Positions 1 through 64,000 of a DNA stretch of 64,000 nucleotides are shown here, in pieces. Both the position numbers and the translations under genes were made by a program. The stretch spans positions 6,773,001 through 6,837,000 of the forward strand of contig NZ_LT607413.1 in assembly GCF_900091495.1 (NCBI RefSeq), given 5' to 3'. This DNA comes from Micromonospora echinospora. GTDB lineage: Bacteria; Actinomycetota; Actinomycetes; Mycobacteriales; Micromonosporaceae. Numbering within the stretch: the first letter of the stretch is position 1; each line of letters begins with the position of its first letter. Below the pieces are notes generated by a model. The model did no database searches. It was not told the origin of the DNA and saw nothing but the letters and a program-made list of their open reading frames with translations.

Positions 1-432
1 CAGGTGGCGTTGCTCGTCCTGTTCGACGCCCGGCCGGGTGGCGAGGGTCCGTACGAGCCGACCGAGGAGGAGGCCCACTACGTCGCCCTGGACGGGGTGA
101 ACACCGACGCGGGTCGGACCCGGCGGGAGCAGCTCGTGGCCGCGCAGAGCCCGCTGGCCTCGTTGGACGACGCGACGCTGGACCGGCTGGTCGCGGTGAC
201 GGCGGCGAACATCCGGGCGATGTCCGTCAACTCGCCCGTCCGGTTCGACGGTCCGGTCCTCGGCTTCGTCGCGACCCGGCACAACAAGGACTCCGACCTG
301 CTCTGGCAGCCGTTCCTCACCGGCGGGGCGGAGTTCCACGACCTGGACTGCGGCCACCTCGACATCGTCCGGACGGACGCCATGTCCCGAATCGGCCCGA
401 TCATCGCGGAAAGGATGAGCGACCTTGACTGA
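1..432 (+). CDS. NRPS C-terminal fragment (thioesterase tail), 5' end outside window
   Basis: The frame is open from base 1 and ends at a TGA at 430-432, so this is the 3' end of a gene that starts before the window. The 143 visible codons look like the end of a terminal thioesterase domain of a non-ribosomal peptide synthetase. A segment reading LLWQPFLTGG is followed by FHDLDCGHLDIVR, where the His fits the catalytic His of the TE triad, and by a short helix ending in RIGPIIAERM. An in-frame GTG at 4 exists, but there is no reason to think translation begins there. dpgA starts 39 bases downstream on the same strand, so the NRPS and the dpg genes are probably one operon and the peptide probably contains 3,5-dihydroxyphenylglycine. 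The peptide itself cannot be named from this piece. Confidence 0.75.
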   Translation, partial: QVALLVLFDARPGGEGPYEPTEEEAHYVALDGVNTDAGRTRREQLVAAQSPLASLDDATLDRLVAVTAANIRAMSVNSPVRFDGPVLGFVATRHNKDSDLLWQPFLTGGAEFHDLDCGHLDIVRTDAMSRIGPIIAERMSDLD

Positions 433-471
433 GCGAACGGTCAAACAGCTGACCAGGAGCCGGAAGCGGAT

Positions 472-1626
472 GTGGGGTTGGACATACCGATGATGCCCAC
501 CGCACTGCTGCCCCACCCGGGCCTGATCCGCGCCACGCCGCCTCCGGCGCTCGAGTCGACGGCCATGGCCCGGATCCTGGCCGTCGGCACGGCGACCCCG
601 GAGACGGCCTACTCCCAGCGGGAACTCCTCGACATCTTCGACATCCGGGATGCCAGGATCCGCTCGGTCTACCTGAACAGCGCCATCGACCGGCGGTTCC
701 TAACCCTGCCGGAGCCGGACGCCGACGGTGTGCGCGCGATGGAGACCACCGGCCAACTGCTGGCCAAGCACAAGGCACAGGGCATCGCGATGGGCAGTCG
801 CGCGGTGCAGGAGTGCCTGAAGCAGATCGGCGCGGACCTCTCCGACGTCCACTACCTGCTCTGCGTCACCTCCACCGGGTTCCTCACCCCGGGCTTCAGC
901 GCCCTGCTGATCCGGGAACTCGGGCTCGACCGGCACACCAGCCGCGCCGACATCGTCGGCATGGGCTGCAACGCGGGGCTGAACAGCCTCAACGCGGTCG
1001 CCGGCTGGGCCCGTGCCCACCCCGGCGAGCTGGCCCTGATGGTCTGCATCGAGGCCTGCTCGGCCGCGTACGTCTTCGACGGCACCATGCGTACCTCGGT
1101 GGTGAACAGCCTCTTCGGCGACGGGTCGGCGGCCATCGCGGTGGTCGCCGGGACCGAGCCCGACCCGGCCACCGACCAGCCGCTCACCCCGCGCATCGTC
1201 GACTTCACCAGCTGCATCATCCCCGAGGCGGTGGACGCGATGCGCTACGACTGGGACAGCGCGCAGAACGGGTTCAGCTTCTACCTCGACCCGGACATCC
1301 CGTACGTCGTGGGCGCGCACGCCCGGCTGACCGTGGACCGGCTGCTCGGTCGGGCCGGCCTGCGCCAGTCCGACATCGCGCACTGGCTCGTGCACTCCGG
1401 GGGCAAGAAGGTCATCGACGCCGTCGGCGTCAACCTCGGCCTGACCCGTTACGACCTGCGGCACACCACCGGTGTCCTGCGCGACTACGGCAACCTGTCG
1501 AGCGGGTCGTTCCTCTTCTCCTACGAACGCCTGATCCAGGAGGGCACCGTCCGTCCCGGCGAGTACGGCGTCCTCATGACGATGGGGCCCGGTTCCACCA
1601 TCGAGACCTGCCTGGTCCGCTGGTGA
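472..1626 (+). CDS. dpgA: Type III polyketide synthase DpgA (3,5-dihydroxyphenylacetyl-CoA synthase)
   Basis: Chalcone-synthase-superfamily enzyme of 384 residues. DpgA condenses four malonyl-CoA units towards 3,5-dihydroxyphenylacetyl-CoA, the first step to 3,5-dihydroxyphenylglycine (known for the family). The triad is visible: Cys166 in GMGCNAGLNSL, His308 in HSGGKK and Asn341 in GNLSSGS. The block SVYLNSAIDRRFLTLP is typical of DpgA. The GTG at 472 is chosen because it gives an N-terminus beginning MGLDIPM, like other DpgA proteins, and it follows a GGAG-like stretch. An overlapping ATG at 470 is out of frame. It is followed by dpgB, dpgC and dpgD, which confirms the assignment. It is unlike the second type III PKS at 47.6-48.8 kb, so the window holds two type III enzymes of different subfamilies. 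Confidence 0.96.
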   Translation: MGLDIPMMPTALLPHPGLIRATPPPALESTAMARILAVGTATPETAYSQRELLDIFDIRDARIRSVYLNSAIDRRFLTLPEPDADGVRAMETTGQLLAKHKAQGIAMGSRAVQECLKQIGADLSDVHYLLCVTSTGFLTPGFSALLIRELGLDRHTSRADIVGMGCNAGLNSLNAVAGWARAHPGELALMVCIEACSAAYVFDGTMRTSVVNSLFGDGSAAIAVVAGTEPDPATDQPLTPRIVDFTSCIIPEAVDAMRYDWDSAQNGFSFYLDPDIPYVVGAHARLTVDRLLGRAGLRQSDIAHWLVHSGGKKVIDAVGVNLGLTRYDLRHTTGVLRDYGNLSSGSFLFSYERLIQEGTVRPGEYGVLMTMGPGSTIETCLVRW

Positions 1627-1673
1627 ACCGCCCGGCGCACCTTCCATCCCTGCCACCCCACACGGGAGAAGAC

Positions 1674-3654
<1,981 letters not shown>

Positions 3655-3681
3655 CCTGAGACGGAGAAGGAGCGCGCAACG

Positions 3682-4491
3682 GTGACGCAGGACGTCGACG
3701 AGCCCCGGGTCCGGTACGAGAAGCGGGGCCGGGTCGCGTACGTGACGCTGAACCGGCCGCACGTGCTCAACGCCATGGACCTGCGGACGCACGAGGAACT
3801 CGGGCGGGTGTGGGACGACTTCGAGGCCGACGACGAGCTGTGGGTGGCGGTGCTGACCGGCGCCGGTGACCGCGCGTTCTCCACCGGACAGGACCTCAAG
3901 GAGCGGGCCGACCGGGACCGCGCCGGGTCCGGTCCGACCACGTTCGGCAGTCGGGGGCAGCCCGGCTGGCCCCGACTGACCGAACGGTTCGAGTTGTCCA
4001 AGCCGGTCGTGGCCCGGGTGCGCGGTTACGCCCTGGGCGGCGGCTTCGAGCTGGCGCTGGCCTGCGACGTCGTCGTGGCCTCCGAGGACGCGGTGTTCGC
4101 GCTGCCGGAGGCCCGGCTCGGCCTGGTCGCCGGCGCGGGCGGGGTCTTCCGGCTGGCCCGGCAGCTGCCGTTGAAGACGGCGATGGGTCACCTGCTGACC
4201 GGTCGTCGCCTGGACGCGCGGCGGGCGTGGCAGCTCGGGCTGGTCAACGACGTGGTGCCCGCCGACGAGCTCGACGACTGCGTCGCGGGTTGGGTGGCCG
4301 ACCTGCTGCGCAGCGCTCCCCTGGCGGTCCGGGCGATCAAGCAGGCCGCGATGCGGTCGGTGGACATGCCGCTGGAGCAGGCGTTCACCGCCCACTACGA
4401 GTGGGAGCAGCGGCGGTCGACCAGCCGGGACGCGGTGGAGGGCCCCCGGGCGTTCGTGGAGAAGCGCGATCCGGTCTGGGAGGGCAGGTGA
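3682..4491 (+). CDS. dpgD: DpgD, enoyl-CoA hydratase/isomerase
   Basis: A 269-residue canonical crotonase. It has [18 protein letters not shown] near the N-terminus, then the oxyanion-hole segment [32 protein letters not shown] and [14 protein letters not shown]. In Dpg pathways DpgD acts with DpgA and DpgB, completing dehydration during formation of 3,5-dihydroxyphenylacetyl-CoA. The GTG start at 3682 follows a strong GGAGAAGGAG 9 bases upstream, and the gene lies 27 bases after dpgC in the same operon. On its own it could be read as a general enoyl-CoA hydratase; the position fixes the call. Confidence 0.93.
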
Positions 4492-4513
4492 CCGGTCCGT
4501 CGGAAGGACTACC

Positions 4514-4541
4514 GTAACGAGCTATCGCGATATATCGTTAC
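4514..4541. promoter_or_regulatory. Palindromic operator upstream of padR
   Basis: A 28-base interrupted palindrome with outer arms GTAACGA and TCGTTAC and a perfect inner palindrome TATCGCGATA on the same centre; only a two-base step on each side fails to pair. It lies 28 bases before the padR ATG and is far more AT-rich than its surroundings. Sites with a TATCGCGATA-like core are typical of PadR-family repressors, so autoregulation by the PadR protein encoded next to it is the simplest reading (inference). Confidence 0.8.
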
Positions 4542-4569
4542 TGTGTCCACACCCGACGGAGGTCGACCG

Positions 4570-5193
4570 ATGTCCGAGCACCGCTCCGGGGTTCCCCGGC
4601 ACGTCCACATCGGGCCGGACGGGGACCCGGGTGCCCTGCCCCCGTTCCCGCCCCTGCCGGCCAAGCCGGCTCCCCCGCTTCCGCCCCCGCCTCCACCCCC
4701 GCCACCGCCGCCTGGCGGGGGACGGGCGGGCCGGATGCGCCGAGGCGACGTCCGGGCCGCGCTGCTGGCGCTGCTGCACGAGCAGCCCCGCAACGGCTAC
4801 CAGCTCATCCAGGCAGTCGCCGAGCGCAGCGGCGGCCGGTGGCGGCCCAGCCCCGGCTCGGTCTACCCGGCACTGGCCCAGTTGGAGGAGGAGGGCCTGG
4901 TGGGGGTGACCGGCACCGGGACGGACCGGCGCTGCCACCTCACCGAGGCCGGGCACGCCTTCGTCGCGGCGCACGAGGACCGCGTCAACGAGCCGTGGCA
5001 GGCGGTCGACCGGCTGCTGCCCGACCGGGTCACCGAGGTACGCCGTGCCCTCGACGGGCTGGCCTCGGCGGTGACCCAGGTGACCGCGACCGGCAACGAC
5101 GAGCAGCTGACCCGGGCCGGGCGGGTGCTGGACGCGGCCCGACGCGACCTGTACCGCATCCTCGCCGACGACGACACGCCCGCCGGCTCCTGA
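4570..5193 (+). CDS. PadR-family transcriptional regulator with proline-rich N-terminus
   Basis: A 207-residue protein. The winged-helix domain starts around residue 55: RGDVRAALLALLHEQPRNGY, then the classic PadR turn GSVYPALAQLEEEGLV and LTEAGHAF, followed by a C-terminal dimerisation helix region. It probably represses itself and perhaps the MFS exporter 42 bases downstream. Start: the ATG at 4570 has GGAGG 7 bases upstream; an earlier in-frame GTG at 4543 abuts the operator and lacks a ribosome site. The N-terminal ~50 residues are odd, with an unbroken run of prolines followed by GGG. This is not part of the PadR fold and is probably a flexible, disordered arm. The ligand is unknown; the peptide product of the adjacent cluster is plausible. 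Confidence 0.9.
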   Translation: MSEHRSGVPRHVHIGPDGDPGALPPFPPLPAKPAPPLPPPPPPPPPPPGGGRAGRMRRGDVRAALLALLHEQPRNGYQLIQAVAERSGGRWRPSPGSVYPALAQLEEEGLVGVTGTGTDRRCHLTEAGHAFVAAHEDRVNEPWQAVDRLLPDRVTEVRRALDGLASAVTQVTATGNDEQLTRAGRVLDAARRDLYRILADDDTPAGS

Positions 5194-5235
5194 GCCCGTC
5201 CCCGACCGACCCGACCCCTGACAGGAGAGCCCGCG

Positions 5236-6507
5236 ATGAGTGCCCAGCCCGGCGGCACGGCCGTGCGCGACACGGAGGTGGTCGCCGAGAAGCCGCTCCG
5301 GCGCAACCGCGACTTCCAGCTGCTGTGGAGCGGCTCGGCCTTCGCCTTCCTCGGCCGGGAGATCACCGACCTCGTCTACCCCCTGATGGTCCTGGCCATC
5401 ACCGGGTCCCCCGCCTGGGCGGGCGCGTTCGGCGGCGTGCAACTGTTCATGGCCCTGCTGGTCGGCATCCCGGCCGGCAGCGTCGCCGACACCTACGACC
5501 GGCGGAAGCTGCTCATCGTGATGGAGACCGCCCGGGCGACCGCCTCGGCGAGTGTCCTGGTGGCGGTGCTCCTCGATGCCGTCACCCTGCCGCACCTGCT
5601 GGGCGTGGCCGTCGTGGTGGGCACGGTCGGACCGCTCGGCGGCTCGGCGCGGATGCTCCTGGTCCGGGCGGTCGTACCACCCCGGCAGCTCACCGCCGCG
5701 CTGACCCAGGAGGAGGTGCGCACGCACGCGGCGGCTCTCGGCGGGCCTCCGCTGGGCGGTCTGCTCTACGGCCTCGCCACCCTGCTGCCCTTCGTCGCGA
5801 CCGCGGTGTCGTTCACGGTGTCGTTGATCTGCGCTCTCTTCGTCCGCGTTCCCCGTCGCGACGACGCCCCGGCCGCGCCGGTCGAGGAGGGCGGGACGGT
5901 CCGCCGGGCCCTCGCCGGACTCGCCCTGCTCTGGCGGGTGCCGACCCTGCGACACAGCACCATCTTCGCCACCGCGCTGAACGGGGTCACGGCGCCGCTC
6001 TTCCTCATCGTGCTGGTGATGCTGGACCGCGCCGGGGCCTCCCCCACCATGATCGGGTTGACCTCGGCCGGGCTGGCGGTCGGCGGGCTCGCCGGCACCC
6101 TGCTGGTCCGTCCGCTGCACCGCGCGTTCTCGCCGGGGACGCTGATGCTGGTCCTCGGCGGCACAGCGGTGGCGTTCATCAGCGCGCTGGCCCTGCCGCT
6201 GGGAGCCTGGTGGCTGGCGACCGCGCTGTTCCTGCTCGGCCTCGGCGGCCCGTCGATGCGGGTGCTCGTCGACATCCTGATCTTCCGGCAGGTGCCCGAC
6301 GAGCAGCGCGGTCGGACGTTCACGGCGTTCATGACGGTGCTCGGGGCCGGTGCCTCGCTCGGCCTCTTCGCCTCCGGCCAGCTGCTGGAGCGGCTCCCCG
6401 CCGCGTACGCGATCCTCACCCTGGCCGGTGTCCTGGCCCTCGCCGTCGGGTGGGCCCTCACCGACCGGCGGATCCGCGAGGCCCGGTGGCCGGACGAGTC
6501 GCGGTAG
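5236..6507 (+). CDS. MFS transporter, probable drug/peptide exporter
   Basis: A 423-residue membrane protein with about 10-12 hydrophobic segments and the major-facilitator layout. The loop between the second and third segments carries GSVADTYDRRKLLIVME, a variant of the MFS motif A (GxLaDrxGrrxxl). It resembles the MFS_3 / enterobactin-exporter-like group often found as self-resistance or export pumps beside NRPS and PKS clusters. The ATG at 5236 follows ACAGGAGAG. It is 42 bases after padR, probably cotranscribed, a common PadR-efflux pairing. Cargo is not shown by the sequence; the product of the dpg/NRPS cluster is the natural candidate. It ends 3 bases from the convergent gene at 6511. 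Confidence 0.88.
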   Translation: MSAQPGGTAVRDTEVVAEKPLRRNRDFQLLWSGSAFAFLGREITDLVYPLMVLAITGSPAWAGAFGGVQLFMALLVGIPAGSVADTYDRRKLLIVMETARATASASVLVAVLLDAVTLPHLLGVAVVVGTVGPLGGSARMLLVRAVVPPRQLTAALTQEEVRTHAAALGGPPLGGLLYGLATLLPFVATAVSFTVSLICALFVRVPRRDDAPAAPVEEGGTVRRALAGLALLWRVPTLRHSTIFATALNGVTAPLFLIVLVMLDRAGASPTMIGLTSAGLAVGGLAGTLLVRPLHRAFSPGTLMLVLGGTAVAFISALALPLGAWWLATALFLLGLGGPSMRVLVDILIFRQVPDEQRGRTFTAFMTVLGAGASLGLFASGQLLERLPAAYAILTLAGVLALAVGWALTDRRIREARWPDESR

Positions 6508-6510
6508 CGG

Positions 6511-6774
6511 TCAGCGCCAGCGGACCGACACAAGTCCGAGCTGCGCGGCGGCGACACCGAGACCGAACCGACCCTGCACGCCCAACTGCTCCCCGATCAG
6601 CGCCACCCGACGGCGGACGGTGCGCGGGCTGACGTTCAGCCGCAGCGCCGTCGCCTCGTCGGTGTGTCCGGCGGCCAGTTGGCGCAGGATGTCCCGGTCC
6701 AGCTTGCTGACCTCTAAAGTGGGCAGGGATTCGCCAGCGAGCGGGGCGGCAGCGAGTCCGTTGTGGACGGGCAT
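6511..6774 (-). CDS. Stand-alone LuxR-type helix-turn-helix protein
   Basis: An 87-residue protein that is little more than one LuxR/GerE-type DNA-binding domain: LDRDILRQLAAGHTDEATAL followed by RLNVSPRTVRRRVALIGEQL. No receiver, ATPase or ligand domain is present. The ATG at 6774 has AGGAGG 7 bases upstream; a longer frame upstream would have no ribosome site and shows no family features. It is divergent from the SARP gene at 6992, with an inverted repeat between them, which suggests regulation of that promoter. Such small orphan HTH proteins occur in actinomycete biosynthetic clusters as pathway regulators (general knowledge); the target here is inferred. Confidence 0.8.
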   Translation of the reverse strand: MPVHNGLAAAPLAGESLPTLEVSKLDRDILRQLAAGHTDEATALRLNVSPRTVRRRVALIGEQLGVQGRFGLGVAAAQLGLVSVRWR

Positions 6775-6879
6775 GGGTCGTTCCTCCTGAGTTCGCTGGA
6801 CCAGCCACGCCACGGCCGGCCCGCCCCAGTGTCGCAAGCCCTGCCTTCCCAAACGCTTCCCGTCCGGTTCCATCGACGA

Positions 6880-6913
6880 CCGTAACATTGCTTGTGGTGC
6901 CACTTCGTTACGG
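6880..6913. promoter_or_regulatory. Inverted repeat in the luxR-like/SARP divergent promoter region
   Basis: Perfect 7-base arms CCGTAAC and GTTACGG separated by 20 bases, with a second pair GTGG/CCAC inside on nearly the same centre. The outer arms match those of the padR operator, which is also preceded by CC (CCGTAAC...CGTTAC). The TATCGCGATA core is absent. It lies about 105 bases upstream of the luxR-like start and 79 bases upstream of the SARP start, so it could control either. Which protein binds is unknown. Confidence 0.5.
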
Positions 6914-6991
6914 CGGAAGTCCCGACACGTAGGGCGGGGACGCCGTCGCGAGGAGTATCGTCGCGGAAACTGCGACCCGGGGGGGTGAGGG

Positions 6992-9883
6992 GTGGAAGTT
7001 CGCATACTGGGACCGGTGGAGGTGTGGCACGCCGGCGCCCCCGTGCGTCTCGCCCGGCGCCAGCAGCGGCTGATCCTCGGCATCTTCGCGCTCCGCGCCA
7101 ACGAGCTGGTCTCGTCCAACCAGCTGATCGACCTGCTCTGGGGCGACTCGCCACCCCGTCAGGCGCGGGCCGTCGTGCAGACCCGGGTCAGTGAACTGCG
7201 CGCCGTCCTCAATGGCTCCGCCGACGCGGCGGTGCGCCTGCGCACGCGGGGCGGCGGCTACCTGCTCGAGTCCGCGCCGGAGGCGATCGACGCGCAGCAC
7301 TTCCTCACCCTGGTCCGGGCCTCCCGCGCCGAGCGGGACGGCAACGCCGCCATCCGGACCCTGCGCCGGGCCCTCGACCTGTGGCGGGGGCCGGTGTTGG
7401 GCGGAGACGTCCCCAACGAACTCTGCGCGACCCTCTGCCAGGGACTGGAGTCCGCGCGTCTGACCGCCACCGAGGAACTCTTCGACCTGGAACTGGGGCT
7501 CGGCAACCAGCAGCGCATCGTGGACGAGCTCCTCGCCACCGCACGGGTCAACCCCGCCCGCGAACGGCTCGTCGGCCAGCTCATGCTGGCCCTGACCCGG
7601 GTCGGCCGCAGCGCCGAGGCGCTCAGCTACTACGACGAGTGGCGCCGGTGGCTCGCCGACGAGTTCGGTGTCGACCCGCAGCCGGACGTCCAGCGGCTGC
7701 ACCTGTCCATCCTGCGCGAGGGGGAGGGCGAGCCGCCGGTCGACGCCCCGGACGACGCCCTGCCGGTGGGGGTCGCCGACCAGTCGGGGGTGGCCTTCCG
7801 GGGCGGGGTGCCCCGACTGCTGCCGCCGGACGTGAGCGACTTCACCGGACGCACGACGGAAATCGACCGGATCCGCCGGTTGCTCACCGCGCCGACCCGT
7901 ACCGGCGTGGCGGTGGTCGCCGTGACCGGCCCCGGCGGGGTCGGCAAGACGGCGCTGTCGGTACACGTCGCGCACACGCTCCAGGAGGACTTCCCCGACG
8001 GGCAGATGTACGCCAACCTGCGCGGACCGGACCACCGCACCCCGATCGACCCCGCCGAGGTGCTCGGTCGTTTCCTGCGGGCGCTCGGGGTCGACGGCGC
8101 AGCCGTGCCGGAGACCATCGAGGAACGGGCCGACCTCTACCGTGACCTGCTCGCCGAGCGCCGGGTGCTGGTGGTGCTCGACAACGCGGCCTCCGACGAC
8201 CAGATCGCCCCGCTCGTGCCGGCCGGACGCCGATGCGCGGTCATCATCAACGGTCGCACCCACCTCGGTTCCACCTTCGGCGCGCCCGCCCTACGACTGG
8301 AGATCTTCGAGCCGGGGCAGGCGGTGGAACTGCTGGGGCACGTCGCCGGCCCCGCCCGGCTGCGGGCCGAGCCCGACGCCGCCGCGGAGCTCTGCCGCCA
8401 GTGCGGGTTCCTCCCGTTGGCGCTGCGCGTGCTCGGCGCCCGGCTCGCGGCGAAGCCACACTGGAGCGTGGCGAAGCTGAGCGGGATGCTGCGCGACGAG
8501 AGCGGGCGCCTCGACCAGTTCAGCTACCACGAGCTGGACGTCCGGGCGAGCCTGGCGATCAGTTACGCCGGGCTCTCGCCGGCCGCGCAACGGCTGCTGC
8601 GCCTGACCGGTCACGTCGACCTGGCCTACACCGACTCCTGGATCGCGGCGGCGCTGCTGGACGTCAGCGCCGCCCAGGGCGAGTCGTTGCTGGAGGAGTT
8701 GTTCGACGGGCAACTGGTCGACGTCGCCGAGGCCGACCCGGTGAGCGGCTCCCGGTTCCGCCTGCACCACCTCGTCCGCCTCTTCGCCCGCGAGCGCGCC
8801 GACGCCGAGGACGACAGCGACGAGCTGACGGCGGCCCGCATCCGGGTGTTCGGCGCCTGGCTGTCCATGGCGGACGGTGCCTACCGGGCGATACACGGTG
8901 GGCCGTACCAGACGGTCCGGGTCTCCGTCGAGCGGTACGCGGTCGACGACGCCCAGCGGATCCGGCCCGCCGAGGAGCCGGTCACCTGGTTCGAGAGCGA
9001 ACGGGCCGCGCTGGCCGTGGTCGCCCGCCGGGCCGCGCAGGAGGGCCACGCGGCGGCGTGCTGGGAACTGGTCAACATCACCTCGCCGTTGTTCCAGATG
9101 CGACGCTACTTCACCGAGTGGCACGAGCTGATCGTCCTGGCTCTCGACGCGGCGCAGGCGGCCGGCGACCGGCTGGGCGAGGCGACGATGCTGTACCGCC
9201 TCGCCATGCACAGTACCGACCGCCGTGAGTTCGGCCGGGCCGAGGAGTACATCGCCCGGTCGCTGGAGCTCTTCGCCACCACCGGCAGCCTGCACGGGCG
9301 GGCGCTCGTGAATGCCTTTGCCGCGTCGCTGAGCCGTATCAAGGGCCACGAACGCGAGGCACTCGTCCGATACAAGGAGGTACTGCCGGAATTGGTGGAC
9401 GCCCGGGACTGGAGTTCCGCCGCGCTCGCACTCCGGGGCATCGGACAAATACATCTGAACCAGCAGGACCATTCGACCGCCGACCACTATTTCGGTCAGG
9501 CACTGGACATGTGCCGCCTCGGCGGATCGACAAGGCTGGAAGCGCAGGTGCTGTTCTGGCAGGGCATGCTCCGGGTACGTCAGGAGCGTTTCACCGAAGC
9601 CGAACCGCTGTTCTCCCGGGTTCTGTCGGCTAGCCGACAGCTCGGCGACCTCACCGGGGAAGGTCAGGCCCTGCACGGGCTCAGCCTCTGCTACCAGGGG
9701 CGTGGCCAGGTGGAACGCGCCCGGACGACCCTGCACACCGCCCTCGTGCTCTGCCGGCAGCCGCGCCCCACGCTGCTGGAGGGAACCATCCGTCGCGCCC
9801 TGGCGGATCTCGAATCGGCGACCGGTGGCCGGAACCGGTCAACAGTTCCCATTAGTGCAGACACCCTTCCTCGCGTGGACTAA
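6992..9883 (+). CDS. AfsR/SARP-family regulator with NB-ARC ATPase and TPR domains
   Basis: A 963-residue regulator. The N-terminal OmpR-like winged helix (residues 1-90) contains RILGPVEVWHAG and ELVSSNQLIDLLWGDSPP. A bacterial transcriptional activator (BTAD) domain follows to about 245, with YYDEWRRWLADEFGVDP. The NB-ARC ATPase starts near 290, with a P-loop GPGGVGKT at 313-320 and a sensor-like VLVVLDNAASDDQI. TPR-like helical repeats run from about 720 to the end. This is the full AfsR layout. Such proteins activate secondary-metabolite promoters in response to ATP/ADP and protein partners. The GTG at 6992 follows GGGGGTGAGG. The dpg/NRPS genes nearby are likely targets (inference). A tiny ORF starts 34 bases after its TAA. 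Confidence 0.93.
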   Translation: MEVRILGPVEVWHAGAPVRLARRQQRLILGIFALRANELVSSNQLIDLLWGDSPPRQARAVVQTRVSELRAVLNGSADAAVRLRTRGGGYLLESAPEAIDAQHFLTLVRASRAERDGNAAIRTLRRALDLWRGPVLGGDVPNELCATLCQGLESARLTATEELFDLELGLGNQQRIVDELLATARVNPARERLVGQLMLALTRVGRSAEALSYYDEWRRWLADEFGVDPQPDVQRLHLSILREGEGEPPVDAPDDALPVGVADQSGVAFRGGVPRLLPPDVSDFTGRTTEIDRIRRLLTAPTRTGVAVVAVTGPGGVGKTALSVHVAHTLQEDFPDGQMYANLRGPDHRTPIDPAEVLGRFLRALGVDGAAVPETIEERADLYRDLLAERRVLVVLDNAASDDQIAPLVPAGRRCAVIINGRTHLGSTFGAPALRLEIFEPGQAVELLGHVAGPARLRAEPDAAAELCRQCGFLPLALRVLGARLAAKPHWSVAKLSGMLRDESGRLDQFSYHELDVRASLAISYAGLSPAAQRLLRLTGHVDLAYTDSWIAAALLDVSAAQGESLLEELFDGQLVDVAEADPVSGSRFRLHHLVRLFARERADAEDDSDELTAARIRVFGAWLSMADGAYRAIHGGPYQTVRVSVERYAVDDAQRIRPAEEPVTWFESERAALAVVARRAAQEGHAAACWELVNITSPLFQMRRYFTEWHELIVLALDAAQAAGDRLGEATMLYRLAMHSTDRREFGRAEEYIARSLELFATTGSLHGRALVNAFAASLSRIKGHEREALVRYKEVLPELVDARDWSSAALALRGIGQIHLNQQDHSTADHYFGQALDMCRLGGSTRLEAQVLFWQGMLRVRQERFTEAEPLFSRVLSASRQLGDLTGEGQALHGLSLCYQGRGQVERARTTLHTALVLCRQPRPTLLEGTIRRALADLESATGGRNRSTVPISADTLPRVD

Positions 9884-9917
9884 CGTCGATGACACCAGAA
9901 CGCGAGAGGAAGTCACG

Positions 9918-9974
9918 ATGCAGGAATTCATGGCGCAGTCCACCTCCTACCGCAACGATTGGGAGTGGCACTGA
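9918..9974 (+). CDS. 18-residue peptide ORF after the SARP gene, function unknown
   Basis: ATG at 9918 follows GAGAGGAAG with proper spacing and encodes MQEFMAQSTSYRNDWEWH before a TGA. It is 34 bases after the SARP stop, so probably on the same transcript. The C-terminal half is rich in aromatic residues (Tyr11, Trp15, Trp17, His18), an unlikely outcome for random GC-rich DNA, where Ala, Arg, Gly and Pro would dominate. I do not recognise the family. A signalling peptide, a leader peptide or a very small ribosomally made natural-product precursor are all possible; a P450 gene lies 1.2 kb downstream, but a lipid-kinase gene intervenes. Confidence 0.5.
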   Translation: MQEFMAQSTSYRNDWEWH

Positions 9975-10138
9975 GTCGATGTCCGAGTGGCCGCGACGGT
10001 GGAACACCGGAAGCAGATATCGGTCTTGACGATTCATGATTCCGGCGGCATCCGGAGTCGCCGGCCCGGTGCCGGCGCCGGACGACCGCGCGGCACCGAC
10101 CACGTCGGGTCCCCGGGCGGGCGATAGGGTCGGTCCCC

Positions 10139-11068
10139 ATGCGGAGCAAGCAGGAACTGGGCGAGGCCATCCGGCGACACCGTCGCGCCGTGCTGGTGAT
10201 CAACGCCCGTTCCCGCCGGGGTCGTCGCCGCTACGACCACGCGCGGTCCCGACTTCGGGCAGCCGGATTCGACCTGCTCGGCACGTACCCGGTGGACCGT
10301 CCCGGCCAGTTGGAGAAGAGCCTCACGGCCGCCGCCGCCCTGGCACCGGACCTGCTCGTGGCCGGCGGCGGGGACGGCACGCTCAGCGCCGCCGCCCGGC
10401 TGCTCGCCCACCGGGACATGGCCCTCGGCCTGCTGCCGCTGGGCACCACCAACAACTTCGCCCGGACGGTCGGCGTGCCGCTCGACCTCGACGGGGCCGT
10501 CGCGGTCCTCACCGACGGCAAGGTCATCGACGTCGACCTCGGCCTGGCCGGGGACGTGCCGTTCGCCAACCACGTCGGGATCGGGCTCTCCGCCGACATC
10601 ATGCTCCGGACCCCACCCCGGCTGAAGCGGATCACCGGCCGGCTCGCGTACCCGCTGACCGCGCTGGCGCTGCTTGCCCGGCACCGGCCGATGCGGGCCA
10701 CCCTCCGGTCTGCCGGGGCGGAGCACGGGTTCGTCACCCACCAGCTGTACGTGGCCAACGGCGGCTTCCACGCCGGGCGGCCGATCACCGCCGACGCCGA
10801 CGCCGACGACCGGCTGCTGGTCGCCTACCCGGTGGGTGGGCCGACCCGGCGCGGCCTGCTGCGCGACACGGCCCGCAACGCGGCCACCGGGCACCGCCGC
10901 ACGCTCGGCGACGAGCCGTTCCTCGCGGTACACGAACTCTGGCTGGAGACCGACCGCCCGGCGCGGGTCGAGGTCGACGGGGAACTGTGCGGGCAGACCC
11001 CGATCCGACTCGGCCTGGCCGCCAACGCGCTGCGGGTGATGGCCCCCGCCGACAGCCCGGACCGCTGA
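10139..11068 (+). CDS. Diacylglycerol-kinase-family lipid kinase
   Basis: A 309-residue protein of the DagK/YegS/sphingosine-kinase fold. The nucleotide-binding motif GGGDGT is at residues 76-81, preceded by RRAVLVINARSRRG and followed by LPLGTTNNFARTVGVP, all diagnostic for the catalytic domain. The C-terminal beta-sandwich ends with VEVDGELCGQTP, as in the family. It likely phosphorylates a membrane lipid such as diacylglycerol; the exact lipid is unknown. No good ribosome site precedes the ATG; a TAGGGT -10-like hexamer ends 8 bases before it, so the mRNA may be leaderless. It is probably a chromosomal gene rather than part of the peptide cluster. Confidence 0.9.
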   Translation: MRSKQELGEAIRRHRRAVLVINARSRRGRRRYDHARSRLRAAGFDLLGTYPVDRPGQLEKSLTAAAALAPDLLVAGGGDGTLSAAARLLAHRDMALGLLPLGTTNNFARTVGVPLDLDGAVAVLTDGKVIDVDLGLAGDVPFANHVGIGLSADIMLRTPPRLKRITGRLAYPLTALALLARHRPMRATLRSAGAEHGFVTHQLYVANGGFHAGRPITADADADDRLLVAYPVGGPTRRGLLRDTARNAATGHRRTLGDEPFLAVHELWLETDRPARVEVDGELCGQTPIRLGLAANALRVMAPADSPDR

Positions 11069-11216
11069 CGTCCGACCCGACGACGGCTCCGGCGCGCCGC
11101 CGCGCCAGCGCCGCGACCGCGCGCCGCCCCCGACGTCCGGTCGTCGTGGCGACCCCACCCTTGCCAGAGCACGACGGATCGTGTCGTACTGGATCCGGTA
11201 CGTCACGGAGGTGTCG

Positions 11217-12449
11217 ATGGACGGGCAGAGGCCGCTGGTGGTGGATCCGACGGGCCGCGACATCCACGGGGAGGGCGCCCGGCTCCGGCGACGGGGGCCG
11301 GTGGCCCGCGTCGAACTCCCCGGTGGGGTCGAGGCTTGGGCGGTCAGCAGTCCCGACCTGCTGCGGCGGCTGCTCACCGACCCCCGGGTCTCCAAGGATC
11401 CGCGTCGGCACTGGCCGACCTGGATCGACGGGCGGATCTCCCCCGAGTGGCCGCTGTACTCCTGGGTCGCCGTGCGGAACATGTTCACCGCCTACGGCGA
11501 CGAGCACCGGCGGCTGCGGACGCTGGTCGCCCGGGCCTTCACGGCGCGCCGGACCGCCGCCCTGCGACCGCGCGTCGAGGAGATCACCACGAACCTGCTG
11601 GACCGCGTCGCCGAGGCAGGGCGACACGGGAACGTGGTCGACCTGCGGGAGACGTTCGCCTACCCGCTGCCCATCCAGGTGATCAGCGAGCTGTTCGGCC
11701 TGCCCGGAGAACGGCGGGCGGAACTGCGGTCCATCGTCGACAGTGTCTTCCACACCTCCGCCGGCCCGGAGGAGGTCACCGCCACGTACGCCCGGCTCTA
11801 CGCCGTCCTGGGTGACCTCGTCGCCGCGAAGCGGCGGTCACCCGGCGACGACATGACCAGCGCGCTGATCGCCGCCCGCGAGGACGAGGGCGGCACCCGG
11901 CTCAGCGAACAGGAACTGCTCGACACCCTGCTGCTCATGATCAGCGCGGGTCACGAGACCACCGTCAACCTGATCGAAAACGCCGTCCACGCCCTGCTCA
12001 CCCATTCCGAACAACGCGCCCACGTGATGTCGGGCCGCGCCTCCTGGGACGATGTGATCGAGGAGACGCTGCGGCAGGACGCGCCGGTGGCCAACCTGCC
12101 GCTGCGGTACGCGGTCCAGGACATCGAACTCGCCGGCACGCTCATCCGCCGGGGCGAGGCCATCCTGGTCGCGTACGCCGCCGCCGGCCGCGATCCGGAG
12201 CGGTACGGCGCGGACGCCGACCGCTTCGACGTCACCCGGACCGACAAGGAGCACCTGTCCTTCGGTCACGGCGCGCACCACTGCCTCGGTGCCCCGCTGG
12301 GTCGCCTGGAGGCGCGGGTGGCGCTGCCGGCGCTCTTCGCCCGGTTCCCCGGACTCACCCTGGCCGTGCCGCCCGGGCAGGTCGAGCCGGTGGAGTCCTT
12401 CATCTCCAACGGACACCGGACCCTGCCCGTACACCTCGGCCCGAGCTGA
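11217..12449 (+). CDS. Cytochrome P450 (CYP107-like bacterial class)
   Basis: A 410-residue soluble P450. The I-helix oxygen-binding motif AGHETT is at 244-249, the K-helix ExxR lies in VIEETLRQDAPV, and the heme loop FGHGAHHCLGAPLGRLE has its thiolate Cys at 356. These are typical of bacterial CYP107-type hydroxylases, which need separate ferredoxin partners not seen here. Start: ATG 11217 has GGAGG 5 bases upstream; an earlier in-frame GTG at 11181 lacks such a site. It could decorate the NRPS product or be an orphan. It converges on the D-amino-acid oxidase gene with a hairpin between them. Confidence 0.92.
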   Translation: MDGQRPLVVDPTGRDIHGEGARLRRRGPVARVELPGGVEAWAVSSPDLLRRLLTDPRVSKDPRRHWPTWIDGRISPEWPLYSWVAVRNMFTAYGDEHRRLRTLVARAFTARRTAALRPRVEEITTNLLDRVAEAGRHGNVVDLRETFAYPLPIQVISELFGLPGERRAELRSIVDSVFHTSAGPEEVTATYARLYAVLGDLVAAKRRSPGDDMTSALIAAREDEGGTRLSEQELLDTLLLMISAGHETTVNLIENAVHALLTHSEQRAHVMSGRASWDDVIEETLRQDAPVANLPLRYAVQDIELAGTLIRRGEAILVAYAAAGRDPERYGADADRFDVTRTDKEHLSFGHGAHHCLGAPLGRLEARVALPALFARFPGLTLAVPPGQVEPVESFISNGHRTLPVHLGPS

Positions 12450-12499
12450 CCCACCCGAGGTGCCGGCGCTCGGCGCCGCCCCCGGTCCTCGCCTGCGGA

Positions 12500-12530
12500 C
12501 CGGCTCCCGCCACGACGCGGCGGGAACCGG
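12500..12530. terminator. Bidirectional hairpin between P450 and D-amino-acid oxidase
   Basis: Twelve-base arms CCGGCTCCCGCC and GGCGGGAACCGG pair with one mismatch around a 7-base loop. The hairpin sits 51 bases after the P450 stop and 7 bases before the end of the convergent gene. There is no U-tract, as usual in actinomycetes. Confidence 0.6.
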
Positions 12531-12536
12531 GTCCCC

Positions 12537-13478
12537 TCACCCGCCGGCGACCAGGTCGCAGACCTCGTCGGCGCTGCCCCAGGAGAGGGTCATCCCCGCG
12601 CCCGCGTGTCCGTAGGCGTGCACCAGCAGCCCCCCGTCGCGGCGTTCCGCCTCCACCCGGGGGCCGCCCTGCCGGGCCGGCCGCAGGCCGATCCGCTCGC
12701 CGAGCACCGGCGCGACGGCGAGTTCGGGCACCAGCGCGACCGCCCGGCGGAGAATGCCCGCCCGGGCCGCCGGGTCGGGGTCGAGGTCCGCCCGACCGGG
12801 TTCGAAGGTGCCGCCGAGCACCACGTCCCGGCTGCGCGGATGCACGTAGGTGATGCCCTCGGGATCGTCCTCGTCGCGGACCGACACGTCCAGGCCGGGG
12901 TTGGCGACCAGCACGACCTGGCCGCGTACCGGGAGCACGGTCGGGTCGCCGCAGAGCGCGCCGGCGGCCAGGCCGGCGGCGTTGACCACCACCGGCGCCT
13001 CGGCGAAGAGGGCGTCGAGCGACTCCACCCGGCGTCGCACCACCTGGCCGCCGCCGGCCACCAGCCGGTCGCCCAGCCAGTCGAGGTACGTGGCCGTCTC
13101 GGCCAGCGGGGCCACGAAGCGCAACTCGCGCACGTACGGCGCGGGCGCGTCGACGGCCTGCACGTCCCCGGCCGCCTCCGCCCACCAGGGCAGGCCGTCT
13201 GCGGCCTGGCGCTGGAACATCCGGGTCCGGCGCAGCAGCACGCCGGGCACCCCGTCGGCGGCCTGCCGGCGGAACTCCTCGTAGGTGGTGGCCGCCCAGC
13301 GCAGCACGCGCGGATCGGCGTCGGTGTGGGTCGGATACCAGACCGCCGCCGCGACCGTCGAGACCAACCGCTCCGGCGGATCGGCGGTGAACACCGTGAC
13401 CCGCGCGCCCCGCTCCTGCAACCGGACCGCGGTCGTCAACCCGACGATGCCGCCCCCGACGACGATGACATCTCCCAC
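12537..13478 (-). CDS. D-amino-acid oxidase, FAD-dependent
   Basis: A 313-residue flavoprotein that should deaminate neutral D-amino acids to 2-oxo acids with H2O2 release. The N-terminal dinucleotide-binding fold is DVIVVGGGIVGLTTAVRLQE (GxGxxG). A DAO-type segment TVAAAVWYPTH follows, and the C-terminal signature YGHAGAGMTLSWGSADEV matches the DAO family motif around the conserved Gly-rich turn. The GTG at 13478 follows GGGAGGTG. It lies 179 bases downstream of GH95 on the same strand; whether it is cotranscribed is unclear. Glycine oxidase is the main alternative, but the WYP block favours DAO. Confidence 0.87.
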   Translation of the reverse strand: MGDVIVVGGGIVGLTTAVRLQERGARVTVFTADPPERLVSTVAAAVWYPTHTDADPRVLRWAATTYEEFRRQAADGVPGVLLRRTRMFQRQAADGLPWWAEAAGDVQAVDAPAPYVRELRFVAPLAETATYLDWLGDRLVAGGGQVVRRRVESLDALFAEAPVVVNAAGLAAGALCGDPTVLPVRGQVVLVANPGLDVSVRDEDDPEGITYVHPRSRDVVLGGTFEPGRADLDPDPAARAGILRRAVALVPELAVAPVLGERIGLRPARQGGPRVEAERRDGGLLVHAYGHAGAGMTLSWGSADEVCDLVAGG

Positions 13479-13657
13479 GCCGCACCTCCCTTTCCCCGGC
13501 ATCGTGCCCTGCCGGCGCCAGCGACCACCACCGGCCCCGCGCGGCGCCGCCGTCGTCAGCGGTCCATGCTGGTCGTCCCGGACGTGACGCCACAGTATTC
13601 GGTCGGCGATCCGACGGCGACGCCCCTCCGACCGTGTGGGCGGCCGACGGGGTCCGG

Positions 13658-16012
13658 TCAGCCGGGGAAGGTCAGGGTGGTCGGGACGTGCGCGCGCACC
13701 TGCACGCTCGACGGACCGGGGACCCCCGGCGGAAGGGCCAGCAGGATGGTGCGGTCGTGGGCGGCGGTGAAGGTGGCCGAGGTGGGTCGACCGTCCCGCC
13801 AGGCGAGGTCGACCAGCACCGGTCCCCGGGCGCGCAGCCCTCGGACCGTCCCGTCCGGCCAGGCCGGTGGCAGGGCGGGCAGGAGCCGTAGCCGGCCGTT
13901 GTGGCTCTGCACCAGCAGCTCGGCGATGGCGGCGGTGGCCCCGAGGGTGCCGTCGATCTGGAAGGTCGTCGGTGGTTGGAGGTTGAGCAGGTTCGGGGCC
14001 GTGTAGTGGGTGAACAGCTCGCGCAGGCCCTCGGCGGCGGCGACGCCGTCCCCGAGGCGGGCCCAGAGGCCGATGGTCCAGGCCCGGCTCCAGCCGGTGC
14101 TGCCACCACCGGCGTCCAGCCGGGCCCGCAGGGAGCGGCGGGCCGCCGCCGACCACGCCGGGGTGTCGACCGGGTCCACGGCGGTGCCCGGACAGAGGCC
14201 GTAGAGGTGGGACAGGTGCCGGTGGCCGGGGTCGACCTCGGTCACCGGCGCGGACCACTCACACAGCCGTCCGTCCGGGCCGACCACCGGCTCGGGCAGC
14301 CGGCCCCGGGCGGCACGGACGCGCCGGACCAGGTCGCCGTCGGCACGGGCGGTCGGGTCGCCGCCGGCGCGGGCGACCCGGTCGGCGGCGGTGAGGGTGG
14401 CCCGGAACAGGTCCCGCAGCAGCCAGACGTCCATCGTGGTCATCACGTCCACCGACACCTCGCGGCCGGCGGGGTCCCGGTAGGTGTTCTCCGGCGAGGT
14501 CGACGGGCAGCTCACCAGCCGGCCGGTCCCCTCCGGGGTGAGGAAGTCGAGGAAGAACGCGGCCAGGCCGCGCAGCAGCGGCCAAACCCGGCCGGCGAGG
14601 AACTCGTCGTCCCCGGCGAATTCGGCGTGGTCGACCAGGTGCAGGGTCAGCCACACCCCGCCCATCGGCCACATCGCCCACATCGGGTCGTCCCGGCCCT
14701 CCCCCACCGGCCAGCTCGTCCGCCACAGGTCGACGTTGTGGTGGGCGGTCCAGCCGGCGCAGTCGTAGAGCGAGCGGGCGGTGCGTGCCCCGGAGACGGC
14801 CAACTCGTCCACCATGTCGAACAGGGGCCGGTGGCACTCCGGCAGGTTGGTCGTCTCCGCCGCCCAGTAGGTCATCTGGAGGTTGATGTTGACGGTGTGG
14901 TTGCTGCTCCACGCCGGCTGCACGTCCTCGCACCAGACGCCCTGAAGGGTGGCCGGCTGGCTACCCGGTCGCGACGCGGCGATCAGCAGGTAGCGGCCGT
15001 AGGCGAAGAGCGTGGCGGCCAGCCCGGGGTCGGCGTGCCCGGCCCGGACCCGGGCGAGACGTTCGTCGGTGGGCACGGCGTCCAGGGCCGGGTCACCCGG
15101 CAGGTCGAGGTGGACCCGGTCGAACAGCGCCCGGTGGTCGGCCTCGTGCCGGGCGGCGAGCCGGTCCGGGCCGACGGCGGTGGCCGCGTCCAGGGTCGCG
15201 GTGACCGCGTCGAGCAACCGCCGCCGGTCGTCGTGCGGCACCCGGTCCCAGCCCCGGTACGCCGTCTCCGCCGCCACCAGCAGGGTCGCCTCCCGGGTGC
15301 CGGTGACCCGGAGGGTGTCGCCGTCGGCGGTGACCGTTCCCGGCCGGGCGAGCACCCGCACCGCGTACCCGAAGCACATGCCCTCGCCGGGGGTGTAGAC
15401 GACCGGCTCGGACCGGTCGGGATGAGGTGGGGGCACGTGGGCGGGGACCCGGCCCCCGGCGGCGACGGTCACCGGGTCGGGACGCGTGGTCCAACCCTCG
15501 CGGTGCGGGTGGCGCAGGGTGACGGTGACGTCGAGCGGATGGTCGCCGCGCAGCCGGACCACCAGGACGTCGTCCGGGGCGGAGCAGAACGCGGTGCGGA
15601 CCGTCGCGCCGGTGCGCGCGGTAGCCACCGCCCGGGTGAGGTCCAGTTCCCGCCGGCAGTCACCGCCGGTCGGGGCGACGAGGTCGACGAGCAGGTCGCC
15701 GAGGGGCTGGTAGGCCTCGCTGTTCGGACCCTGCAACCGCTTCGAGGCGACGCCGGCGGCGGCCGGGTCGCCCTCGTCGAGCAGGAGGCGGCGGACCTCG
15801 GCGAGGGTGGCGGGGCCGCCCGTCACGCCGTGCGTGCGGGGTCCGCCGGACCAGAGGGTGTCGGCGTTGAGGGCGATCCGGTCCCGGGTGCGACCGGCGT
15901 GCACCATCGCGCCGAGCCGGCCGTTGCCCAGCGGCAGCGCGTCCATCCAGCTCGTGGCGGGGTGGTGGAAGCGGATCCGGGGACCGGGCCGGGTGGTCGT
16001 CGGGTCAGGCAC
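13658..16012 (-). CDS. GH95 glycoside hydrolase, alpha-1,2-L-fucosidase (or alpha-galactosidase)
   Basis: A 784-residue protein with the GH95 layout: N-terminal beta-sandwich beginning ATSWMDALPLGNGRLGAMV, helical linker, (alpha/alpha)6 barrel and C-terminal beta domain. Family signatures are TVNINLQMTYWAAETTN, GWTAHHNVDLWRTSWP, CPSTSPENTY with the presumed catalytic Glu508, and EVDPGHRHLSHLYGLCPG. Most GH95 enzymes invert alpha-1,2-L-fucosyl-galactose linkages; a minority act on L-galactose. No signal peptide is seen, so it works on imported oligosaccharides. Its start overlaps the end of the GH42 gene by 8 bases. Beside beta-galactosidase and alpha-xylosidase, removal of the terminal fucose from xyloglucan side chains is the likely job. 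Confidence 0.9.
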   Translation of the reverse strand: MPDPTTTRPGPRIRFHHPATSWMDALPLGNGRLGAMVHAGRTRDRIALNADTLWSGGPRTHGVTGGPATLAEVRRLLLDEGDPAAAGVASKRLQGPNSEAYQPLGDLLVDLVAPTGGDCRRELDLTRAVATARTGATVRTAFCSAPDDVLVVRLRGDHPLDVTVTLRHPHREGWTTRPDPVTVAAGGRVPAHVPPPHPDRSEPVVYTPGEGMCFGYAVRVLARPGTVTADGDTLRVTGTREATLLVAAETAYRGWDRVPHDDRRRLLDAVTATLDAATAVGPDRLAARHEADHRALFDRVHLDLPGDPALDAVPTDERLARVRAGHADPGLAATLFAYGRYLLIAASRPGSQPATLQGVWCEDVQPAWSSNHTVNINLQMTYWAAETTNLPECHRPLFDMVDELAVSGARTARSLYDCAGWTAHHNVDLWRTSWPVGEGRDDPMWAMWPMGGVWLTLHLVDHAEFAGDDEFLAGRVWPLLRGLAAFFLDFLTPEGTGRLVSCPSTSPENTYRDPAGREVSVDVMTTMDVWLLRDLFRATLTAADRVARAGGDPTARADGDLVRRVRAARGRLPEPVVGPDGRLCEWSAPVTEVDPGHRHLSHLYGLCPGTAVDPVDTPAWSAAARRSLRARLDAGGGSTGWSRAWTIGLWARLGDGVAAAEGLRELFTHYTAPNLLNLQPPTTFQIDGTLGATAAIAELLVQSHNGRLRLLPALPPAWPDGTVRGLRARGPVLVDLAWRDGRPTSATFTAAHDRTILLALPPGVPGPSSVQVRAHVPTTLTFPG

Positions 16013-18038
16013 CGGCCCGCTCCCGGACCACCGCGACGCCCCCGGCGGGCAGGGTCACCGCGTCCTCGACCACCGCGCCGGTGAGCAGGTCGATCCCGGC
16101 GGTCGGCACCCGCTGCGCCGAAGCGGTGTGGTTGAGCAGGAACAGCCAGCTCGCCTCCGGGCTGCGGCGCCGCACCGCCTCGACGCCGGGCGGCGCGTCC
16201 GGGCAGGTCGGTGACGCACCGGCGGCGCGGGCCGCCTCGTCGAGCAGTCGCTGGTACGTGCCCTCGTCGGGGCGGGTGGAGACGTACCAGGCGACGCCGT
16301 CGCCGTACCGGTGGCGGGTTACGGCCGGCTGCCCGGCGAGCACCCCGGCCGCGTACGCGTCGACCGGTTCCGCCCCGGCGACCCGGACGGTCTCCGCCCA
16401 GAACCGGCCGGTGCCGCCGCCGGTCAGCGGGACCTCCTCGCCGTCGGCGAGCAGGTGGAACTCCTCCACCCGGACGCCGAGGACGTCCCGGTACGCCCCC
16501 GGGTAGCCGCCGAGCCGGATCCGGGCGTGCTCGTCGGCGACCCCACTGAGGTAGCCGATCACCACGTGCCCGCCGCCGTGGACGTGGTCGCGCACCCAGG
16601 CGGCGGTGTCGTCGTCGGCGAGGTAGAGGGCGGGCAGGACGAGCAACGCGTACCCGGTCAGCGGGTCGCCGGGGAGCACCGGGTCGCAGGCGTATCCGGC
16701 CCGCCGGAGCGCCCGGTGCGCGACGGCCACCTCGGTGTGGTGGTGGATCCGGTCGGACGGCAGGGCACGCTGCTGCAACGCCCAGCCGCTGGCGGCGTCC
16801 CAGGCGATGGCCACCGGGGCCTCGACGACCCCGGCGTCGACCTCGGCGAGCCGGTCCAGCATGCCGCCCAGCTCGACGGCCTCCCGGAAGATCCGGCTGT
16901 CCGGTCCGGCGTGCGGCACCAGGGCGGAGTGGAAGAGTTCCGCGCCGCCGCGCGGCGCGCGCCACTGGAAGAACATCGCCCCCCGGGAGCCCCGGGCGAC
17001 GTACGCCAGGCTGTGCCGGGCCATCCGGCCGGGCTCCCGGGTGTGCATCCGCCCCGGCGTGTAGATCAGGTTGGGGGCACTCTCCATCAGCAGCCAGGAG
17101 CCGCGCGCGCCGGGCAGGTCGCCGTCGGTGGCGCGGGCGTGGTGGCGGGCGCCGTGCCGGGCCCAGCCCCGGGCCAGGTCGGCGGCGAGGGCGATCTGCT
17201 CCTCGGCGGCCGGCCCGGCGTCGGACGGGTAGTGGTCGATCGCGACCAGGTCGACCTCGGCGGCCCAACGGGCGTGGTCGACCGGCACCCAGTCGCCGAG
17301 CACGTAGTTGGTGGTGACCGGCACCCCCGGGGTCGCCGCGCGGAGCAGGTTCCGCTGCTCGACGTACGCGGCGAGCAGTTCGTCGGACCAGTAGCGCCGG
17401 AAGTCGAGCACCTGGCCCGGGTTGGGCAGGTACTGGGTGGCCCGGGGGGTGCTCACCTGCGCCCAGTCGGAGTGGTGCTGGCTCCAGAAGCTGGTGGTCC
17501 AGGCGTCGTTGAGCGCGTCGAGGTCCCGGTAGCGGTCCCGGAGCCAGCGTCGGAAGCCGGCCTCGGCGTGGTGGCAGTGGCAGGTGGTGCCGTACTCGTT
17601 GTGCACGTGCCAGAGCGCGAGCGCCGGATGGTCGGCGTACCGCTCGGCCAGCAGGCCGGTGATCCGGCGGGCGGCGGCGCGGTAGGCCGGCGCGGCGGCG
17701 CAGTAGGTGTCCCGGCTGCCGTGGTGCAGCCGGACGCCGTCGGCGGTGACCGGCAGCGCGTCCGGGTGGGCCAGGGAGAACCAGGGCGGGGGCGAGGCGG
17801 TGGGGGTGGCCAGGGCGACCCGGATGCCACCAGCGTGCAGCAGGTCGAGCACCTGGTCGAGCCAGTCGAAGGTGTACCGGCCGGGGGCGGGTTCGAGGCG
17901 GGACCAGGCGAAGACGCCGACGGTGACCAGGGTGACCCGGGCCTGCCGCATCAGCTCGACGTCCTGCTTCCAGACCTCCGCCGGCCACTGCTCCGGGTTG
18001 TAGTCGCCGCCGTAGCAGAGCCGACCGTCCAGCACCAT
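16005..18038 (-). CDS. GH42 beta-galactosidase
   Basis: A 677-residue cytoplasmic enzyme starting MVLDGRLCYGGDYNPEQWP, the GH42 hallmark. The general acid/base Glu148 lies in WHVHNEYG and the nucleophile Glu319 in LLMESAPN. A Cys/His cluster (CHCHHAEAG) after the acid/base fits the zinc site of some GH42 trimers. The later trimerisation (glutamine-amidotransferase-like) and beta domains are present, so length is normal. The ATG at 18038 is used; the frame extends upstream only through promoter sequence. It is the first gene of a GH42-GH95 operon and has a well-formed promoter overlapped by a ROK-type operator. It would remove beta-galactose after GH95 removes fucose. Confidence 0.92.
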   Translation of the reverse strand: MVLDGRLCYGGDYNPEQWPAEVWKQDVELMRQARVTLVTVGVFAWSRLEPAPGRYTFDWLDQVLDLLHAGGIRVALATPTASPPPWFSLAHPDALPVTADGVRLHHGSRDTYCAAAPAYRAAARRITGLLAERYADHPALALWHVHNEYGTTCHCHHAEAGFRRWLRDRYRDLDALNDAWTTSFWSQHHSDWAQVSTPRATQYLPNPGQVLDFRRYWSDELLAAYVEQRNLLRAATPGVPVTTNYVLGDWVPVDHARWAAEVDLVAIDHYPSDAGPAAEEQIALAADLARGWARHGARHHARATDGDLPGARGSWLLMESAPNLIYTPGRMHTREPGRMARHSLAYVARGSRGAMFFQWRAPRGGAELFHSALVPHAGPDSRIFREAVELGGMLDRLAEVDAGVVEAPVAIAWDAASGWALQQRALPSDRIHHHTEVAVAHRALRRAGYACDPVLPGDPLTGYALLVLPALYLADDDTAAWVRDHVHGGGHVVIGYLSGVADEHARIRLGGYPGAYRDVLGVRVEEFHLLADGEEVPLTGGGTGRFWAETVRVAGAEPVDAYAAGVLAGQPAVTRHRYGDGVAWYVSTRPDEGTYQRLLDEAARAAGASPTCPDAPPGVEAVRRRSPEASWLFLLNHTASAQRVPTAGIDLLTGAVVEDAVTLPAGGVAVVRERAGA

Positions 18039-18054
18039 GCCGCACTCCCACGCC

Positions 18055-18101
18055 TTTGTTTGGTGTCCAGCTAAATTAGGGCTGCCGTAATCCCTTGTCA
18101 A
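18055..18101 (-). promoter_or_regulatory. Promoter of the GH42-GH95 operon with overlapping ROK-type operator
   Basis: On the minus strand a perfect -35 TTGACA (18101-18096) is followed by a 17-base spacer and a -10 TAATTT (18078-18073). A 21-base site at 18055-18075, reading TTTGTTTGGTGTCCA then AAA three bases later on the plus strand, covers the -10. The same pattern recurs at 18143-18163 in front of GH31. Binding of the ROK regulator at 24603 would block polymerase (inference). Confidence 0.75.
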
Positions 18102-18135
18102 CGTGGTTCACCCATCGATCGACGCCCGATGTCCG

Positions 18136-18164
18136 TTGACACTTTGTTGGGTATCCAAAGAAAC
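18136..18164 (+). promoter_or_regulatory. Promoter region of GH31 with ROK-type operator
   Basis: Plus-strand TTGACA at 18136-18141 is followed at 18143-18163 by TTTGTTGGGTATCCA then AAA three bases later. It shares 16 of 21 positions with the site before GH42. Both resemble the TTxGTTxGG...CCxAACxAA sites known for NagC/XylR-type ROK repressors. The -10 is weak (GAAACT about 18 bases after the -35), so the promoter part is less certain than the operator. Confidence 0.65.
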
Positions 18165-18201
18165 TGGTGGGGTTGCCGATCCGGGGACCGAGGAGACGTC
18201 C

Positions 18202-20550
18202 ATGCCGTACCGCCCGCCACTGGTGCCGTTCGAGACCTTCGTGGCCGACCCGCCCGACCTGCCGGTCCGCCGCGCCGGGGACGACGGCCCCGCCGTGGTC
18301 GCCCGGGCCGAGGTGGTGGAGACCGACGACCACGGGTTGACCCTCAAGAGCGCCACCTCCGACGGCGGCTCCCTGGTCGTCCGGGTGGAGGCCGCCGGCG
18401 ACGGCGTGGTCCGGGTGCGGCTCGCCGAGGATCCGCAGGCCCGCAGCCGGTCCGCCCGGATCCTGCCGCTGGTCACCGCCGAGCCCCGGCCCGCCCGGGT
18501 CACCGTCGACGACGGGGTGGTCCGGCTCGACGCCGGGGCGGTCGTCGCCGAGATCCGGCTCGACCCGTGGCACCTGCGCTTCCTCGCCCCGGACGGGCGG
18601 GTCCTGCTCCAGCAGGACGGCGGCACCCTGGACATCTCCGGCCGGCGGCGCACCCTGCCGTTCGGCCGCTCCGGCTCCGGCGGGCAGCCGGTGGCGTACC
18701 ACGAGAGCTTCGTGGCCCCCGGCGACGAGCGCTTCGTCGGCTTCGGGGAGAAGTTCACCCCGCTGGACAAGCGCGGCCAGCGTGCCCTGATGTGGAACTT
18801 CGACGCCTTCGGCAGCGAGTCGGACCGGGCGCACAAGTGCGTGCCGTTCTACCTGTCGAACCGGGGCTACGGGGTGCTGGTCGACAGTGGCCTGCCGGTC
18901 GAGTTCGACGTCTGCCAGTCCACCCACAGCAGCGTGCAGATCCTGGTTCCGGACGACGTGCTCGACTACTACGTCCTGGCCGGGCCGACCCCGACCGAGG
19001 TCCTCGACCGGTTCGACCGGCTCACCGGCCGGCCGTACCTGCCGCCGAAGTGGGCGTTCGGGTCCTGGATCTCCTCCGGCTTCTACCCCGACAGCCAGGA
19101 ACGGGTGCTGGAGCGGGCCCGCCGCATCCGCGAGCGGGGCATCCCCTGCGACGTGCTGCACCTGGACTGCTACTGGCAGGTCGACGGGCGCTGGTCGGAC
19201 CTCCAGTGGGACACCGAACAGTTCCCCGACCCGGCCGGCATGATGGCCACCCTCGCCGAGCAGGGGTTCCGGGTCTGCCTCTGGATCAACCCGTACGTCT
19301 CGGCCGACAGCCCGCTCTACGCCGAGGCGGCCGAGGCCGGCTACTTCCTGACCCACGCCGACGGGCGCACCTACGTGGCCGACGTCTGGCACGGCAGCCA
19401 CGCGGCCAGCGCGATCGTCGACTTCACCGACCCGGAGGCGACCGACTGGTTCACCGGGCTGCTGCGCCCGCTGCTGGAACAGGGCGCGGCGGTGTTCAAG
19501 ACGGACTTCGCCGAGGGGGTGCCGGCCGACGCGGTGGCCGCCAACGGCATGACCGGCGTGGAACTGCACAACGTGTACGCGCTGCTGTTCAACGACGCGG
19601 TCTCGGAGGTGACCCGGGAGGTGGCCGGGCACGACACCGTCTGGGCCCGGTCGTCCTTCCTCGGCGGCCAGCGGCACGCCGCCCAGTGGAGCGGCGACGT
19701 CAACGCCACCTGGCCGGCCCTGGCCAGCACGATGCGCGGCGGCCTCTCGCACGGGCTCTCCGGCATCCCGTTCTGGAGCCACGACACCGGCGGCTTCCAC
19801 GGCACCCCCGAGCCCGACCTGTACGTCCGCTGGACCCAGTTCGGGGCGTTCTCGCCGCTGGTCCGGCTGCACGGCACCACCAGCCGGCTGCCCTGGGACT
19901 TCCCGGCCGAGACCGAACGGCACGCGGTGGCGGCGCTGCGGTTGCGCTACCGGTTCCTGCCGTACCTCTACTCCGCCGCGGCCGAGGCGGCCCGCACCGG
20001 GGCGCCGATGATGCGGGCCCTGCTGGTGGACACTCCGGACGACCCGACCGCGTGGACCCGCGACCTGGAGTACCGGCTCGGCCGGGACCTGCTGGTCGCC
20101 CCGATGTACGACCCGACCGGCCGGCGCACCGTCTACCTTCCCGACGGCGACCGGTGGGTCGACGCGCACACCGGCGAGGTGCACACCGGCGGGCGGCACC
20201 TGCGCGTCGACGTGCCGCTGGAGCGGACCCCGCTCTTCGTCCGGCACGGCGCGCTGTTGCCGGTCGGCCCCCCGGCCGACCGGATCGCCGACGGCCCGTT
20301 CACCGACGTCACGCTGGTGAGCTGGGGTGGCGTGGACGGTCGTACGGTCGTGCACGACTCCGACGGCGACACGGTCGTCACGGCGGTCCGCGACGGCGAC
20401 ACCCTGCGGGTCACCACCGACGGACCGCTGCGGCTGCGCGGGGTGGCCCTCGCGCCGGTGGCCGGGGCCGACGCACCGACCCGGGTGCTGCTCGACGACG
20501 TCGAGGTGCCGGCGGCACCGCTCGACGGGCTGTTCGACGCAGGCGCCTGA
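18202..20550 (+). CDS. GH31 alpha-xylosidase (YicI-like)
   Basis: A 782-residue GH31 enzyme. The catalytic nucleophile Asp435 lies in VFKTDFAEGVP and the acid/base Asp499 in QWSGDVNA; the spacing equals that in E. coli YicI. The N-terminal beta-sandwich ends near residue 270 (RPYLPPKWAFGSWISSGFYP) and the barrel follows (HLDCYWQ). KTDFAE replaces the more usual KTDFGE and is within family variation. It should remove alpha-1,6-xylose from the reducing or non-reducing end of xyloglucan oligosaccharides; alpha-glucosidase activity is the alternative. ATG 18202 follows GAGGAG. It is divergent from GH42-GH95 and shares their operator pattern. Confidence 0.9.
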   Translation: MPYRPPLVPFETFVADPPDLPVRRAGDDGPAVVARAEVVETDDHGLTLKSATSDGGSLVVRVEAAGDGVVRVRLAEDPQARSRSARILPLVTAEPRPARVTVDDGVVRLDAGAVVAEIRLDPWHLRFLAPDGRVLLQQDGGTLDISGRRRTLPFGRSGSGGQPVAYHESFVAPGDERFVGFGEKFTPLDKRGQRALMWNFDAFGSESDRAHKCVPFYLSNRGYGVLVDSGLPVEFDVCQSTHSSVQILVPDDVLDYYVLAGPTPTEVLDRFDRLTGRPYLPPKWAFGSWISSGFYPDSQERVLERARRIRERGIPCDVLHLDCYWQVDGRWSDLQWDTEQFPDPAGMMATLAEQGFRVCLWINPYVSADSPLYAEAAEAGYFLTHADGRTYVADVWHGSHAASAIVDFTDPEATDWFTGLLRPLLEQGAAVFKTDFAEGVPADAVAANGMTGVELHNVYALLFNDAVSEVTREVAGHDTVWARSSFLGGQRHAAQWSGDVNATWPALASTMRGGLSHGLSGIPFWSHDTGGFHGTPEPDLYVRWTQFGAFSPLVRLHGTTSRLPWDFPAETERHAVAALRLRYRFLPYLYSAAAEAARTGAPMMRALLVDTPDDPTAWTRDLEYRLGRDLLVAPMYDPTGRRTVYLPDGDRWVDAHTGEVHTGGRHLRVDVPLERTPLFVRHGALLPVGPPADRIADGPFTDVTLVSWGGVDGRTVVHDSDGDTVVTAVRDGDTLRVTTDGPLRLRGVALAPVAGADAPTRVLLDDVEVPAAPLDGLFDAGA

Positions 20551-20559
20551 CCCGCGAAC

Positions 20560-20589
20560 GGCGCCCCGGCCGGAGAGGGTCGGGGCGCC
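20560..20589. terminator. Hairpin between convergent GH31 and ABC permease genes
   Basis: Arms GGCGCCCCGGCC and GGTCGGGGCGCC pair over 11 of 12 positions around a 6-base loop, starting 10 bases after the GH31 stop. It could serve both converging transcripts. Confidence 0.65.
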
Positions 20590-20652
20590 GGAGCGCGCGG
20601 CCAGGAGACTGTCGGTGGGGGCCGGGACCGCCGGACGCGACACCGGGAGCGG

Positions 20653-21630
20653 TCAGCCCTTGACCGCGCCGGTGATCACACCCTTGGTGAAGTGCCGTTG
20701 CACGAACGGATAGACGATCACGGCGGGCAGCACGGTGACCACCACCACCGCCATCTTGACCGCCAGCGTGGGCGGGTACGCGGTCACCCCGGGAATGTTG
20801 AACGACGCCCCGGAGACGGCCGGTGACTGTCCACCCAGGATGTAGGTCTGCAACACCCGCTGGATCGGGAACTTGTCGTTGTCGTCGATGTAGAGCACCG
20901 AGTTGAAGTACGCGTTCCAGTACCCGACGGCGTAGAAGAGCCCGACCACCGCGACGACCGCCTTCGACAGCGGCAACATGATCGTCCAGAGGATGCGGAA
21001 CTCCCCCGCCCCGTCGATCCGGGCGCTGTCCACCAGCTCGCCGGGGACGTTCATGAAGAACGCCCGGATCACCACCAGGTTGAAGACGCTGATCGCGCTG
21101 GGCAGGATCAGCGACCAGATGCTGTCCTTCAGGCCCAGGCCGGTGACCACCAGGTAGCTGGGCACCAGGCCAGGAAAGATCAGGAAGGTCAGCAGGAAGA
21201 AGAAGAGCAGTCCCCGGTGCGCCACCGAGCCCGGCCGGGAGAGCCCGTACGCGGCGAGCACGGTGAGCACCAGGCTGACCGCCGTGCCGAGGACGGTGAC
21301 CAGGGTGCTGATCCAGACCGCCTGGGTGATCTGTCCGCCGTTGAAGATCGTGACGTACGCGCTCGGGTCGAACTCGCGCGGCACCACGACCATGCCACCG
21401 GTCTCGCTGATCGTCTCCCGGGAGGCGAGGCTGGTCACCACCACCGACCACATCGGAAAGAGCACGGCGAGCACCAACAGCGTGAGCACGACGCCCTTGC
21501 CGAGCTGGCCGGCCGGCGAGGGCGGGCCCTCCCAGACCGAACGATCCGGCCGGGCACGCCGCTTCCGGGGCCCGCCGTCCGGCGGCGGCGCCACCGGCAC
21601 CGGTCCGGCCCCACTGAGTTGTGCGGTCAT
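20653..21630 (-). CDS. Carbohydrate ABC transporter permease (LplC/MalG-like)
   Basis: A 325-residue inner-membrane protein with about six transmembrane helices after a charged N-terminal tail. The EAA loop DSARIDGAGEFRILWTIMLP, which contacts the ATPase, marks it as an importer permease of the MalG/LplC class. The ATG at 21630 overlaps the TGA of the other permease as ATGA. It is the last of three genes (binding protein, permease, permease). No ATPase is encoded here, so a shared MsiK-type ATPase elsewhere is expected, as is common in actinomycetes (inference). Likely cargo: xyloglucan-derived oligosaccharides. Confidence 0.92.
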   Translation of the reverse strand: MTAQLSGAGPVPVAPPPDGGPRKRRARPDRSVWEGPPSPAGQLGKGVVLTLLVLAVLFPMWSVVVTSLASRETISETGGMVVVPREFDPSAYVTIFNGGQITQAVWISTLVTVLGTAVSLVLTVLAAYGLSRPGSVAHRGLLFFFLLTFLIFPGLVPSYLVVTGLGLKDSIWSLILPSAISVFNLVVIRAFFMNVPGELVDSARIDGAGEFRILWTIMLPLSKAVVAVVGLFYAVGYWNAYFNSVLYIDDNDKFPIQRVLQTYILGGQSPAVSGASFNIPGVTAYPPTLAVKMAVVVVTVLPAVIVYPFVQRHFTKGVITGAVKG

Positions 21631-22670
21631 GATCTCGAATACACCCCCTGTTCGCCCATCCGGTGTGCCAGGTGGTTGGCGGTGACGATGAGCAGCAGAC
21701 CGACAACCGCCTTGAACAGGCCGGCGGCGGCGCCCAGGCCCCACTGCTGGGTGGCGATCGCCTGGTAGTAGACGAAGGTGTCCAGCACCTCGGCGGCCTC
21801 CCGGCCGACCGCGTCGCGCTGGAGGATGAACTGCTCGAAGCCGACCGAGAGCGCGTCGCCCAGCCGCATGATGAGCAGTAGGACGATCACCGGGCGCAGG
21901 CCGGGCAGGGTGATGTGCCAGAGCCGTCGCCACCGGCCCGCGCCGTCGGCCGCCGCGGCCTCGTACAGGTTGGGGTCGATGGCGGCCAGGGCGGCCAGGA
22001 AGACGATCGCGCCCCAGCCGATGTCCTTCCAGACCGCCTCGGCGGTGACCAGCACGATGAACGTGTCCGGGTTGGTCATCACGTTCCATGGTTCCAGCCC
22101 GGCCTGGCGCATCTCCTGGGCCAGCAGACCGGCGCCGCCGAGCATCTGCACGAAGAACGTGATCACCAGTACCCAGCTGAAGAAGTGCGGCAGGTAGACC
22201 ACGCTCTGCACGAAGCCGCGCACCCGGCCGGAGACCAGGCTGTTGAGCAGGATCGCCAGCAGGATCGGCAGTGGGAAGAAGAAGACCAGTTGGAACGCGG
22301 TGATGGTGAGGGTGTTGCCGACGGCGTCCCAGAACAGCGGGTCGCGGAAGAGCGCCTCGAAGTTGCCGAAGCCGATCCACTCGCTGTACAGGAACGCCTC
22401 GAGCGGGTCGTCGCCGACGAACGGGTTGTAGTCCTGGAAGGCGATCACGTTGCCGAGGGTCGGCAGGTAGTGGAAGACCAGCAGCAGGAGCGCGGCCGGC
22501 GCGGTCATCGCCAGCAGCGGCCAGTCCCGGCGCAGCCGGGCCCGCAGGTTGCGCCGGGGGCGGGGCCGGTCACCGCGTCGGCGACCCCGCTTCGGCGTAC
22601 GACCGGCGGGGGGCGGCTCCCGGTCGGTGGCCGGGGCGTCCACCGCCCCGGCCGCGCCCGCCCGGCTCAT
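21627..22670 (-). CDS. Carbohydrate ABC transporter permease (LplB-like)
   Basis: A 347-residue permease with a highly basic N-terminal tail (RRGDRPRPRRNLRARLRRDW), about six membrane helices and the EAA loop YEAAAADGAGRWRRLWHITLP. The segment VIAFQDYNPF is typical of LplB permeases that pair with large ~550-residue binding proteins. It overlaps the binding-protein stop and the next permease start by 4 bases each, so expression is tightly coupled. It forms the heterodimeric channel with the 20653-21630 product. Confidence 0.92.
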   Translation of the reverse strand: MSRAGAAGAVDAPATDREPPPAGRTPKRGRRRGDRPRPRRNLRARLRRDWPLLAMTAPAALLLLVFHYLPTLGNVIAFQDYNPFVGDDPLEAFLYSEWIGFGNFEALFRDPLFWDAVGNTLTITAFQLVFFFPLPILLAILLNSLVSGRVRGFVQSVVYLPHFFSWVLVITFFVQMLGGAGLLAQEMRQAGLEPWNVMTNPDTFIVLVTAEAVWKDIGWGAIVFLAALAAIDPNLYEAAAADGAGRWRRLWHITLPGLRPVIVLLLIMRLGDALSVGFEQFILQRDAVGREAAEVLDTFVYYQAIATQQWGLGAAAGLFKAVVGLLLIVTANHLAHRMGEQGVYSRS

Positions 22671-24334
22671 CGGCCGTTGTCGGCGAGCGCCTTCTCGAAG
22701 AACGCGCGCCCCTCTTCGCCGCCGGTGGAGAGGAACTCCTTGCGCACCTGGTCGAGGTCGTCGATCGGCCGGCGGCCCCGGAGGATGTCCCGGATCTTGT
22801 CCTCGGTCGGGTTGATGATTTTCGACCAGTTGGCCGGCAGCTCCAGCTTGATCCCGGCGAAGAGGTCCTTCTCCATCAGCCCGATGTGCTTCTGGTAGTA
22901 CCCGAGGTAGTCCCGCACGTAGTTCGGGGTGTCCCCGCTGCGCACCTTGACCGGCACCCGGCCACCGATGTGGGTGTACTGCGCGCCGAGTTCCTTACGG
23001 CCCAGCTCGGTGGGGACCGGACTACCGTCGGCACCGCGGGTGAAGTGCTTGCCCTCCACACCGTACTCACGCAGCTCGAACTCGCGGCTGCCGAACGGCG
23101 CCGCGCACCAGTTCAGCACCCGCAGCAGCTCCCGGGTGCGCTCCTCGCCGAGGCCCTTCTTGACGAAGGTGAAGAAGACCGGCTTCTCGCTCCCCCAGAT
23201 CACCGCCGGCTTCCCGTTCGCGCCGAAGACCGGCAGCGGCTGCATGTCGAAGCTGGCCAGCACCTTGGACTGCTCGCCCTGCATGCCCTGCCAGGCGCCG
23301 AGGCCGTCCTGGTACATCAGGATCTTGCCGCCCTTGAAGAGCTGCTTCTCGTCGGCGCCCTTGCTGGCCACCGTGTCCGGGTGCACCATGCCCTCGGCGA
23401 AGAGCCGGGCGGTGAACTCCAGCGCGGCCCGGAACTCGGCGGTCTCGAACTTGTGCTCCAGCCCACCGTCGGGCTTCTTCCGCCAGATCTGCTGGCAGCC
23501 GAAGAACTGTTGGACCATGTCGAAGACGCTGCCGAAGGCCCAGACCCCCTTGCCGGGGTTCGTGGCCTTCTTGCCGAACTCGTACAGCTCCTCCGGGCTG
23601 GTCGGGGCGCCCAGACCAGCTCCGGCCACCAGGTCCTTGCGGTAGAACAGCGCGTAGGCGAACGGGCCGTCGGTCGGGAACGGCACCGCGTGCAGCCGCC
23701 CGCCCCAGACCGAGTACTCCCACGCGCCGGTCGGCAACGCGGCGAGGTACGGATAGGTGGCGGCGGCATCGCCCTTGAGATGGTCGGTGAGGTCCTCGAA
23801 GAGCGCCTTGACCGCGTCGGAGAACCGGGCGACCTTGTCCACCTCCCAGTTCGGCACGCTGAGCAGCTCCGGCACGTCGCGCGCGCCGAGCATCGCGTTG
23901 AGCTTGTCGGCGTAGGTGCCGCCGTCCTGGAGGCTGGGGTTGACGTCCACGCCGAGCTTGCCGTTCACCGCGGCCAGGTACGAGTTGCGGCCGAGCGTCG
24001 GCGGGGCCGGGCCCCACCACGGGCTCATGGTGCCGATCGGGGCACCGCCCCGGCCGGGCTGCTCGGTGACCGCGTCCACCAGCTCACGCGGATAGGTGAG
24101 GTAGCCGTCCGGGATCGGCCCCTCCCCCGGGATGTCCGGCTTGAGCAGTTCGGCGGGCTTGTGGGTGGGCAGGACGGCACGGATCGCGTCAGCCTTGGTG
24201 GCGCTGCCCTGGCTACCCGCCTCCTTGCTGCACCCGGCCAGGGTTCCGCCGGCCACGGTCGCGGCGGCACCGACCCCGGCGAGGCGGAGCAGGGTCCGAC
24301 GATCGGTGGACACGTCCGGCAGGGACGGCTGCAC
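22667..24334 (-). CDS. ABC sugar-binding lipoprotein (LplA-like, Tat signal)
   Basis: A 555-residue extracellular solute-binding protein. The N-terminus DRRTLLRLAGVGAAATVAGG followed by TLAGC has a twin-arginine-type signal and a lipobox with Cys35 as lipidation site. The body resembles LplA/LipO-type proteins, longer than ordinary ~420-residue sugar binders, fitting larger oligosaccharides. The GTG at 24334 follows AAGGGAG. It is the first gene of the importer operon, divergent from the ROK gene, with a ROK-type site between them. Neighbouring GH95, GH42, GH31 and GH3 enzymes lack signal peptides, so this importer probably delivers their substrate. Confidence 0.93.
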   Translation of the reverse strand: MQPSLPDVSTDRRTLLRLAGVGAAATVAGGTLAGCSKEAGSQGSATKADAIRAVLPTHKPAELLKPDIPGEGPIPDGYLTYPRELVDAVTEQPGRGGAPIGTMSPWWGPAPPTLGRNSYLAAVNGKLGVDVNPSLQDGGTYADKLNAMLGARDVPELLSVPNWEVDKVARFSDAVKALFEDLTDHLKGDAAATYPYLAALPTGAWEYSVWGGRLHAVPFPTDGPFAYALFYRKDLVAGAGLGAPTSPEELYEFGKKATNPGKGVWAFGSVFDMVQQFFGCQQIWRKKPDGGLEHKFETAEFRAALEFTARLFAEGMVHPDTVASKGADEKQLFKGGKILMYQDGLGAWQGMQGEQSKVLASFDMQPLPVFGANGKPAVIWGSEKPVFFTFVKKGLGEERTRELLRVLNWCAAPFGSREFELREYGVEGKHFTRGADGSPVPTELGRKELGAQYTHIGGRVPVKVRSGDTPNYVRDYLGYYQKHIGLMEKDLFAGIKLELPANWSKIINPTEDKIRDILRGRRPIDDLDQVRKEFLSTGGEEGRAFFEKALADNGR

Positions 24335-24409
24335 GGCGCACTCCCTTCATGGCGAAACCGGGCCGGATCCTGGTGATCACGGTTGCAAAGCGGCCCGACC
24401 CCGTTAGGA

Positions 24410-24438
24410 TTAGTTAGTCTTCTAGCCGAACAAACTAA
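24410..24438. promoter_or_regulatory. Operator between ABC importer and ROK genes
   Basis: Perfect inverted arms TTAGTT and AACTAA separated by 17 bases, with overlapping half-sites such as AACAAACTAA. The minus strand contains TTTGTTCGG, matching the TTTGTTxGG start of the two sites near 18.1 kb. It lies 75 bases upstream of the importer start and 164 bases upstream of the ROK start, fitting control of the importer and autoregulation by the ROK protein (inference). Confidence 0.7.
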
Positions 24439-24602
24439 ACGACCGCCACCGGTCCCACAAGGGAGCGGGTCCGGGTGGGCAGCCACCGGGCCACCGGGGG
24501 CGCGCCGGTCGGGGTCGACGGCGCGGGTGCGGCATGATGAGGACGCGATCACCGCCCACGACAGCACCGGTCGGGGCACGTCGGCGCAGGGAGCGGAGAA
24601 CG

Positions 24603-25838
24603 TTGATCACCATCCAGACCGGGCCGCAGCCGACCGACCTGAGCGACGTCCGGGCCACCAACCGGGCCGTGGTGCTGCGTTACGTCCGCACCCACTCCCC
24701 CTGCTCCCGGGCCGACATCGCGGCCCGCACCGGGCTGAACAAGGCGACCGTCTCCAGCCTGGTGACCGAACTGATCGAACGCCGGCTGCTGCGCGAAACG
24801 GGGCTCACCGAGAACCGGGTCGGCCGCCCGGCGACCATGCTGGTCCTCGACGGCGAGCCGTACGCGGCACTGGGCATGCAGGTCGACGCCGACGAGTTGG
24901 TGGTGGTCGCGGTCGACCTGGGCGGGAACCGGCTGCTCACCTGGCGGCGGGCCTTCGGCACGTTGGACGCCTCCCCCGCCGAGACCGTCGCCGCCGTGGC
25001 GAAGCTGGCTCGCCGGGCCGTCGGACGCCTCACCGCCGGGGGCCGTGCCGTGCTGGGGCTCACCCTCGGGGTGCCGGGGCTGGTGGACACCACCGGCACG
25101 GTGCCGTTGGCCGCCACCCTGAACTGGCGGGACGCGCCGGTCGCCGCCGAACTGCGGGCCGCCCTACGTGACCCGGGATTCCCGGTGGCCGTGGAGAACG
25201 TGGCCAGCCTGGCCGTCCTGGCCGAGCAGCGACACGGGGACCGGGCCGGGACGGCCAACCTCGTACACCTCACCGGCGGCGTCGGCATCGGCGCGGGCGT
25301 CCTGGTGGACGGGCGGCTGCTGCGCGGCGGGCGGGGCTTCGCCGGCCAGGTCGGGCACCTGCCGCTGGATCCGGCCGGCCCGGCGTGCCGGTGCGGCCGG
25401 CGGGGCTGCCTGGAGGCGCTGGTCGGCCTGCCGGCGGTGGTCCGCCGGCTGCTGCCCGACGTCGAGTCCGACGGCGCGGTCACCGACTTCGCCCCGGAGA
25501 TCGAACGGATCCAGGCCCTGGCCCGCGCCGAGGACCGGTCCACCCTCGCCGGTCTGGCCGACCTCGGCCGGCACCTCGGGCACGGCGCGGCCGTCCTGGC
25601 CGACCTGCTCAATCCCGAGGCCGTCCTGGTGGGCGGGCACTTCGCGGCGCTGGCGCCCTGGCTGCTGCCGGCGGCCCGGACCGAGCTGACCCGACGGACG
25701 CTCGCCCCGGACGCCGGTGGCTGCCGGCTGGAGGCCTCCACGCTCGGCGCGGAGGCGGCGGCGCTGGGCGGCGCGACCGCCGCACTGGCGGCGGTCGAGG
25801 CCGGCCGGCTGCCCCCTCCGGCGGTCGCCCTCTCCTGA
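24603..25838 (+). CDS. ROK-family transcriptional repressor
   Basis: A 411-residue NagC/XylR-type regulator. An N-terminal winged helix (RADIAARTGLNKATVSSLVT, then ELIERRLLRE) is joined to a sugar-kinase-like ROK domain with LGLTLGVPGLVD and HLTGGVGIGAGVLVDGRLL. The zinc-binding CRCGRRGCLEAL near residue 262 is the ROK signature. The TTG at 24603 is preferred because GGGAGCGGAG precedes it; the longer frame starting at an ATG at 24534 adds only low-complexity Arg/Pro. Operators with a common pattern at GH42, GH31 and the importer suggest these are its targets, with an imported sugar (xylose or an oligosaccharide) as inducer. Confidence 0.9.
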   Translation: MITIQTGPQPTDLSDVRATNRAVVLRYVRTHSPCSRADIAARTGLNKATVSSLVTELIERRLLRETGLTENRVGRPATMLVLDGEPYAALGMQVDADELVVVAVDLGGNRLLTWRRAFGTLDASPAETVAAVAKLARRAVGRLTAGGRAVLGLTLGVPGLVDTTGTVPLAATLNWRDAPVAAELRAALRDPGFPVAVENVASLAVLAEQRHGDRAGTANLVHLTGGVGIGAGVLVDGRLLRGGRGFAGQVGHLPLDPAGPACRCGRRGCLEALVGLPAVVRRLLPDVESDGAVTDFAPEIERIQALARAEDRSTLAGLADLGRHLGHGAAVLADLLNPEAVLVGGHFAALAPWLLPAARTELTRRTLAPDAGGCRLEASTLGAEAAALGGATAALAAVEAGRLPPPAVALS

Positions 25839-25926
25839 CCCGCGTGCGGCACCGGGTGGCCGGACGCCGGTCGACCGGCGCGACCGACCCGCCACCCGCA
25901 CCGACGGAAGCGCATCGACGCATCTG

Positions 25927-25944
25927 CGTGGAAGCGATCCCACG
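25927..25944. promoter_or_regulatory. LacI-type operator 1 upstream of GH3
   Basis: TGGAAGCGATCCCA flanked by CG on both sides. It is close to the TGGGAGCGCTCCCA site of actinomycete LacI/CebR-type repressors; the outer arms CGTGG/CCACG pair perfectly. It sits 7 bases before the -35-like TTGACC. Confidence 0.7.
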
Positions 25945-26036
25945 AACCTCTTGACCGGAGGACGGAGCCGGTGCAAGCCTCAGACAGCCGCCCCGTAACA
26001 CGTGGGCAACAGGGGCGGGTCACTCGCGCATGCCGT

Positions 26037-26048
26037 CGAAGCGCTTCG
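26037..26048. promoter_or_regulatory. LacI-type operator 2 upstream of GH3
   Basis: Perfect 12-base palindrome CGAAGCGCTTCG, the same core as operator 3, with the central CG step typical of LacI-family sites. It is centred about 107 bases from operator 1 and 74 bases from operator 3. Confidence 0.65.
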
Positions 26049-26106
26049 CGCCGACCGGGCTGACGGCTACCCCTCACCCCGATGCCGCACGCCCCGCGCC
26101 GGCCGG

Positions 26107-26126
26107 TCGTCGAAGCGCTTCGACGA
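26107..26126. promoter_or_regulatory. LacI-type operator 3 upstream of GH3
   Basis: Perfect 20-base palindrome TCGTCGAAGCGCTTCGACGA, centred 54 bases before the GH3 ATG. The spacing to operator 2 (about seven helical turns) would allow one LacI tetramer to loop the DNA or two dimers to bind on the same face (inference). Confidence 0.8.
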
Positions 26127-26170
26127 ACCGGAGCGGGCCGAGGCAGGCCAGGAAAGGTAACGGACCGACC

Positions 26171-28654
26171 ATGACGAACAGCACCGATCCCGTATCCGGC
26201 GACTTCCCCAGCGCCCGCGTCGAGCACCTCCTGGGCCAGCTCACCCTCCCGGAGAAGATCGGGCTGTTGCACCAGTACCAGGCCGCCGTGCCCCGGCTGG
26301 GCCTGCGGCCGTTCCGGACCGGCACCGAGGCGCTGCACGGGGTGGCGTGGCTCGGGCCAGCCACCGTCTTCCCGCAGGCGGTCGGACTCGGCAGCAGCTG
26401 GAACCCGGAGCTGCTGCGGGCGGTCGGCGCGGCCGTCGGCGCGGAGGTCCGCGCCATGCACCGGGCCGCCCCGGAGCGGGTCGGGCTGAACGTCTGGGCG
26501 CCGGTGGTCAACCCGCTGCGCGACCCACGCTGGGGACGCAACGAGGAGGGCTTCGCCGAGGACCCCTGGCTGACCGGACACCTGGCCACCGCGTACGCGT
26601 GGGGACTGCGCGGGGACCACCCGTGGCGGCTGCGCACGGCCCCCACCCTGAAGCACTTCCTCGGCTACAACAACGAGACCGACCGGGCCACCACCTCCAG
26701 CAACCTGCCGCCCCGGGTGCTGCACGAGTACGAACTGCCCGCCTTCCGGGCCCCGCTCGCCGCCGACGCGGCGGTCGCCGTGATGGCCTCGTACAACCTG
26801 GTCAACGGGGTGCCGGCGCACCTGAGCCCACTGATCGCCGAGGAGTTGCGCCGGTACGCGCCGGGCGAGGTCATGGTGGTCGGCGACGCCGGGGCGGTGA
26901 CCAACATCGCCGGCGCGCAGGGCTACCTTCCCGACCACGTGCAGGGCTTCGCCGCCGCGCTGCGCGCCGGGATCGACAACTTCACCGAGGACGGCGAGGA
27001 CCGCACGCCGACCGTCGAGCGGCTCACCGAGGCGCTGCGGCGCGGGCTGATCACCGAGGCCGACGTGGACACGGCGGTACGGCGGATCCTCACCGTCCGG
27101 GTCCGTCTCGGCGAACTGGACCCGCGCGACGAGGACCCGTACGCCGAGGTGTCGCCGGACGTGGTCAACTGCCCCGCGCACCGGGCGCTGGCCCGGGAGG
27201 CCGCCCGGCAGTCGCTCGTCCTGCTGCGCAACGACGGGCTGCTGCCGCTGGCCGCCGACCCGGGGCTGCGGGTGGCGGTGCTCGGCCCGCTGGCCGACAC
27301 CCTCTTCACCGACTGGTACAGCGGCACGCTGCCGTACGCGGTCACCGCGTACGGGGCGCTGGCCGAGCGGTACACCACCGTGACCACCCACGAGGGGGTG
27401 GACCGGGTCGCGTTGCGGGTCGGCGACCGGTACGTCCGCTGCGCCGGCACGCCCAACGGCGCGGCGCTCACCGCCGACGCCACCGACGCGGCCGAGGACA
27501 CCCACCTGGACCTCTTCGACTGGGGGGCCGACCTGTCGGCGCTGCGCGCGGTCGCCAACGGGCGGCACGTCCGCGCGGACGAGGACGGACTGCTCGTCAA
27601 CGACCGGCCCGGACCGGGTGAGTGGGTGGTCCGGGAGACCTTCCGGTGCCGCCCCGGTCCGGACGGCACCGTGCTGCTGCACCACGTCGCCACCGACCGG
27701 TACGTCACCGTCGGCCCGGACGGGCTGCTGCGGGCCGACGCGGTCGACGCCGCCGGAGCCACCGCGTTCCGGGTCGAGCTGGTCGCCGACGGGGCGGCCG
27801 AAGCCGCCGCCCGCGCCGCCGCCGCCGACGTGGCCGTGGTGGTGCTGGGCAACCACCCGATGGTCAACGGACGCGAGACCGAGGACCGGGTGGACCTGGC
27901 CCTGCCCGCCGGAGGGCAGCGGCTGCTGGAGGCGGTGCACGCCGCCAACCCCCGGACCGTGCTGGTGCTGAGCAGCAGCTACCCGTACGCGATCGGGTGG
28001 GCCGACGCGCACCTGCCGGCGGTGCTCTGGTCCGCGCACGGCGGCCAGGAGTACGGCGCGGCGCTGGCCGCGACGCTGACCGGCGACGCCGAGCCGGGCG
28101 GCCGGCTGCCGCAGACCTGGTACCGGGACGGCGCCGAGCTGCCCGACCTGCTCGACTACGACGTGATCGGGTCGGACGCCACCTACCTCTATTACCGGGG
28201 CGATCCGCTCTACCCGTTCGGGCACGGGCTCGGCTACACCCGGTTCGACTACGCTGACCTGGAGCTGAGCGCGGGGTCGGCGACCGCCGACGAGGAGGTC
28301 GGGGTGAGCGTGACGGTGACCAACAGCGGCGACCGCCCCGGCGAGGAGGTGGTGCAGCTCTACACCCGTCAGCGCCGCTCCCGGGTCAAGCAGCCGCTGC
28401 GCCAGCTGCGCGACGCCGCCCGGATCACCCTCGCCCCGGGCGAACGGCGGGTCGTCACGCTGCGGCTGCGCGTCGCCGACCTGGCCTACTGGGACGAGTC
28501 CCGGGGCCGGCCCGTGGTGGAGGACGCCCGGCACAGCGTGCTGGTGGGGCGCTCGGCGCGGGACATCCGGCTGGTCGGCGTGCTGGCCGTGACCGGCGGG
28601 ACGGCCGGGTGGCGGCCCGAGCGGGAATCCTTCGATGTCGGCGCCACCCGGTGA
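26171..28654 (+). CDS. GH3 beta-glucosidase/beta-xylosidase with inserted beta-trefoil-like domain
   Basis: An 827-residue GH3 enzyme without signal peptide. The (beta/alpha)8 domain has NVWAPVVNPLRDPRWGRNEE, the substrate-binding KHFLGYNNE and the nucleophile Asp239 in VVGDAGAVTNI. The alpha/beta sandwich follows with LVLLRNDGLLPL and VVVLGNHPMVNGRETEDR, then a C-terminal fibronectin-III-like domain (VTNSGDRPGEEVVQLYTR). Residues ~416-538 (GDRYVRCAG... to ...FRVELV) interrupt the second domain at the place where other GH3 enzymes carry a PA14 domain; repeated RYV and HVRADEDGLLV stretches suggest a fascin-like beta-trefoil. It would cleave backbone glucose or xylose units after side-chain removal. 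The gene overlaps lacI by 20 bases. Confidence 0.9.
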   Translation: MTNSTDPVSGDFPSARVEHLLGQLTLPEKIGLLHQYQAAVPRLGLRPFRTGTEALHGVAWLGPATVFPQAVGLGSSWNPELLRAVGAAVGAEVRAMHRAAPERVGLNVWAPVVNPLRDPRWGRNEEGFAEDPWLTGHLATAYAWGLRGDHPWRLRTAPTLKHFLGYNNETDRATTSSNLPPRVLHEYELPAFRAPLAADAAVAVMASYNLVNGVPAHLSPLIAEELRRYAPGEVMVVGDAGAVTNIAGAQGYLPDHVQGFAAALRAGIDNFTEDGEDRTPTVERLTEALRRGLITEADVDTAVRRILTVRVRLGELDPRDEDPYAEVSPDVVNCPAHRALAREAARQSLVLLRNDGLLPLAADPGLRVAVLGPLADTLFTDWYSGTLPYAVTAYGALAERYTTVTTHEGVDRVALRVGDRYVRCAGTPNGAALTADATDAAEDTHLDLFDWGADLSALRAVANGRHVRADEDGLLVNDRPGPGEWVVRETFRCRPGPDGTVLLHHVATDRYVTVGPDGLLRADAVDAAGATAFRVELVADGAAEAAARAAAADVAVVVLGNHPMVNGRETEDRVDLALPAGGQRLLEAVHAANPRTVLVLSSSYPYAIGWADAHLPAVLWSAHGGQEYGAALAATLTGDAEPGGRLPQTWYRDGAELPDLLDYDVIGSDATYLYYRGDPLYPFGHGLGYTRFDYADLELSAGSATADEEVGVSVTVTNSGDRPGEEVVQLYTRQRRSRVKQPLRQLRDAARITLAPGERRVVTLRLRVADLAYWDESRGRPVVEDARHSVLVGRSARDIRLVGVLAVTGGTAGWRPERESFDVGATR

Positions 28655-29711
28655 CCGGGCCGGCGGCTCCCCGACCCGCGCGGTGAAGTCGGCCGACCTG
28701 GTCACGATCGCGGACGTGGCCCGGCACGCCGGGGTCGCGGTCAGCACCGTGTCGTACGTGCTCAGCGGCAAGCGGGCCATCTCGGCGGGCACCCGCGACC
28801 GGGTGCTGGCCAGCATCCGCCTGCTCGACTACCACCCGAACGCCGGGGCGCGGGCGTTGGCCAGCCGTCGGGCCAACGTCATCGCGCTGGTGCTGCCGCT
28901 GCGCACCGGGGCACAGGTGCCGGTGCTGATGCAGTACGCCACCGCGGTGGTGACCACCGCCCGGCGCTACGACCACGACGTGCTGCTGCTCACCGCCGAC
29001 GAGGGGGCGGCCGGGCTGCGACGGATCGCGGCCAGCGCGATGGTCGACGGAATCGTGCTGATGGACGTCGAGATGCACGACAGCCGGGTTCCGCTGCTGC
29101 GGGAGCTGACCCGGCCGAGTGTCCTGATCGGCTTTCCCGCCGACCCGACCGACCTGACCTGCGTCGACCTGGACTTCCGTCGGGCCGGGGAGGTCTGTGT
29201 CGAGCACCTGGCCGCGCTCGGGCACCGCCGGGTCGCCCTGCTCGGCGCGCCGACGGCGGTCTACGACCGGGGCACCGGGTTCGCGCACCGGACCCGGGCC
29301 GGGTTCACCGATGCTGCGATCCGGCTCGGCGTCACGGCCGAGATCCGGCCCTGCCCGGAGGAGGTGGCCGCCGTCCGGGACGAGCTGGTCGACCTGCTGA
29401 CCCGCTCCCCCGACCTCTCCGGGCTGGTGGTGCAGAACGAGGCGGCGGTCGGGCCGGTCCTGGCCACGCTGCCCACCCTCGGGCGACGGGTGCCGGAGGA
29501 CGTCTCGGTGGTGGCGGTCTGCCCGGACCAGTTCGCCGAGCGGGCCAGCCCGGCGCTGACCTCGGTGCCGGTGCCGGCGGAGGAGACCGGCCGGGAGGCG
29601 GTGTCGCTGCTGATGCGCAAGCTCACCGGTGAGCCGGTGCCGGACGCCACCCTGCTGGCACCCCGGCTGACGGTACGCGGCAGCACCGGCCCCGCCCCGT
29701 CACCGGAGTGA
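28635..29711 (+). CDS. LacI-family transcriptional regulator
   Basis: A 358-residue repressor. The helix-turn-helix TIADVARHAGVAVSTVSYVL and hinge NAGARALASRRANVIALVLP are followed by a periplasmic-binding-like ligand domain. The ATG at 28635 lies inside the end of GH3, so the two genes are translationally coupled and regulator and enzyme are made together. The three operators before GH3 carry the LacI-type central CG palindrome, so autoregulation through them is likely. The inducer is probably a sugar released by GH3. It ends in a strong hairpin terminator. Confidence 0.93.
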   Translation: MSAPPGDRAGGSPTRAVKSADLVTIADVARHAGVAVSTVSYVLSGKRAISAGTRDRVLASIRLLDYHPNAGARALASRRANVIALVLPLRTGAQVPVLMQYATAVVTTARRYDHDVLLLTADEGAAGLRRIAASAMVDGIVLMDVEMHDSRVPLLRELTRPSVLIGFPADPTDLTCVDLDFRRAGEVCVEHLAALGHRRVALLGAPTAVYDRGTGFAHRTRAGFTDAAIRLGVTAEIRPCPEEVAAVRDELVDLLTRSPDLSGLVVQNEAAVGPVLATLPTLGRRVPEDVSVVAVCPDQFAERASPALTSVPVPAEETGREAVSLLMRKLTGEPVPDATLLAPRLTVRGSTGPAPSPE

Positions 29712-29724
29712 CCGGGCGGGGCCG
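29687..29724. terminator. Strong bidirectional hairpin at the lacI end
   Basis: An 11-base stem CGGCCCCGCCC/GGGCGGGGCCG continues after one mismatch into GTCAC/GTGAC closed by a four-base loop. It overlaps the lacI stop codon and ends 8 bases before the convergent gene at 29732. Confidence 0.8.
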
Positions 29725-29731
29725 AGTCCGC

Positions 29732-30001
29732 TCAGTGCCGGCGTCGGCCGTAGGTGCCGGCGACGATGGACACGCCGATCGCGGCGAAGGCGACCTGGAG
29801 GCCGAGTTCGATCCAGTCGACGCCCGGGGTGTCGTCGACATTGAGGGCCCCGGCGACCAGCGTGCCGAGGACGGCGGCGATCACGCCGATGAGCAGGGTG
29901 AGCCAGATCGGGATGGACTGCCGGCCCGGCACGACCAGCCGGCCGAGCGCACCGATGATCAGGCCGATCACGAGGGCCGTGAAGAAGCCGGTCACTTCCA
30001 T
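29732..30001 (-). CDS. GlsB/YeaQ/YmgE-family small membrane protein
   Basis: An 89-residue protein with three hydrophobic helices and the family pattern LVIGLIIGALGRLVVPGRQ, IPIWLTLLIGVIAAVLGTLV and VAFAAIGVSIVAGTYGRRR. Once annotated as transglycosylase-associated, these are stress-induced membrane proteins of unknown biochemical role. The ATG follows AGGGGAGG (minus strand). It stands alone between two transcription units and is convergent with lacI. Confidence 0.9.
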   Translation of the reverse strand: MEVTGFFTALVIGLIIGALGRLVVPGRQSIPIWLTLLIGVIAAVLGTLVAGALNVDDTPGVDWIELGLQVAFAAIGVSIVAGTYGRRRH

Positions 30002-30164
30002 GGGATACCTCCCCTTGGCGGGTCTGTCGTCAACGTACCCATCCCCACTGCTCCGGGCTGCGCAAACGCGGTTCGCGGCCGGCGGGGCGCTTCGTCATGG
30101 AACCGTCACACGTCCGCGTGTCGGCCGTCACCTCGACCACCCGGTGATCGTCGAAGAGTTTCAC

Positions 30165-30193
30165 GTCGATAAACAGACACGAAGACTATCGAC
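30165..30193. promoter_or_regulatory. Inverted repeat upstream of the small secreted peptide/amidase pair
   Basis: Perfect 7-base arms GTCGATA and TATCGAC around 15 bases, in a locally AT-rich stretch about 90 bases before the GTG at 30282. It may be an operator or part of the promoter region; no matching regulator was identified. Confidence 0.4.
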
Positions 30194-30281
30194 ATAGATG
30201 GGCGTGAGGATATAGCGTGCCGATCAACCTGGTCGTCGACCTGGTGAAACCCCCTTGGATCCTCGTTCCTTAAGGAGCGCC

Positions 30282-30452
30282 GTGGCCACCTCACGATCCC
30301 TCCGACTGCGGCGCCGACGTCTGCTCGGCGTCCCGGCCCTCGTGGTCGCCGCATCCGCCGCCGTCGCTGCCGCACCCGCCTCGGCCAGCGCCGCCCCGGC
30401 TCCCACCGCCAAGCGCGTGGAGTGCCTGGCCGACCTGCTCGGGGAGGTCTGA
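30282..30452 (+). CDS. Small secreted peptide overlapping the amidase gene
   Basis: A 56-residue ORF from GTG 30282 with AAGGAG 5 bases upstream. The sequence has a basic start (SLRLRRRRLLGVP), a hydrophobic core and an Ala-rich signal-peptidase region (AAAPASASAA). A mature tail of about 20 residues, APTAKRVECLADLLGEV, follows with a single Cys. The stop TGA shares its A with the ATG of the amidase (TGATG), and the amidase ribosome site GGGGAGG lies inside this ORF. The function of the tail is unknown. It could be a real secreted peptide, a translational leader for the amidase, or the signal sequence of the amidase separated by a frame change. Confidence 0.6.
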   Translation: MATSRSLRLRRRRLLGVPALVVAASAAVAAAPASASAAPAPTAKRVECLADLLGEV

Positions 30453-31417
30453 TGGCCACCATCCCCTGGCTCGTGGACGTGCTGCGCTCCGCCGGTGTGC
30501 AGGTGGTGGTCCACGGGGACTGGCTGAACCGGATGCGGCCGGGTGACTTCAACCCGATCGGCGTGCTCTGGCACCACACCGCCGCCACCTCCAGCGCCAG
30601 CAACCCGCACCCCGCGCTGAACGTCTGCATCAACGGCCGGTCCGACCTGCCCGGCCCGCTCTGCCAGGCGCTGGTCGACTACCACGGCGTCTTCCACGTC
30701 ATCTCCGCCGGCCGCTGCAACCACGCGGGCACGGCCCGGGCCAGCGGGCCGATCCCCGCCGGGGACGGCAACACGATGCTGATCGGCTGGGAGATCGACT
30801 ACAACGGCGTGAGCCAGGAGATGACCGCGGCGCAGTACAACGCCTCGGTGGCCGCGACCGCCGCCGTCCTCAAGCGGCTGGGCCGGGACTCCAGCTACGC
30901 CCGGGGGCACCGGGAGACGAGCACCAGCGGCAAGATCGACCCGTCCTTCATCGACCTGAACGTCATGCGCGCCGACGTGGCCGCCAAGATGGGCGGTGGC
31001 ACTCCCCCCGCCTGGAGCACCATCGTCGACAACACCACCGCCGGTCGGTTCACCGCCAGCGCCAACTGGGGCGTCTCGACGTACTCCGGCCAGCGCTACG
31101 GCGCCGACTACCGGTACGCCAACCCGGTCCTGGCCAGCGACGTCGCCTGGTACAAGGTCAACATCCCGGCGACCGCGAACTACCGGGTGGACGCCTGGTG
31201 GCCGGGCGTCTCCGGCTACAACAGCGCCACGCCGTACATCGTCTCGACGACGACCGGCAACAAGACGGTCGTGGTCGACCAGCGGACCGGCGGCACGTGG
31301 CGCAGCCTCGGCACGTTCACCCTGCCGGCCGGCGACGCGAACCGCGTCGGGGTCAGCCGGTGGACCACCGCCAGCGGCCTGGTCATCGCCGACGCGATCC
31401 GGGTCACCCGGGTCTGA
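30452..31417 (+). CDS. N-acetylmuramoyl-L-alanine amidase with golvesin-like C-terminal domain
   Basis: A 321-residue protein. Residues ~15-180 form an amidase_2/PGRP zinc domain: VLWHHTAATS holds the first His pair, HVISAGRCNHAG the mid region, and YARGHRETSTSGKIDPSF the later ligands; this fold cuts the MurNAc-L-Ala bond of peptidoglycan. Residues ~195-321 (ANWGVSTYSGQRYGADYRYA ... VIADAIRVTRV) resemble the golvesin/Xly carbohydrate-binding-like domain seen on actinobacterial wall hydrolases. The start ATG 30452 gives MATIPWLVDVL with no signal peptide, although the enzyme would be expected outside the cell; the overlapping ORF just upstream does encode one. Confidence 0.88.
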   Translation: MATIPWLVDVLRSAGVQVVVHGDWLNRMRPGDFNPIGVLWHHTAATSSASNPHPALNVCINGRSDLPGPLCQALVDYHGVFHVISAGRCNHAGTARASGPIPAGDGNTMLIGWEIDYNGVSQEMTAAQYNASVAATAAVLKRLGRDSSYARGHRETSTSGKIDPSFIDLNVMRADVAAKMGGGTPPAWSTIVDNTTAGRFTASANWGVSTYSGQRYGADYRYANPVLASDVAWYKVNIPATANYRVDAWWPGVSGYNSATPYIVSTTTGNKTVVVDQRTGGTWRSLGTFTLPAGDANRVGVSRWTTASGLVIADAIRVTRV

Positions 31418-31428
31418 CGCCGCACGGT

Positions 31429-31485
31429 GCGCCGCATCCGCGCCGAGGCGGGTGCGGCGCTTCCCGGGCGGAACGCTCCGCCCGG
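31429..31485. terminator. Two tandem hairpins between amidase and M48 peptidase
   Basis: Hairpin 1 (31429-31460): 13-base arms from GCGCCGCATCCGC and GCGGGTGCGGCGC with one wobble pair, followed by TT. Hairpin 2 (31464-31485): perfect 9-base arms CCGGGCGGA/TCCGCCCGG with a 4-base loop. The genes on both sides converge here, so each hairpin may serve one direction. Confidence 0.7.
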
Positions 31486-31494
31486 ACAACCGGG

Positions 31495-33318
31495 TCACCC
31501 GCCGGCAGTGGACCGGGGCACCAGGTCCGGCAACGGCGGCGGCGACCACGACGGCACGATCCGGGTGGGCCGGAGCGGGAGTCCCGGCACCGGGTCGAGA
31601 CCCGGCAGGGGACCCTGGTCCAGCAGATCCGGCAGCGCCGGCCGGGTGAGGGTGACCCCGGGCCGGTACGGTGTCTCCGGCTCGTCGCCGAGCCAGTGGG
31701 CGAAACCCAGCAGCGCCAGAAGCAGCAGCACGGCCAGCGACACGTAGGCGACGTCCTGGTGTCGGCGTCGGGTGGTCTCGTCCAGCGCGGGCGTGATGGT
31801 CAGCGTCCGGGCGGCTCCGGCCGGCTCGGCACCCGCCTGGTCGTCGGGATCTGCCCCCAGCGCGGTCAGCTCCGCCAGCAGTCGGGGCACCCCGTCCGGT
31901 TCGTCGAGGGCCGCCGTGACCCAGTCCGTGATGTCGTCGTGGTCGACGGCCGGACCGGTGAACCGGCCGTAACCCGTCCAACCGACCGTCACCCGGACCC
32001 GGCCCGCCCGGAGCAGACAGAGCCCCACCAGCGCGGACACCCCCTCGACCAGCCGTCGGCGACCCACCTGCGGATCCGGGCCGAGGGCTCGGGCGATCCG
32101 GTCGGCCCGGCCGGAGCCGACCCGGCGGAGCACCTCCGCGACGGTCGAGGGCCCCGGGTCGGGATGCAGCACGGCGGTCACCGCCTCCACGGCCACACCG
32201 GCGCGGTACGCGGCGAGCGTCTCGAGCCACTCCCGCCACGGCCGCCTCCGCCCCGCGTACCGGGTCGCCCGGCGCAGCGGACCGGGCGCGAGCGTGGCGG
32301 CGACCTCCGGCGCGGGCGGCAACCGGGGGTCGTCGGGGAGCCCCGCCAACCGGTCGAGGCGACGCCGCATGGCGGGGTGGAACCCGTCGGCCGGGAGCCG
32401 CTCGGCGGCCCGGCGCAGCGCCGCCAGTTCGGGTGGGAACTCCGGGTCCACCAACAGGTGGGCGAACGCCCGGTGCGGCTCGTCGGGGACCGTACCGGTG
32501 GCGTGGCGCACCGGCCCGACAAGGTCCGCCTCGAACCGGGCCCACGCGGCGGCGACCGCCGGCACGGAGCGCAGTCCGTCGGCCAGCGCGCCGGCCCCGG
32601 CGACCTCGGCGGCGATCCGGTCGGCCTCCAGTTCCTGTCGTCGCCGGACCGGCCGCACCAGCCGGTAGGTCAGCGCCGCGCAGGCGGTGACGGTGAGCCG
32701 GAGGGGCCCCGCGTAGAGACGCACCAGGTGGTTGGCGACCATCGCCTCGCGGATGCGCTGCCGGCCCATGACCATGCCGGCGTACGCGCGGTGGGCGGGC
32801 TCGGTGAACCGCGCGTGCCGGCGCGCGTAGTGGCCGAGTTCGTGGGCGAGCACCGCCCGCAGCTCGTCCGGGCGCAGGCCGACCAGGAGCGGCACCCCGA
32901 CGTAGAGCCGACGCCGGCCGGTGGGAGCGAGCAGCCAGGCGTCGTCGGTGACCGCCGCGTTTGCCTCGCCGGTGAGGCGGATCTCCAGCGGCGGGTCCGT
33001 GCCGACCCGCTCCGCCAACGTCTCCACCAGATCCCACAACGCCGCTCCCTGGCCCCGCGTCAACAGCACGGAGTCCGGCCGGGGGCCGGCCGGCCGGCTG
33101 ACCCGGACCAGCTCCCGCACGGTCAGCGCCAGCGGGACGAAGGTCGCCGAGGCCACCAGCAACGGGACGGTGTTGAACTGCGGGCTGGCCTCCCGGCTGC
33201 CGACCACCCAGACCGCGCCGACCGCGAACCCGATCCAGAGCAGCACCAGCAGACCGGTGAGCAGGTAGACGCCGGCCAGCAGGGTCAGCGCGAGCAGGGC
33301 CCGCAACGAGGCGGTCAC
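31495..33318 (-). CDS. M48-family membrane zinc metalloprotease
   Basis: A 607-residue protein with two N-terminal membrane segments (LRALLALTLLAGVYLLTGLL and a second near 45-60). The zinc site HELGH starts at His159 in LRAVLAHELGHYARRH, and the downstream glutamate lies in RRRQELEADRIAAEVAGAGA, the HtpX/Ste24-like pattern. The long C-terminal part is Arg/Pro-rich, with one more membrane helix (VSLAVLLLLALLGFAHWLGD). The GTG at 33318 overlaps the sigma-factor stop as GTGA, so the two are coupled. Substrate unknown; membrane-protein quality control is the family's usual role. Confidence 0.88.
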   Translation of the reverse strand: MTASLRALLALTLLAGVYLLTGLLVLLWIGFAVGAVWVVGSREASPQFNTVPLLVASATFVPLALTVRELVRVSRPAGPRPDSVLLTRGQGAALWDLVETLAERVGTDPPLEIRLTGEANAAVTDDAWLLAPTGRRRLYVGVPLLVGLRPDELRAVLAHELGHYARRHARFTEPAHRAYAGMVMGRQRIREAMVANHLVRLYAGPLRLTVTACAALTYRLVRPVRRRQELEADRIAAEVAGAGALADGLRSVPAVAAAWARFEADLVGPVRHATGTVPDEPHRAFAHLLVDPEFPPELAALRRAAERLPADGFHPAMRRRLDRLAGLPDDPRLPPAPEVAATLAPGPLRRATRYAGRRRPWREWLETLAAYRAGVAVEAVTAVLHPDPGPSTVAEVLRRVGSGRADRIARALGPDPQVGRRRLVEGVSALVGLCLLRAGRVRVTVGWTGYGRFTGPAVDHDDITDWVTAALDEPDGVPRLLAELTALGADPDDQAGAEPAGAARTLTITPALDETTRRRHQDVAYVSLAVLLLLALLGFAHWLGDEPETPYRPGVTLTRPALPDLLDQGPLPGLDPVPGLPLRPTRIVPSWSPPPLPDLVPRSTAGG

Positions 33319-33992
33319 CGGTGCTCGTCCCGCTGCCGGTCCAGGGCCGCCCGCAGCCGCTGCGCCGAAGCCCGGTCGGCGTCGAAACCCCGGGCCAGCC
33401 ACCGTTCGGTCCGGCGCAGCGCCGCCGCCAGCGCGTCCTCGCCGTACCCCGACATGCCCTCCGGACCGGACCGGGTCAGCACGCCGGCGACCAGCGGATC
33501 GCCGGCCCGGTGCGGTTCGGCGGCGAGACCGAGCAGGACGGCCAGCCGCTCCCGGGCCTTGGCGAGGTTGGCGCCGACCGCACCGACGCTGATCCCCACC
33601 TCGTCGGCGACCTGCCGGTAGGTCAGGCCCTCCAGGCAGATCATGATCAGCACCTGACGCTGCCGGGGCGGCAGCAGCCCGACGCTGCGCAGCACGGCCA
33701 CGGCGGCGGCCTCCTCGTCCGGCGTGGACGTGGCGGAGACCGGCACCTCCAGCTCCGTGCGCCGCCACCGCGACCACCAGCGTCCGGCCTCCCGGGCGAA
33801 ACGCCGCCTCACCGTCGTCTCCACCCAGGCCCGTGGCTCGCGCAGCTCCGACCAGTGCAGGTACGCCGCCAGGTAGGCCTCCTGCACCGCGTCCTCGGCG
33901 TCGGGGCGGCGACCGCAGTACATGACCGCCCGGGCGAGCGTCGCCGACCGGGTCCGGGCGACGAAGTCGTCGAAGTCGGCGTACTCATGCAC
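33315..33992 (-). CDS. ECF-type RNA polymerase sigma factor
   Basis: A 225-residue sigma-70-family protein. Region 2 is seen as LARAVMYCGRRPDAEDAVQE followed by AYLAAYLHW, and region 4 as LLPPRQRQVLIMICLEGLTY followed by RQVADEVGISVGAVGANLAKAR. A C-terminal extension of about 70 residues follows, containing charged helices. The GTG at 33992 is chosen because GGGAGG precedes it; a longer frame to 34046 has no such site. It is coupled at both ends, with an 8-base overlap from the upstream small ORF and a 4-base overlap into the M48 gene. No classic anti-sigma factor is recognised, so the small membrane protein upstream is a candidate partner (speculative). Confidence 0.88.
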   Translation of the reverse strand: MHEYADFDDFVARTRSATLARAVMYCGRRPDAEDAVQEAYLAAYLHWSELREPRAWVETTVRRRFAREAGRWWSRWRRTELEVPVSATSTPDEEAAAVAVLRSVGLLPPRQRQVLIMICLEGLTYRQVADEVGISVGAVGANLAKARERLAVLLGLAAEPHRAGDPLVAGVLTRSGPEGMSGYGEDALAAALRRTERWLARGFDADRASAQRLRAALDRQRDEHR

Positions 33993-34203
33993 CGTCGTCC
34001 TCCCAGGCACCGGTCCGCTCCGCGCCGGAGAGGATCCGTCCAGCATCGCCGACCGTGCCGGACCGGGTTGTCGTCTCCTCGACAGCGGCGACCCGACGGC
34101 GGCCGGACCACCAGTCCACCGTCTCCGTCACCAGCCTGGTGACGGCCAGGGCCAGTCCCACCGCCCCGGTGGCCACCTCCAGGACGACCGTCGTCCTGTC
34201 CAT
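33985..34203 (-). CDS. Small hypothetical membrane protein coupled to the sigma factor
   Basis: A 72-residue ORF starting at ATG 34203 with GAGGTGACC just upstream. It has one hydrophobic helix (VLEVATGAVGLALAVTRLVT), then WWSGRRR and an acidic C-terminus. Its stop lies 8 bases inside the sigma-factor gene, fitting translational coupling. No family was recognised. The overlap and the ribosome site support it as real; its small size keeps confidence moderate. Confidence 0.6.
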   Translation of the reverse strand: MDRTTVVLEVATGAVGLALAVTRLVTETVDWWSGRRRVAAVEETTTRSGTVGDAGRILSGAERTGAWEDDGA

Positions 34204-34382
34204 CGGTCACCTCGCTCTCCGATGACCGGGCGCGGTCGCGCCGGTCATCAGGTAGAGCCCGCCGGACGCCGGTTTCTTCACCGCCCACCGTCGACTTTCT
34301 CACCGCGTCGCCGTCGTCCGACCGGCGGTTCGCACCGAGGCTGGTTGGCGGGACGGCGACGTGCGCTTCTATGCTCCGGCGC

Positions 34383-35003
34383 ATGGCGAGGTACTTCGAC
34401 GTGCACCCGGACAACCCGCAACCCCGCAGCATCGGGCAGGTGGTCGGGATCGTCCGCGACGGCGGACTGATCGCCTACCCGACCGACTCGTGCTTCGCGC
34501 TCGGCTGCCAGCTCGGCAACAAGGCCGGCATCGACCGGATCCGCCAGATCCGCCACCTCGACGACGACCACCACTTCACCCTGGTCTGCCGGGACTTCGC
34601 CCAGCTCGGTCAGCTCGTGCAGATCAACAACGCGCTGTTCCGCTCGATCAAGGCCGCGACCCCGGGCAGCTACACGTTCATCCTGCCGGCGACCCGGGAG
34701 GTGCCACGCCGACTGCTGCACCCGAAACGCAAGACCGTCGGGGTCCGCATCCCCCGGCACACCGTGGCGCAGGCGCTGCTCACCGAGCTGGGTGAGCCGC
34801 TGGTCTCCAGCACCCTGCTGCTGCCCGGCGAGGACGAGCCGATGACCCAGGGCTGGACGATCAAGGAGACGCTCGACCACGCCGTCGACGCGGTGGTCGA
34901 CTCCGGCGAGTGCGGCACCGAGCCGACCACGGTGATCGACTTCTCGGAGGGCACGGCCGAGATCGTCCGCCGGGGCGCCGGGGACCCGACGCGCTTCGAG
35001 TGA
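34383..35003 (+). CDS. YciO/YrdC/Sua5-family protein (L-threonylcarbamoyladenylate-synthase-like)
   Basis: A 206-residue YrdC-fold protein: VVGIVRDGGLIAYPTDSCFA near the start and KAATPGSYTFILPATREVPR later, with the KRKTVGVRIPRH strand. The fold binds RNA and ATP; Sua5/YrdC enzymes make threonylcarbamoyl-AMP for the t6A tRNA modification. Overall it looks more like the shorter YciO branch, whose exact role is unsettled. The ATG at 34383 has no clear ribosome site, but TATGCT ends 7 bases upstream, consistent with a leaderless mRNA. It is monocistronic and followed by hairpins. Confidence 0.88.
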   Translation: MARYFDVHPDNPQPRSIGQVVGIVRDGGLIAYPTDSCFALGCQLGNKAGIDRIRQIRHLDDDHHFTLVCRDFAQLGQLVQINNALFRSIKAATPGSYTFILPATREVPRRLLHPKRKTVGVRIPRHTVAQALLTELGEPLVSSTLLLPGEDEPMTQGWTIKETLDHAVDAVVDSGECGTEPTTVIDFSEGTAEIVRRGAGDPTRFE

Positions 35004-35011
35004 CACGACGA

Positions 35012-35042
35012 ACCGGTGCCCGGCGGGCGGCCGGGCACCGGT
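35012..35042. terminator. Hairpin after the YciO-like gene
   Basis: Perfect 12-base arms ACCGGTGCCCGG/CCGGGCACCGGT around a 7-base loop, starting 9 bases after the stop codon. Alternative pairing of CACGAC with GTCGTG can extend the base. Confidence 0.7.
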
Positions 35043-35129
35043 CGTGGGTCCACCCGCCCCGGACGGAACGGGCGGCGGGTCGCGGTCGTGCGGCGGACCG
35101 GAAACGGGGTCGCCGTGGTGGGTGCGGGG

Positions 35130-35163
35130 TCCCGCACCGGGCCTGGTCCGGCCCGGTGCGGGA
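35130..35163 (-). terminator. Hairpin ending the FGGY-kinase operon
   Basis: Perfect 14-base arms TCCCGCACCGGGCC/GGCCCGGTGCGGGA with a 6-base loop, 13 bases beyond the kinase stop in the direction of its transcription. Confidence 0.75.
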
Positions 35164-35175
35164 GGTCACCGGGCC

Positions 35176-36678
35176 CTACCCGGAGCCGGGGTCGGACTGG
35201 AGCCGGGCCAGAGTGTGCACCTGGTCCCGAGTGTCCCGGTAGAGCGAGGTGTACTGCGCGAACAGCAGGTCGTAGGTGTCCCGCACCGTCGGGTCCGGCT
35301 CGACCGTGACACCGGGCACCGTCCAGTCCGTCCCCGCCGGCACCAGGCCCACGCCGACCCCCGCCAGCAGCGCGTCGCCGTAGCTGGCCCCGATGGTCAC
35401 CTTCGGCACCTCCTGCGTCCGGCCGGTGACGTCGCTGACGATCCGGGTCCAGAGCCCGCCCTGCGTGCCGCCACCCACGGCGACCAGCCGGCGCACCGGG
35501 TTCGCCTCGGTGTCGAGCAGTTCCAGGATCTGCCGGATACCGAAGGCGATGCCCTCGTACACCGCGCGGAACAGGTGCCCACGCCCGTGCCGCAGGGTGA
35601 GCCCGGCGACCACGCCCCGCGCGTGCGGATCGAAGATCGGGGTCCGCTCCCCCGCGAAGTACGGCAGCAGCAGCAACCCGTCGGCGCCGGCCGGCACCCG
35701 CGCCGCCTCCGCCACCAGCGTCTCGAACGGCACGTCGCCCACCAGTTCCTGGACCCAGCCGGTGAGGCTGCCCGAGGTGGCCATGCCGGCGGCCAGGCAG
35801 TACGCCTCGGCGTCCACCCCGGCGGTGTTCCACAGCTGCGGGTGCCGGGCCAGGTCGCGCAGCACCTGCACGAAGAACATCGTCGAGCCGTACATGAGCA
35901 TCAGGTCGCCGGGGCGGCGCACCCCGACGCTGACCGACTCGGCCCAGGCGTCCACCGTGCCGGCGCAGACCGGGGTGCCCACCGGCAGGCCGGTCGCCTC
36001 GGCCGCCGCCGCCGTGATCGCGCCGACCACCTCGGACGACCAGGCCAGCCGGGGCGCGGGCAGGTCGCCCATGACGTCGTCGTACCAGGGCTGGTGCCAC
36101 TGCCGGGCCTCGATGTCGTACAGCGGCACCGACTGGCTGGCGGTGTGGTGGTCGAGGACGTACTCGCCGGTCAGCTTCCGGACCACGTACGAGCTGGAGT
36201 TGTACCAGCGGGTGGCGCGTGCCCACACCTCCGGCTCCCGGCGGCGCACCCAGAGCGCCTTCGGGCCGACCGCCTGGGTGGTGATCGGCGTGGCGCAGCG
36301 GTCGAGCACCGCCGCCGCGCCGTACCGCTCGGTCAGCTCGTCGATCTCGGCGGTGGCCCGCATGTCGACGCCGTAGAGGATGGCCGGCCGGACCGGCACG
36401 TCGTCGGCGTCGCAGAGCACCAGGCAGGGGCCGACGCCACTGACACAGACCCCGGCGATCGGCGCCCCGCCGGCCGATTCGACCAGCTCCCGGGCGATGG
36501 CGACCACGTCGCCCCACCAGACCGCCTCGGCGTCCACCTCGGCCCAGCCGGGCCGGGGCATGGACATCGACCGGGGCCGGGGGCGGACGGCGGTGGCCAC
36601 CACCCGGCCGCCGGGGTCGGTGAGGACACCCTTGCTGCTGCCGGTGCCCAGGTCGATGCCGAGCAGGAGCGGTCCCAT
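35176..36678 (-). CDS. FGGY-family sugar kinase
   Basis: A 500-residue two-domain kinase of the xylulokinase/fuculokinase/gluconokinase family. The N-terminal phosphate loop is LLLGIDLGTGSSKGVLTD; the second-domain signature is seen as RRLVAVGGGTQGGLWTRIVS and the adenosine-site segment near GASYGDALLAG. It should phosphorylate a ketose or sugar acid. The ATG at 36678 shares its A with the stop of the isomerase gene (TGATG). With a fucose-isomerase-like enzyme and an aldolase in the operon, a ketose such as fuculose is a reasonable guess, but specificity cannot be read from the sequence. Confidence 0.9.
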   Translation of the reverse strand: MGPLLLGIDLGTGSSKGVLTDPGGRVVATAVRPRPRSMSMPRPGWAEVDAEAVWWGDVVAIARELVESAGGAPIAGVCVSGVGPCLVLCDADDVPVRPAILYGVDMRATAEIDELTERYGAAAVLDRCATPITTQAVGPKALWVRRREPEVWARATRWYNSSSYVVRKLTGEYVLDHHTASQSVPLYDIEARQWHQPWYDDVMGDLPAPRLAWSSEVVGAITAAAAEATGLPVGTPVCAGTVDAWAESVSVGVRRPGDLMLMYGSTMFFVQVLRDLARHPQLWNTAGVDAEAYCLAAGMATSGSLTGWVQELVGDVPFETLVAEAARVPAGADGLLLLPYFAGERTPIFDPHARGVVAGLTLRHGRGHLFRAVYEGIAFGIRQILELLDTEANPVRRLVAVGGGTQGGLWTRIVSDVTGRTQEVPKVTIGASYGDALLAGVGVGLVPAGTDWTVPGVTVEPDPTVRDTYDLLFAQYTSLYRDTRDQVHTLARLQSDPGSG

Positions 36679-38315
36679 CAGATCCGCACGTCCCCGCAGA
36701 GGTGGACGACCACTCCGAGGGACTCGAACATCGCCGCCTTGGCCTGCAACGCCCGGTCGGCCGTGTCGGCGTCCGGGGTGTACGCGACGTTGAGGTGGTT
36801 GGCCTTGTGCCGGGCCATGAGCTGGTCCCGGTCGACACCGTGCAGGACGGCGTGCATGATCGGCCACTCCGGGTTGGTGGCGTCCAACCGGCGGCGGGTC
36901 TCCTCCTCGGGCAGTTCCACGGCGGTGCCGCGACCGAGGTCGACGTGCAGGACGCCGTCCATGATGAACACCCGGGACCAGACGATCTCCCCCGGCTTGG
37001 AGACACCACTGAGCGTGCCGCCACCGAGCGGGAAGAACATCGGGGGCTGCCGCATGCTGTAGCTCTTGTCGTACCCGCCGTGGTGCGAGGCGGGCACCGA
37101 GCCGGAGATCTCCATGACCCAGACGAAGCGGCCGTCGTACTCCTCGCCCCACCGGATGTCGTGCAGGGTGGTGGCCGGGTCGAAGCCCATCGCGGTCCAG
37201 ATCCGGTTGGTGACCAGGGAGTCCACCGCGACGCCCTCGTCCACCTCGTTGAAGTGCGGCAGCGGCTGGCCGGCGTAGAGCTCCCGCGCGCCGTCGCGGC
37301 TGCGCACCGGCGGACGCTCGGCGTTGTTGAGCAGCCCCTCGGCCAGGTCACTGGCCGGGACGGTGTCCTTCAGGCCCTGCTGGTACTGGATGCCCACCGC
37401 GTCCAGGCCGAAGTCGTCGGCGATCCGCAGCGCCGCGACGTACATCTTGAACTGGCTGAGCAGCTGGGCGTCGGTCAGCTCGGTGGCCTCGTCGGTGCCG
37501 GTGTGGAAGGTCATCCCCGCCTTGTCGAGCCAGTCCCGGACGGCCTGCGCCTCCTCCTCCGGCACCCGGTTCATCTCGGCGACCAGCGCGCTCTGCGAGA
37601 GCCGCTCCTTGTAGATGCCGAGCGGGTTGAGCAGCTCGTCGTCGATGATGGCGTTGTACATGCCCATGCAGCCCTCGTCGAAGACCCCGATGATCGCCTT
37701 CTCCCGCTGGAGCTGGGCGGCCAGGGCCCGGCCGAGCGCCACCTCCTCGGTGTCCGGCAGGGCGGGCAGGTCGCGGACGTGGCTCTGGTCGTGGGTCAGC
37801 GTGCCGGTCTCCAGCCAGGTGCGCAGCCCCGCCACGGCCCAGTCGTCGGTGAAGTCCTTGCTCCACAGGATGGAGTGCGCAACGCCGGCCTTGGTGAGGC
37901 TGGCGGTCAGCCCGAGCAGGCCGACCAGGCCGGGGAACTGACCGTTCCAGTTGGCCACCACCAGGATCGGCCCCCGGTGGGTGCGCAGCCCGGCGAGCAC
38001 GTGGTGGCTGTACTGCCAGACCGCCTCGGCGACGATCACCGGGGCCTCCGGCGGGATGGTCTTGAAGACCTCGATGCCCTGACGCTGGCTGGCGATGAAA
38101 CCGTGTCCCGCCTCGGTGTCCACCGGGTGGGCGCGGCGGATCCGCCGGCCCAGGGCGGTGACCGCCCGCTCCAGGTCGGCCTCGAACGCCTCCTGGGTGG
38201 GCCAGCAGGTCTGGTTGGCGCTCAGCCGCAGGTCGCCGCTGGCGACGGTGTAGACGACGCCGGGTTCGGCGGTGGCCTCATCGGCCAGGACGGGGAAGGC
38301 GTAGCTGCTGCTCAT
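36678..38315 (-). CDS. L-fucose-isomerase-like protein
   Basis: A 545-residue protein of the L-fucose/L-arabinose isomerase superfamily. Seen are PVIVAEAVWQYSHHVLAGLR and PILVVANWNGQFPGLVG in the N-terminal Rossmann-like half, and FDEGCMGMYNAIIDDELLNP with an acidic metal-ligand candidate in the middle. The C-terminal beta-barrel segment reads HADVL-like in others and HVDLGRGTAVELPEEE here. It is close in length to true fucose isomerase (~590) but more like the uncharacterised fucose-isomerase-family proteins of actinomycetes. It would isomerise an aldose to the ketose used by the FGGY kinase. The ATG at 38315 is 39 bases after the aldolase gene. Confidence 0.82.
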   Translation of the reverse strand: MSSSYAFPVLADEATAEPGVVYTVASGDLRLSANQTCWPTQEAFEADLERAVTALGRRIRRAHPVDTEAGHGFIASQRQGIEVFKTIPPEAPVIVAEAVWQYSHHVLAGLRTHRGPILVVANWNGQFPGLVGLLGLTASLTKAGVAHSILWSKDFTDDWAVAGLRTWLETGTLTHDQSHVRDLPALPDTEEVALGRALAAQLQREKAIIGVFDEGCMGMYNAIIDDELLNPLGIYKERLSQSALVAEMNRVPEEEAQAVRDWLDKAGMTFHTGTDEATELTDAQLLSQFKMYVAALRIADDFGLDAVGIQYQQGLKDTVPASDLAEGLLNNAERPPVRSRDGARELYAGQPLPHFNEVDEGVAVDSLVTNRIWTAMGFDPATTLHDIRWGEEYDGRFVWVMEISGSVPASHHGGYDKSYSMRQPPMFFPLGGGTLSGVSKPGEIVWSRVFIMDGVLHVDLGRGTAVELPEEETRRRLDATNPEWPIMHAVLHGVDRDQLMARHKANHLNVAYTPDADTADRALQAKAAMFESLGVVVHLCGDVRI

Positions 38316-38354
38316 GACGGGCTCCCGAGGCTTCGGAACGGACAGGTGCGGTGG

Positions 38355-39233
38355 TCAGAGAAGGTCGGCGACGTCGGCTTCGAGCACGCGCCGGTCCTCC
38401 GGCGAGATCGGGTCGAGCGGGGCGCGCAGCCCGCTGGCCGGCACGCCGCGCAGTTCGAGCACCGCCTTGAGGTGGGCGAGGTTGCCCTGCCGGGTGACGG
38501 CGACGGCCCGGTGGGCGCGCTCGCGGGCCACGGCGAGCGCGTCGGCGTCGCCGGCGCGCAGCGCGTCACGGACCTCCAGGAAGGGCTTCGGCAGGGCGGA
38601 ACTGACCCCGGAGACCACTCCGGCTCCGCCCACGGCGACGACCTCGGTGAACTCGGCGTCCGCCCCGGAGTAGACCGGCAGTCCGGTGCCGGCGAGCGCG
38701 TCGACGTACCCGCCGACGTCGGCGGTGCTCTCGCCGCTGATCTTCACCCCGGCGAGACCGGTCGCGGCGAGCCGGGCGAGCAGCGCCGGGGGCACCGGCA
38801 CGGTGGTCCGGGCCGCGAAGAGGTACCCGTAGACGGACGCCCCGGCCGCCGCCGCGACCACGTCCTCGTAGTACGTGACCAGCGCCGACTCGCTGGCCGG
38901 GTAGTAGTACGGGGTCAGCACCGCCACCTGCCGGGCGCCCAGGTCGACGGCGGCCCGGGTGAGCCGGACGGCCTGGTGGGTCGAGGCCGCGCCGACGTGC
39001 CAGTACGTCCGGTCCGGGCCGAACGCGTCGGCGGCCACCGCGCAGACGGCGAGCCGCTCGTCGTCGGTGAGGGTGGTGAACTCGCCGGTGGTGCCGGCGA
39101 CGAACACCCCGTCCAGGGGCGTCTCGGCCAGTTGCGCGTACGCGGCCTTGGCGGCGCCGAGGTCGACCTCGCCGTGCGAGTCGAAGAGGGTGGGCAGGGC
39201 GCTGATCAGGTTGCTGGCGGGGTACGCCGTCAT
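38355..39233 (-). CDS. DapA/N-acetylneuraminate-lyase-family aldolase
   Basis: A 292-residue class I aldolase. The family motif GTTGEFTTLTDDERLAV binds the pyruvate carboxylate. TPYYYPAS carries the catalytic Tyr, and the Schiff-base Lys164 lies in GLAGVKISGES. In a catabolic operon with isomerase, kinase, BNR protein and Tct transporter it is probably a 2-keto-3-deoxy-sugar-acid or sialic-acid-type aldolase rather than lysine-pathway DapA. It lies 16 bases after the BNR gene. Confidence 0.88.
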   Translation of the reverse strand: MTAYPASNLISALPTLFDSHGEVDLGAAKAAYAQLAETPLDGVFVAGTTGEFTTLTDDERLAVCAVAADAFGPDRTYWHVGAASTHQAVRLTRAAVDLGARQVAVLTPYYYPASESALVTYYEDVVAAAAGASVYGYLFAARTTVPVPPALLARLAATGLAGVKISGESTADVGGYVDALAGTGLPVYSGADAEFTEVVAVGGAGVVSGVSSALPKPFLEVRDALRAGDADALAVARERAHRAVAVTRQGNLAHLKAVLELRGVPASGLRAPLDPISPEDRRVLEADVADLL

Positions 39234-39249
39234 GGGTCGGCTCCGGGGA

Positions 39250-40254
39250 TCAGGGGTGGAGCAGGGCGAGGACGATGCCGCGCCGCTGCCAGGTGTAGGT
39301 GACCGCGAGCCCGTCGGGGGTGCGGACCAGACAGGGGTAGGAGAACTCGTTCACGCCGGTGGTCAGTACGCCCGAGTCGGCGGGCTGGTAGCCCTCCCGG
39401 TCGGCCGCGCCGGTGGACTCCTCAAGGGTCAGCCAGGGCTGCCAGGTGTCCCCGTCGTCGGTGGAGACCGAGACGACCAGCGGGGCCCGGGAGGCCCAGT
39501 CGCCGGTGGTCGGGTTGTGCGCGAGGTGGACCGTGCGTCCGTCGGCGCACGCGCTGACCCCGGAGTTGTTGTTCGGCACCGCGCTGGGCACCCCCGGTGA
39601 CCAGGTCTCGCCCTCGTCGGTGCTGGCCGAGGCGACCAGTCGACCGGAGGTGCTGCGGGCCAACAGGCGCAGATCGCCGTCCGGGGTCGCCCAGAGGGTG
39701 GGCTGGATGATGCCGGCGCCGGGGAACGTGTCGTGGTCGAGCGGCACGTCCGGGGTGCGCCGCCAGGTCAGGCCGTCGTCGTCGCTGATGTCGACGAAGG
39801 CGTCCCAGCGGGGCCGTTCCCCCCACGTCTCGGTGGAGGCCCCGGCGAGCAGCCGGCCGGAGGGCAGCCGCAGCGGCGGGACGCGGACCGGTCCGCGCCC
39901 TCCTTCGCCGCCGTCGACCAGCGGACGCGGGGCCGACCAGGTTCGGCCCCCGTCAGCGGAGCGGACCAGCCAGGTCCGCCAGGCACCGATGGTCGCCCCG
40001 ACCTTGAAGTAGAGCAGCAGGTCCCCGTCGACCCGTGGGTGCAGCACCGGGTTCCAGCAGGGGGCGAGGTCGCCGCTGACCACGGCCGGGGCGGACCACT
40101 CGTCGCCGGTCCCGGTGGTCAGCCGGATCCGGGAGTTGGCGGCCCCCTCGTGGTCGCCCTCGAACCAGGCGACCACGAAGCGGCCGTCCACCGCGCAGAC
40201 CGTGCTGCCGTGGCACTGGCCCGGCACGTCCCGCACGACGAAGTGTCGGCGCAT
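39250..40254 (-). CDS. BNR-repeat sialidase-superfamily protein, cytoplasmic
   Basis: A 334-residue six-bladed propeller with at least four Asp-box repeats: SADGGRTW, SDDDGLTW, STDEGETW and STDDGDTW. The arrangement and the ending GVNEFSYPCLVRTPDGLAVT resemble the BNR_2 group of predicted exo-sialidases. No signal peptide is present, so it would act inside the cell after uptake. Real sialidases need an Arg triad and Tyr/Glu pair that cannot be assigned by eye, so the substrate could be another acidic sugar. The ATG at 40254 shares its A with the tctA stop (TGATG). Confidence 0.8.
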   Translation of the reverse strand: MRRHFVVRDVPGQCHGSTVCAVDGRFVVAWFEGDHEGAANSRIRLTTGTGDEWSAPAVVSGDLAPCWNPVLHPRVDGDLLLYFKVGATIGAWRTWLVRSADGGRTWSAPRPLVDGGEGGRGPVRVPPLRLPSGRLLAGASTETWGERPRWDAFVDISDDDGLTWRRTPDVPLDHDTFPGAGIIQPTLWATPDGDLRLLARSTSGRLVASASTDEGETWSPGVPSAVPNNNSGVSACADGRTVHLAHNPTTGDWASRAPLVVSVSTDDGDTWQPWLTLEESTGAADREGYQPADSGVLTTGVNEFSYPCLVRTPDGLAVTYTWQRRGIVLALLHP

Positions 40255-41783
40255 CAGCCGTTCACTCCGGTGTGGACCTGCTCGTCCGCCGGGGTGTGCT
40301 CGGCCGGCTCCCCCCGGCGGGCCTTGAGTCGGGCCCGCACGCGGGGCACCACGATGGCCAGCACCGCGACGACGATGAGGAAGACGGCGATCGGGCTGGT
40401 GTAGATGGTCTCCAGGCCGCCGATCTCCATCGACCGGCGGAAGTTCCGCTCGGCCAGCGGACCGAGAATCAGGCCGAGCACCACCGGGCCGGCCGGGAAG
40501 CCGAACCGGCGGAACAGCAGTCCGACGATCCCGAAGAGGATCATCAGGCCGACGTCGAAGACGCTGTTGTTGACCGCGTACGTGCCGACCACGCAGAAGG
40601 TCAGGATGACCACCCAGAGGAAGCGGTTGGGCAGTTCCAGCAGCTTGGCCACGCCACGCATGCGCAGCAGGCTGATCCCCAGGGTCAGCACGGTCGCGAA
40701 GAGCATGATGCCGGCGATCGAGTAGACCAGGTCGGGCTGCTGCGAGAAGAGCATCGGGCCGGGCTGGATGCCCCAGATGATCATGGAACCGAGCATCACG
40801 GCCATCACCGAGTCGCCGGGCACACCCAGGGCGAGCGTGGTGAGCACCGATCCGCCCACCCCGGCGTTGGACGACGAGTCGGCGGCGGTCAGCCCCTCCA
40901 GGGAGCCCTTGCCAAACCGCTCCGGCTCCTTGGAGACCTTCTTCGCCTGGTTCCAGGCGACGATGCCGCCGATGTCGCCGCCAGCCGCGGGCAGCACGCC
41001 CACCACCGTGCCGACAGCCGAGCCCACCGCGACCGGCTTGACCATGCCGCGCAGTTCCGCCCGGTTGGGCCACCAGCGGCCGAAGGTCTGTATGGCCTTG
41101 TCCCGGGCGTGGCCGCGTTCGAGCATCTGGCCGAAGACCTCGGCGATGCCGAAGAGGCCGATGATCACCGCGATGAACGGGATGCCCTCGACCAGCTGCG
41201 GGATGCCGAAGGTGAACCGGTCCGAGCCGTCCAGCGGGTCACGGCCGATGGCGCCCAGGGCCAGGCCGAGCAGGCCGGCGATCAGCCCCTTGACGATCTT
41301 GCCGCCGGACACCTCGATCATCATGGTCAGACCGAAGACGACCAGGGCGAACATCTCCGGCGAGCCGAACTCGACGGCGAGGTTGCTCAGCGGGACAGCG
41401 GCGAACATCAGCACCGCGATGCCGATGAACCCGCCGATCGCCGACGCGTACGCCGAGGCGGTCAGCGCGATGCCCGCCTTACCCTGCCGGGCCAACGCGT
41501 ACCCGTCGAAGGTGGTCGCGATGGAGGCGGGGGTGCCGGGTGTGTTGATCAGGATCGCCGGCACCCGGTCGCCGAACTGCGCCGCGACGAGAATGGTCAG
41601 CAGCACGGCCAGGCCGGGCACCGGGTCCATGGTCAGCGTGAAGGCGCTGGCCAGGGCGACCGCCATGGTGGCGCTGATCCCGGGGAACGCGCCGACCAGC
41701 ATGCCGATGGCGGCCCCGATCAGGACGCAGAACGCGATCTCGAGAGTGAAGAGGGCACCGAAGCCCTCGACCATTGCGCTCAT
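40254..41783 (-). CDS. tctA: Tripartite tricarboxylate transporter large membrane subunit TctA
   Basis: A 509-residue protein with about 11-12 membrane helices. TctA signatures are AIGMLVGAFPGISATMAVAL in the first half and GTVVGVLPAAGGDIGGIVAW followed by NQAKK in the second, plus PGTPASIATTFDGYALARQG. TctA with TctB forms a secondary importer driven by an ion gradient and fed by the binding protein TctC. The family imports citrate and other carboxylates. Here the operon context suggests an acidic sugar or a sugar-derived acid. The start overlaps tctB by 4 bases. Confidence 0.93.
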   Translation of the reverse strand: MSAMVEGFGALFTLEIAFCVLIGAAIGMLVGAFPGISATMAVALASAFTLTMDPVPGLAVLLTILVAAQFGDRVPAILINTPGTPASIATTFDGYALARQGKAGIALTASAYASAIGGFIGIAVLMFAAVPLSNLAVEFGSPEMFALVVFGLTMMIEVSGGKIVKGLIAGLLGLALGAIGRDPLDGSDRFTFGIPQLVEGIPFIAVIIGLFGIAEVFGQMLERGHARDKAIQTFGRWWPNRAELRGMVKPVAVGSAVGTVVGVLPAAGGDIGGIVAWNQAKKVSKEPERFGKGSLEGLTAADSSSNAGVGGSVLTTLALGVPGDSVMAVMLGSMIIWGIQPGPMLFSQQPDLVYSIAGIMLFATVLTLGISLLRMRGVAKLLELPNRFLWVVILTFCVVGTYAVNNSVFDVGLMILFGIVGLLFRRFGFPAGPVVLGLILGPLAERNFRRSMEIGGLETIYTSPIAVFLIVVAVLAIVVPRVRARLKARRGEPAEHTPADEQVHTGVNG

Positions 41784-42268
41784 ACGGGCACCTTCAACAG
41801 GAGTGCGAAGAGGGCGTAGAGCACCACCGTGATGCCGGCCGGGAAGAGGACGAGGTCCTTGATCCCCCGGCCGCCCGCGATCCAGGTCAACCCGGCGATA
41901 AAGATCATCGCGGAGACCAGGAAGTGGACGTAGTACCAGAGGACGCCGAAGGCGAAGGTGGCCAGGACGAACCCGGCGACCCGCAGGACCCCGATCCGGG
42001 TGGCCGGCTCCGGCTGCTCCTCGTCGCGGGGGGTACGGACGAAACTGGCGACGATCTGGATCACCGACAGGCCGATGATCCCGAAGGCCAGGGCCTCGGG
42101 CCAGATCCGCGGACTGACCGCCATGGCCCGCTGCGGCAACTCGATCGAGCGGGCCAGCACAAGAAAGACGACGCCCAGCAGCAGGAAGACCCCGCCCAGC
42201 GCTGCCTCGCGCAACGGCGAGGCAGCGCTGCGGTCACCCGCGACGGGGGCCGGTTGGTCGGCGGACAT
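41780..42268 (-). CDS. tctB: Tripartite tricarboxylate transporter small membrane subunit TctB
   Basis: A 162-residue protein with four hydrophobic segments and the family's LPQRAMAVSPRIWPEALAFG between helices 1 and 2. It is the poorly conserved small membrane partner of TctA; identification rests on size, topology and its place between tctC and tctA. ATG 42268 follows the tctC stop by 2 bases; its stop overlaps tctA. Confidence 0.88.
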   Translation of the reverse strand: MSADQPAPVAGDRSAASPLREAALGGVFLLLGVVFLVLARSIELPQRAMAVSPRIWPEALAFGIIGLSVIQIVASFVRTPRDEEQPEPATRIGVLRVAGFVLATFAFGVLWYYVHFLVSAMIFIAGLTWIAGGRGIKDLVLFPAGITVVLYALFALLLKVPV

Positions 42269-42270
42269 GA

Positions 42271-43233
42271 CTAGTAGATCTCGCCGAACCGGTCGTACTC
42301 GGACTGGGCGAAGGTGGTCGCCTCGTCGGGCGAGGTGGCCATCGGGGTGTTGCCGGCCTTGGTCATGACGTCCTTGAACGTGGTCGTCGAGGCGGCCTTC
42401 TGCACGGCGGCGGCAAGCTTCTCCTTGACCTCGGCGGGCAGGCCCGCCGGAGCACCGATCAGGCCCCAACCACCGATGACGATGTCGTGGCCGAGTTCCT
42501 TGGCGGTCGGCGCGTCGGGCAGCGAGCTGACCCGCTCGGGGGCGAGCACCGCGAGGACCCGCATCCGGCCGTCCTTGGCGGCGGTGGCGGACTCGCTGAC
42601 ACCGGCCATGACCGCCTGGACCTCACCGGAGACACCGGCCGCGACAGCCGGGGCACCGCCGTCGTACGGGACGGGCTTGAAGGTCACGCCGGCCGCCTCG
42701 CCGAGGGCGAGGGTGGCGGCCTCCCAGATCGCGCCCGCGCCGGAGTTGGCGACGGTGATGGTGCCCGGCTTGGCCTTGGCGGCGTCCAGGAGCTGCTGAA
42801 GCGTCTGGTACGGGCTGTTCGCCGGCACCGACAGCGTCGCCGGGGCGTTCATCACCTGGCCGAGGAGGGTGTACTGGTCGGGCTTGATGTCCGCGCCCTG
42901 GTGGCCGAGCATCGCCACCTCGACCGGCACGAAACCGATGGAGTAGCCGTCGGCCGGGCGGTCCTTGAGGTAGGTCAGGCCGACCCGGCCACCGCCGCCG
43001 GTGCGGTTCTCCACGACGATGGACTGACCGAGGTCGGCCTCCAACTCCTTGGCGAGGGTACGGGCGGTGAGGTCGGAACCACCGCCCGCCCCCGCGTGGA
43101 CCACCATGGTCAGGCTCTTCTCGGGGTAGTTCTCCGACGACGCCTCCTCGGTGCCGCCGCGGTTGGCGCACGCGCCGAGCGCGAGTGTGCCGACGACCGC
43201 CATGGTGGCGATCCGGAACATCCGTGACTTCAT
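42271..43233 (-). CDS. tctC: Tripartite tricarboxylate transporter substrate-binding lipoprotein TctC
   Basis: A 320-residue lipoprotein (signal MKSRMFRIATMAVVGTLALG, lipobox LGAC with Cys22). The Bug/TctC family body includes VVHAGAGGGSDLTARTLAKE, VVENRTGGGGRVG, the second ligand-binding loop region GAIWEAATLALGEAAG, and KELGHDIVIGGWGLIGAPAG. It captures the substrate outside the membrane and delivers it to TctAB. The ATG overlaps the GntR stop as ATGA, so the regulator is the first gene of the operon. Confidence 0.92.
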   Translation of the reverse strand: MKSRMFRIATMAVVGTLALGACANRGGTEEASSENYPEKSLTMVVHAGAGGGSDLTARTLAKELEADLGQSIVVENRTGGGGRVGLTYLKDRPADGYSIGFVPVEVAMLGHQGADIKPDQYTLLGQVMNAPATLSVPANSPYQTLQQLLDAAKAKPGTITVANSGAGAIWEAATLALGEAAGVTFKPVPYDGGAPAVAAGVSGEVQAVMAGVSESATAAKDGRMRVLAVLAPERVSSLPDAPTAKELGHDIVIGGWGLIGAPAGLPAEVKEKLAAAVQKAASTTTFKDVMTKAGNTPMATSPDEATTFAQSEYDRFGEIY

Positions 43234-43913
43234 AGGTCTGATTTCCTCTGGGACGGGGGTGGGGAAACCGCGGCCTGGAGCCGCGCGCGGGTCTTCCGCA
43301 GGTGTCGGTGCAGTTCGTTCTTGACGTCGGCGACCTTGCCGGCGGCGATGAGCGCCGAAAGGTCGTGGTGCTCCCTCGCCGACGGGGCGAGGTCGTCCAT
43401 GCGCTTGCCGGAGGCGTGCAGCAGGCCCTCGATGGTGGGGCGGAACTGGTTCCAGAGGACGTCGAGCCGGGTCAGGCCGGCGGCCTCGAAGAAGGAACTG
43501 TGGAAGCGGATGTCGGCGGTGGTGAACGCGGTGGCGTCCCGGGCGTCCGCCGCCGCGTCCATCTCGACCAGGGCGGCGGCCAGCCGGCTGGTGAGGTCGT
43601 CCCGGTTGGTGTCCATGGCACGTTCGAGGGCGAGCAGCTCGAAGGACTCCCGCAGGGCCATCAGCTCGTCGATGTCCGCCACGCTGAGCGAGAGCGTCAC
43701 CACGTTGCGACCGGTCCCGGTGACCAGCCCTTCGGCGCGAAGGATCCTGATGGCGTCCCGGACCGGGCCACGACTGACCCGGAACGACTCTGCCAGTTCC
43801 TCTTCCACGAGCCGGGTGCCGGCCGGGACGTCGCCCACGATGATGCGGCGACGCAGCTCGCCGGCGAGCTTCTCGCCGAGCGACTCCACCCGGATGGGCC
43901 TGACGTTCAACAC
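43230..43913 (-). CDS. GntR/FadR-type (FCD) transcriptional regulator
   Basis: A 227-residue regulator: an N-terminal winged helix (LVEEELAESFRVSRGPVRDA then IRILRAEGLV) and a helical FCD ligand domain (VADIDELMALRESFELLALE to LHRHLRKTR), with His/Asp residues suited to metal-assisted carboxylate binding. GTG 43913 follows CAGGAGG. It heads the eight-gene operon ending at 35176 and lies directly behind two palindromes covering its promoter, so it likely represses itself and the whole pathway until the acidic substrate binds. Confidence 0.92.
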   Translation of the reverse strand: MLNVRPIRVESLGEKLAGELRRRIIVGDVPAGTRLVEEELAESFRVSRGPVRDAIRILRAEGLVTGTGRNVVTLSLSVADIDELMALRESFELLALERAMDTNRDDLTSRLAAALVEMDAAADARDATAFTTADIRFHSSFFEAAGLTRLDVLWNQFRPTIEGLLHASGKRMDDLAPSAREHHDLSALIAAGKVADVKNELHRHLRKTRARLQAAVSPPPSQRKSDL

Positions 43914-43931
43914 CGGAAACCTCCTGGAAAC

Positions 43932-43946
43932 TGTTGACAGTTAACA
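43932..43946 (-). promoter_or_regulatory. GntR operator A, overlapping the -10 region
   Basis: TGTTGACAGTTAACA is palindromic apart from two positions that differ between the arms. It contains the presumed minus-strand -10 TTAACT (43944-43939), which lies 17 bases from TTGACC (43967-43962). It starts 18 bases before the GTG of the GntR gene. Confidence 0.7.
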
Positions 43947-43962
43947 CCGCGTTACCTGCACG

Positions 43963-43975
43963 GTCAACGGTTGAC
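43963..43975 (-). promoter_or_regulatory. GntR operator B, overlapping the -35
   Basis: Perfect palindrome GTCAACGGTTGAC (6-base arms around one base) covering the -35-like TTGACC. The half-site GTTGAC is shared with operator A, and the centres are 30 bases apart, about three helical turns, so two dimers could bind on the same face. Confidence 0.7.
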
Positions 43976-44104
43976 GAAGCGATTTTCGCTGGCCAGCCTC
44001 CTTCCGGCCGGGATGCCACGCCGGCAGAGCGGGACGGACCGGACGAGCGCGTACAGCCGGGACGGCCCGCCGTCCCTCCCGTCGAGGACGGGCGCGGACA
44101 GCAC

Positions 44105-44137
44105 AAGGGCCGACCCACCGGTGGTGGATCGGCCCTT
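44105..44137 (-). terminator. Terminator of the PKS/P450 operon
   Basis: Fifteen-base arms AAGGGCCGACCCACC and GGTGGATCGGCCCTT pair with one mismatch and a very small loop. It is 15 bases beyond the P450 stop in the direction of transcription and is one of the strongest hairpins in the window. Confidence 0.85.
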
Positions 44138-44152
44138 GCCGGGGGTTCGCGG

Positions 44153-45502
44153 TCAGCCCGACCGGGCGGCCACCCGCATCCGCATGCCGTGCTTCGGCGC
44201 GAGGGTGACCAGTGGCTTCAGCGCCACCTTCTGGTCCGGTTCGAGGGTGAACCGGAACCGCTGGGCGAGAGTGGCCAGGATCAGCTTCGCCTCCATCTCG
44301 GCGAAGCCGGCCCCGACACACATCCGCTCCCCGCCGCCGAACGGCATGAACGCGTACCGGGGGATCTGCGCCTCCCGCTCGGGGGCGAACCGCTCCGGGT
44401 CGAACCGCTCCGGGTCCGGGAAGTACCGCTCCAGGTGGTGCATCACGTACGGCATGATGAAGATCCCGCTGCCCCGGCGGATCCGATAACCACCCAGCTC
44501 GACGTCCTCCACCGGGGTGCGCTTGTTCAGCGTCCAGGCGGGCGGGCAGAAGCGCAGCGCCTCCTTGAAGACCATCCCGGTGTACCGCAGCCGGGGCAGG
44601 TCCTCCGCCGTCGGGGGCCGGTCCCCCAGCACCTCGTCCAGCTCCGCGCCGAGCTTCTCGGCCACCTCCGGGTGCTGGGATAGCAGGTACCAGGCCCAGG
44701 TCAGCCCGTTGGCGGTGGTCTCCTGACCCGCGACGAAGATGGTCACCGTCTCGTCGCGGACCTGCTGGTCGGTCATGCCGCTGCCGTCGTCCTCGTCCTG
44801 GGCGGTCAGGAACATCGACAACAGGTCACCCTGGTCCTCCGCACCGCTGGCCCGCCGCTCGGCGATGATCCGCATGACCGCCCGGTCGAGCACCCGGGTG
44901 CCGCGCTTGAGGAGCTGGTGCAGCGGCAGCAGCAGCCACGGCGACACCAGCATGCCGAACTTGCTGATGTTGATGGCGACGTCCTGGAGGCCGGCGACCG
45001 CCCGCTGGACCTTCAGCGCCTCGTCGTCGGAGACCCCGCTGCCGAACATCGCCCGGGACACCACGTTCAGCGTCAGCTTCATCATCTCGTGGTGCATGTC
45101 GTGCACCTCGCCCGACCGCCAGCCCTCGATCTGGCGCAGCGAGCTGTCCACCGCGATCTCGCCGTACCCGGTCATCCGCCGGTGGCGGAACGCCGGCTGC
45201 ACCAGCTTGCGCTGCCGGCGGTGGTGCGCGCCCTCGCTGGTGAGCAGGCCCCGACCCATCCAGCGGCCCAGCGTCCGCAGGTCGTGCGGGTCCTTGGTGA
45301 ACTTGTCCCGGCGCAGCACCAGCACGTCGTGGATGTGCTCCGGACTACTCAGCAGGTAGTTGCGGGTCGGCCCGATGGTGAACGACGCGATGTCGCCGTG
45401 CGTCGCCGTCTCGGTCATGAACTCCACCATGCCCCGGCCGAGGCCGGGCAGGTTGCCGAGCACCGGAACGCCCTTCGGCCCCGGTGGGTGACGGTCAGCC
45501 AT
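44153..45502 (-). CDS. Cytochrome P450, last gene of the PKS operon
   Basis: A 449-residue P450 of the longer, CYP4/CYP110-like kind: N-terminal PPGPKGVPVLGNLPGLGRGM, I-helix FVAGQETTANGLTWAW, ExxR in FKEALRFCPP, PERF-type segment FDPERFAPERE and heme loop FGGGERMCVGAGFAEMEAK with thiolate Cys395. Such enzymes usually hydroxylate fatty-acyl or other lipophilic chains. Its start overlaps the membrane-protein gene by 8 bases. A tailoring oxidation of the polyketide is the likely role; redox partners are not encoded nearby. Confidence 0.92.
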   Translation of the reverse strand: MADRHPPGPKGVPVLGNLPGLGRGMVEFMTETATHGDIASFTIGPTRNYLLSSPEHIHDVLVLRRDKFTKDPHDLRTLGRWMGRGLLTSEGAHHRRQRKLVQPAFRHRRMTGYGEIAVDSSLRQIEGWRSGEVHDMHHEMMKLTLNVVSRAMFGSGVSDDEALKVQRAVAGLQDVAINISKFGMLVSPWLLLPLHQLLKRGTRVLDRAVMRIIAERRASGAEDQGDLLSMFLTAQDEDDGSGMTDQQVRDETVTIFVAGQETTANGLTWAWYLLSQHPEVAEKLGAELDEVLGDRPPTAEDLPRLRYTGMVFKEALRFCPPAWTLNKRTPVEDVELGGYRIRRGSGIFIMPYVMHHLERYFPDPERFDPERFAPEREAQIPRYAFMPFGGGERMCVGAGFAEMEAKLILATLAQRFRFTLEPDQKVALKPLVTLAPKHGMRMRVAARSG

Positions 45503-46232
45503 TGCTCGTCTCCTTCACGCCCCCGCCGGCCCGCGCCGGCTCCACCGCACCCGCCCCGGGTACGCCCCGGCGCAGCGTCACCCCGATCCAGACGAACCAG
45601 ATCGGCGCGGCCAGGGCCCCGCCGAGGATCGCCGAGACCAGCACCATCGGGCCGATCCCGAAGGCCACCCCGAGCGCCGCCGTGCTGGTCAGCACGCCCA
45701 GCGCGATGCCCACGTAGGTCAGCGGCCGACTCAGCAGGCCGTGCCGCAGCGCGAGGATGTTCACCACCAGGAAGAACGGGCCGAGCGCGCCGAACCGCAG
45801 CCAGGTCGCCGGGTCCAGCCGCAGCAGCAGGTCGGTGGTGACGATCGCGGTCCGCACCGTCTCGTCCCCGCCGGCGTAGTCGGCCGTCCAGAGCGGGGTC
45901 GCGGTGACCAGGCGGAACGTCTCGACCGCGGTCACCCCGAAGGAGAGGTACGCCAGACCGGTGGTCCAGCGCACCCACCCTTCGTGCTTGTCGCGGACCA
46001 GGTCGGCGATGGCCGGGATCGCCCCGAACGCGAAGACCGCGCCGAGGGCGTACCCCCAGTAGTAGAGGATCCGGGGGGTGCCGTTCTCGGCCAGCTCCGT
46101 CCAGAGCCGGTGTTTGTCGTCGTGGATGAGCTGCGTCGGGTCGAGCACGAAGAAGGTGGTGACCACGACGTAGGAGACACCCACCAGGATCGCGCAGGTG
46201 CCGCCGAGTCTGTTCAACCGGTTGTCGTGCAT
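45495..46232 (-). CDS. DUF4386-like integral membrane protein
   Basis: A 245-residue protein with about six membrane helices, starting LNRLGGTCAILVGVSYVVVT, and a conserved-looking loop LRLDPATWLRFGALGPFFLV. It resembles DUF4386-type membrane proteins with no known function. The ATG at 46232 is preferred over the in-frame ATG at 46241, since the GAGGAG ribosome site then has 9-base rather than zero spacing. Lying between two P450 genes and overlapping one, it belongs to the polyketide operon. Export, membrane anchoring of the P450s or resistance are all possible. Confidence 0.75.
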   Translation of the reverse strand: MHDNRLNRLGGTCAILVGVSYVVVTTFFVLDPTQLIHDDKHRLWTELAENGTPRILYYWGYALGAVFAFGAIPAIADLVRDKHEGWVRWTTGLAYLSFGVTAVETFRLVTATPLWTADYAGGDETVRTAIVTTDLLLRLDPATWLRFGALGPFFLVVNILALRHGLLSRPLTYVGIALGVLTSTAALGVAFGIGPMVLVSAILGGALAAPIWFVWIGVTLRRGVPGAGAVEPARAGGGVKETSNG

Positions 46233-46256
46233 AGGGGACATCTCCTCGTGCCGCCG

Positions 46257-47639
46257 TCAGGCCGACGGGCGGCGTGGTTCGAGGGTCATCCGCAGCCCGT
46301 ACCGAGGGCTGGTGGTGACCTGCATCTTGGGTTCGACCGGGTGCCCCGGCACCATGCGCAGCCGGTACCGCTGAGCGATCGTCGCCAGGGTGAGCTGCGC
46401 CTCCAGTTGGGCGAGCCGGTTGCCGATGCACAACCGGGGGCCACCGCCGAACGGGAAGTACGCGAACCGGGGCCGGTCGGCCGACCGCTCCGGGGTGAAC
46501 CGGTCGGGGTCGAACCGCTCCGGGTCCTCCCAGAAGTCGGGGTGCCGGTGGGTCAGATACGGGCTGATGTAGATCAGCGAACCGGCCTTGACGTGGTACC
46601 CGCCGAGGGTGTCCGCGCCGGCCGCCCGCCGCTCCAACCAGGGCACCGGGTAGAGCCGCAGCGTCTCCTCCAGCACCCGGTTGGTGTACTCGAGCTGCGG
46701 CACGTCCGCCACGGTGGGCAGCCGGTCGCCGAGCACCCGGTCGAGTTCCTCGTGCAGCCTCGCCTCGATCTCCGGGTTGCGGGACAGCTCGTACCAGGCC
46801 CAGCTGAGCTGGTTGGAGGTCGTCTCGTAGCCGCCGAGCAGCAGGGTGGCGATCTCGTCGCGTACCTGCCGGTCCGACATGCCCTCGCCGGTGTCCTCGT
46901 CCCGCGCCTCCAACAGCATCGACAGCAGGTCGTACGGCTGCTCGTCCTGCGCGCGGCGCTCCCCCATGATCCGGTAGATGATGCCGTCCAGTTCGGCCAT
47001 GGCCGTGGTGAACTCCCGGTTGCGCCGGGTGGGCACCTTCGGCGGCGGCGCGAAGGGCACCATCGTCCGGTAGAGGCAGTAGTTGATCACCGTGTCCAGG
47101 CTGCGGGCGATCGCCGTCACCTCGCCGTCCCCGCGCAGTCCCGTGCTGAACAGCGACTTCGTAGCCACGTTCATGGACAGGTTGACCATCTCCGCGGCGA
47201 CGTCCAGGGACTCGCCGCGCTCCGCGTACGACTCCCACCGGGCGATCCGCTCCACCACGTCGGCGACGATGAACTCGCCGAGCTTGAGGATCCGCTGCCG
47301 GTGGAAGGCCGGCTGCATCAACCGCCGCTGCCGCAGCCACGAGTCGCCGTCGTTGGTGAAGAGCCCCGCACCGAAGGCAAGCTTCAGGGGCCGGTACTCG
47401 TGCGACTGCTTGTCGTAGTTCTTGCTGTTCACCTGCAACACGTGGCGCAGGTGGTCGGGGTGGGTGATCAGGTGCACGGTGAACCCGGCGACGGTGAACC
47501 GCACGATGTCGCCGTACTCGGCGCTGACCTGACCGAGGAAGCCGATCAGGTCACGCCGTAGGTCGAGCAGGCTGCCGAGCAGGAACGTGCCGCGCGGCCC
47601 GGGAGCCAGGCGCGGTGCGGACGGGTTCGCGGTCACCAC
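46257..47639 (-). CDS. Cytochrome P450 directly after the type III PKS
   Basis: A 460-residue P450. Visible are APGPRGTFLLGSLLDLRRDL at the N-terminus, I-helix LLGGYETTSNQLSWAWYELS, ExxR in EETLRLYPVPW, FDPDRFTPERSADRPRFAYF, and the heme loop FGGGPRLCIGNRLAQLEAQL with Cys404. It is a paralogue-like relative of the P450 at 44.2 kb. The start codon GTG (47639, or the adjacent GTG at 47636) overlaps the end of the type III PKS gene, a tight coupling that suggests it acts on that enzyme's product. Confidence 0.92.
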   Translation of the reverse strand: MVTANPSAPRLAPGPRGTFLLGSLLDLRRDLIGFLGQVSAEYGDIVRFTVAGFTVHLITHPDHLRHVLQVNSKNYDKQSHEYRPLKLAFGAGLFTNDGDSWLRQRRLMQPAFHRQRILKLGEFIVADVVERIARWESYAERGESLDVAAEMVNLSMNVATKSLFSTGLRGDGEVTAIARSLDTVINYCLYRTMVPFAPPPKVPTRRNREFTTAMAELDGIIYRIMGERRAQDEQPYDLLSMLLEARDEDTGEGMSDRQVRDEIATLLLGGYETTSNQLSWAWYELSRNPEIEARLHEELDRVLGDRLPTVADVPQLEYTNRVLEETLRLYPVPWLERRAAGADTLGGYHVKAGSLIYISPYLTHRHPDFWEDPERFDPDRFTPERSADRPRFAYFPFGGGPRLCIGNRLAQLEAQLTLATIAQRYRLRMVPGHPVEPKMQVTTSPRYGLRMTLEPRRPSA

Positions 47640-48760
47640 TGGAGCAGGACCGCCTCTTGCGAGAAGCCCGGCCCCATCCCGACGACCAGCCCGTAGGTGC
47701 CGGGCTCCAGGTCGTACGACGAGAAGGTCTCGTCCATCATGTAGAGCACGGTCGGCCCGGACACGTTGCCGACGGTGCGCAGGACGTGCTGGCTGAGCTT
47801 GAGGTTCTCGGCGGTCAGGCCGAACTCCTCCGCCGTCGCGGTCAGCACCTTCGGGCCGCCGGGGTGGATCAGCCAGTGCCCGATCTGGTCGACGGTGAGG
47901 TCGTGGTCGGCCAGCAGCGGGTCGAGCACCGGCCGGAGACCGGTCTTCGCCAGGCCGGGCACGTCCACGCTCAGCCGGTTGCGGAACCCGTTGTCCAGCA
48001 CGTCCACCCCGGCGACGTGCAGGGTGTCCGGCAGGAAGCCGGAGCGGGTGTCCACCACCCGGGGCAGCCCCGGCTTCGCCAGCGGGTGCTCGTCGCCGAC
48101 CATCAGGGTCGCCGCCACGCCGTCGCCGAACAGGGCGACCGTGACGATCTGCGACACCAGGTCGGTGTAGAAGGAGCTCTCGGTCAGGTCGCGGTCCAGC
48201 GCCTCCTGGAGGTAGCCCTGCACCCCGCCCTGCCAGAACGCGGTGCCGCCCAGCTCGCAGGTGAGCAGGATGACCGCCTCGGTCGGGTGGCCCTTGAGGT
48301 AGTCGGCCACCCGGCTCAGCCCGGCCACGCCGGCCATGCAGCCCAGGCCGTTGATCGGGACCCGCTTCATGGTGGGCGCGAACTCGATCCGGTTGATCAG
48401 GATCGCGTCCACGGTGGGCACCGACACCACCGTGCTGAGCATGGAGGTGAACTGGTGGATCTCGGTCGAGGCGATGCCGGCGGTGGCCAGCAGCTTGCGG
48501 ACGGTCTTCTCGCAGAGGTCCGCGGCCTCCTCGACGCAGCGGGCGGCGACGGTGCTGAACGGCGGCGGGTCGAAGAAGGTGTCCAGCGGCATCGCGAAGT
48601 AGCGACCGTCGATCTGGGTGTTGTGGAAGAGACTGTCGATGATGTCCAGGTCGATGTCGAGCCCGATCGCCTGGCAGTACTTCCGCAGCGTCGTGGCGAG
48701 GGTCTGCTGATCGTAGTAGTAGGTGGGCAGGCTGGTCTCGGTGGCGACGATGTACGGCAC
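47633..48760 (-). CDS. Type III polyketide synthase (alkylresorcinol/pyrone-synthase-like)
   Basis: A 375-residue chalcone-synthase-fold enzyme. The triad is Cys141 in GLGCMAGVAGL, His299 in IHPGGPKV and Asn332 in GNVSGPT; it ends in the GMGPGFS loop. The Cys motif and helix (SRVADYLKGHP) resemble mycobacterial and other bacterial enzymes that load long acyl chains, not DpgA. Between LLTCELGGTAFW and VALFGDG there are about 20 more residues than in DpgA or usual family members. The true start is GTG 48760, with AAGGAGG 5 bases upstream; the open frame runs much further inside the neighbouring PKS gene. It lies 11 bases after the type I PKS stop, so it may receive that line's chain. Confidence 0.92.
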   Translation of the reverse strand: MPYIVATETSLPTYYYDQQTLATTLRKYCQAIGLDIDLDIIDSLFHNTQIDGRYFAMPLDTFFDPPPFSTVAARCVEEAADLCEKTVRKLLATAGIASTEIHQFTSMLSTVVSVPTVDAILINRIEFAPTMKRVPINGLGCMAGVAGLSRVADYLKGHPTEAVILLTCELGGTAFWQGGVQGYLQEALDRDLTESSFYTDLVSQIVTVALFGDGVAATLMVGDEHPLAKPGLPRVVDTRSGFLPDTLHVAGVDVLDNGFRNRLSVDVPGLAKTGLRPVLDPLLADHDLTVDQIGHWLIHPGGPKVLTATAEEFGLTAENLKLSQHVLRTVGNVSGPTVLYMMDETFSSYDLEPGTYGLVVGMGPGFSQEAVLLQW

Positions 48761-48771
48761 CGGTCCTCCTT

Positions 48772-51700
48772 CTAGGAAACGCGGTTGTCGGTGGGAACTG
48801 CGACGTGCGGCGCGTCGAGCCGCGCCAGGTCGTGCGTGAGTCGTCCGGAGAGCGCGGCCAGCAGTCCGGCGCGCTCCCGCTGGACGAAGAAGTGGTCGCC
48901 GGGGAGCATCTCCAGGGCGAACCCGGAGGTGGTCTGGTCCCGCCAGGCGGCGAGTTGCTCCTCGGTGACCTTGTCGTCCCGCTCGCCGCCGAAGACGGTC
49001 AGCGGAACGTCCAGCGGCGGCTCGGTCTGGTGGATGCGGGTCTCCACCAGGGCGAAGTCGGCGCGCAGCACCGGCAGGTACAACGCGATCGTCTCCGGGT
49101 CGCCGAGCATCTCCTCGGGCGTGCCGTCCATCGCCCGCAGCTTCTCGATCAGCCGGGCCTCCGGCAGCCGGTGCAGCGGCGGTTCCAGGTCGGGCAGGTG
49201 CGGGGCACGGGCCGCCGAGACGTACAGGTGGGCGGGGGCGGGCAGCTCCCGACGGCGCAGGTGCCGGGTCAGCTCGTACGCGACCAGTCCGCCCATGCTG
49301 TGCCCGAACAGCGCGAACGGCCGGTCGAGGTACGGCCGCAGCACCGCGCCGAGGGTCTGCACCAGCGCGGACATCTGGGTGAACGCCGGTTCCCGGTGCC
49401 GCTGCTCCCGGCCGGGGAGCTGGATCGGGCACACCTGCACCCCGTCGGGCAGCTCGCCGGGCCAGGTGCGGAACAGCGCCGCGTTGCCGCCCGCGTACGG
49501 CAGGCAGAACAGCCGGAGTCGGGCGTCCAGGTCCGGGGCGCCCCGGACCAGCCAGTCGGCGGGGTCGGTGCTGACCTCCACGGCGTTCGGCCGGGCCAGA
49601 CCGGTCGACCGACGCGCCACCACCGTCCGGGGCACCGACGCCGACTGCGGCACCGCCGCCCCGACGGCCGGATCCGGCGACCCGTCGGGAGGGGCCGGCG
49701 ACCCGTCGGGGGCGGGAGCCGGGCCGTCCACCTGGGCCAGGACGTGACCGACGATCTGGTCGACGGTGATCCCGGAGAGGAAGTCCTGGGCGGCGATCTG
49801 CGTGCCGTACATGACCCGGAGGCGGTTGCGCAGCTCGAAGACCATCAGCGAGTTCAGGCCGAGCCCCAGCAGGGGCTGGTCCACCTCGAGCTGCTGCGGC
49901 TGGAGTCCCAGCACCGCCGCGATCTGCTCCCGCAGGTAGCCGGTGAGGACCGTCTTGCGGCGGTCGGGGGCGACGGTCAGCAGCACGGCCCGACTGGTCG
50001 GCGGGGCCGTGACAACCTCGTGGTCGGCCGCGCCGGCCGTGGCGCGGTCGTCGACCGGCCCGCCGGAACCGGCGGCGCGGAGCCGGGGCACGGCGGCCGG
50101 GGCGACCGTGCGCGCGCCCGCCGGGGTGGCCGCGCGGACGCCGAGCGTGGACCGCAGTCCGGTCACCTCGGCGACCGGACGCAGCTCGGCGTCGAGGAGC
50201 CGCACGTCGCCGGTGAGCGTGTCGTCGCCGACCTCGCGGAGCTGGACGTGCGCCCACAGCTCGCCGGTCGCCCGCCGGTGCGCCCGCAGCCGCTCGACGG
50301 CCATGGGCCGGTACCCGGCGGTGGCGGCGGCCGGGTCCGGCGCGACGACCGGAAGCAGGTCGAACACGCCGTCCAGCAGCCGCCAGTCCAGCGGCGACCC
50401 ACCGTCGGCCGCCGGGGCGGCGAGCAGCGCCAGCAGTTCGCCGTCGCGCCGCCACAGCCGCCGCACGGTACGCGCGCCCGCGCTGTCGGGCAGCCCCGCC
50501 GCGATCCGGCTGTTCCGGTACGCGTCGCCCGGCACCTCGGTGCCGCACCGCTGCCGGATCGCGTCCGGGGTCTCCTGCGGCAGCAGGTACGGCCGCCCGG
50601 CGGCGGTGACGGTGCGCAGGGCGCCCCGGGCGTGCCGGGTCCACGGCCCGTCCACCCCGGCGGGTCGGCCGAACACCTCCCACCCGGCGGTGCCGTCGCG
50701 TGGGCCGGTGACCGCCACCTGGGCGACGCTCCCCGGGCCCTGGGCCGCCTCGAACGTCACGTCGGTCAGCGCGCAGGCCGCCGTACCGGCCAGGGAGGCC
50801 GCCGCGGTGAGCGCCAGGTCCAGGTGGACGGCCTCGGGCACGGCCGGTCGGTCGTCGAGGTCCGGCCAGGCGGACCGGTCGACGGGCAGCTCCCAGAAGT
50901 GCTCACCACCGGGCGCGGCGGCCCGGAAGTACCGCTCGGTCGACGACGGTACGGCGGCCACCGCCGGGCCGGTCGACGTCGCTCCGGTCGACCCGAACTC
51001 CAGCCAGCAGCGTTGCCGCTGCCACGGGTAGTACGGCAGGCGCAGCACCGGCCGGTCGGTCGGGTGCTGGCGACGCCAGTCCACCCGGTGACCGAGCGTC
51101 CAGAGCGCGCCGAGGGTACCGAGCAGCACGGACCGCTCGTCCTCGTCCCGGCGCAACGAGGGCAGCGCCGCCACCGGCCGGTCGGCGTGCCGCGCGCACT
51201 GCTCGACCGAGGGCAGCAGGATCGGGTGCGGGCTGATCTCGATGACCGCCGTCGGCGCGCTCTCCAGCAACTGGCCAAGCACGGTGGAGAAGAGCACCGG
51301 CTCGCGCAGGTTGTCGGCCCAGTAGTCGGCGGTGAACTCCCGCCCGTCGGTGGGCCGGCCGGTGACCGTGGAGTGGATCGGCACCGTCGACTCGCGGGGC
51401 CGGACGTCGCGCAGCTCGGCGAGCAGGTCGGCACGGAGTTCGTCCACCTGCGGGCTGTGCGAGGCGAAGTCCACCTTCACCTGCCGGCAGAACACGTCCC
51501 GCTCGGTGAGCGTCTTCAGCACCGTCTCGACGGCGGTGGTGTCGCCGGAGAGGACGGTGGAGGTGGGGCTGTTGCTGACCGCGATGGCGAGCTGGTCCTC
51601 CAGGCCGGCGATGGCGGCCCGCGCCTCGGCCAGCGGCAGCTCCACCACGGCCATCGTGCCCCGGCCCCGGATCCGCCGAACCAGCCAACTACGCCGGCAG

Positions 51701-53733
51701 ATCACCCGGGCCGCGTCGTCGAGGCTGAGCGTGCCCGCGACGTGCGCCGCCGCGACCTCGCCCATCGAGTGCCCGACCACCGCGTCCGGGACGATCCCCC
51801 AGGACCGCCAGAGCGCGGCCAGGCCCACCTGGACCGCCCAGGTCATCGGCTGCACCACGTCGATCTGGTCGAGCTGCGAGGTCCCCTCGTCGGCGCGCAG
51901 CTCGTCGAGCAGCGACCACGACACGTACGACGCCAGCGCGGCGGCGCACTCCTCGATGGCCTGCCGAAAGACCGGCTCGGTGTCCAGCAGCCGCCGACCC
52001 ATGCCGACCCACTGGCCGCCCTGCCCGGGGAAGACGAAGACCAGCCGCCGCCGGACGTGCTGCGACTTGTCGCCGGTGGAGAGGCCGGGCCGCACCGCGC
52101 CGTCGGAGAACGCGGCCAGCTTGCCCTGAAGGTCGGTACGGGAGGTGAAGCTGACCGCCAGCCGCTCGTCGTACGGGGTGCGACGCAGGCTCGCGGTGTG
52201 GCAGAGGTCGTCGAGGTCGACGGTCGGGTCGGCGACGAACTTCCCCACCGCGCCGGCCAGGTCACGCAACGCGGCCGGGTCGTGGGCCGACAGCGGCAGC
52301 AGCCGGGCCCGGTCGTCGTCCCCGGACGTCGGGGCGGCGGCCGGCGGGGGCGGCTCCTCGACGATCACGTGCACGTTGGTGCCGCCGAAGCTGAGCGAGG
52401 TGACCCCGGCCAGCAGCGGCCCGTCGTACGGCCACGGGCCCGGGGCGGCCTGCACCCGCAGGCGGTAGTCGTCGAAGGGGATGTGCGGGTTGCCCTCGGT
52501 GTAGTGCAGGCTGGCCGGCAGCTGCCGGTGCTTCATCGCCAGCACCACCTTGATCAGCCCGGCCAGGCCGCCGACCATCTGGAGGTGCCCGATGTTGGTC
52601 TTGACCGAGCCGATCATCAGCGGCCGGTCGGCGTCCCGGCGGGACCCGAGGACCGTGCCGAGCGCCTGCGCCTCGATCGGGTCGCCGAGGATGGTGCCGG
52701 TGCCGTGCGCCTCGACGTACTGCACCGCCGCCGGGTCCACGCCGGCCCGCTCGTACGCCTCGCGCAGCATCGCCTCCTGCGACAGCCGGCTCGGCGCGGT
52801 CAGGCCGTTGCTGCGGCCGTCCTGCACGACCGCGCTGCCGCGCAGCACCGCGTAGATCGGGTCACCGTCCTCGATCGCCCGGGACAGCGTCTTGAGCACC
52901 ACCGCCGCCACGCCCTCGCCGAGCACGATGCCGTCGCCCCGGGCGTCGAACGCCTTGCACCGGCCGTCCGGTGACATCACGCCGAGCTTGGTGAACCAGA
53001 CGAAGCCCTCCGGCTTGAGGAACAGCCCCGCCCCGCCGGCCAGGGCCATCGTGCAGTCGCCGCTGCGCAGGCTCTCGCACGCCTGGTGCACGGCCAGCAG
53101 CGACGACGAGCAGACCGCGTCCATGGTGTAGCTGGGGCCGCGCAGGTCGTAGACGTACGACAACCGGTTCGCCACGATCGAGCCGAACGAGCCGGTCGCG
53201 GTGTAGACGTTCGCCAGGTCGGGGTTGTTGAAGTTCAGCCAGCCGTACTCGCTGTGCGCCAGACCGACGAACACGCCGGTGCGGCTGCCCTGCAACTGGT
53301 CACGCAGCTGGCCGGCGTCGTCGAACGCCTCCTGCGCCACCTCCAGCATCAGCCGCTGCTGGGGGTCCATGTTCGCCGCCTCCCACGGCGAGATGCCGAA
53401 GAACCCCGGGTCGAAGCCGTCGATCCCGTCGAGGAAGCCACCCCAGCGGGTGCTCATCTTCCCGGGCGCCTCCGGGTCCGGGTCGAAGTACGCGTCGGTG
53501 TCCCAGCGGTCGGTGGGCATCTCCCGGATCACGTCCCGGCCGTCACGCAGCAACCGCCAGAACGACTCCGGGTCGTTCGCGCCGCCGGGCAGCCGGCAGC
53601 CCATGCCGATCACCGCGATCGGCTCGGTCCTGGCGCGCTCCACCTCGGCGAGTTGGGCGCGCAGCTCGCGGATGCCGAGCAGCGCCCGTTGCAGCGGGGT
53701 CAGATGGTCCGTACGGGCGGCGCTGTCACTCAT
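48772..53733 (-). CDS. Type I PKS, final module KS-AT-(degenerate DH)-ACP-TE
   Basis: A 1653-residue protein. KS ~38-460: Cys208 in DAVCSSSL, EAHGTGT and NIGHLQ. AT ~567-870: Ser656 in GHSMGE; the specificity motif is FASH, not HAFH, favouring methylmalonyl-CoA (moderate certainty). Residues ~930-1215 have the DH double-hotdog outline, but the His region reads DLDDRPAVPEAVH, so the domain is probably inactive. There is no KR or ER. ACP Ser1295 in GLNSLM (Asn instead of Asp). TE ~1405-1640: Ser1479 in GHSMGG and His1614 in GDHFF, like stand-alone type II thioesterases. It should add one unreduced unit, giving a beta-keto chain. An N-terminal docking helix precedes KS. Confidence 0.92.
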   Translation of the reverse strand: MSDSAARTDHLTPLQRALLGIRELRAQLAEVERARTEPIAVIGMGCRLPGGANDPESFWRLLRDGRDVIREMPTDRWDTDAYFDPDPEAPGKMSTRWGGFLDGIDGFDPGFFGISPWEAANMDPQQRLMLEVAQEAFDDAGQLRDQLQGSRTGVFVGLAHSEYGWLNFNNPDLANVYTATGSFGSIVANRLSYVYDLRGPSYTMDAVCSSSLLAVHQACESLRSGDCTMALAGGAGLFLKPEGFVWFTKLGVMSPDGRCKAFDARGDGIVLGEGVAAVVLKTLSRAIEDGDPIYAVLRGSAVVQDGRSNGLTAPSRLSQEAMLREAYERAGVDPAAVQYVEAHGTGTILGDPIEAQALGTVLGSRRDADRPLMIGSVKTNIGHLQMVGGLAGLIKVVLAMKHRQLPASLHYTEGNPHIPFDDYRLRVQAAPGPWPYDGPLLAGVTSLSFGGTNVHVIVEEPPPPAAAPTSGDDDRARLLPLSAHDPAALRDLAGAVGKFVADPTVDLDDLCHTASLRRTPYDERLAVSFTSRTDLQGKLAAFSDGAVRPGLSTGDKSQHVRRRLVFVFPGQGGQWVGMGRRLLDTEPVFRQAIEECAAALASYVSWSLLDELRADEGTSQLDQIDVVQPMTWAVQVGLAALWRSWGIVPDAVVGHSMGEVAAAHVAGTLSLDDAARVICRRSWLVRRIRGRGTMAVVELPLAEARAAIAGLEDQLAIAVSNSPTSTVLSGDTTAVETVLKTLTERDVFCRQVKVDFASHSPQVDELRADLLAELRDVRPRESTVPIHSTVTGRPTDGREFTADYWADNLREPVLFSTVLGQLLESAPTAVIEISPHPILLPSVEQCARHADRPVAALPSLRRDEDERSVLLGTLGALWTLGHRVDWRRQHPTDRPVLRLPYYPWQRQRCWLEFGSTGATSTGPAVAAVPSSTERYFRAAAPGGEHFWELPVDRSAWPDLDDRPAVPEAVHLDLALTAAASLAGTAACALTDVTFEAAQGPGSVAQVAVTGPRDGTAGWEVFGRPAGVDGPWTRHARGALRTVTAAGRPYLLPQETPDAIRQRCGTEVPGDAYRNSRIAAGLPDSAGARTVRRLWRRDGELLALLAAPAADGGSPLDWRLLDGVFDLLPVVAPDPAAATAGYRPMAVERLRAHRRATGELWAHVQLREVGDDTLTGDVRLLDAELRPVAEVTGLRSTLGVRAATPAGARTVAPAAVPRLRAAGSGGPVDDRATAGAADHEVVTAPPTSRAVLLTVAPDRRKTVLTGYLREQIAAVLGLQPQQLEVDQPLLGLGLNSLMVFELRNRLRVMYGTQIAAQDFLSGITVDQIVGHVLAQVDGPAPAPDGSPAPPDGSPDPAVGAAVPQSASVPRTVVARRSTGLARPNAVEVSTDPADWLVRGAPDLDARLRLFCLPYAGGNAALFRTWPGELPDGVQVCPIQLPGREQRHREPAFTQMSALVQTLGAVLRPYLDRPFALFGHSMGGLVAYELTRHLRRRELPAPAHLYVSAARAPHLPDLEPPLHRLPEARLIEKLRAMDGTPEEMLGDPETIALYLPVLRADFALVETRIHQTEPPLDVPLTVFGGERDDKVTEEQLAAWRDQTTSGFALEMLPGDHFFVQRERAGLLAALSGRLTHDLARLDAPHVAVPTDNRVS

Positions 53734-56700
53734 GGTGGTTCCTGTTCCGTGGCTGGGAGAGTTCCTGCTCCAGGAGGGCTTCGACCTCGGCGTCGGAGAG
53801 CTGTTCGATCTCCGCGAGCCAGGCGTCCCGATCCGTGTCGACGACCGCCGCCGCCGTCCGGGTCGGGGGCGGGCCGGTCGGTTCGGCCGGTTCGGCGGGC
53901 TGGAGTTCCCCGGCGACGAATCCGGCCAGCGCCTCGACGGTCGGGTAGTCGAAGAGCACCGTCGCGGGCAGCGACCGGTCGACGCTGAGGCTGAGCGCGT
54001 TGCGCAACTCCACCGCCATCAGCGAGTCCAGGCCGAGTTCGTTGAGCGGACGCCGGGTGTCCAGGGTGTGCGCGGCGGTCAGGCCGAGCACCCGGGCCGC
54101 CAGGTCCCGCACGTGCCCCACGATCAGGTCGGGCCGGTCGTCGGGGGCCGCGTCGGCCAGCAGGGTCAGCAGCGCCCGGTGGTCGGCGCCACCCGCCGCC
54201 GGAGCCCCCGCGTCCGCCGTGGTCGCGGCCATGTCGTCCAGCAGCGGGGGCCGCAGCCCGGTCGGGTACTGCCGCAGGTAGGCGCCCCACTCGATGGCGA
54301 CGACACCCACCTGCGCGCGGGGCTGGCCGAGCGCCGCCGCCAACTCGGCGACCCCCCGCTCCGGGTCGATCAGTCCCATGCCGCGCAGCGCCCACTGCCG
54401 GTCGTCGTCGACGCGGGCGGCCATGCCCGCGCCCCGCCACGGACCCCAGTTGACGCTCAGCCCCGGCAGCCCCTGCCGCCGCCGTTCGGCGGCCAGCAGG
54501 TCGAGGAAGGCGTTTCCGGCCGCGTAGTTGCCCTGCCCGGCGGAACCGAGCATCGAGGCGACCGACGAGAACAGCACGAAGAAGTCCAGGTCGAGGCCGC
54601 GGGTGGCGTGGTGCAGGTTCCACGCCCCGGCGAGCTTCGGCCCGAGCACCCGCTCGAAGCGCGGCCACTCCTGCTGGAGCAGGATGCCGTCGTCCAGCAC
54701 GCCGGCCGCGTGGACGACCCCGCGCAGCGGCGGCAGGGTCGCGGTGACCTCGTCGACCAGCCGGGTCACCTCGTCCGGGCGGGCGATGTCGGCGCGGACC
54801 ACCTCGACCCGGGCGCCGGCGTCGCGCAGCGCCGCCACGTCCGCCCGGTTGGCGTCGGTGACGCCGCTGCGGCCCACCAGCACCAGGGCGCGGGCACCCC
54901 GGTCGACCAGCCAGCGCGCCACGTGCAGGCCAAGCCCGCCCAGACCACCCGTGATCAGGTACGCCCCGTCGGCGCGGACCAGGTCGTCGGCCTCCGGCGG
55001 CACGGTGGCGTCGTCGTGGCTGACGACGATCTTGCCGACGTGCCGGGCCTGCGCCATGTACCGGAACGCGTCGACCGCCCGGGTCAGCCCGAACACCCGG
55101 CACGGCAGCGGCTGGAGCGTGCCGGCGGCGAACCGCCGCATCAGCTCGCCCAGCAGGGCACGCACCGTCGCCGGCTCGTCCCGGGAGAGCTCCACCAGGT
55201 CGAACGCGGTGTAGGTGACGTCGTCCCGGAGCCGGGTCACCTGGTCGGCCGACCAGATCTCCCGCTTGCCGATCTCGACGAACCGCCCGCCGGGGCGCAG
55301 CAGGCGCAGGCTCTCGACGATGAAGTCCCCGGTCAGCGAGTTGAGGACCACGTCGACGCCAGCACCGCCGGTCCATGCGCGGATCTCGTCGGCGAACGTC
55401 AGGGTCCGCGAGTTCGACAGGTGCCGGACGCCCAGTCGTTGCAGCACCGGCCACTTGGCGGGGCTCGCCGTCGCGTATACCTCGGCGCCGACCGCCTGGG
55501 CGAGCTGCACTGCGGCCAGGCCCACCCCGCCGGCCGCCGCGTGGACCAGCACCCGCTGCCCCGGGCCGAGCCGGGCGATGTGCTCCAGCGCGTACAGGGC
55601 GGTCAGGAAGGTCACCGGGATGGTCGCCCCGTCGGCGTCCCCGACCACCGCCGGCAGCGGGGCCACCAGGTCGGCGTCGACGGTCACGAAGCTGCCGAAG
55701 CTCGCCGGGGCCAGGGCCACCACCCGGTCCCCCACCGCGAGCCCGCGCACGTCCGCGCCGAGCGCCACCACCTCGCCGACGCACTCCAGGCCGAGCGGTC
55801 CCGCCTCACCCGGGTACATGCCGAGCGCGTTGAGCACGTCGCGGAAGTTCAGGCCGGTCGCCCGGACCCGCAGCTCCACCTGGCCGGCCGCCGGTGCCTG
55901 CCGGGCCACCGGCCGGAACACCAGCTGGTCCAGCACCCCGGGGGTCGCCACGTCGAGCCGGAACGACTCGACGCTGGGCAACGCCAGCGGCCGGTCGCCG
56001 TCGTCCGCCGCGCAGCGGGCCAGGCGGGCCACGTGCCGCTGGTCGCCGCGCCGGACGACCTGGTCGTCCCGGCCGTCGGCCCGCAGCTCGGCGGTCAGGA
56101 ACGCGAGGTCGGCGGCCGGATCGCCGGTCGGGTCGAGGTCGATCCTGGTGCAGCGCAGCTCGGGGTGTTCCAGGGCAACCGCGCCGGCCAGCCCCCACAG
56201 CGGGGCCTGCGCCAGCGCCAGCGGTCCGGCCGGCTCGCCGACCGCCTGCGCGCCCCGGGTCACCAGGTACGTCCGGGGCGACCGGCTGCGGGTCGCCAGG
56301 GCCCGGACCAGGTGCAGGGTGCTGCGCAGCGTGGTCGACTGGGCGTCCTGGAGGGTCGCCAGGTCGACGTCGGGGTCGGCGGGCGTGTCCAGCGCCCACA
56401 GGTGCAGCACGCCCCGCCAGTCGACGGCGCCGACCGCGTCGAGCAGCCGGGTGACGTCCTCCGGGCGGGCCGGGTCGATCCGGTACGACTGCGCGTCGTC
56501 CTGGGCGAACGCCGTACCGGGCCGGACGAGGGTGCAGGTGTGCCCCTCGGCGGTCAGCCGGGCCGCCAGTTCCCGGCCGAGCCCGTCCGCGTCGCCGAAG
56601 ACCAGCCAGGCACCCGGTCCGGCGGGGGCCTCGGCGGGCTCGGCCGGGCCGGCGACCGGCCACGTGATCTCGTAGCGCAGGTCGTCGGTCCGGGCCGGGG

Positions 56701-59700
56701 CGCGGCGTAGCGCCGCCGGGTCGACGTGCCGCAGCCGCAGGCCGCGCAGCTCCACGACCAGCCGGCCGGCGCGGTCCACCACCACGACGTCCCCGACGAC
56801 CTCCCCGGTGGTGGACCCGCTGCTCCAGGCGTACGCCCGCAGCTCCGCATCGGTGGACGGGACGGCCCGCAGCCGCTCCACCCGGAACGGGACGTGGATC
56901 GACAGGCCGTCCTCCGGTTGTGGCCGGGTCAGGCCCAGCAGTTGGAAGCAGGCGTCCAGCAGCCCGGGATGCACCGGGTAGGGCACGGTCGGGTCGAGCT
57001 GGCCAGGCAGCCGGATGTCGCTCACCGCCACTCCGTCACCGGCGTGGACCCGGTCCAGCCAACGGAAGCTCGGCCCGAGGTCCAGCCCGGCGTCGGTGAC
57101 CCGGCGGTAGAAGGTGTCGAGGTCGTCGAGGGACCGGTCGCAGCGTGCGGCGATCCCGTCCAGGTCCGGTGGCGTCGGTCCCGGTTCGCCGTCCGGGTCG
57201 AGCCGGGCCGTGACGTACTCCGTCCAGTCCGGGTCGTCGAAGGTCACCAGTCGCGCGGTGCCGTCCGCCGCCGTGACGACCGTCTGCACCGGACGCTCAC
57301 CCCGGTCCGGCAGCACCAACGGTTGGGCGAACAGGACGTCCCGCAGGGCAGGGGCCGGGGTGCCGCTTTCGGTTCCCGCCGCCAGGAGCATGGCGACGTG
57401 ATGCGCGCCTGGCACCACGAGCTGGTCGTGCAGCTTGTGCTCGGCCAGGAGCGGGTAGGTCGCCGCGCTCAGGGACGCCTCGAAGACCGTGTCCCGCAGC
57501 GAGGGCGTCCGCAGCCGTTGACCGAGCAGCGGGTGGTCGCCCGCCCGACGGCGGGTCTGGCTGCCCGGCGCGGGCGCCGACCAGTAGCGTTGGCGTTGGA
57601 AGGGGTACGTGGGCAGGTCCACCGCCCGGGACGGGATTCCGCCGGTGATCGCCTTCCAGTCCAGGTTCACACCCTGCGCGTACAGGCCCGCGACGGCGGT
57701 CAGCAGTTGCTGCCAGTCGTCCCGGCCCCGCCGCAACGACGGCAACCAGCTCATGGCGCTGTCGTCGTCCACACACTGCCGGCCCGCCGCCAACAACACC
57801 GGATGCGGACCGACCTCCTGCACCACGTCACAACCCAGTGCGACGACCGCCCGCATCCCGTCGGCGAACCGCACCGGAGCCGACACGTGCTCCACCCAGT
57901 AGGCCGCAGACGCGACCCGATCGTCGGCGGTCCGGCCGGTCACGTTCGACACCAGCGTCCGCTGCGGCGACCGGAACCCCACCGACCCGGCGACCTCCTG
58001 GAACGCCGGGATCATCGGCGCCATCAACGGCGAATGGAAGGCGTGCGAGACGTGCAACGCCGTGGTCTTCACCCCGTCGGCCGTGAACTTCTCCCGGATC
58101 GCATCCAGCGCCTCCACCGGGCCGGCGATCACCGTCTCCACCGGACCGTTCACCGCCGCCACGACCAGACCGGTGCCGTCCAGGAACGGACGGACCCTCT
58201 CCTCCGGCAGCGACACCGCCACCATCGACCCACCCGCCGGCAAACCCTGCATCAAACGGCCACGTGACGCCACCAGACGCAGCCCGCCCTCCAGCGAGAA
58301 CACCCCCGCCACACACGCCGCGACAAGCTCACCGACGCTGTGACCCAGCACCACGTCCGGCTCGACACCCCAGTGCCGCCACAGCCGGGCCAACGCCCAC
58401 TCCACCGCGAACAACACCGGCTGCGTGAACCCCGTCTGATCCAGCACATCCGTGCCGTCGGACGGGAAGAGCACCTCCAACAGCGGCCGTTCGAGCTCCC
58501 CCGCCAGCAACTCCGCGCACCGGTCCAACTCGGCGCGGAACACCGGCTCCGACTCGTACAGGACACGCGCCATCCCCACCGACTGCGCACCCTGACCCGT
58601 GAACAACCAGCCCACCCTCGGCCGGCGACCGGCAGGCACCACGCCATGGACGACCGACCGGTCCTCCTCACCCGCCAACCAACCCCGCAACCGGACGACA
58701 GCGGTGGCCGAATCCCGAGCCACCACCGCCAGACGGTGCGGGAAGTGACTACGAGTCACCGCAGCCGCCGCACACACCAACCCGAGGTCAGGGGCGTCGA
58801 CACCGTCCAGCAGATCCACGTACCGCTGCGCCACCACCCGCAACGCGGCCTCGTCCCGCGCCGACAACGGCAACACGTACGCCGAACGACCGGGCACCTC
58901 CGACGAAGCCGCCGGCTCCGGTGCCTCGCCGACGACGACGTGGGCGTTGGTCCCGCTCATGCCGAAGGAGCTGAGGCCGGCGACGCGGGGGCGCTCGCTT
59001 CGGGGCCAGGGGGTCGGGGCGACCGGGACCCGGACCGGGAGGCCGTCCCAGTCGATGTGCGGGTTCGGCGTACGGAAGTGCAGGTGCGACGGCATCTGTT
59101 CGTGCCGCAACGCCAACACCAGCTTGATCAGACCGGCCACCCCGGCGGCGGCCTCCAGGTGCCCGATGTTGGTCTTGACCGAGCCCACCAGCAGCGGGCG
59201 GTCAGTCGGCCGGCCCTTGCCGAGCACCGAGGCGAGGGCGCGCACCTCGATCGGGTCGCCCAGCGAGGTGCCGGTGCCGTGCGCCTCCACGTAGTCGACG
59301 TCGCCCGGCTCGACGCCGGCGTCGGCGAGGGCTGCCCGGATCAGGTCCTGTTGCGCCAGGCCGTTCGGGACGGTCAGGCCGCCGCTCGGGCCGTCGTGGT
59401 TCACGGCGGTGCCCCGCACGACCGCGAGCACCCGGTCACCGTCGCGCTGGGCGTCCGACAACCGCTTCAGCACCACCACGCCACAGCCCTCGCCCCGGCC
59501 GTAACCGTCGGCGGAGGCGTCGAAGGTCTTGCACCGGCCGTCCACGGCGAGGGCCTTCATCTTCGACAGCGTGACGAACGCGTCCGGCGCGAGCATCGCG
59601 TTGACCCCGCCGACCAGGGCCAGGTCGGTTTCGCCCGCGCGCAGGCTCCGGGTCGCCAGGTGCAGCGCCACCAGCGACGACGAGCACGCGGTGGTGACGG

Positions 59701-60310
59701 CCATGCTCGGCCCCTGCAACCCGAGCAGGTACGACAGCCGCCCGGCCGGGAAGCTCAGGTCGTTGCCAGTGCCGGCGTACAGGTCGAGCTGGGTGGGGTC
59801 GCCCGCGCCGGTCTGCAACTGGAGGTAGTCGTTGGTCATGATGCCGACGAAGACCCCGGTCGGCGTTCCGACGAGACGGTCCGGCACCTGACCGGCGTGC
59901 TCCAGGGCCTCCCAGGACACCTCCAGCAGCATCCGCTGCTGCGGGTCGAGGCTGGCGGCCTCCCGCGGGGCGATGCCGAAGAAGGCCGGGTCGAACTGGT
60001 CGACCCCGTCGACGAAGTGCCCCTCCCGGGTGTACATGCGGCCGGGCCGGTCCGGGTCCGGGTGGTAGAAGTCCGCCAGGTTCCAGCGGTCCGGGGGCAC
60101 CTCGCCGGCCGCGTCCACGCCGTCGCGCAGCACCCGCCAGAAGGCGGCCAGGCCGTCACCGCCGCCGGGAAAGCGGCAGCTCGCGCCGATGATGGCGATC
60201 GGTTCGTGCTGGGCCCGCCGGACCTCGTCCAGCTCGGCTTCCAGTTCCTCGATGGCGACGAACGCACGCAGGAGCGCGGACTGCTCGCCGCGCGTCGGGT
60301 CTTCGGTCAT
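53726..60310 (-). CDS. Type I PKS, fully reducing module KS-AT-DH-ER-KR-ACP
   Basis: A 2194-residue single module. KS ~36-460 (Cys209 in TTACSSSL, EAHGTGT, NIGHLE). AT ~567-880 (Ser658 in GHSVGE; HAFH motif, malonyl-CoA). DH ~925-1195 (His958 in AEHKLHDQLVVPG; Asp in HPGLLDACF). ER ~1455-1765 (LNFRDVLNALGMYPG, HAAAGGVG). KR ~1780-1960 (GGLGGLG; LDD motif, so B-type alcohol; SSVAS and QGNYAAGN). ACP Ser2096 in GLDSLM. It adds a saturated two-carbon unit from malonate. The start overlaps the preceding PKS stop (ATGA), the end overlaps the next PKS by 8 bases, and docking helices lie at both ends. Its AT DNA is nearly duplicated in the preceding PKS. Confidence 0.95.
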   Translation of the reverse strand: MTEDPTRGEQSALLRAFVAIEELEAELDEVRRAQHEPIAIIGASCRFPGGGDGLAAFWRVLRDGVDAAGEVPPDRWNLADFYHPDPDRPGRMYTREGHFVDGVDQFDPAFFGIAPREAASLDPQQRMLLEVSWEALEHAGQVPDRLVGTPTGVFVGIMTNDYLQLQTGAGDPTQLDLYAGTGNDLSFPAGRLSYLLGLQGPSMAVTTACSSSLVALHLATRSLRAGETDLALVGGVNAMLAPDAFVTLSKMKALAVDGRCKTFDASADGYGRGEGCGVVVLKRLSDAQRDGDRVLAVVRGTAVNHDGPSGGLTVPNGLAQQDLIRAALADAGVEPGDVDYVEAHGTGTSLGDPIEVRALASVLGKGRPTDRPLLVGSVKTNIGHLEAAAGVAGLIKLVLALRHEQMPSHLHFRTPNPHIDWDGLPVRVPVAPTPWPRSERPRVAGLSSFGMSGTNAHVVVGEAPEPAASSEVPGRSAYVLPLSARDEAALRVVAQRYVDLLDGVDAPDLGLVCAAAAVTRSHFPHRLAVVARDSATAVVRLRGWLAGEEDRSVVHGVVPAGRRPRVGWLFTGQGAQSVGMARVLYESEPVFRAELDRCAELLAGELERPLLEVLFPSDGTDVLDQTGFTQPVLFAVEWALARLWRHWGVEPDVVLGHSVGELVAACVAGVFSLEGGLRLVASRGRLMQGLPAGGSMVAVSLPEERVRPFLDGTGLVVAAVNGPVETVIAGPVEALDAIREKFTADGVKTTALHVSHAFHSPLMAPMIPAFQEVAGSVGFRSPQRTLVSNVTGRTADDRVASAAYWVEHVSAPVRFADGMRAVVALGCDVVQEVGPHPVLLAAGRQCVDDDSAMSWLPSLRRGRDDWQQLLTAVAGLYAQGVNLDWKAITGGIPSRAVDLPTYPFQRQRYWSAPAPGSQTRRRAGDHPLLGQRLRTPSLRDTVFEASLSAATYPLLAEHKLHDQLVVPGAHHVAMLLAAGTESGTPAPALRDVLFAQPLVLPDRGERPVQTVVTAADGTARLVTFDDPDWTEYVTARLDPDGEPGPTPPDLDGIAARCDRSLDDLDTFYRRVTDAGLDLGPSFRWLDRVHAGDGVAVSDIRLPGQLDPTVPYPVHPGLLDACFQLLGLTRPQPEDGLSIHVPFRVERLRAVPSTDAELRAYAWSSGSTTGEVVGDVVVVDRAGRLVVELRGLRLRHVDPAALRRAPARTDDLRYEITWPVAGPAEPAEAPAGPGAWLVFGDADGLGRELAARLTAEGHTCTLVRPGTAFAQDDAQSYRIDPARPEDVTRLLDAVGAVDWRGVLHLWALDTPADPDVDLATLQDAQSTTLRSTLHLVRALATRSRSPRTYLVTRGAQAVGEPAGPLALAQAPLWGLAGAVALEHPELRCTRIDLDPTGDPAADLAFLTAELRADGRDDQVVRRGDQRHVARLARCAADDGDRPLALPSVESFRLDVATPGVLDQLVFRPVARQAPAAGQVELRVRATGLNFRDVLNALGMYPGEAGPLGLECVGEVVALGADVRGLAVGDRVVALAPASFGSFVTVDADLVAPLPAVVGDADGATIPVTFLTALYALEHIARLGPGQRVLVHAAAGGVGLAAVQLAQAVGAEVYATASPAKWPVLQRLGVRHLSNSRTLTFADEIRAWTGGAGVDVVLNSLTGDFIVESLRLLRPGGRFVEIGKREIWSADQVTRLRDDVTYTAFDLVELSRDEPATVRALLGELMRRFAAGTLQPLPCRVFGLTRAVDAFRYMAQARHVGKIVVSHDDATVPPEADDLVRADGAYLITGGLGGLGLHVARWLVDRGARALVLVGRSGVTDANRADVAALRDAGARVEVVRADIARPDEVTRLVDEVTATLPPLRGVVHAAGVLDDGILLQQEWPRFERVLGPKLAGAWNLHHATRGLDLDFFVLFSSVASMLGSAGQGNYAAGNAFLDLLAAERRRQGLPGLSVNWGPWRGAGMAARVDDDRQWALRGMGLIDPERGVAELAAALGQPRAQVGVVAIEWGAYLRQYPTGLRPPLLDDMAATTADAGAPAAGGADHRALLTLLADAAPDDRPDLIVGHVRDLAARVLGLTAAHTLDTRRPLNELGLDSLMAVELRNALSLSVDRSLPATVLFDYPTVEALAGFVAGELQPAEPAEPTGPPPTRTAAAVVDTDRDAWLAEIEQLSDAEVEALLEQELSQPRNRNHHE
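57581..58403. repeat. AT-coding repeat, copy in the fully reducing module
   Basis: This 823-base stretch, coding the C-terminal part of the AT and the post-AT linker, matches 63178-64000 with no net length change. Identity by eye is roughly 85-95 percent at the DNA level, with runs of 30 or more identical bases around CACACACTGCCG and CATCCCGTCGGCG. The match continues beyond the window edge in the other copy. Confidence 0.85.
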
Positions 60311-63300
60311 TTCCTTCTCCGCTCCGCAAGAGATGCGAGCTTCTTCGCCAACAGGTCTTCCAGGGCGTCCTCGGAGAGGTCCTTGAGACGCTCGACGGTC
60401 TCCGAGGACCGGGCGGACGGCTCCGGCGCCGGTTCCTCCGTCACGTCCAGTTCCAGGGCGAGGACGTCGCGGGCCAGGTATTCGGTGAGGGCCTCGACGG
60501 TCGGGTACTCGAAGACGACCGTCGAGGGCAGCGTCCGCCCGAGCTGACCCTGCAACGTGTTCTTCAGTTCGATCGCCATCAACGAGTCGAGGCCGATCTC
60601 GAAGAACTTCTGCCGGGGTTCCAGGTGGTACGTCGCCGGCAGGCCGAGCACCGCCACCACCTGGTCACGTACGTGCCCGCGCAGCAGGTCGAGGCGGTCC
60701 TGCGGCGGGGCCGCGGCGAGCCGTTCGGGCAGCCGGTCCGCCGGCCGCGACGCGGCCGTACGAGGCTCGGGGCCGCGTGACGTGCGGGCCAGTTCCCGCA
60801 GCAGTGCCGGTGTGCCGTCGGGCGTGAACCGACGCAGGTACGTCGACCAGGTCACCGGCAGGACACCCACCTGGACCGGGTCGGCGCGCAGGATCTCATC
60901 CAGCGCCTCGATGCCCTGCTCGGGGGTGATCCCGCCGATGCCCTGGGCGGCCCACCGTCCCGCCGCCTGGCCGGCGCGGGCCGCCATGCCGGCCTCGGTC
61001 CACGGTCCCCAGTTGACGCTGGTCGCCGGTAGGCCCTGTGACCGGCGGTGGTGGGCCAGCCCGTCGAGGAAGGCGTTGGCTGCCGCGTAGTTGGCCTGAC
61101 CGGTGGTGCCGAGCAGGGACGCCGCCGACGAGAACAGCACGAAGAAGTCGAGCGGCAGGTCCCGGGTCGCCCGGTGCAGGTTCCACCCACCGTCGACCTT
61201 GGGCACCAGCACCCGGACGAACTCCTCCCAGGGCTGCTGGAGCAGCACGCCGTCGGCCAGGACACCGGCCGCGTGCACCACGCCGCGCAGCGGCCGGTCG
61301 GCCGGGACCGCCGCGACGAGTCGCGCCACGTCGTCCGGTCGGGCGACGTCCGCCGAGGCGACGGTGACCTCGGCGCCCGACTCCCGCAGCACGTCGAGCG
61401 CGGTCACGACCTCGCCGGTGGGCTCGCGTCGGCCGACGAGGACCAGGTGCCGGGCGCCACGTGCCACCAGCCACCGCGCGACGGTCAGGCCGAGCGCGCC
61501 GAGACCACCCGTCACCAGGTACGTCGCGTCGGCGTGGACGGCCGCCGCCTCCGGCGCGGGCGTGACCTGCTGCGGTACGAGTCGGGCGACCAGCCGCTCC
61601 GGCCCCCGTACGGCGACCCGGTCCCCGGTCGACGGGGCGAGAAGTTCGCCGAGCAGGGCGGTTGCCGCGTCCGCGTCGGTGGCGGCGGGGTCCAGGTCGA
61701 CCTGTCCGCCCCACAGTTCGGGGTGTTCCAGTTCGACGACGTTGCCCAGACCCCAGAGCGGTGTCTGCGCCACCGTCACGGGCGAGCCGACGGTGGTCGC
61801 ACACGCGCCCCGGGTGACCAGGTGGAGCTTCGGCGGCGCACCCCCACCCTCGATGGTCGCCAGCCCTCGCAGGAGGTGCAGCGCGGTACGCAGCGTCGAC
61901 GCCTGGTCGGCGGTGAGGTCGGACAGCTGCGGCTCGTCCCCGCCCGTAGCGGCCCCGCACAGCAGCACCGCGCCCCGGAACGGGACGGTCCGATCGGCGG
62001 TGACCGTGCCGAGCAGCGCCGTGAGCCGGGCCGGGTCGGTCGGGTCGAGCTGCCAGGTCCCGTCGTCCAGGGGCGCCGGGGACGGACCCGGCTGGGCGAG
62101 GACGACCTGCTGCCCACGGCTGCGGAGTCGCTCCGCCAGCGCCGTACCGACACCGGGCCGGTCGGCGTAGACCAGCCAGCGCCCAGGGGTGTCCGCTGTG
62201 GGGGTCGGCAACGGCTCGGGCCGCCAGGCCACCTCGTGGAACATCCCGGTGTCGCGGGACTGACCGGCGCGCAGCAGCGCCGACCGTTCGGCCCGCTTCA
62301 GGTGCAGGCCGTACGACTCGGCGACGAGGCGACCCTCGTCGTCGACCAGCCGGACGTCAGCGGTGAGCGTCTCGTCGTTCGGGTCGCTGCCGGGTCGCAG
62401 TCGGGCGTGGCCCCAGAGCTGCCCCTCGACGGCGCGGTGCAGCCGGAACCGGTCCACGCCGAGCGGCACGTACACGCGGAACTCGCGGCCGGCGGTCGGC
62501 AGGGTCGCGCCGACGATCTGGAAGCTGGCGTCGACCAGGCCCGGGTGGAGGGCGTACCGCTCGTGGCGGTCGGTGTCCCACACGGCGCGCATCTGGCACA
62601 GGGCCTCGCCGTCGCGTCGCCAGATCCGGCTCTGCCACCGGAAACCCGACTCCAGTTCGAGGCCGTCCCGCCAGCCGGTGTCGTAGAACCAGTCGACGTA
62701 GTCCGGGTCGGGTGCGCACCGCTCCCGGATCGCCGTCGGCGTCTCGTGCGCTTCGTCGTCGGCCGGCGGCGCCTCGCCCAGGGTGCCGGTGGCATGGGTC
62801 GTCCAGGTCTGCTCGTCGGCGCTCCGACTGACCAACTGGATCGGCCCGTCCTGCTCGGCGGAAGGGGCGAGGACGACCTGGACGATCCGGTCCTCCTCCG
62901 CGCCGAGCAGCATCGGCTGCGGGAAGACGACGTCGGTCAGGGCCGGGGCGGCGTTCCGGCCTTCGACGGCGGCGGCCAGCATCACCAGGTGGTGGGCACC
63001 GGGCACCACGATCTGGTCGTAGATCCGGTGCTCGGTGAGCAGCGGGTGGGACAGCGGGTTGAGCACCGTCTCGTAGACCGTGCCGGTGAGCGCGGGCGAC
63101 GAGAGGTTCCGCCCGAGCAGCGGGTGGCCGCCGTCCCCGACGGGCAGGTTCCGGGGCCGACGGGAAGCAGCCGGCGACCAGTAGCGCTGGCGTTGGAAGG
63201 GATACAGGGGCAGCTCCACCGTCCGGGTGGGGATGCCATCGGTGATCGCTTTCCAGTCCAGGTCGACGCCCTGCGCGTACAGGCCCGCGACGGCGGTCAG

Positions 63301-64000
63301 CAGTTGCTGCCGGTCGTCCCGGCCGCGCCGCAACGACGGCAACCACCGCACCGACCCGTCGTCGTCCACACACTGCCGACCCGCCGCCAACAACACCGGA
63401 TGCGGACCGACCTCCTGCACGACGTCACAACCCTGTGCGAGGACCGCCCGCATCCCGTCGGCGAACCGCACCGGAGCCGACACGTGCTCGATCCAGTAGT
63501 CCGCCGAGCCGTACCCGGTGTCGGCCACCTCGCCGGTCACGTTCGACACGACCGTGCACCGCGGACCCTGGGGGCTGATCCCCTGGACCGTCGCCCGGAA
63601 CGCCGGGATCATCGGCGCCATCAGCGGTGAGTGGAACGCGTGCGAGACATGCAACGCCGTGGTCTTCACCCCGTCGGCCGTGAACTTCGCCCGGACCGCG
63701 TCCAGCACGTCGGCGGGGCCGGCGATCACCGTCTCCACCGGACCGTTCACCGCCGCCACGACCAGACCGGTACCGTCCAGCAGCGGACGGACCTCGTTCT
63801 CCGGCAACGGCACCGCCGCCATCGACCCACCCGCCGGCAACGCCTGCATCAACCGGCCCCGAGCCGCCACCAACCGCAGCCCGTCCTCCAGCGTCAGCAC
63901 GCCGGCCACACACGCGGCCACCAGCTCGCCGACGCTGTGACCCAGGACCACGTCCGGCTCGACACCCCAGTGCCGCCACAGGCGGGCGAGCGCCCACTCC
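60307..64000 (-). CDS. Type I PKS module, partial: AT-DH-KR-ACP (5' end outside window)
   Basis: The frame is open to the right edge; the KS and the front of the AT lie beyond it. Visible domains in order: AT from its middle (GHSVGE, HAFH motif, malonyl-CoA), DH (His in [13 protein letters not shown], Asp in HPGLVDASF), KR ([11 protein letters not shown] at the stereo motif, SSAAS and QANYAAAN) and ACP (GLDSLM), then a charged C-terminal docking helix. There is no ER, so the module should leave a trans double bond. More modules may lie upstream, so starter unit and chain length are unknown. It is coupled to the next PKS through an ATGA overlap. Confidence 0.93.
63178..64000. repeat. AT-coding repeat, copy in the partial module
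   Basis: Partner of the 57581-58403 repeat, same orientation and same length to the window edge. The DH regions that follow diverge much more, so the similarity is concentrated in the AT, which fits recent duplication or gene conversion of this domain. Confidence 0.85.

What the first reader, a model, noticed from the sequence alone, without database searches (positions are those of the whole stretch)
44153..64000. Mixed type I / type III polyketide operon with two P450s
Three type I PKS proteins, a type III PKS, two P450s and a DUF4386-like membrane protein form one tightly overlapping operon. The final type I module has no active reductive domains and a TE, so it ends in a beta-keto chain, a natural primer for a type III enzyme that adds malonates and closes a resorcinol or pyrone ring. 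Transfer of a modular type I chain to a type III PKS is known in only a few systems (cylindrocyclophane-type alkylresorcinols, some mycobacterial loci). A polyene/alkyl chain with P450 tailoring would be a new combination as far as I can tell.
Basis: partly seen in the sequence, partly recalled or inferred. Interest (0 to 1): 0.8.

Follow-up and report, generated by a model that had tools for sequence, protein, structure and literature searches.

The report
Cyanobacteria-like hybrid polyketide pathway in Micromonospora
A Micromonospora bacterium carries a 50-kilobase gene cluster in which a long modular enzyme line appears to hand its unfinished chain to a small ring-closing enzyme of a kind best known from cyanobacteria, so it may make an undescribed ringed natural product, which can be tested directly.

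Summary
The block is 50.1 kb and 16 genes (44153-94227; 30 kb lies beyond the window), one tight operon: seven type I PKS proteins, a beta-methyl-branching cassette (HMG synthase, three enoyl-CoA hydratases, donor ACP), a type III PKS, two P450s and a DUF4386 protein. All 16 recur in order in three other Micromonosporaceae genomes; a further genome has both flanks without the block. The type III enzyme falls in the CylI (paracyclophane) group, nearest in sequence to cyanobacterial members, and not with other actinobacterial type III enzymes. In 22 of 25 cyanobacterial CylI-group loci an ACP-TE end lies upstream of the type III gene (in 21 within 350 bases), as here. The last type I module has a dead dehydratase, so it should present a beta-ketoacyl chain, giving an alkylresorcinol (or pyrone), probably C-methylated. 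The chain is not a polyene. No ligase, halogenase or CylK is in the block. A P450 beside type I/type III genes is already reported in mycobacteria. Chain transfer and product are inferred, not shown. Verdict: a new variant of the CylI-type hybrid system, in a phylum where my searches found no published example.

The parts
47633..48760 (-). Type III PKS of the CylI group, 375 aa, GTG start; Cys-His-Asn triad present
   Evidence: PDB CylI E 4.8e-115; tree; triad in 4 genomes; start, ribosome site
48772..53733 (-). PKS7, last type I module: KS-AT-(dead DH)-ACP-TE, 1653 aa
   Evidence: ACP-TE matched upstream of the type III gene in 22 of 25 cyanobacterial loci
53726..60310 (-). PKS6: KS-AT-DH-ER-KR-ACP, 2194 aa
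60307..64000 (-). PKS5: KS-AT-DH-KR-ACP, 1867 aa, continues to 65910 outside the window
46257..47639 (-). Cytochrome P450 a, 460 aa
   Evidence: PF00067, 305 bits; best PDB matches 7wzl and 3dbg
45495..46241 (-).
   Evidence: PF14329, 31.1 bits, cut-off 27.6; matched in all three syntenic genomes
44153..45502 (-). Cytochrome P450 b, 449 aa; last gene of the block
   Evidence: block end shown by the uninterrupted site

Best explanation
This is the 3' half of a 50-kb hybrid type I/type III polyketide cluster that works like the cyanobacterial CylI systems. SHOWN BY SEQUENCE: gene content, domain order, active-site states, synteny in four genomes, a type III enzyme of the CylI group, and a TE-ended non-reducing module directly before it. 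INFERRED: a starter on the N-terminal ACP of PKS1 is extended by PKS1 and PKS2 (both fully reducing). At PKS3/PKS4 a beta-keto group becomes a beta-methyl branch through the HMG-synthase cassette. PKS4b leaves a hydroxyl, PKS5 a double bond, PKS6 a saturated unit. PKS7 adds a probably methylmalonyl-derived unit and leaves a beta-ketone. The TE passes this alpha-methyl-beta-ketoacyl chain to the type III enzyme, which adds two malonyl units and closes a ring, most likely a 5-alkyl-4-methylresorcinol (alternatively a pyrone). The two P450s oxidise ring or chain.
For: Type III enzyme: CylI is the best PDB match, 4.8e-115 against 3e-57 for the next. In a 92-row tree it lies in a 64-row CylI group (99) that excludes the genome's three other type III enzymes and two other actinobacterial ones. 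Asn at position 266 in 17 of 18 rows of A1, its own included. ACP-TE upstream of the CylI-group gene in 22 of 25 cyanobacterial loci, 21 within 350 bases. TE tree: 20 of 20 cyanobacterial rows and the 13-row clade of Micromonospora-type TEs share one 70-row group, support 86. Over 20 loci, type III distances follow TE (r 0.86) better than AT (0.76) or KS (0.73). Dehydratase of PKS7 dead in 4 of 4 genomes. HMG synthase matches PksG/CurD, donor ACP matches CurB. All 16 genes in order in three other genomes, the type III protein being the most conserved against each (95-98%).
Against: No biochemistry here. Membership of the CylI group does not by itself mean a hybrid: six proteobacterial and myxobacterial loci of that group show no ACP-TE, and the branching order among its Micromonospora, cyanobacterial, proteobacterial and myxobacterial lines is unresolved. 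The KS of PKS7 joins none of the cyanobacterial terminal-KS groups, so the whole last module was not inherited as one unit. TE-group support (86) is below 95, and its comparison proteins were found by similarity to PKS7. The TE could simply hydrolyse the chain. The type III line has one-residue insertions compared with the cyanobacterial enzymes (A1), so product type cannot be read across. No gene in the block obviously loads the first ACP. No decarboxylating KS was found: 8 of 8 KS keep Cys. AT rules are recalled, from no call. In G071 P450b reads in two frames as deposited.
Confidence: 0.68

Rival explanations
1. Same handoff, but the type III enzyme makes an alpha-pyrone (tri- or tetraketide lactone) and not a resorcinol.
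For: The alpha-methyl group and the line's loop insertions (A1) could change cyclisation; the next PDB relative after CylI is named an alpha-pyrone synthase, Pks11; Larsen 2021 leaves pyrones open (PMC8086630 section 15).
Against: Same group as CylI, whose product is a resorcinol (PMC8086630); same Asn at the position that I align by hand with CHS Phe265 (CHS sequence recalled).
Confidence: 0.2
2. The TE hydrolyses the chain to a free acid that is the product; the type III enzyme is an independent alkylresorcinol synthase that takes acyl-CoA from fatty-acid metabolism, as LosA does.
For: A lone type III gene of M. endolithica made alkylresorcinols from host fatty acids when expressed in S. albus (PMC7587189, passages); the TE is of the general PF00975 type; CylI-group genes without ACP-TE neighbours exist.
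Against: The type III gene lies 11 bases after PKS7 and overlaps the P450 gene, is kept with the block in four genomes and absent with it in G013, and is the most conserved protein of the block.
Confidence: 0.17
3. The type III enzyme makes an aromatic starter unit for the type I line, as in kendomycin or dihydroxyphenylacetate pathways.
For: Such type I/III hybrids are a known actinobacterial kind (DpgA, Ken2, VemA in PMC8086630).
Against: Not in that clade: the genome's DpgA-like enzyme is window 472-1626, 27-28% identical to the orthologues of this enzyme in three relatives. The block's ECH genes sit with the HMG synthase and are of the branching kind by context; the type III gene's neighbour is the last, TE-bearing module, and the first module has its own ACP.
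Confidence: 0.04

Closest known systems
Cylindrocyclophane/carbamidocyclophane/merocyclophane (7.7-paracyclophane) clusters of cyanobacteria
   Same: CylI-group type III PKS just after a non-reducing KS-AT-ACP-TE module; HMG-synthase and ECH genes seen in one of 25 such loci within the DNA held (L023); resorcinol proposed as end step
   Different: No AMP-binding ligase, halogenase, CylK or ICMT-type methyltransferase in the block; eight KS domains in seven proteins against two type I PKS proteins in cyl (PMC8086630); two P450s and DUF4386; actinobacterial host; probable methylmalonyl in the last module
Mycobacterial 2x type III pks locus (mmar_2470-2474; Pks10/Pks11 kin)
   Same: Actinobacterial; three type I PKS genes with type III PKS genes and a downstream P450; the enzymes make methylated products, one of them methylated alkylresorcinols (PMC5916927, passages)
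   Different: Two type III genes flanking the type I genes; Pks11-type enzyme is a weaker match here; the passages I saw describe no TE-linked handoff or beta-branching cassette
Microcystis MKS cluster
   Same: Hybrid type I/III cluster lacking CylC and CylK, product unknown (PMC8086630 section 11)
   Different: Has an AMP-binding ligase fused to ACP, and transporters; cyanobacterial
Loseolamycin LosA, Micromonospora endolithica
   Same: Type III PKS making alkylresorcinols, same genus (PMC7587189, passages)
   Different: Expressed as a lone gene; chain comes from the host's fatty acids; the paper's text has no 'type I PKS' and no 'P450' (term counts)

Membership tests
CylI-type hybrid type I/type III system | Type III enzyme in the CylI group | tested here: met
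CylI-type hybrid type I/type III system | Intact Cys-His-Asn triad | tested here: met
   4 of 4 genomes
CylI-type hybrid type I/type III system | Non-reducing last type I module with TE (or ACP) just before the type III gene | tested here: met
CylI-type hybrid type I/type III system | TE of the same lineage as cyanobacterial CylI-linked TEs | tested here: inconclusive
   one group, support 86; comparison set biased
Paracyclophane (cyl/cab/mer) cluster | AMP-binding (fatty-acyl) ligase and loading ACP | tested here: not met
   An N-terminal ACP is fused to PKS1, but no AMP-binding ligase among the 15 genes scanned with Pfam; the 16th, ECHc, is an ECH by 55% identity to ECHa
[quoted passage not shown]
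   Every gene of the block is assigned to another family; the rest of the genome was not searched for them
Paracyclophane (cyl/cab/mer) cluster | Product is a dimeric paracyclophane | not testable with these tools
   No metabolite data
HMG-synthase beta-branching cassette | HMG synthase, donor ACP, two types of ECH | tested here: met
   that the two ECH kinds are the dehydratase and decarboxylase types is recalled
HMG-synthase beta-branching cassette | Decarboxylating KS with replaced Cys | tested here: not met
   8 of 8 KS domains keep Cys in 4 genomes
DpgA/Ken2/VemA starter-forming type III PKS | Dpg-type partners and placement with such enzymes | tested here: not met
   Two ECH-type partners lie with another type III gene at 472-4491; that enzyme is outside the CylI group
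Type I to type III chain transfer | Demonstrated acyl transfer from ACP/TE to the type III enzyme | not tested
   Needs biochemistry

The most novel reading that the evidence does not exclude
A TE plus CylI-type PKS pair is a portable chain-terminating device: the TE acyl-enzyme hands beta-ketoacyl chains of any upstream line straight to the type III cysteine. It has been attached to unrelated KS modules within cyanobacteria and, in Micromonospora, to a long beta-branching line, giving a C-methylated resorcinol with a branched chain that two P450s then oxidise: a product class for which I know no described example (recalled; compound databases were not searched).
Probability: 0.3. Interest if true: 0.8.

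Novelty: new variant of a known kind. Interest (0 to 1): 0.6.

Why it matters
[quoted passage not shown] This locus puts its hallmark, a CylI-group enzyme behind a TE-ended module, with a complete modular line, into Micromonospora, a culturable genus, in at least four genomes of the family. It offers a natural comparison for how a modular PKS gives its chain to a type III enzyme: across loci the TE tracks the type III enzyme more closely than the KS does. It also marks a specific metabolite to look for.

Tried and rejected
Anthranilate starter idea: a tryptophan-dioxygenase-like, kynureninase-like and methyltransferase trio (94981-98313, + strand) sits next to PKS1 in three genomes and suggested an aromatic starter. 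Rejected as part of the cluster: the kynureninase-like gene is in 51 of 160 genomes of the genus at E up to 1e-50 while a close type III copy is in 3 of 160, and G013 has the trio without the block.

Independent insertion sites: I first took the flanks of G128 as unrelated to the window's. Not so: G128 shares the dioxygenase-like trio, and its first gene past P450b (on the opposite strand) matches the window's 34371-35003 gene. Only G312 has a different setting on both sides, apart from a 65-residue fragment.

'Sister to cyanobacteria' for the type III enzyme: the tree leaves the order of the four lines in the CylI group open, so I claim the group only. Because of this and the previous point I lowered the main reading from 0.72 to 0.68.

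Co-inheritance of the whole last module: the KS tree did not support it. I kept only the weaker claim about TE and type III enzyme.

Assembly artefact for the tandem ATs in PKS1: rejected, both copies occur in 4 of 4 genomes.

Literature: searches listed no paper whose title or abstract start reports a CylI-type gene in an actinobacterium. Listings were capped (15 of 142; 15 of 37; 15 of 18; 12 of 116; 20 of 100), I opened four papers, and the library lacks most subscription journals. Nakamura 2012 (cyl cluster) is known to me only second-hand from PMC8086630 and recall; AT, KR and DH motif rules are recalled.
Full report
WHAT IS THERE. The window is 6773001-6837000 of a 7.78-Mb single-contig genome. 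PKS7 is 90-93% identical over ACP-TE to proteins of Micromonospora echinospora and M. pallida, so the genus is Micromonospora. I read 57 kb to the right and 20 kb to the left and called genes by frame and third-position GC. The finding is the 3' half of one minus-strand operon of 16 genes, 94227 to 44153. In order of transcription, window coordinates, those above 64000 outside the window: PKS1 86110-94227 (ACP-KS-AT-AT-DH-ER-KR-ACP); PKS2 79563-86090 (KS-AT-DH-ER-KR-ACP); PKS3 76793-79570 (KS-AT, no ACP); ECHc 76038-76787; HMG synthase 74767-76014; ECHb 73955-74764; ECHa 73234-73980; ACP 72958-73206; PKS4 65911-72915 (KS-ACP without AT, then KS-AT-KR-ACP); PKS5 60307-65910 (KS-AT-DH-KR-ACP); PKS6 53726-60310 (KS-AT-DH-ER-KR-ACP); PKS7 48772-53733 (KS-AT-dead DH-ACP-TE); type III PKS 47633-48760; P450a 46257-47639; DUF4386 45495-46241; P450b 44153-45502. 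Starts of PKS2, HMG synthase, ECHc and the type III gene are my choice within longer frames. Gaps between neighbours run from -26 to +42 bases.

LIMITS OF THE CLUSTER. All 16 genes are matched in the same order in three other genomes held without names: G071, G128 and G312. The tool places G312 in another genus of the family. Identity to the window: type III 95-98%, cassette genes 90-98%, P450s 86-97%, DUF4386 84-90%, PKS proteins 73-96%. In G071 P450b is matched in two pieces in two frames (residues 1-296 and 298-449), so it is broken as deposited. Right side: the trio of genes beyond PKS1 is shared by G071 and G128 but not by G312. Left side: the window's genes at 36678-43913 are shared by G071 only; in G128 the next gene past P450b matches the window's gene at 34371-35003, so G128 lies in the same chromosomal neighbourhood without that stretch. 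G013 has no type III match in the search of 160 genus genomes. There, DNA matching window 35186-44024 is followed after 78 bases by DNA matching 95345-98314, so the 51.3 kb in between is absent. The block is therefore a gained (or lost) unit with about the limits given. In G312 a 65-residue piece of the flanking dioxygenase-like gene still sits beside PKS1 and runs into sequence that looks to me like a serine recombinase (by eye), so that flank seems to have travelled with the block.

RARITY. Matches to the type III enzyme: 6 of 160 genus genomes at E up to 1e-30, of which 3 (own included) are 98-100% identical and 3 only 30-34%; 4 of 354 in the family at 1e-60; 2 of 397 in an order sample, the own genome and one at 38%; 1 of 396 in a phylum sample, the own genome. 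These sets overlap. In the protein search (648 matches among 8000 scored, 120 listed) relatives at 68-96% (15 entries) and one at 55% come before a long list at 53% and below, many of which carry cyanobacterial names.

THE TYPE III ENZYME. Its best solved relative is CylI (8ysp, E 4.8e-115); the next is mycobacterial Pks11 (3e-57). The genome scan with alignment A1 kept the best 80 of 96 confirmed loci, 25 of them cyanobacterial. I collected 119 rows (window, 29 of the 120 listed proteins, 89 loci) and dropped 27 distant ones (L045, L049, and 25 of L062-L087). In the resulting 92-row quick tree the Micromonospora line with two environmental relatives (20 rows, support 97) and the cyanobacterial CylI line (34 rows, 97) lie in one 64-row group (99), together with a proteobacterial line (7 rows), the myxobacterial L036 and two rows at its base; the order among these lines is not resolved. 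The genome's three other type III enzymes and two other actinobacterial ones (L060, L107) fall outside. Cys, His and Asn are intact in 4 of 4 genomes. The residue that I align by hand with CHS Phe265 is Asn, as in 17 of 18 rows of A1, window included. Larsen et al. report Gln or Asn there for the CylI clade (PMC8086630 section 15).

THE HANDOFF. I searched 81 loci with pieces of the block. An ACP-TE match lies upstream on the same strand in 22 of 25 cyanobacterial loci; in 21 it ends within 350 bases of the type III match, in L035 1.4 kb before. The three misses are L021 (contig begins 245 bases before), L033 and L037. None of six proteobacterial or myxobacterial loci of the group (L029-L032, L034, L036) has it; L036 has a type I PKS without a TE instead. 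In a tree of TE-like stretches (154 rows from 141 proteins, 13 of which gave two rows) 20 of 20 cyanobacterial rows and the 13-row clade with the Micromonospora TEs fall in one 70-row group, support 86. Two more cyanobacterial loci (L008, L028) had only partial TEs and were not in it. The KS domains tell another story: in a tree of 81 rows (chosen from 150 collected) the cyanobacterial terminal KSs fall in about four groups. KS7 joins none of them but a group (97) with KS1 of its own cluster and the KS of L036. Over 20 loci (22 collected, two dropped for want of an AT), distances of the type III enzyme correlate with TE at 0.86, AT 0.76, KS 0.73; for 17 cyanobacterial loci alone 0.77, 0.70, 0.58. 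In each of these tests 0 of 2000 permutations reached the value, so only the order is informative, and I did not test whether the differences are significant. My reading: TE and type III enzyme stay together while upstream modules are exchanged. This is what a direct functional partnership would give, but neighbourhood on the DNA alone could contribute.

PREDICTED CHEMISTRY (inference). The DH of PKS7 lacks its histidine motif in 4 of 4 genomes, and the Asp motif is also eroded, so a beta-ketone should remain. The DHs of PKS5 and PKS6 keep His but have Asp for the motif's Gly (HxxxDxxxxP); I take them as active, the more so because PKS6 has an ER, but this is not tested. AT motifs (rules recalled): PKS1 and PKS7 methylmalonyl-like (GHSMGE with VASH/FASH), PKS2 and PKS4b-6 malonyl-like (AFH), PKS3 unclear (YASH). 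HMG synthase, a CurB-like donor ACP and ECHs of two kinds (ECHa/ECHc 55% identical; ECHb 30-31% to them) imply a beta-methyl branch near PKS3/PKS4. Open: no KS has lost its Cys (8 of 8), PKS3 has no ACP, and the first half of PKS4 has lost its AT while linker sequence remains; PKS3 may supply that AT in trans. The chain is mostly saturated with one hydroxyl and one or two double bonds, not a polyene. Two malonyl units added to an alpha-methyl-beta-ketoacyl chain and an aldol closure with loss of CO2 would give a 5-alkyl-4-methylresorcinol. Nothing in the block identifies the starter or its loader.

COMPARISON WITH PRINT. Larsen et al. [quoted passage not shown] The M. marinum paper (passages) describes three type I genes flanked by two type III genes with a P450 downstream, which sits uneasily with that last statement and means that type I + type III + P450 as a list is not new in actinobacteria. 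Loseolamycin (passages) is a lone type III product from the same genus. The CylK paper (passages) names CylI as a resorcinol-forming enzyme. My searches found no report of a CylI-type cluster in an actinobacterium (calls and caps under Tried and rejected); they cover open-licence papers only.

VERDICT. Real, well bounded, conserved and rare: a new variant of the CylI-type hybrid, not a paracyclophane cluster (ligase, halogenase and CylK looked for in the block and absent). Interest 0.6: the phylum jump, the long branched line and the TE-type III partnership are surprising and testable, but the core principle is known and the product is unproven.

Noticed in passing
PKS1, window coordinates 86110-94227 (outside window): Two AT domains in tandem, both with intact Ser motif; 96-99% identical within each of four genomes but 80-84% between species (91-95% between G000 and G071), i.e. 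homogenised copies of an old duplication.
   Followed up: partly
PKS4-6, window coordinates 53726-72915: The malonyl-type AT motifs of three modules are identical or nearly so within a genome and differ between genomes, suggesting gene conversion among modules.
   Followed up: no
PKS4 first half, about 70600-72915, and PKS3 76793-79570 (outside window): KS-ACP half-module with the AT missing between retained linker sequence, next to a KS-AT protein without ACP; how they cooperate is unexplained.
   Followed up: partly
window 1-4491 and about 12 kb to the left (L007): Separate cluster: three-module NRPS with TE and an aminotransferase, DpgA-like type III PKS (472-1626) and two ECH-type genes (2329-4491), probably a dihydroxyphenylglycine peptide.
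   Followed up: partly
L118 (G013) 1238-13127 against window 35186-44024 and 95345-98314: Clean uninterrupted site without the 50-kb block.
   Followed up: yes
G312 upstream of PKS1 (L103-L106): A 65-residue fragment of the dioxygenase-like flanking gene runs into sequence that looks like a serine recombinase (by eye).
   Followed up: partly
G071 P450b orthologue (L097/L098): The gene reads in two frames as deposited: broken, or a sequencing error.
   Followed up: no
window coordinates 104946-118306 (L108): A further NRPS-PKS cluster with a MupA/Atu3671-type luciferase-like monooxygenase, largely shared with G071.
   Followed up: no
window 36678-42469: Fucose-isomerase-like (below the Pfam cut-off), DHDPS-like and TctA/TctB genes beside a GntR/FCD regulator (43230-43913): looks like an uptake and breakdown locus for an organic or sugar acid.
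   Followed up: no
L020 6183-7556: A P450 directly after the CylI-type gene in Hyella patelloides, about 31% identical to both P450s here.
   Followed up: no
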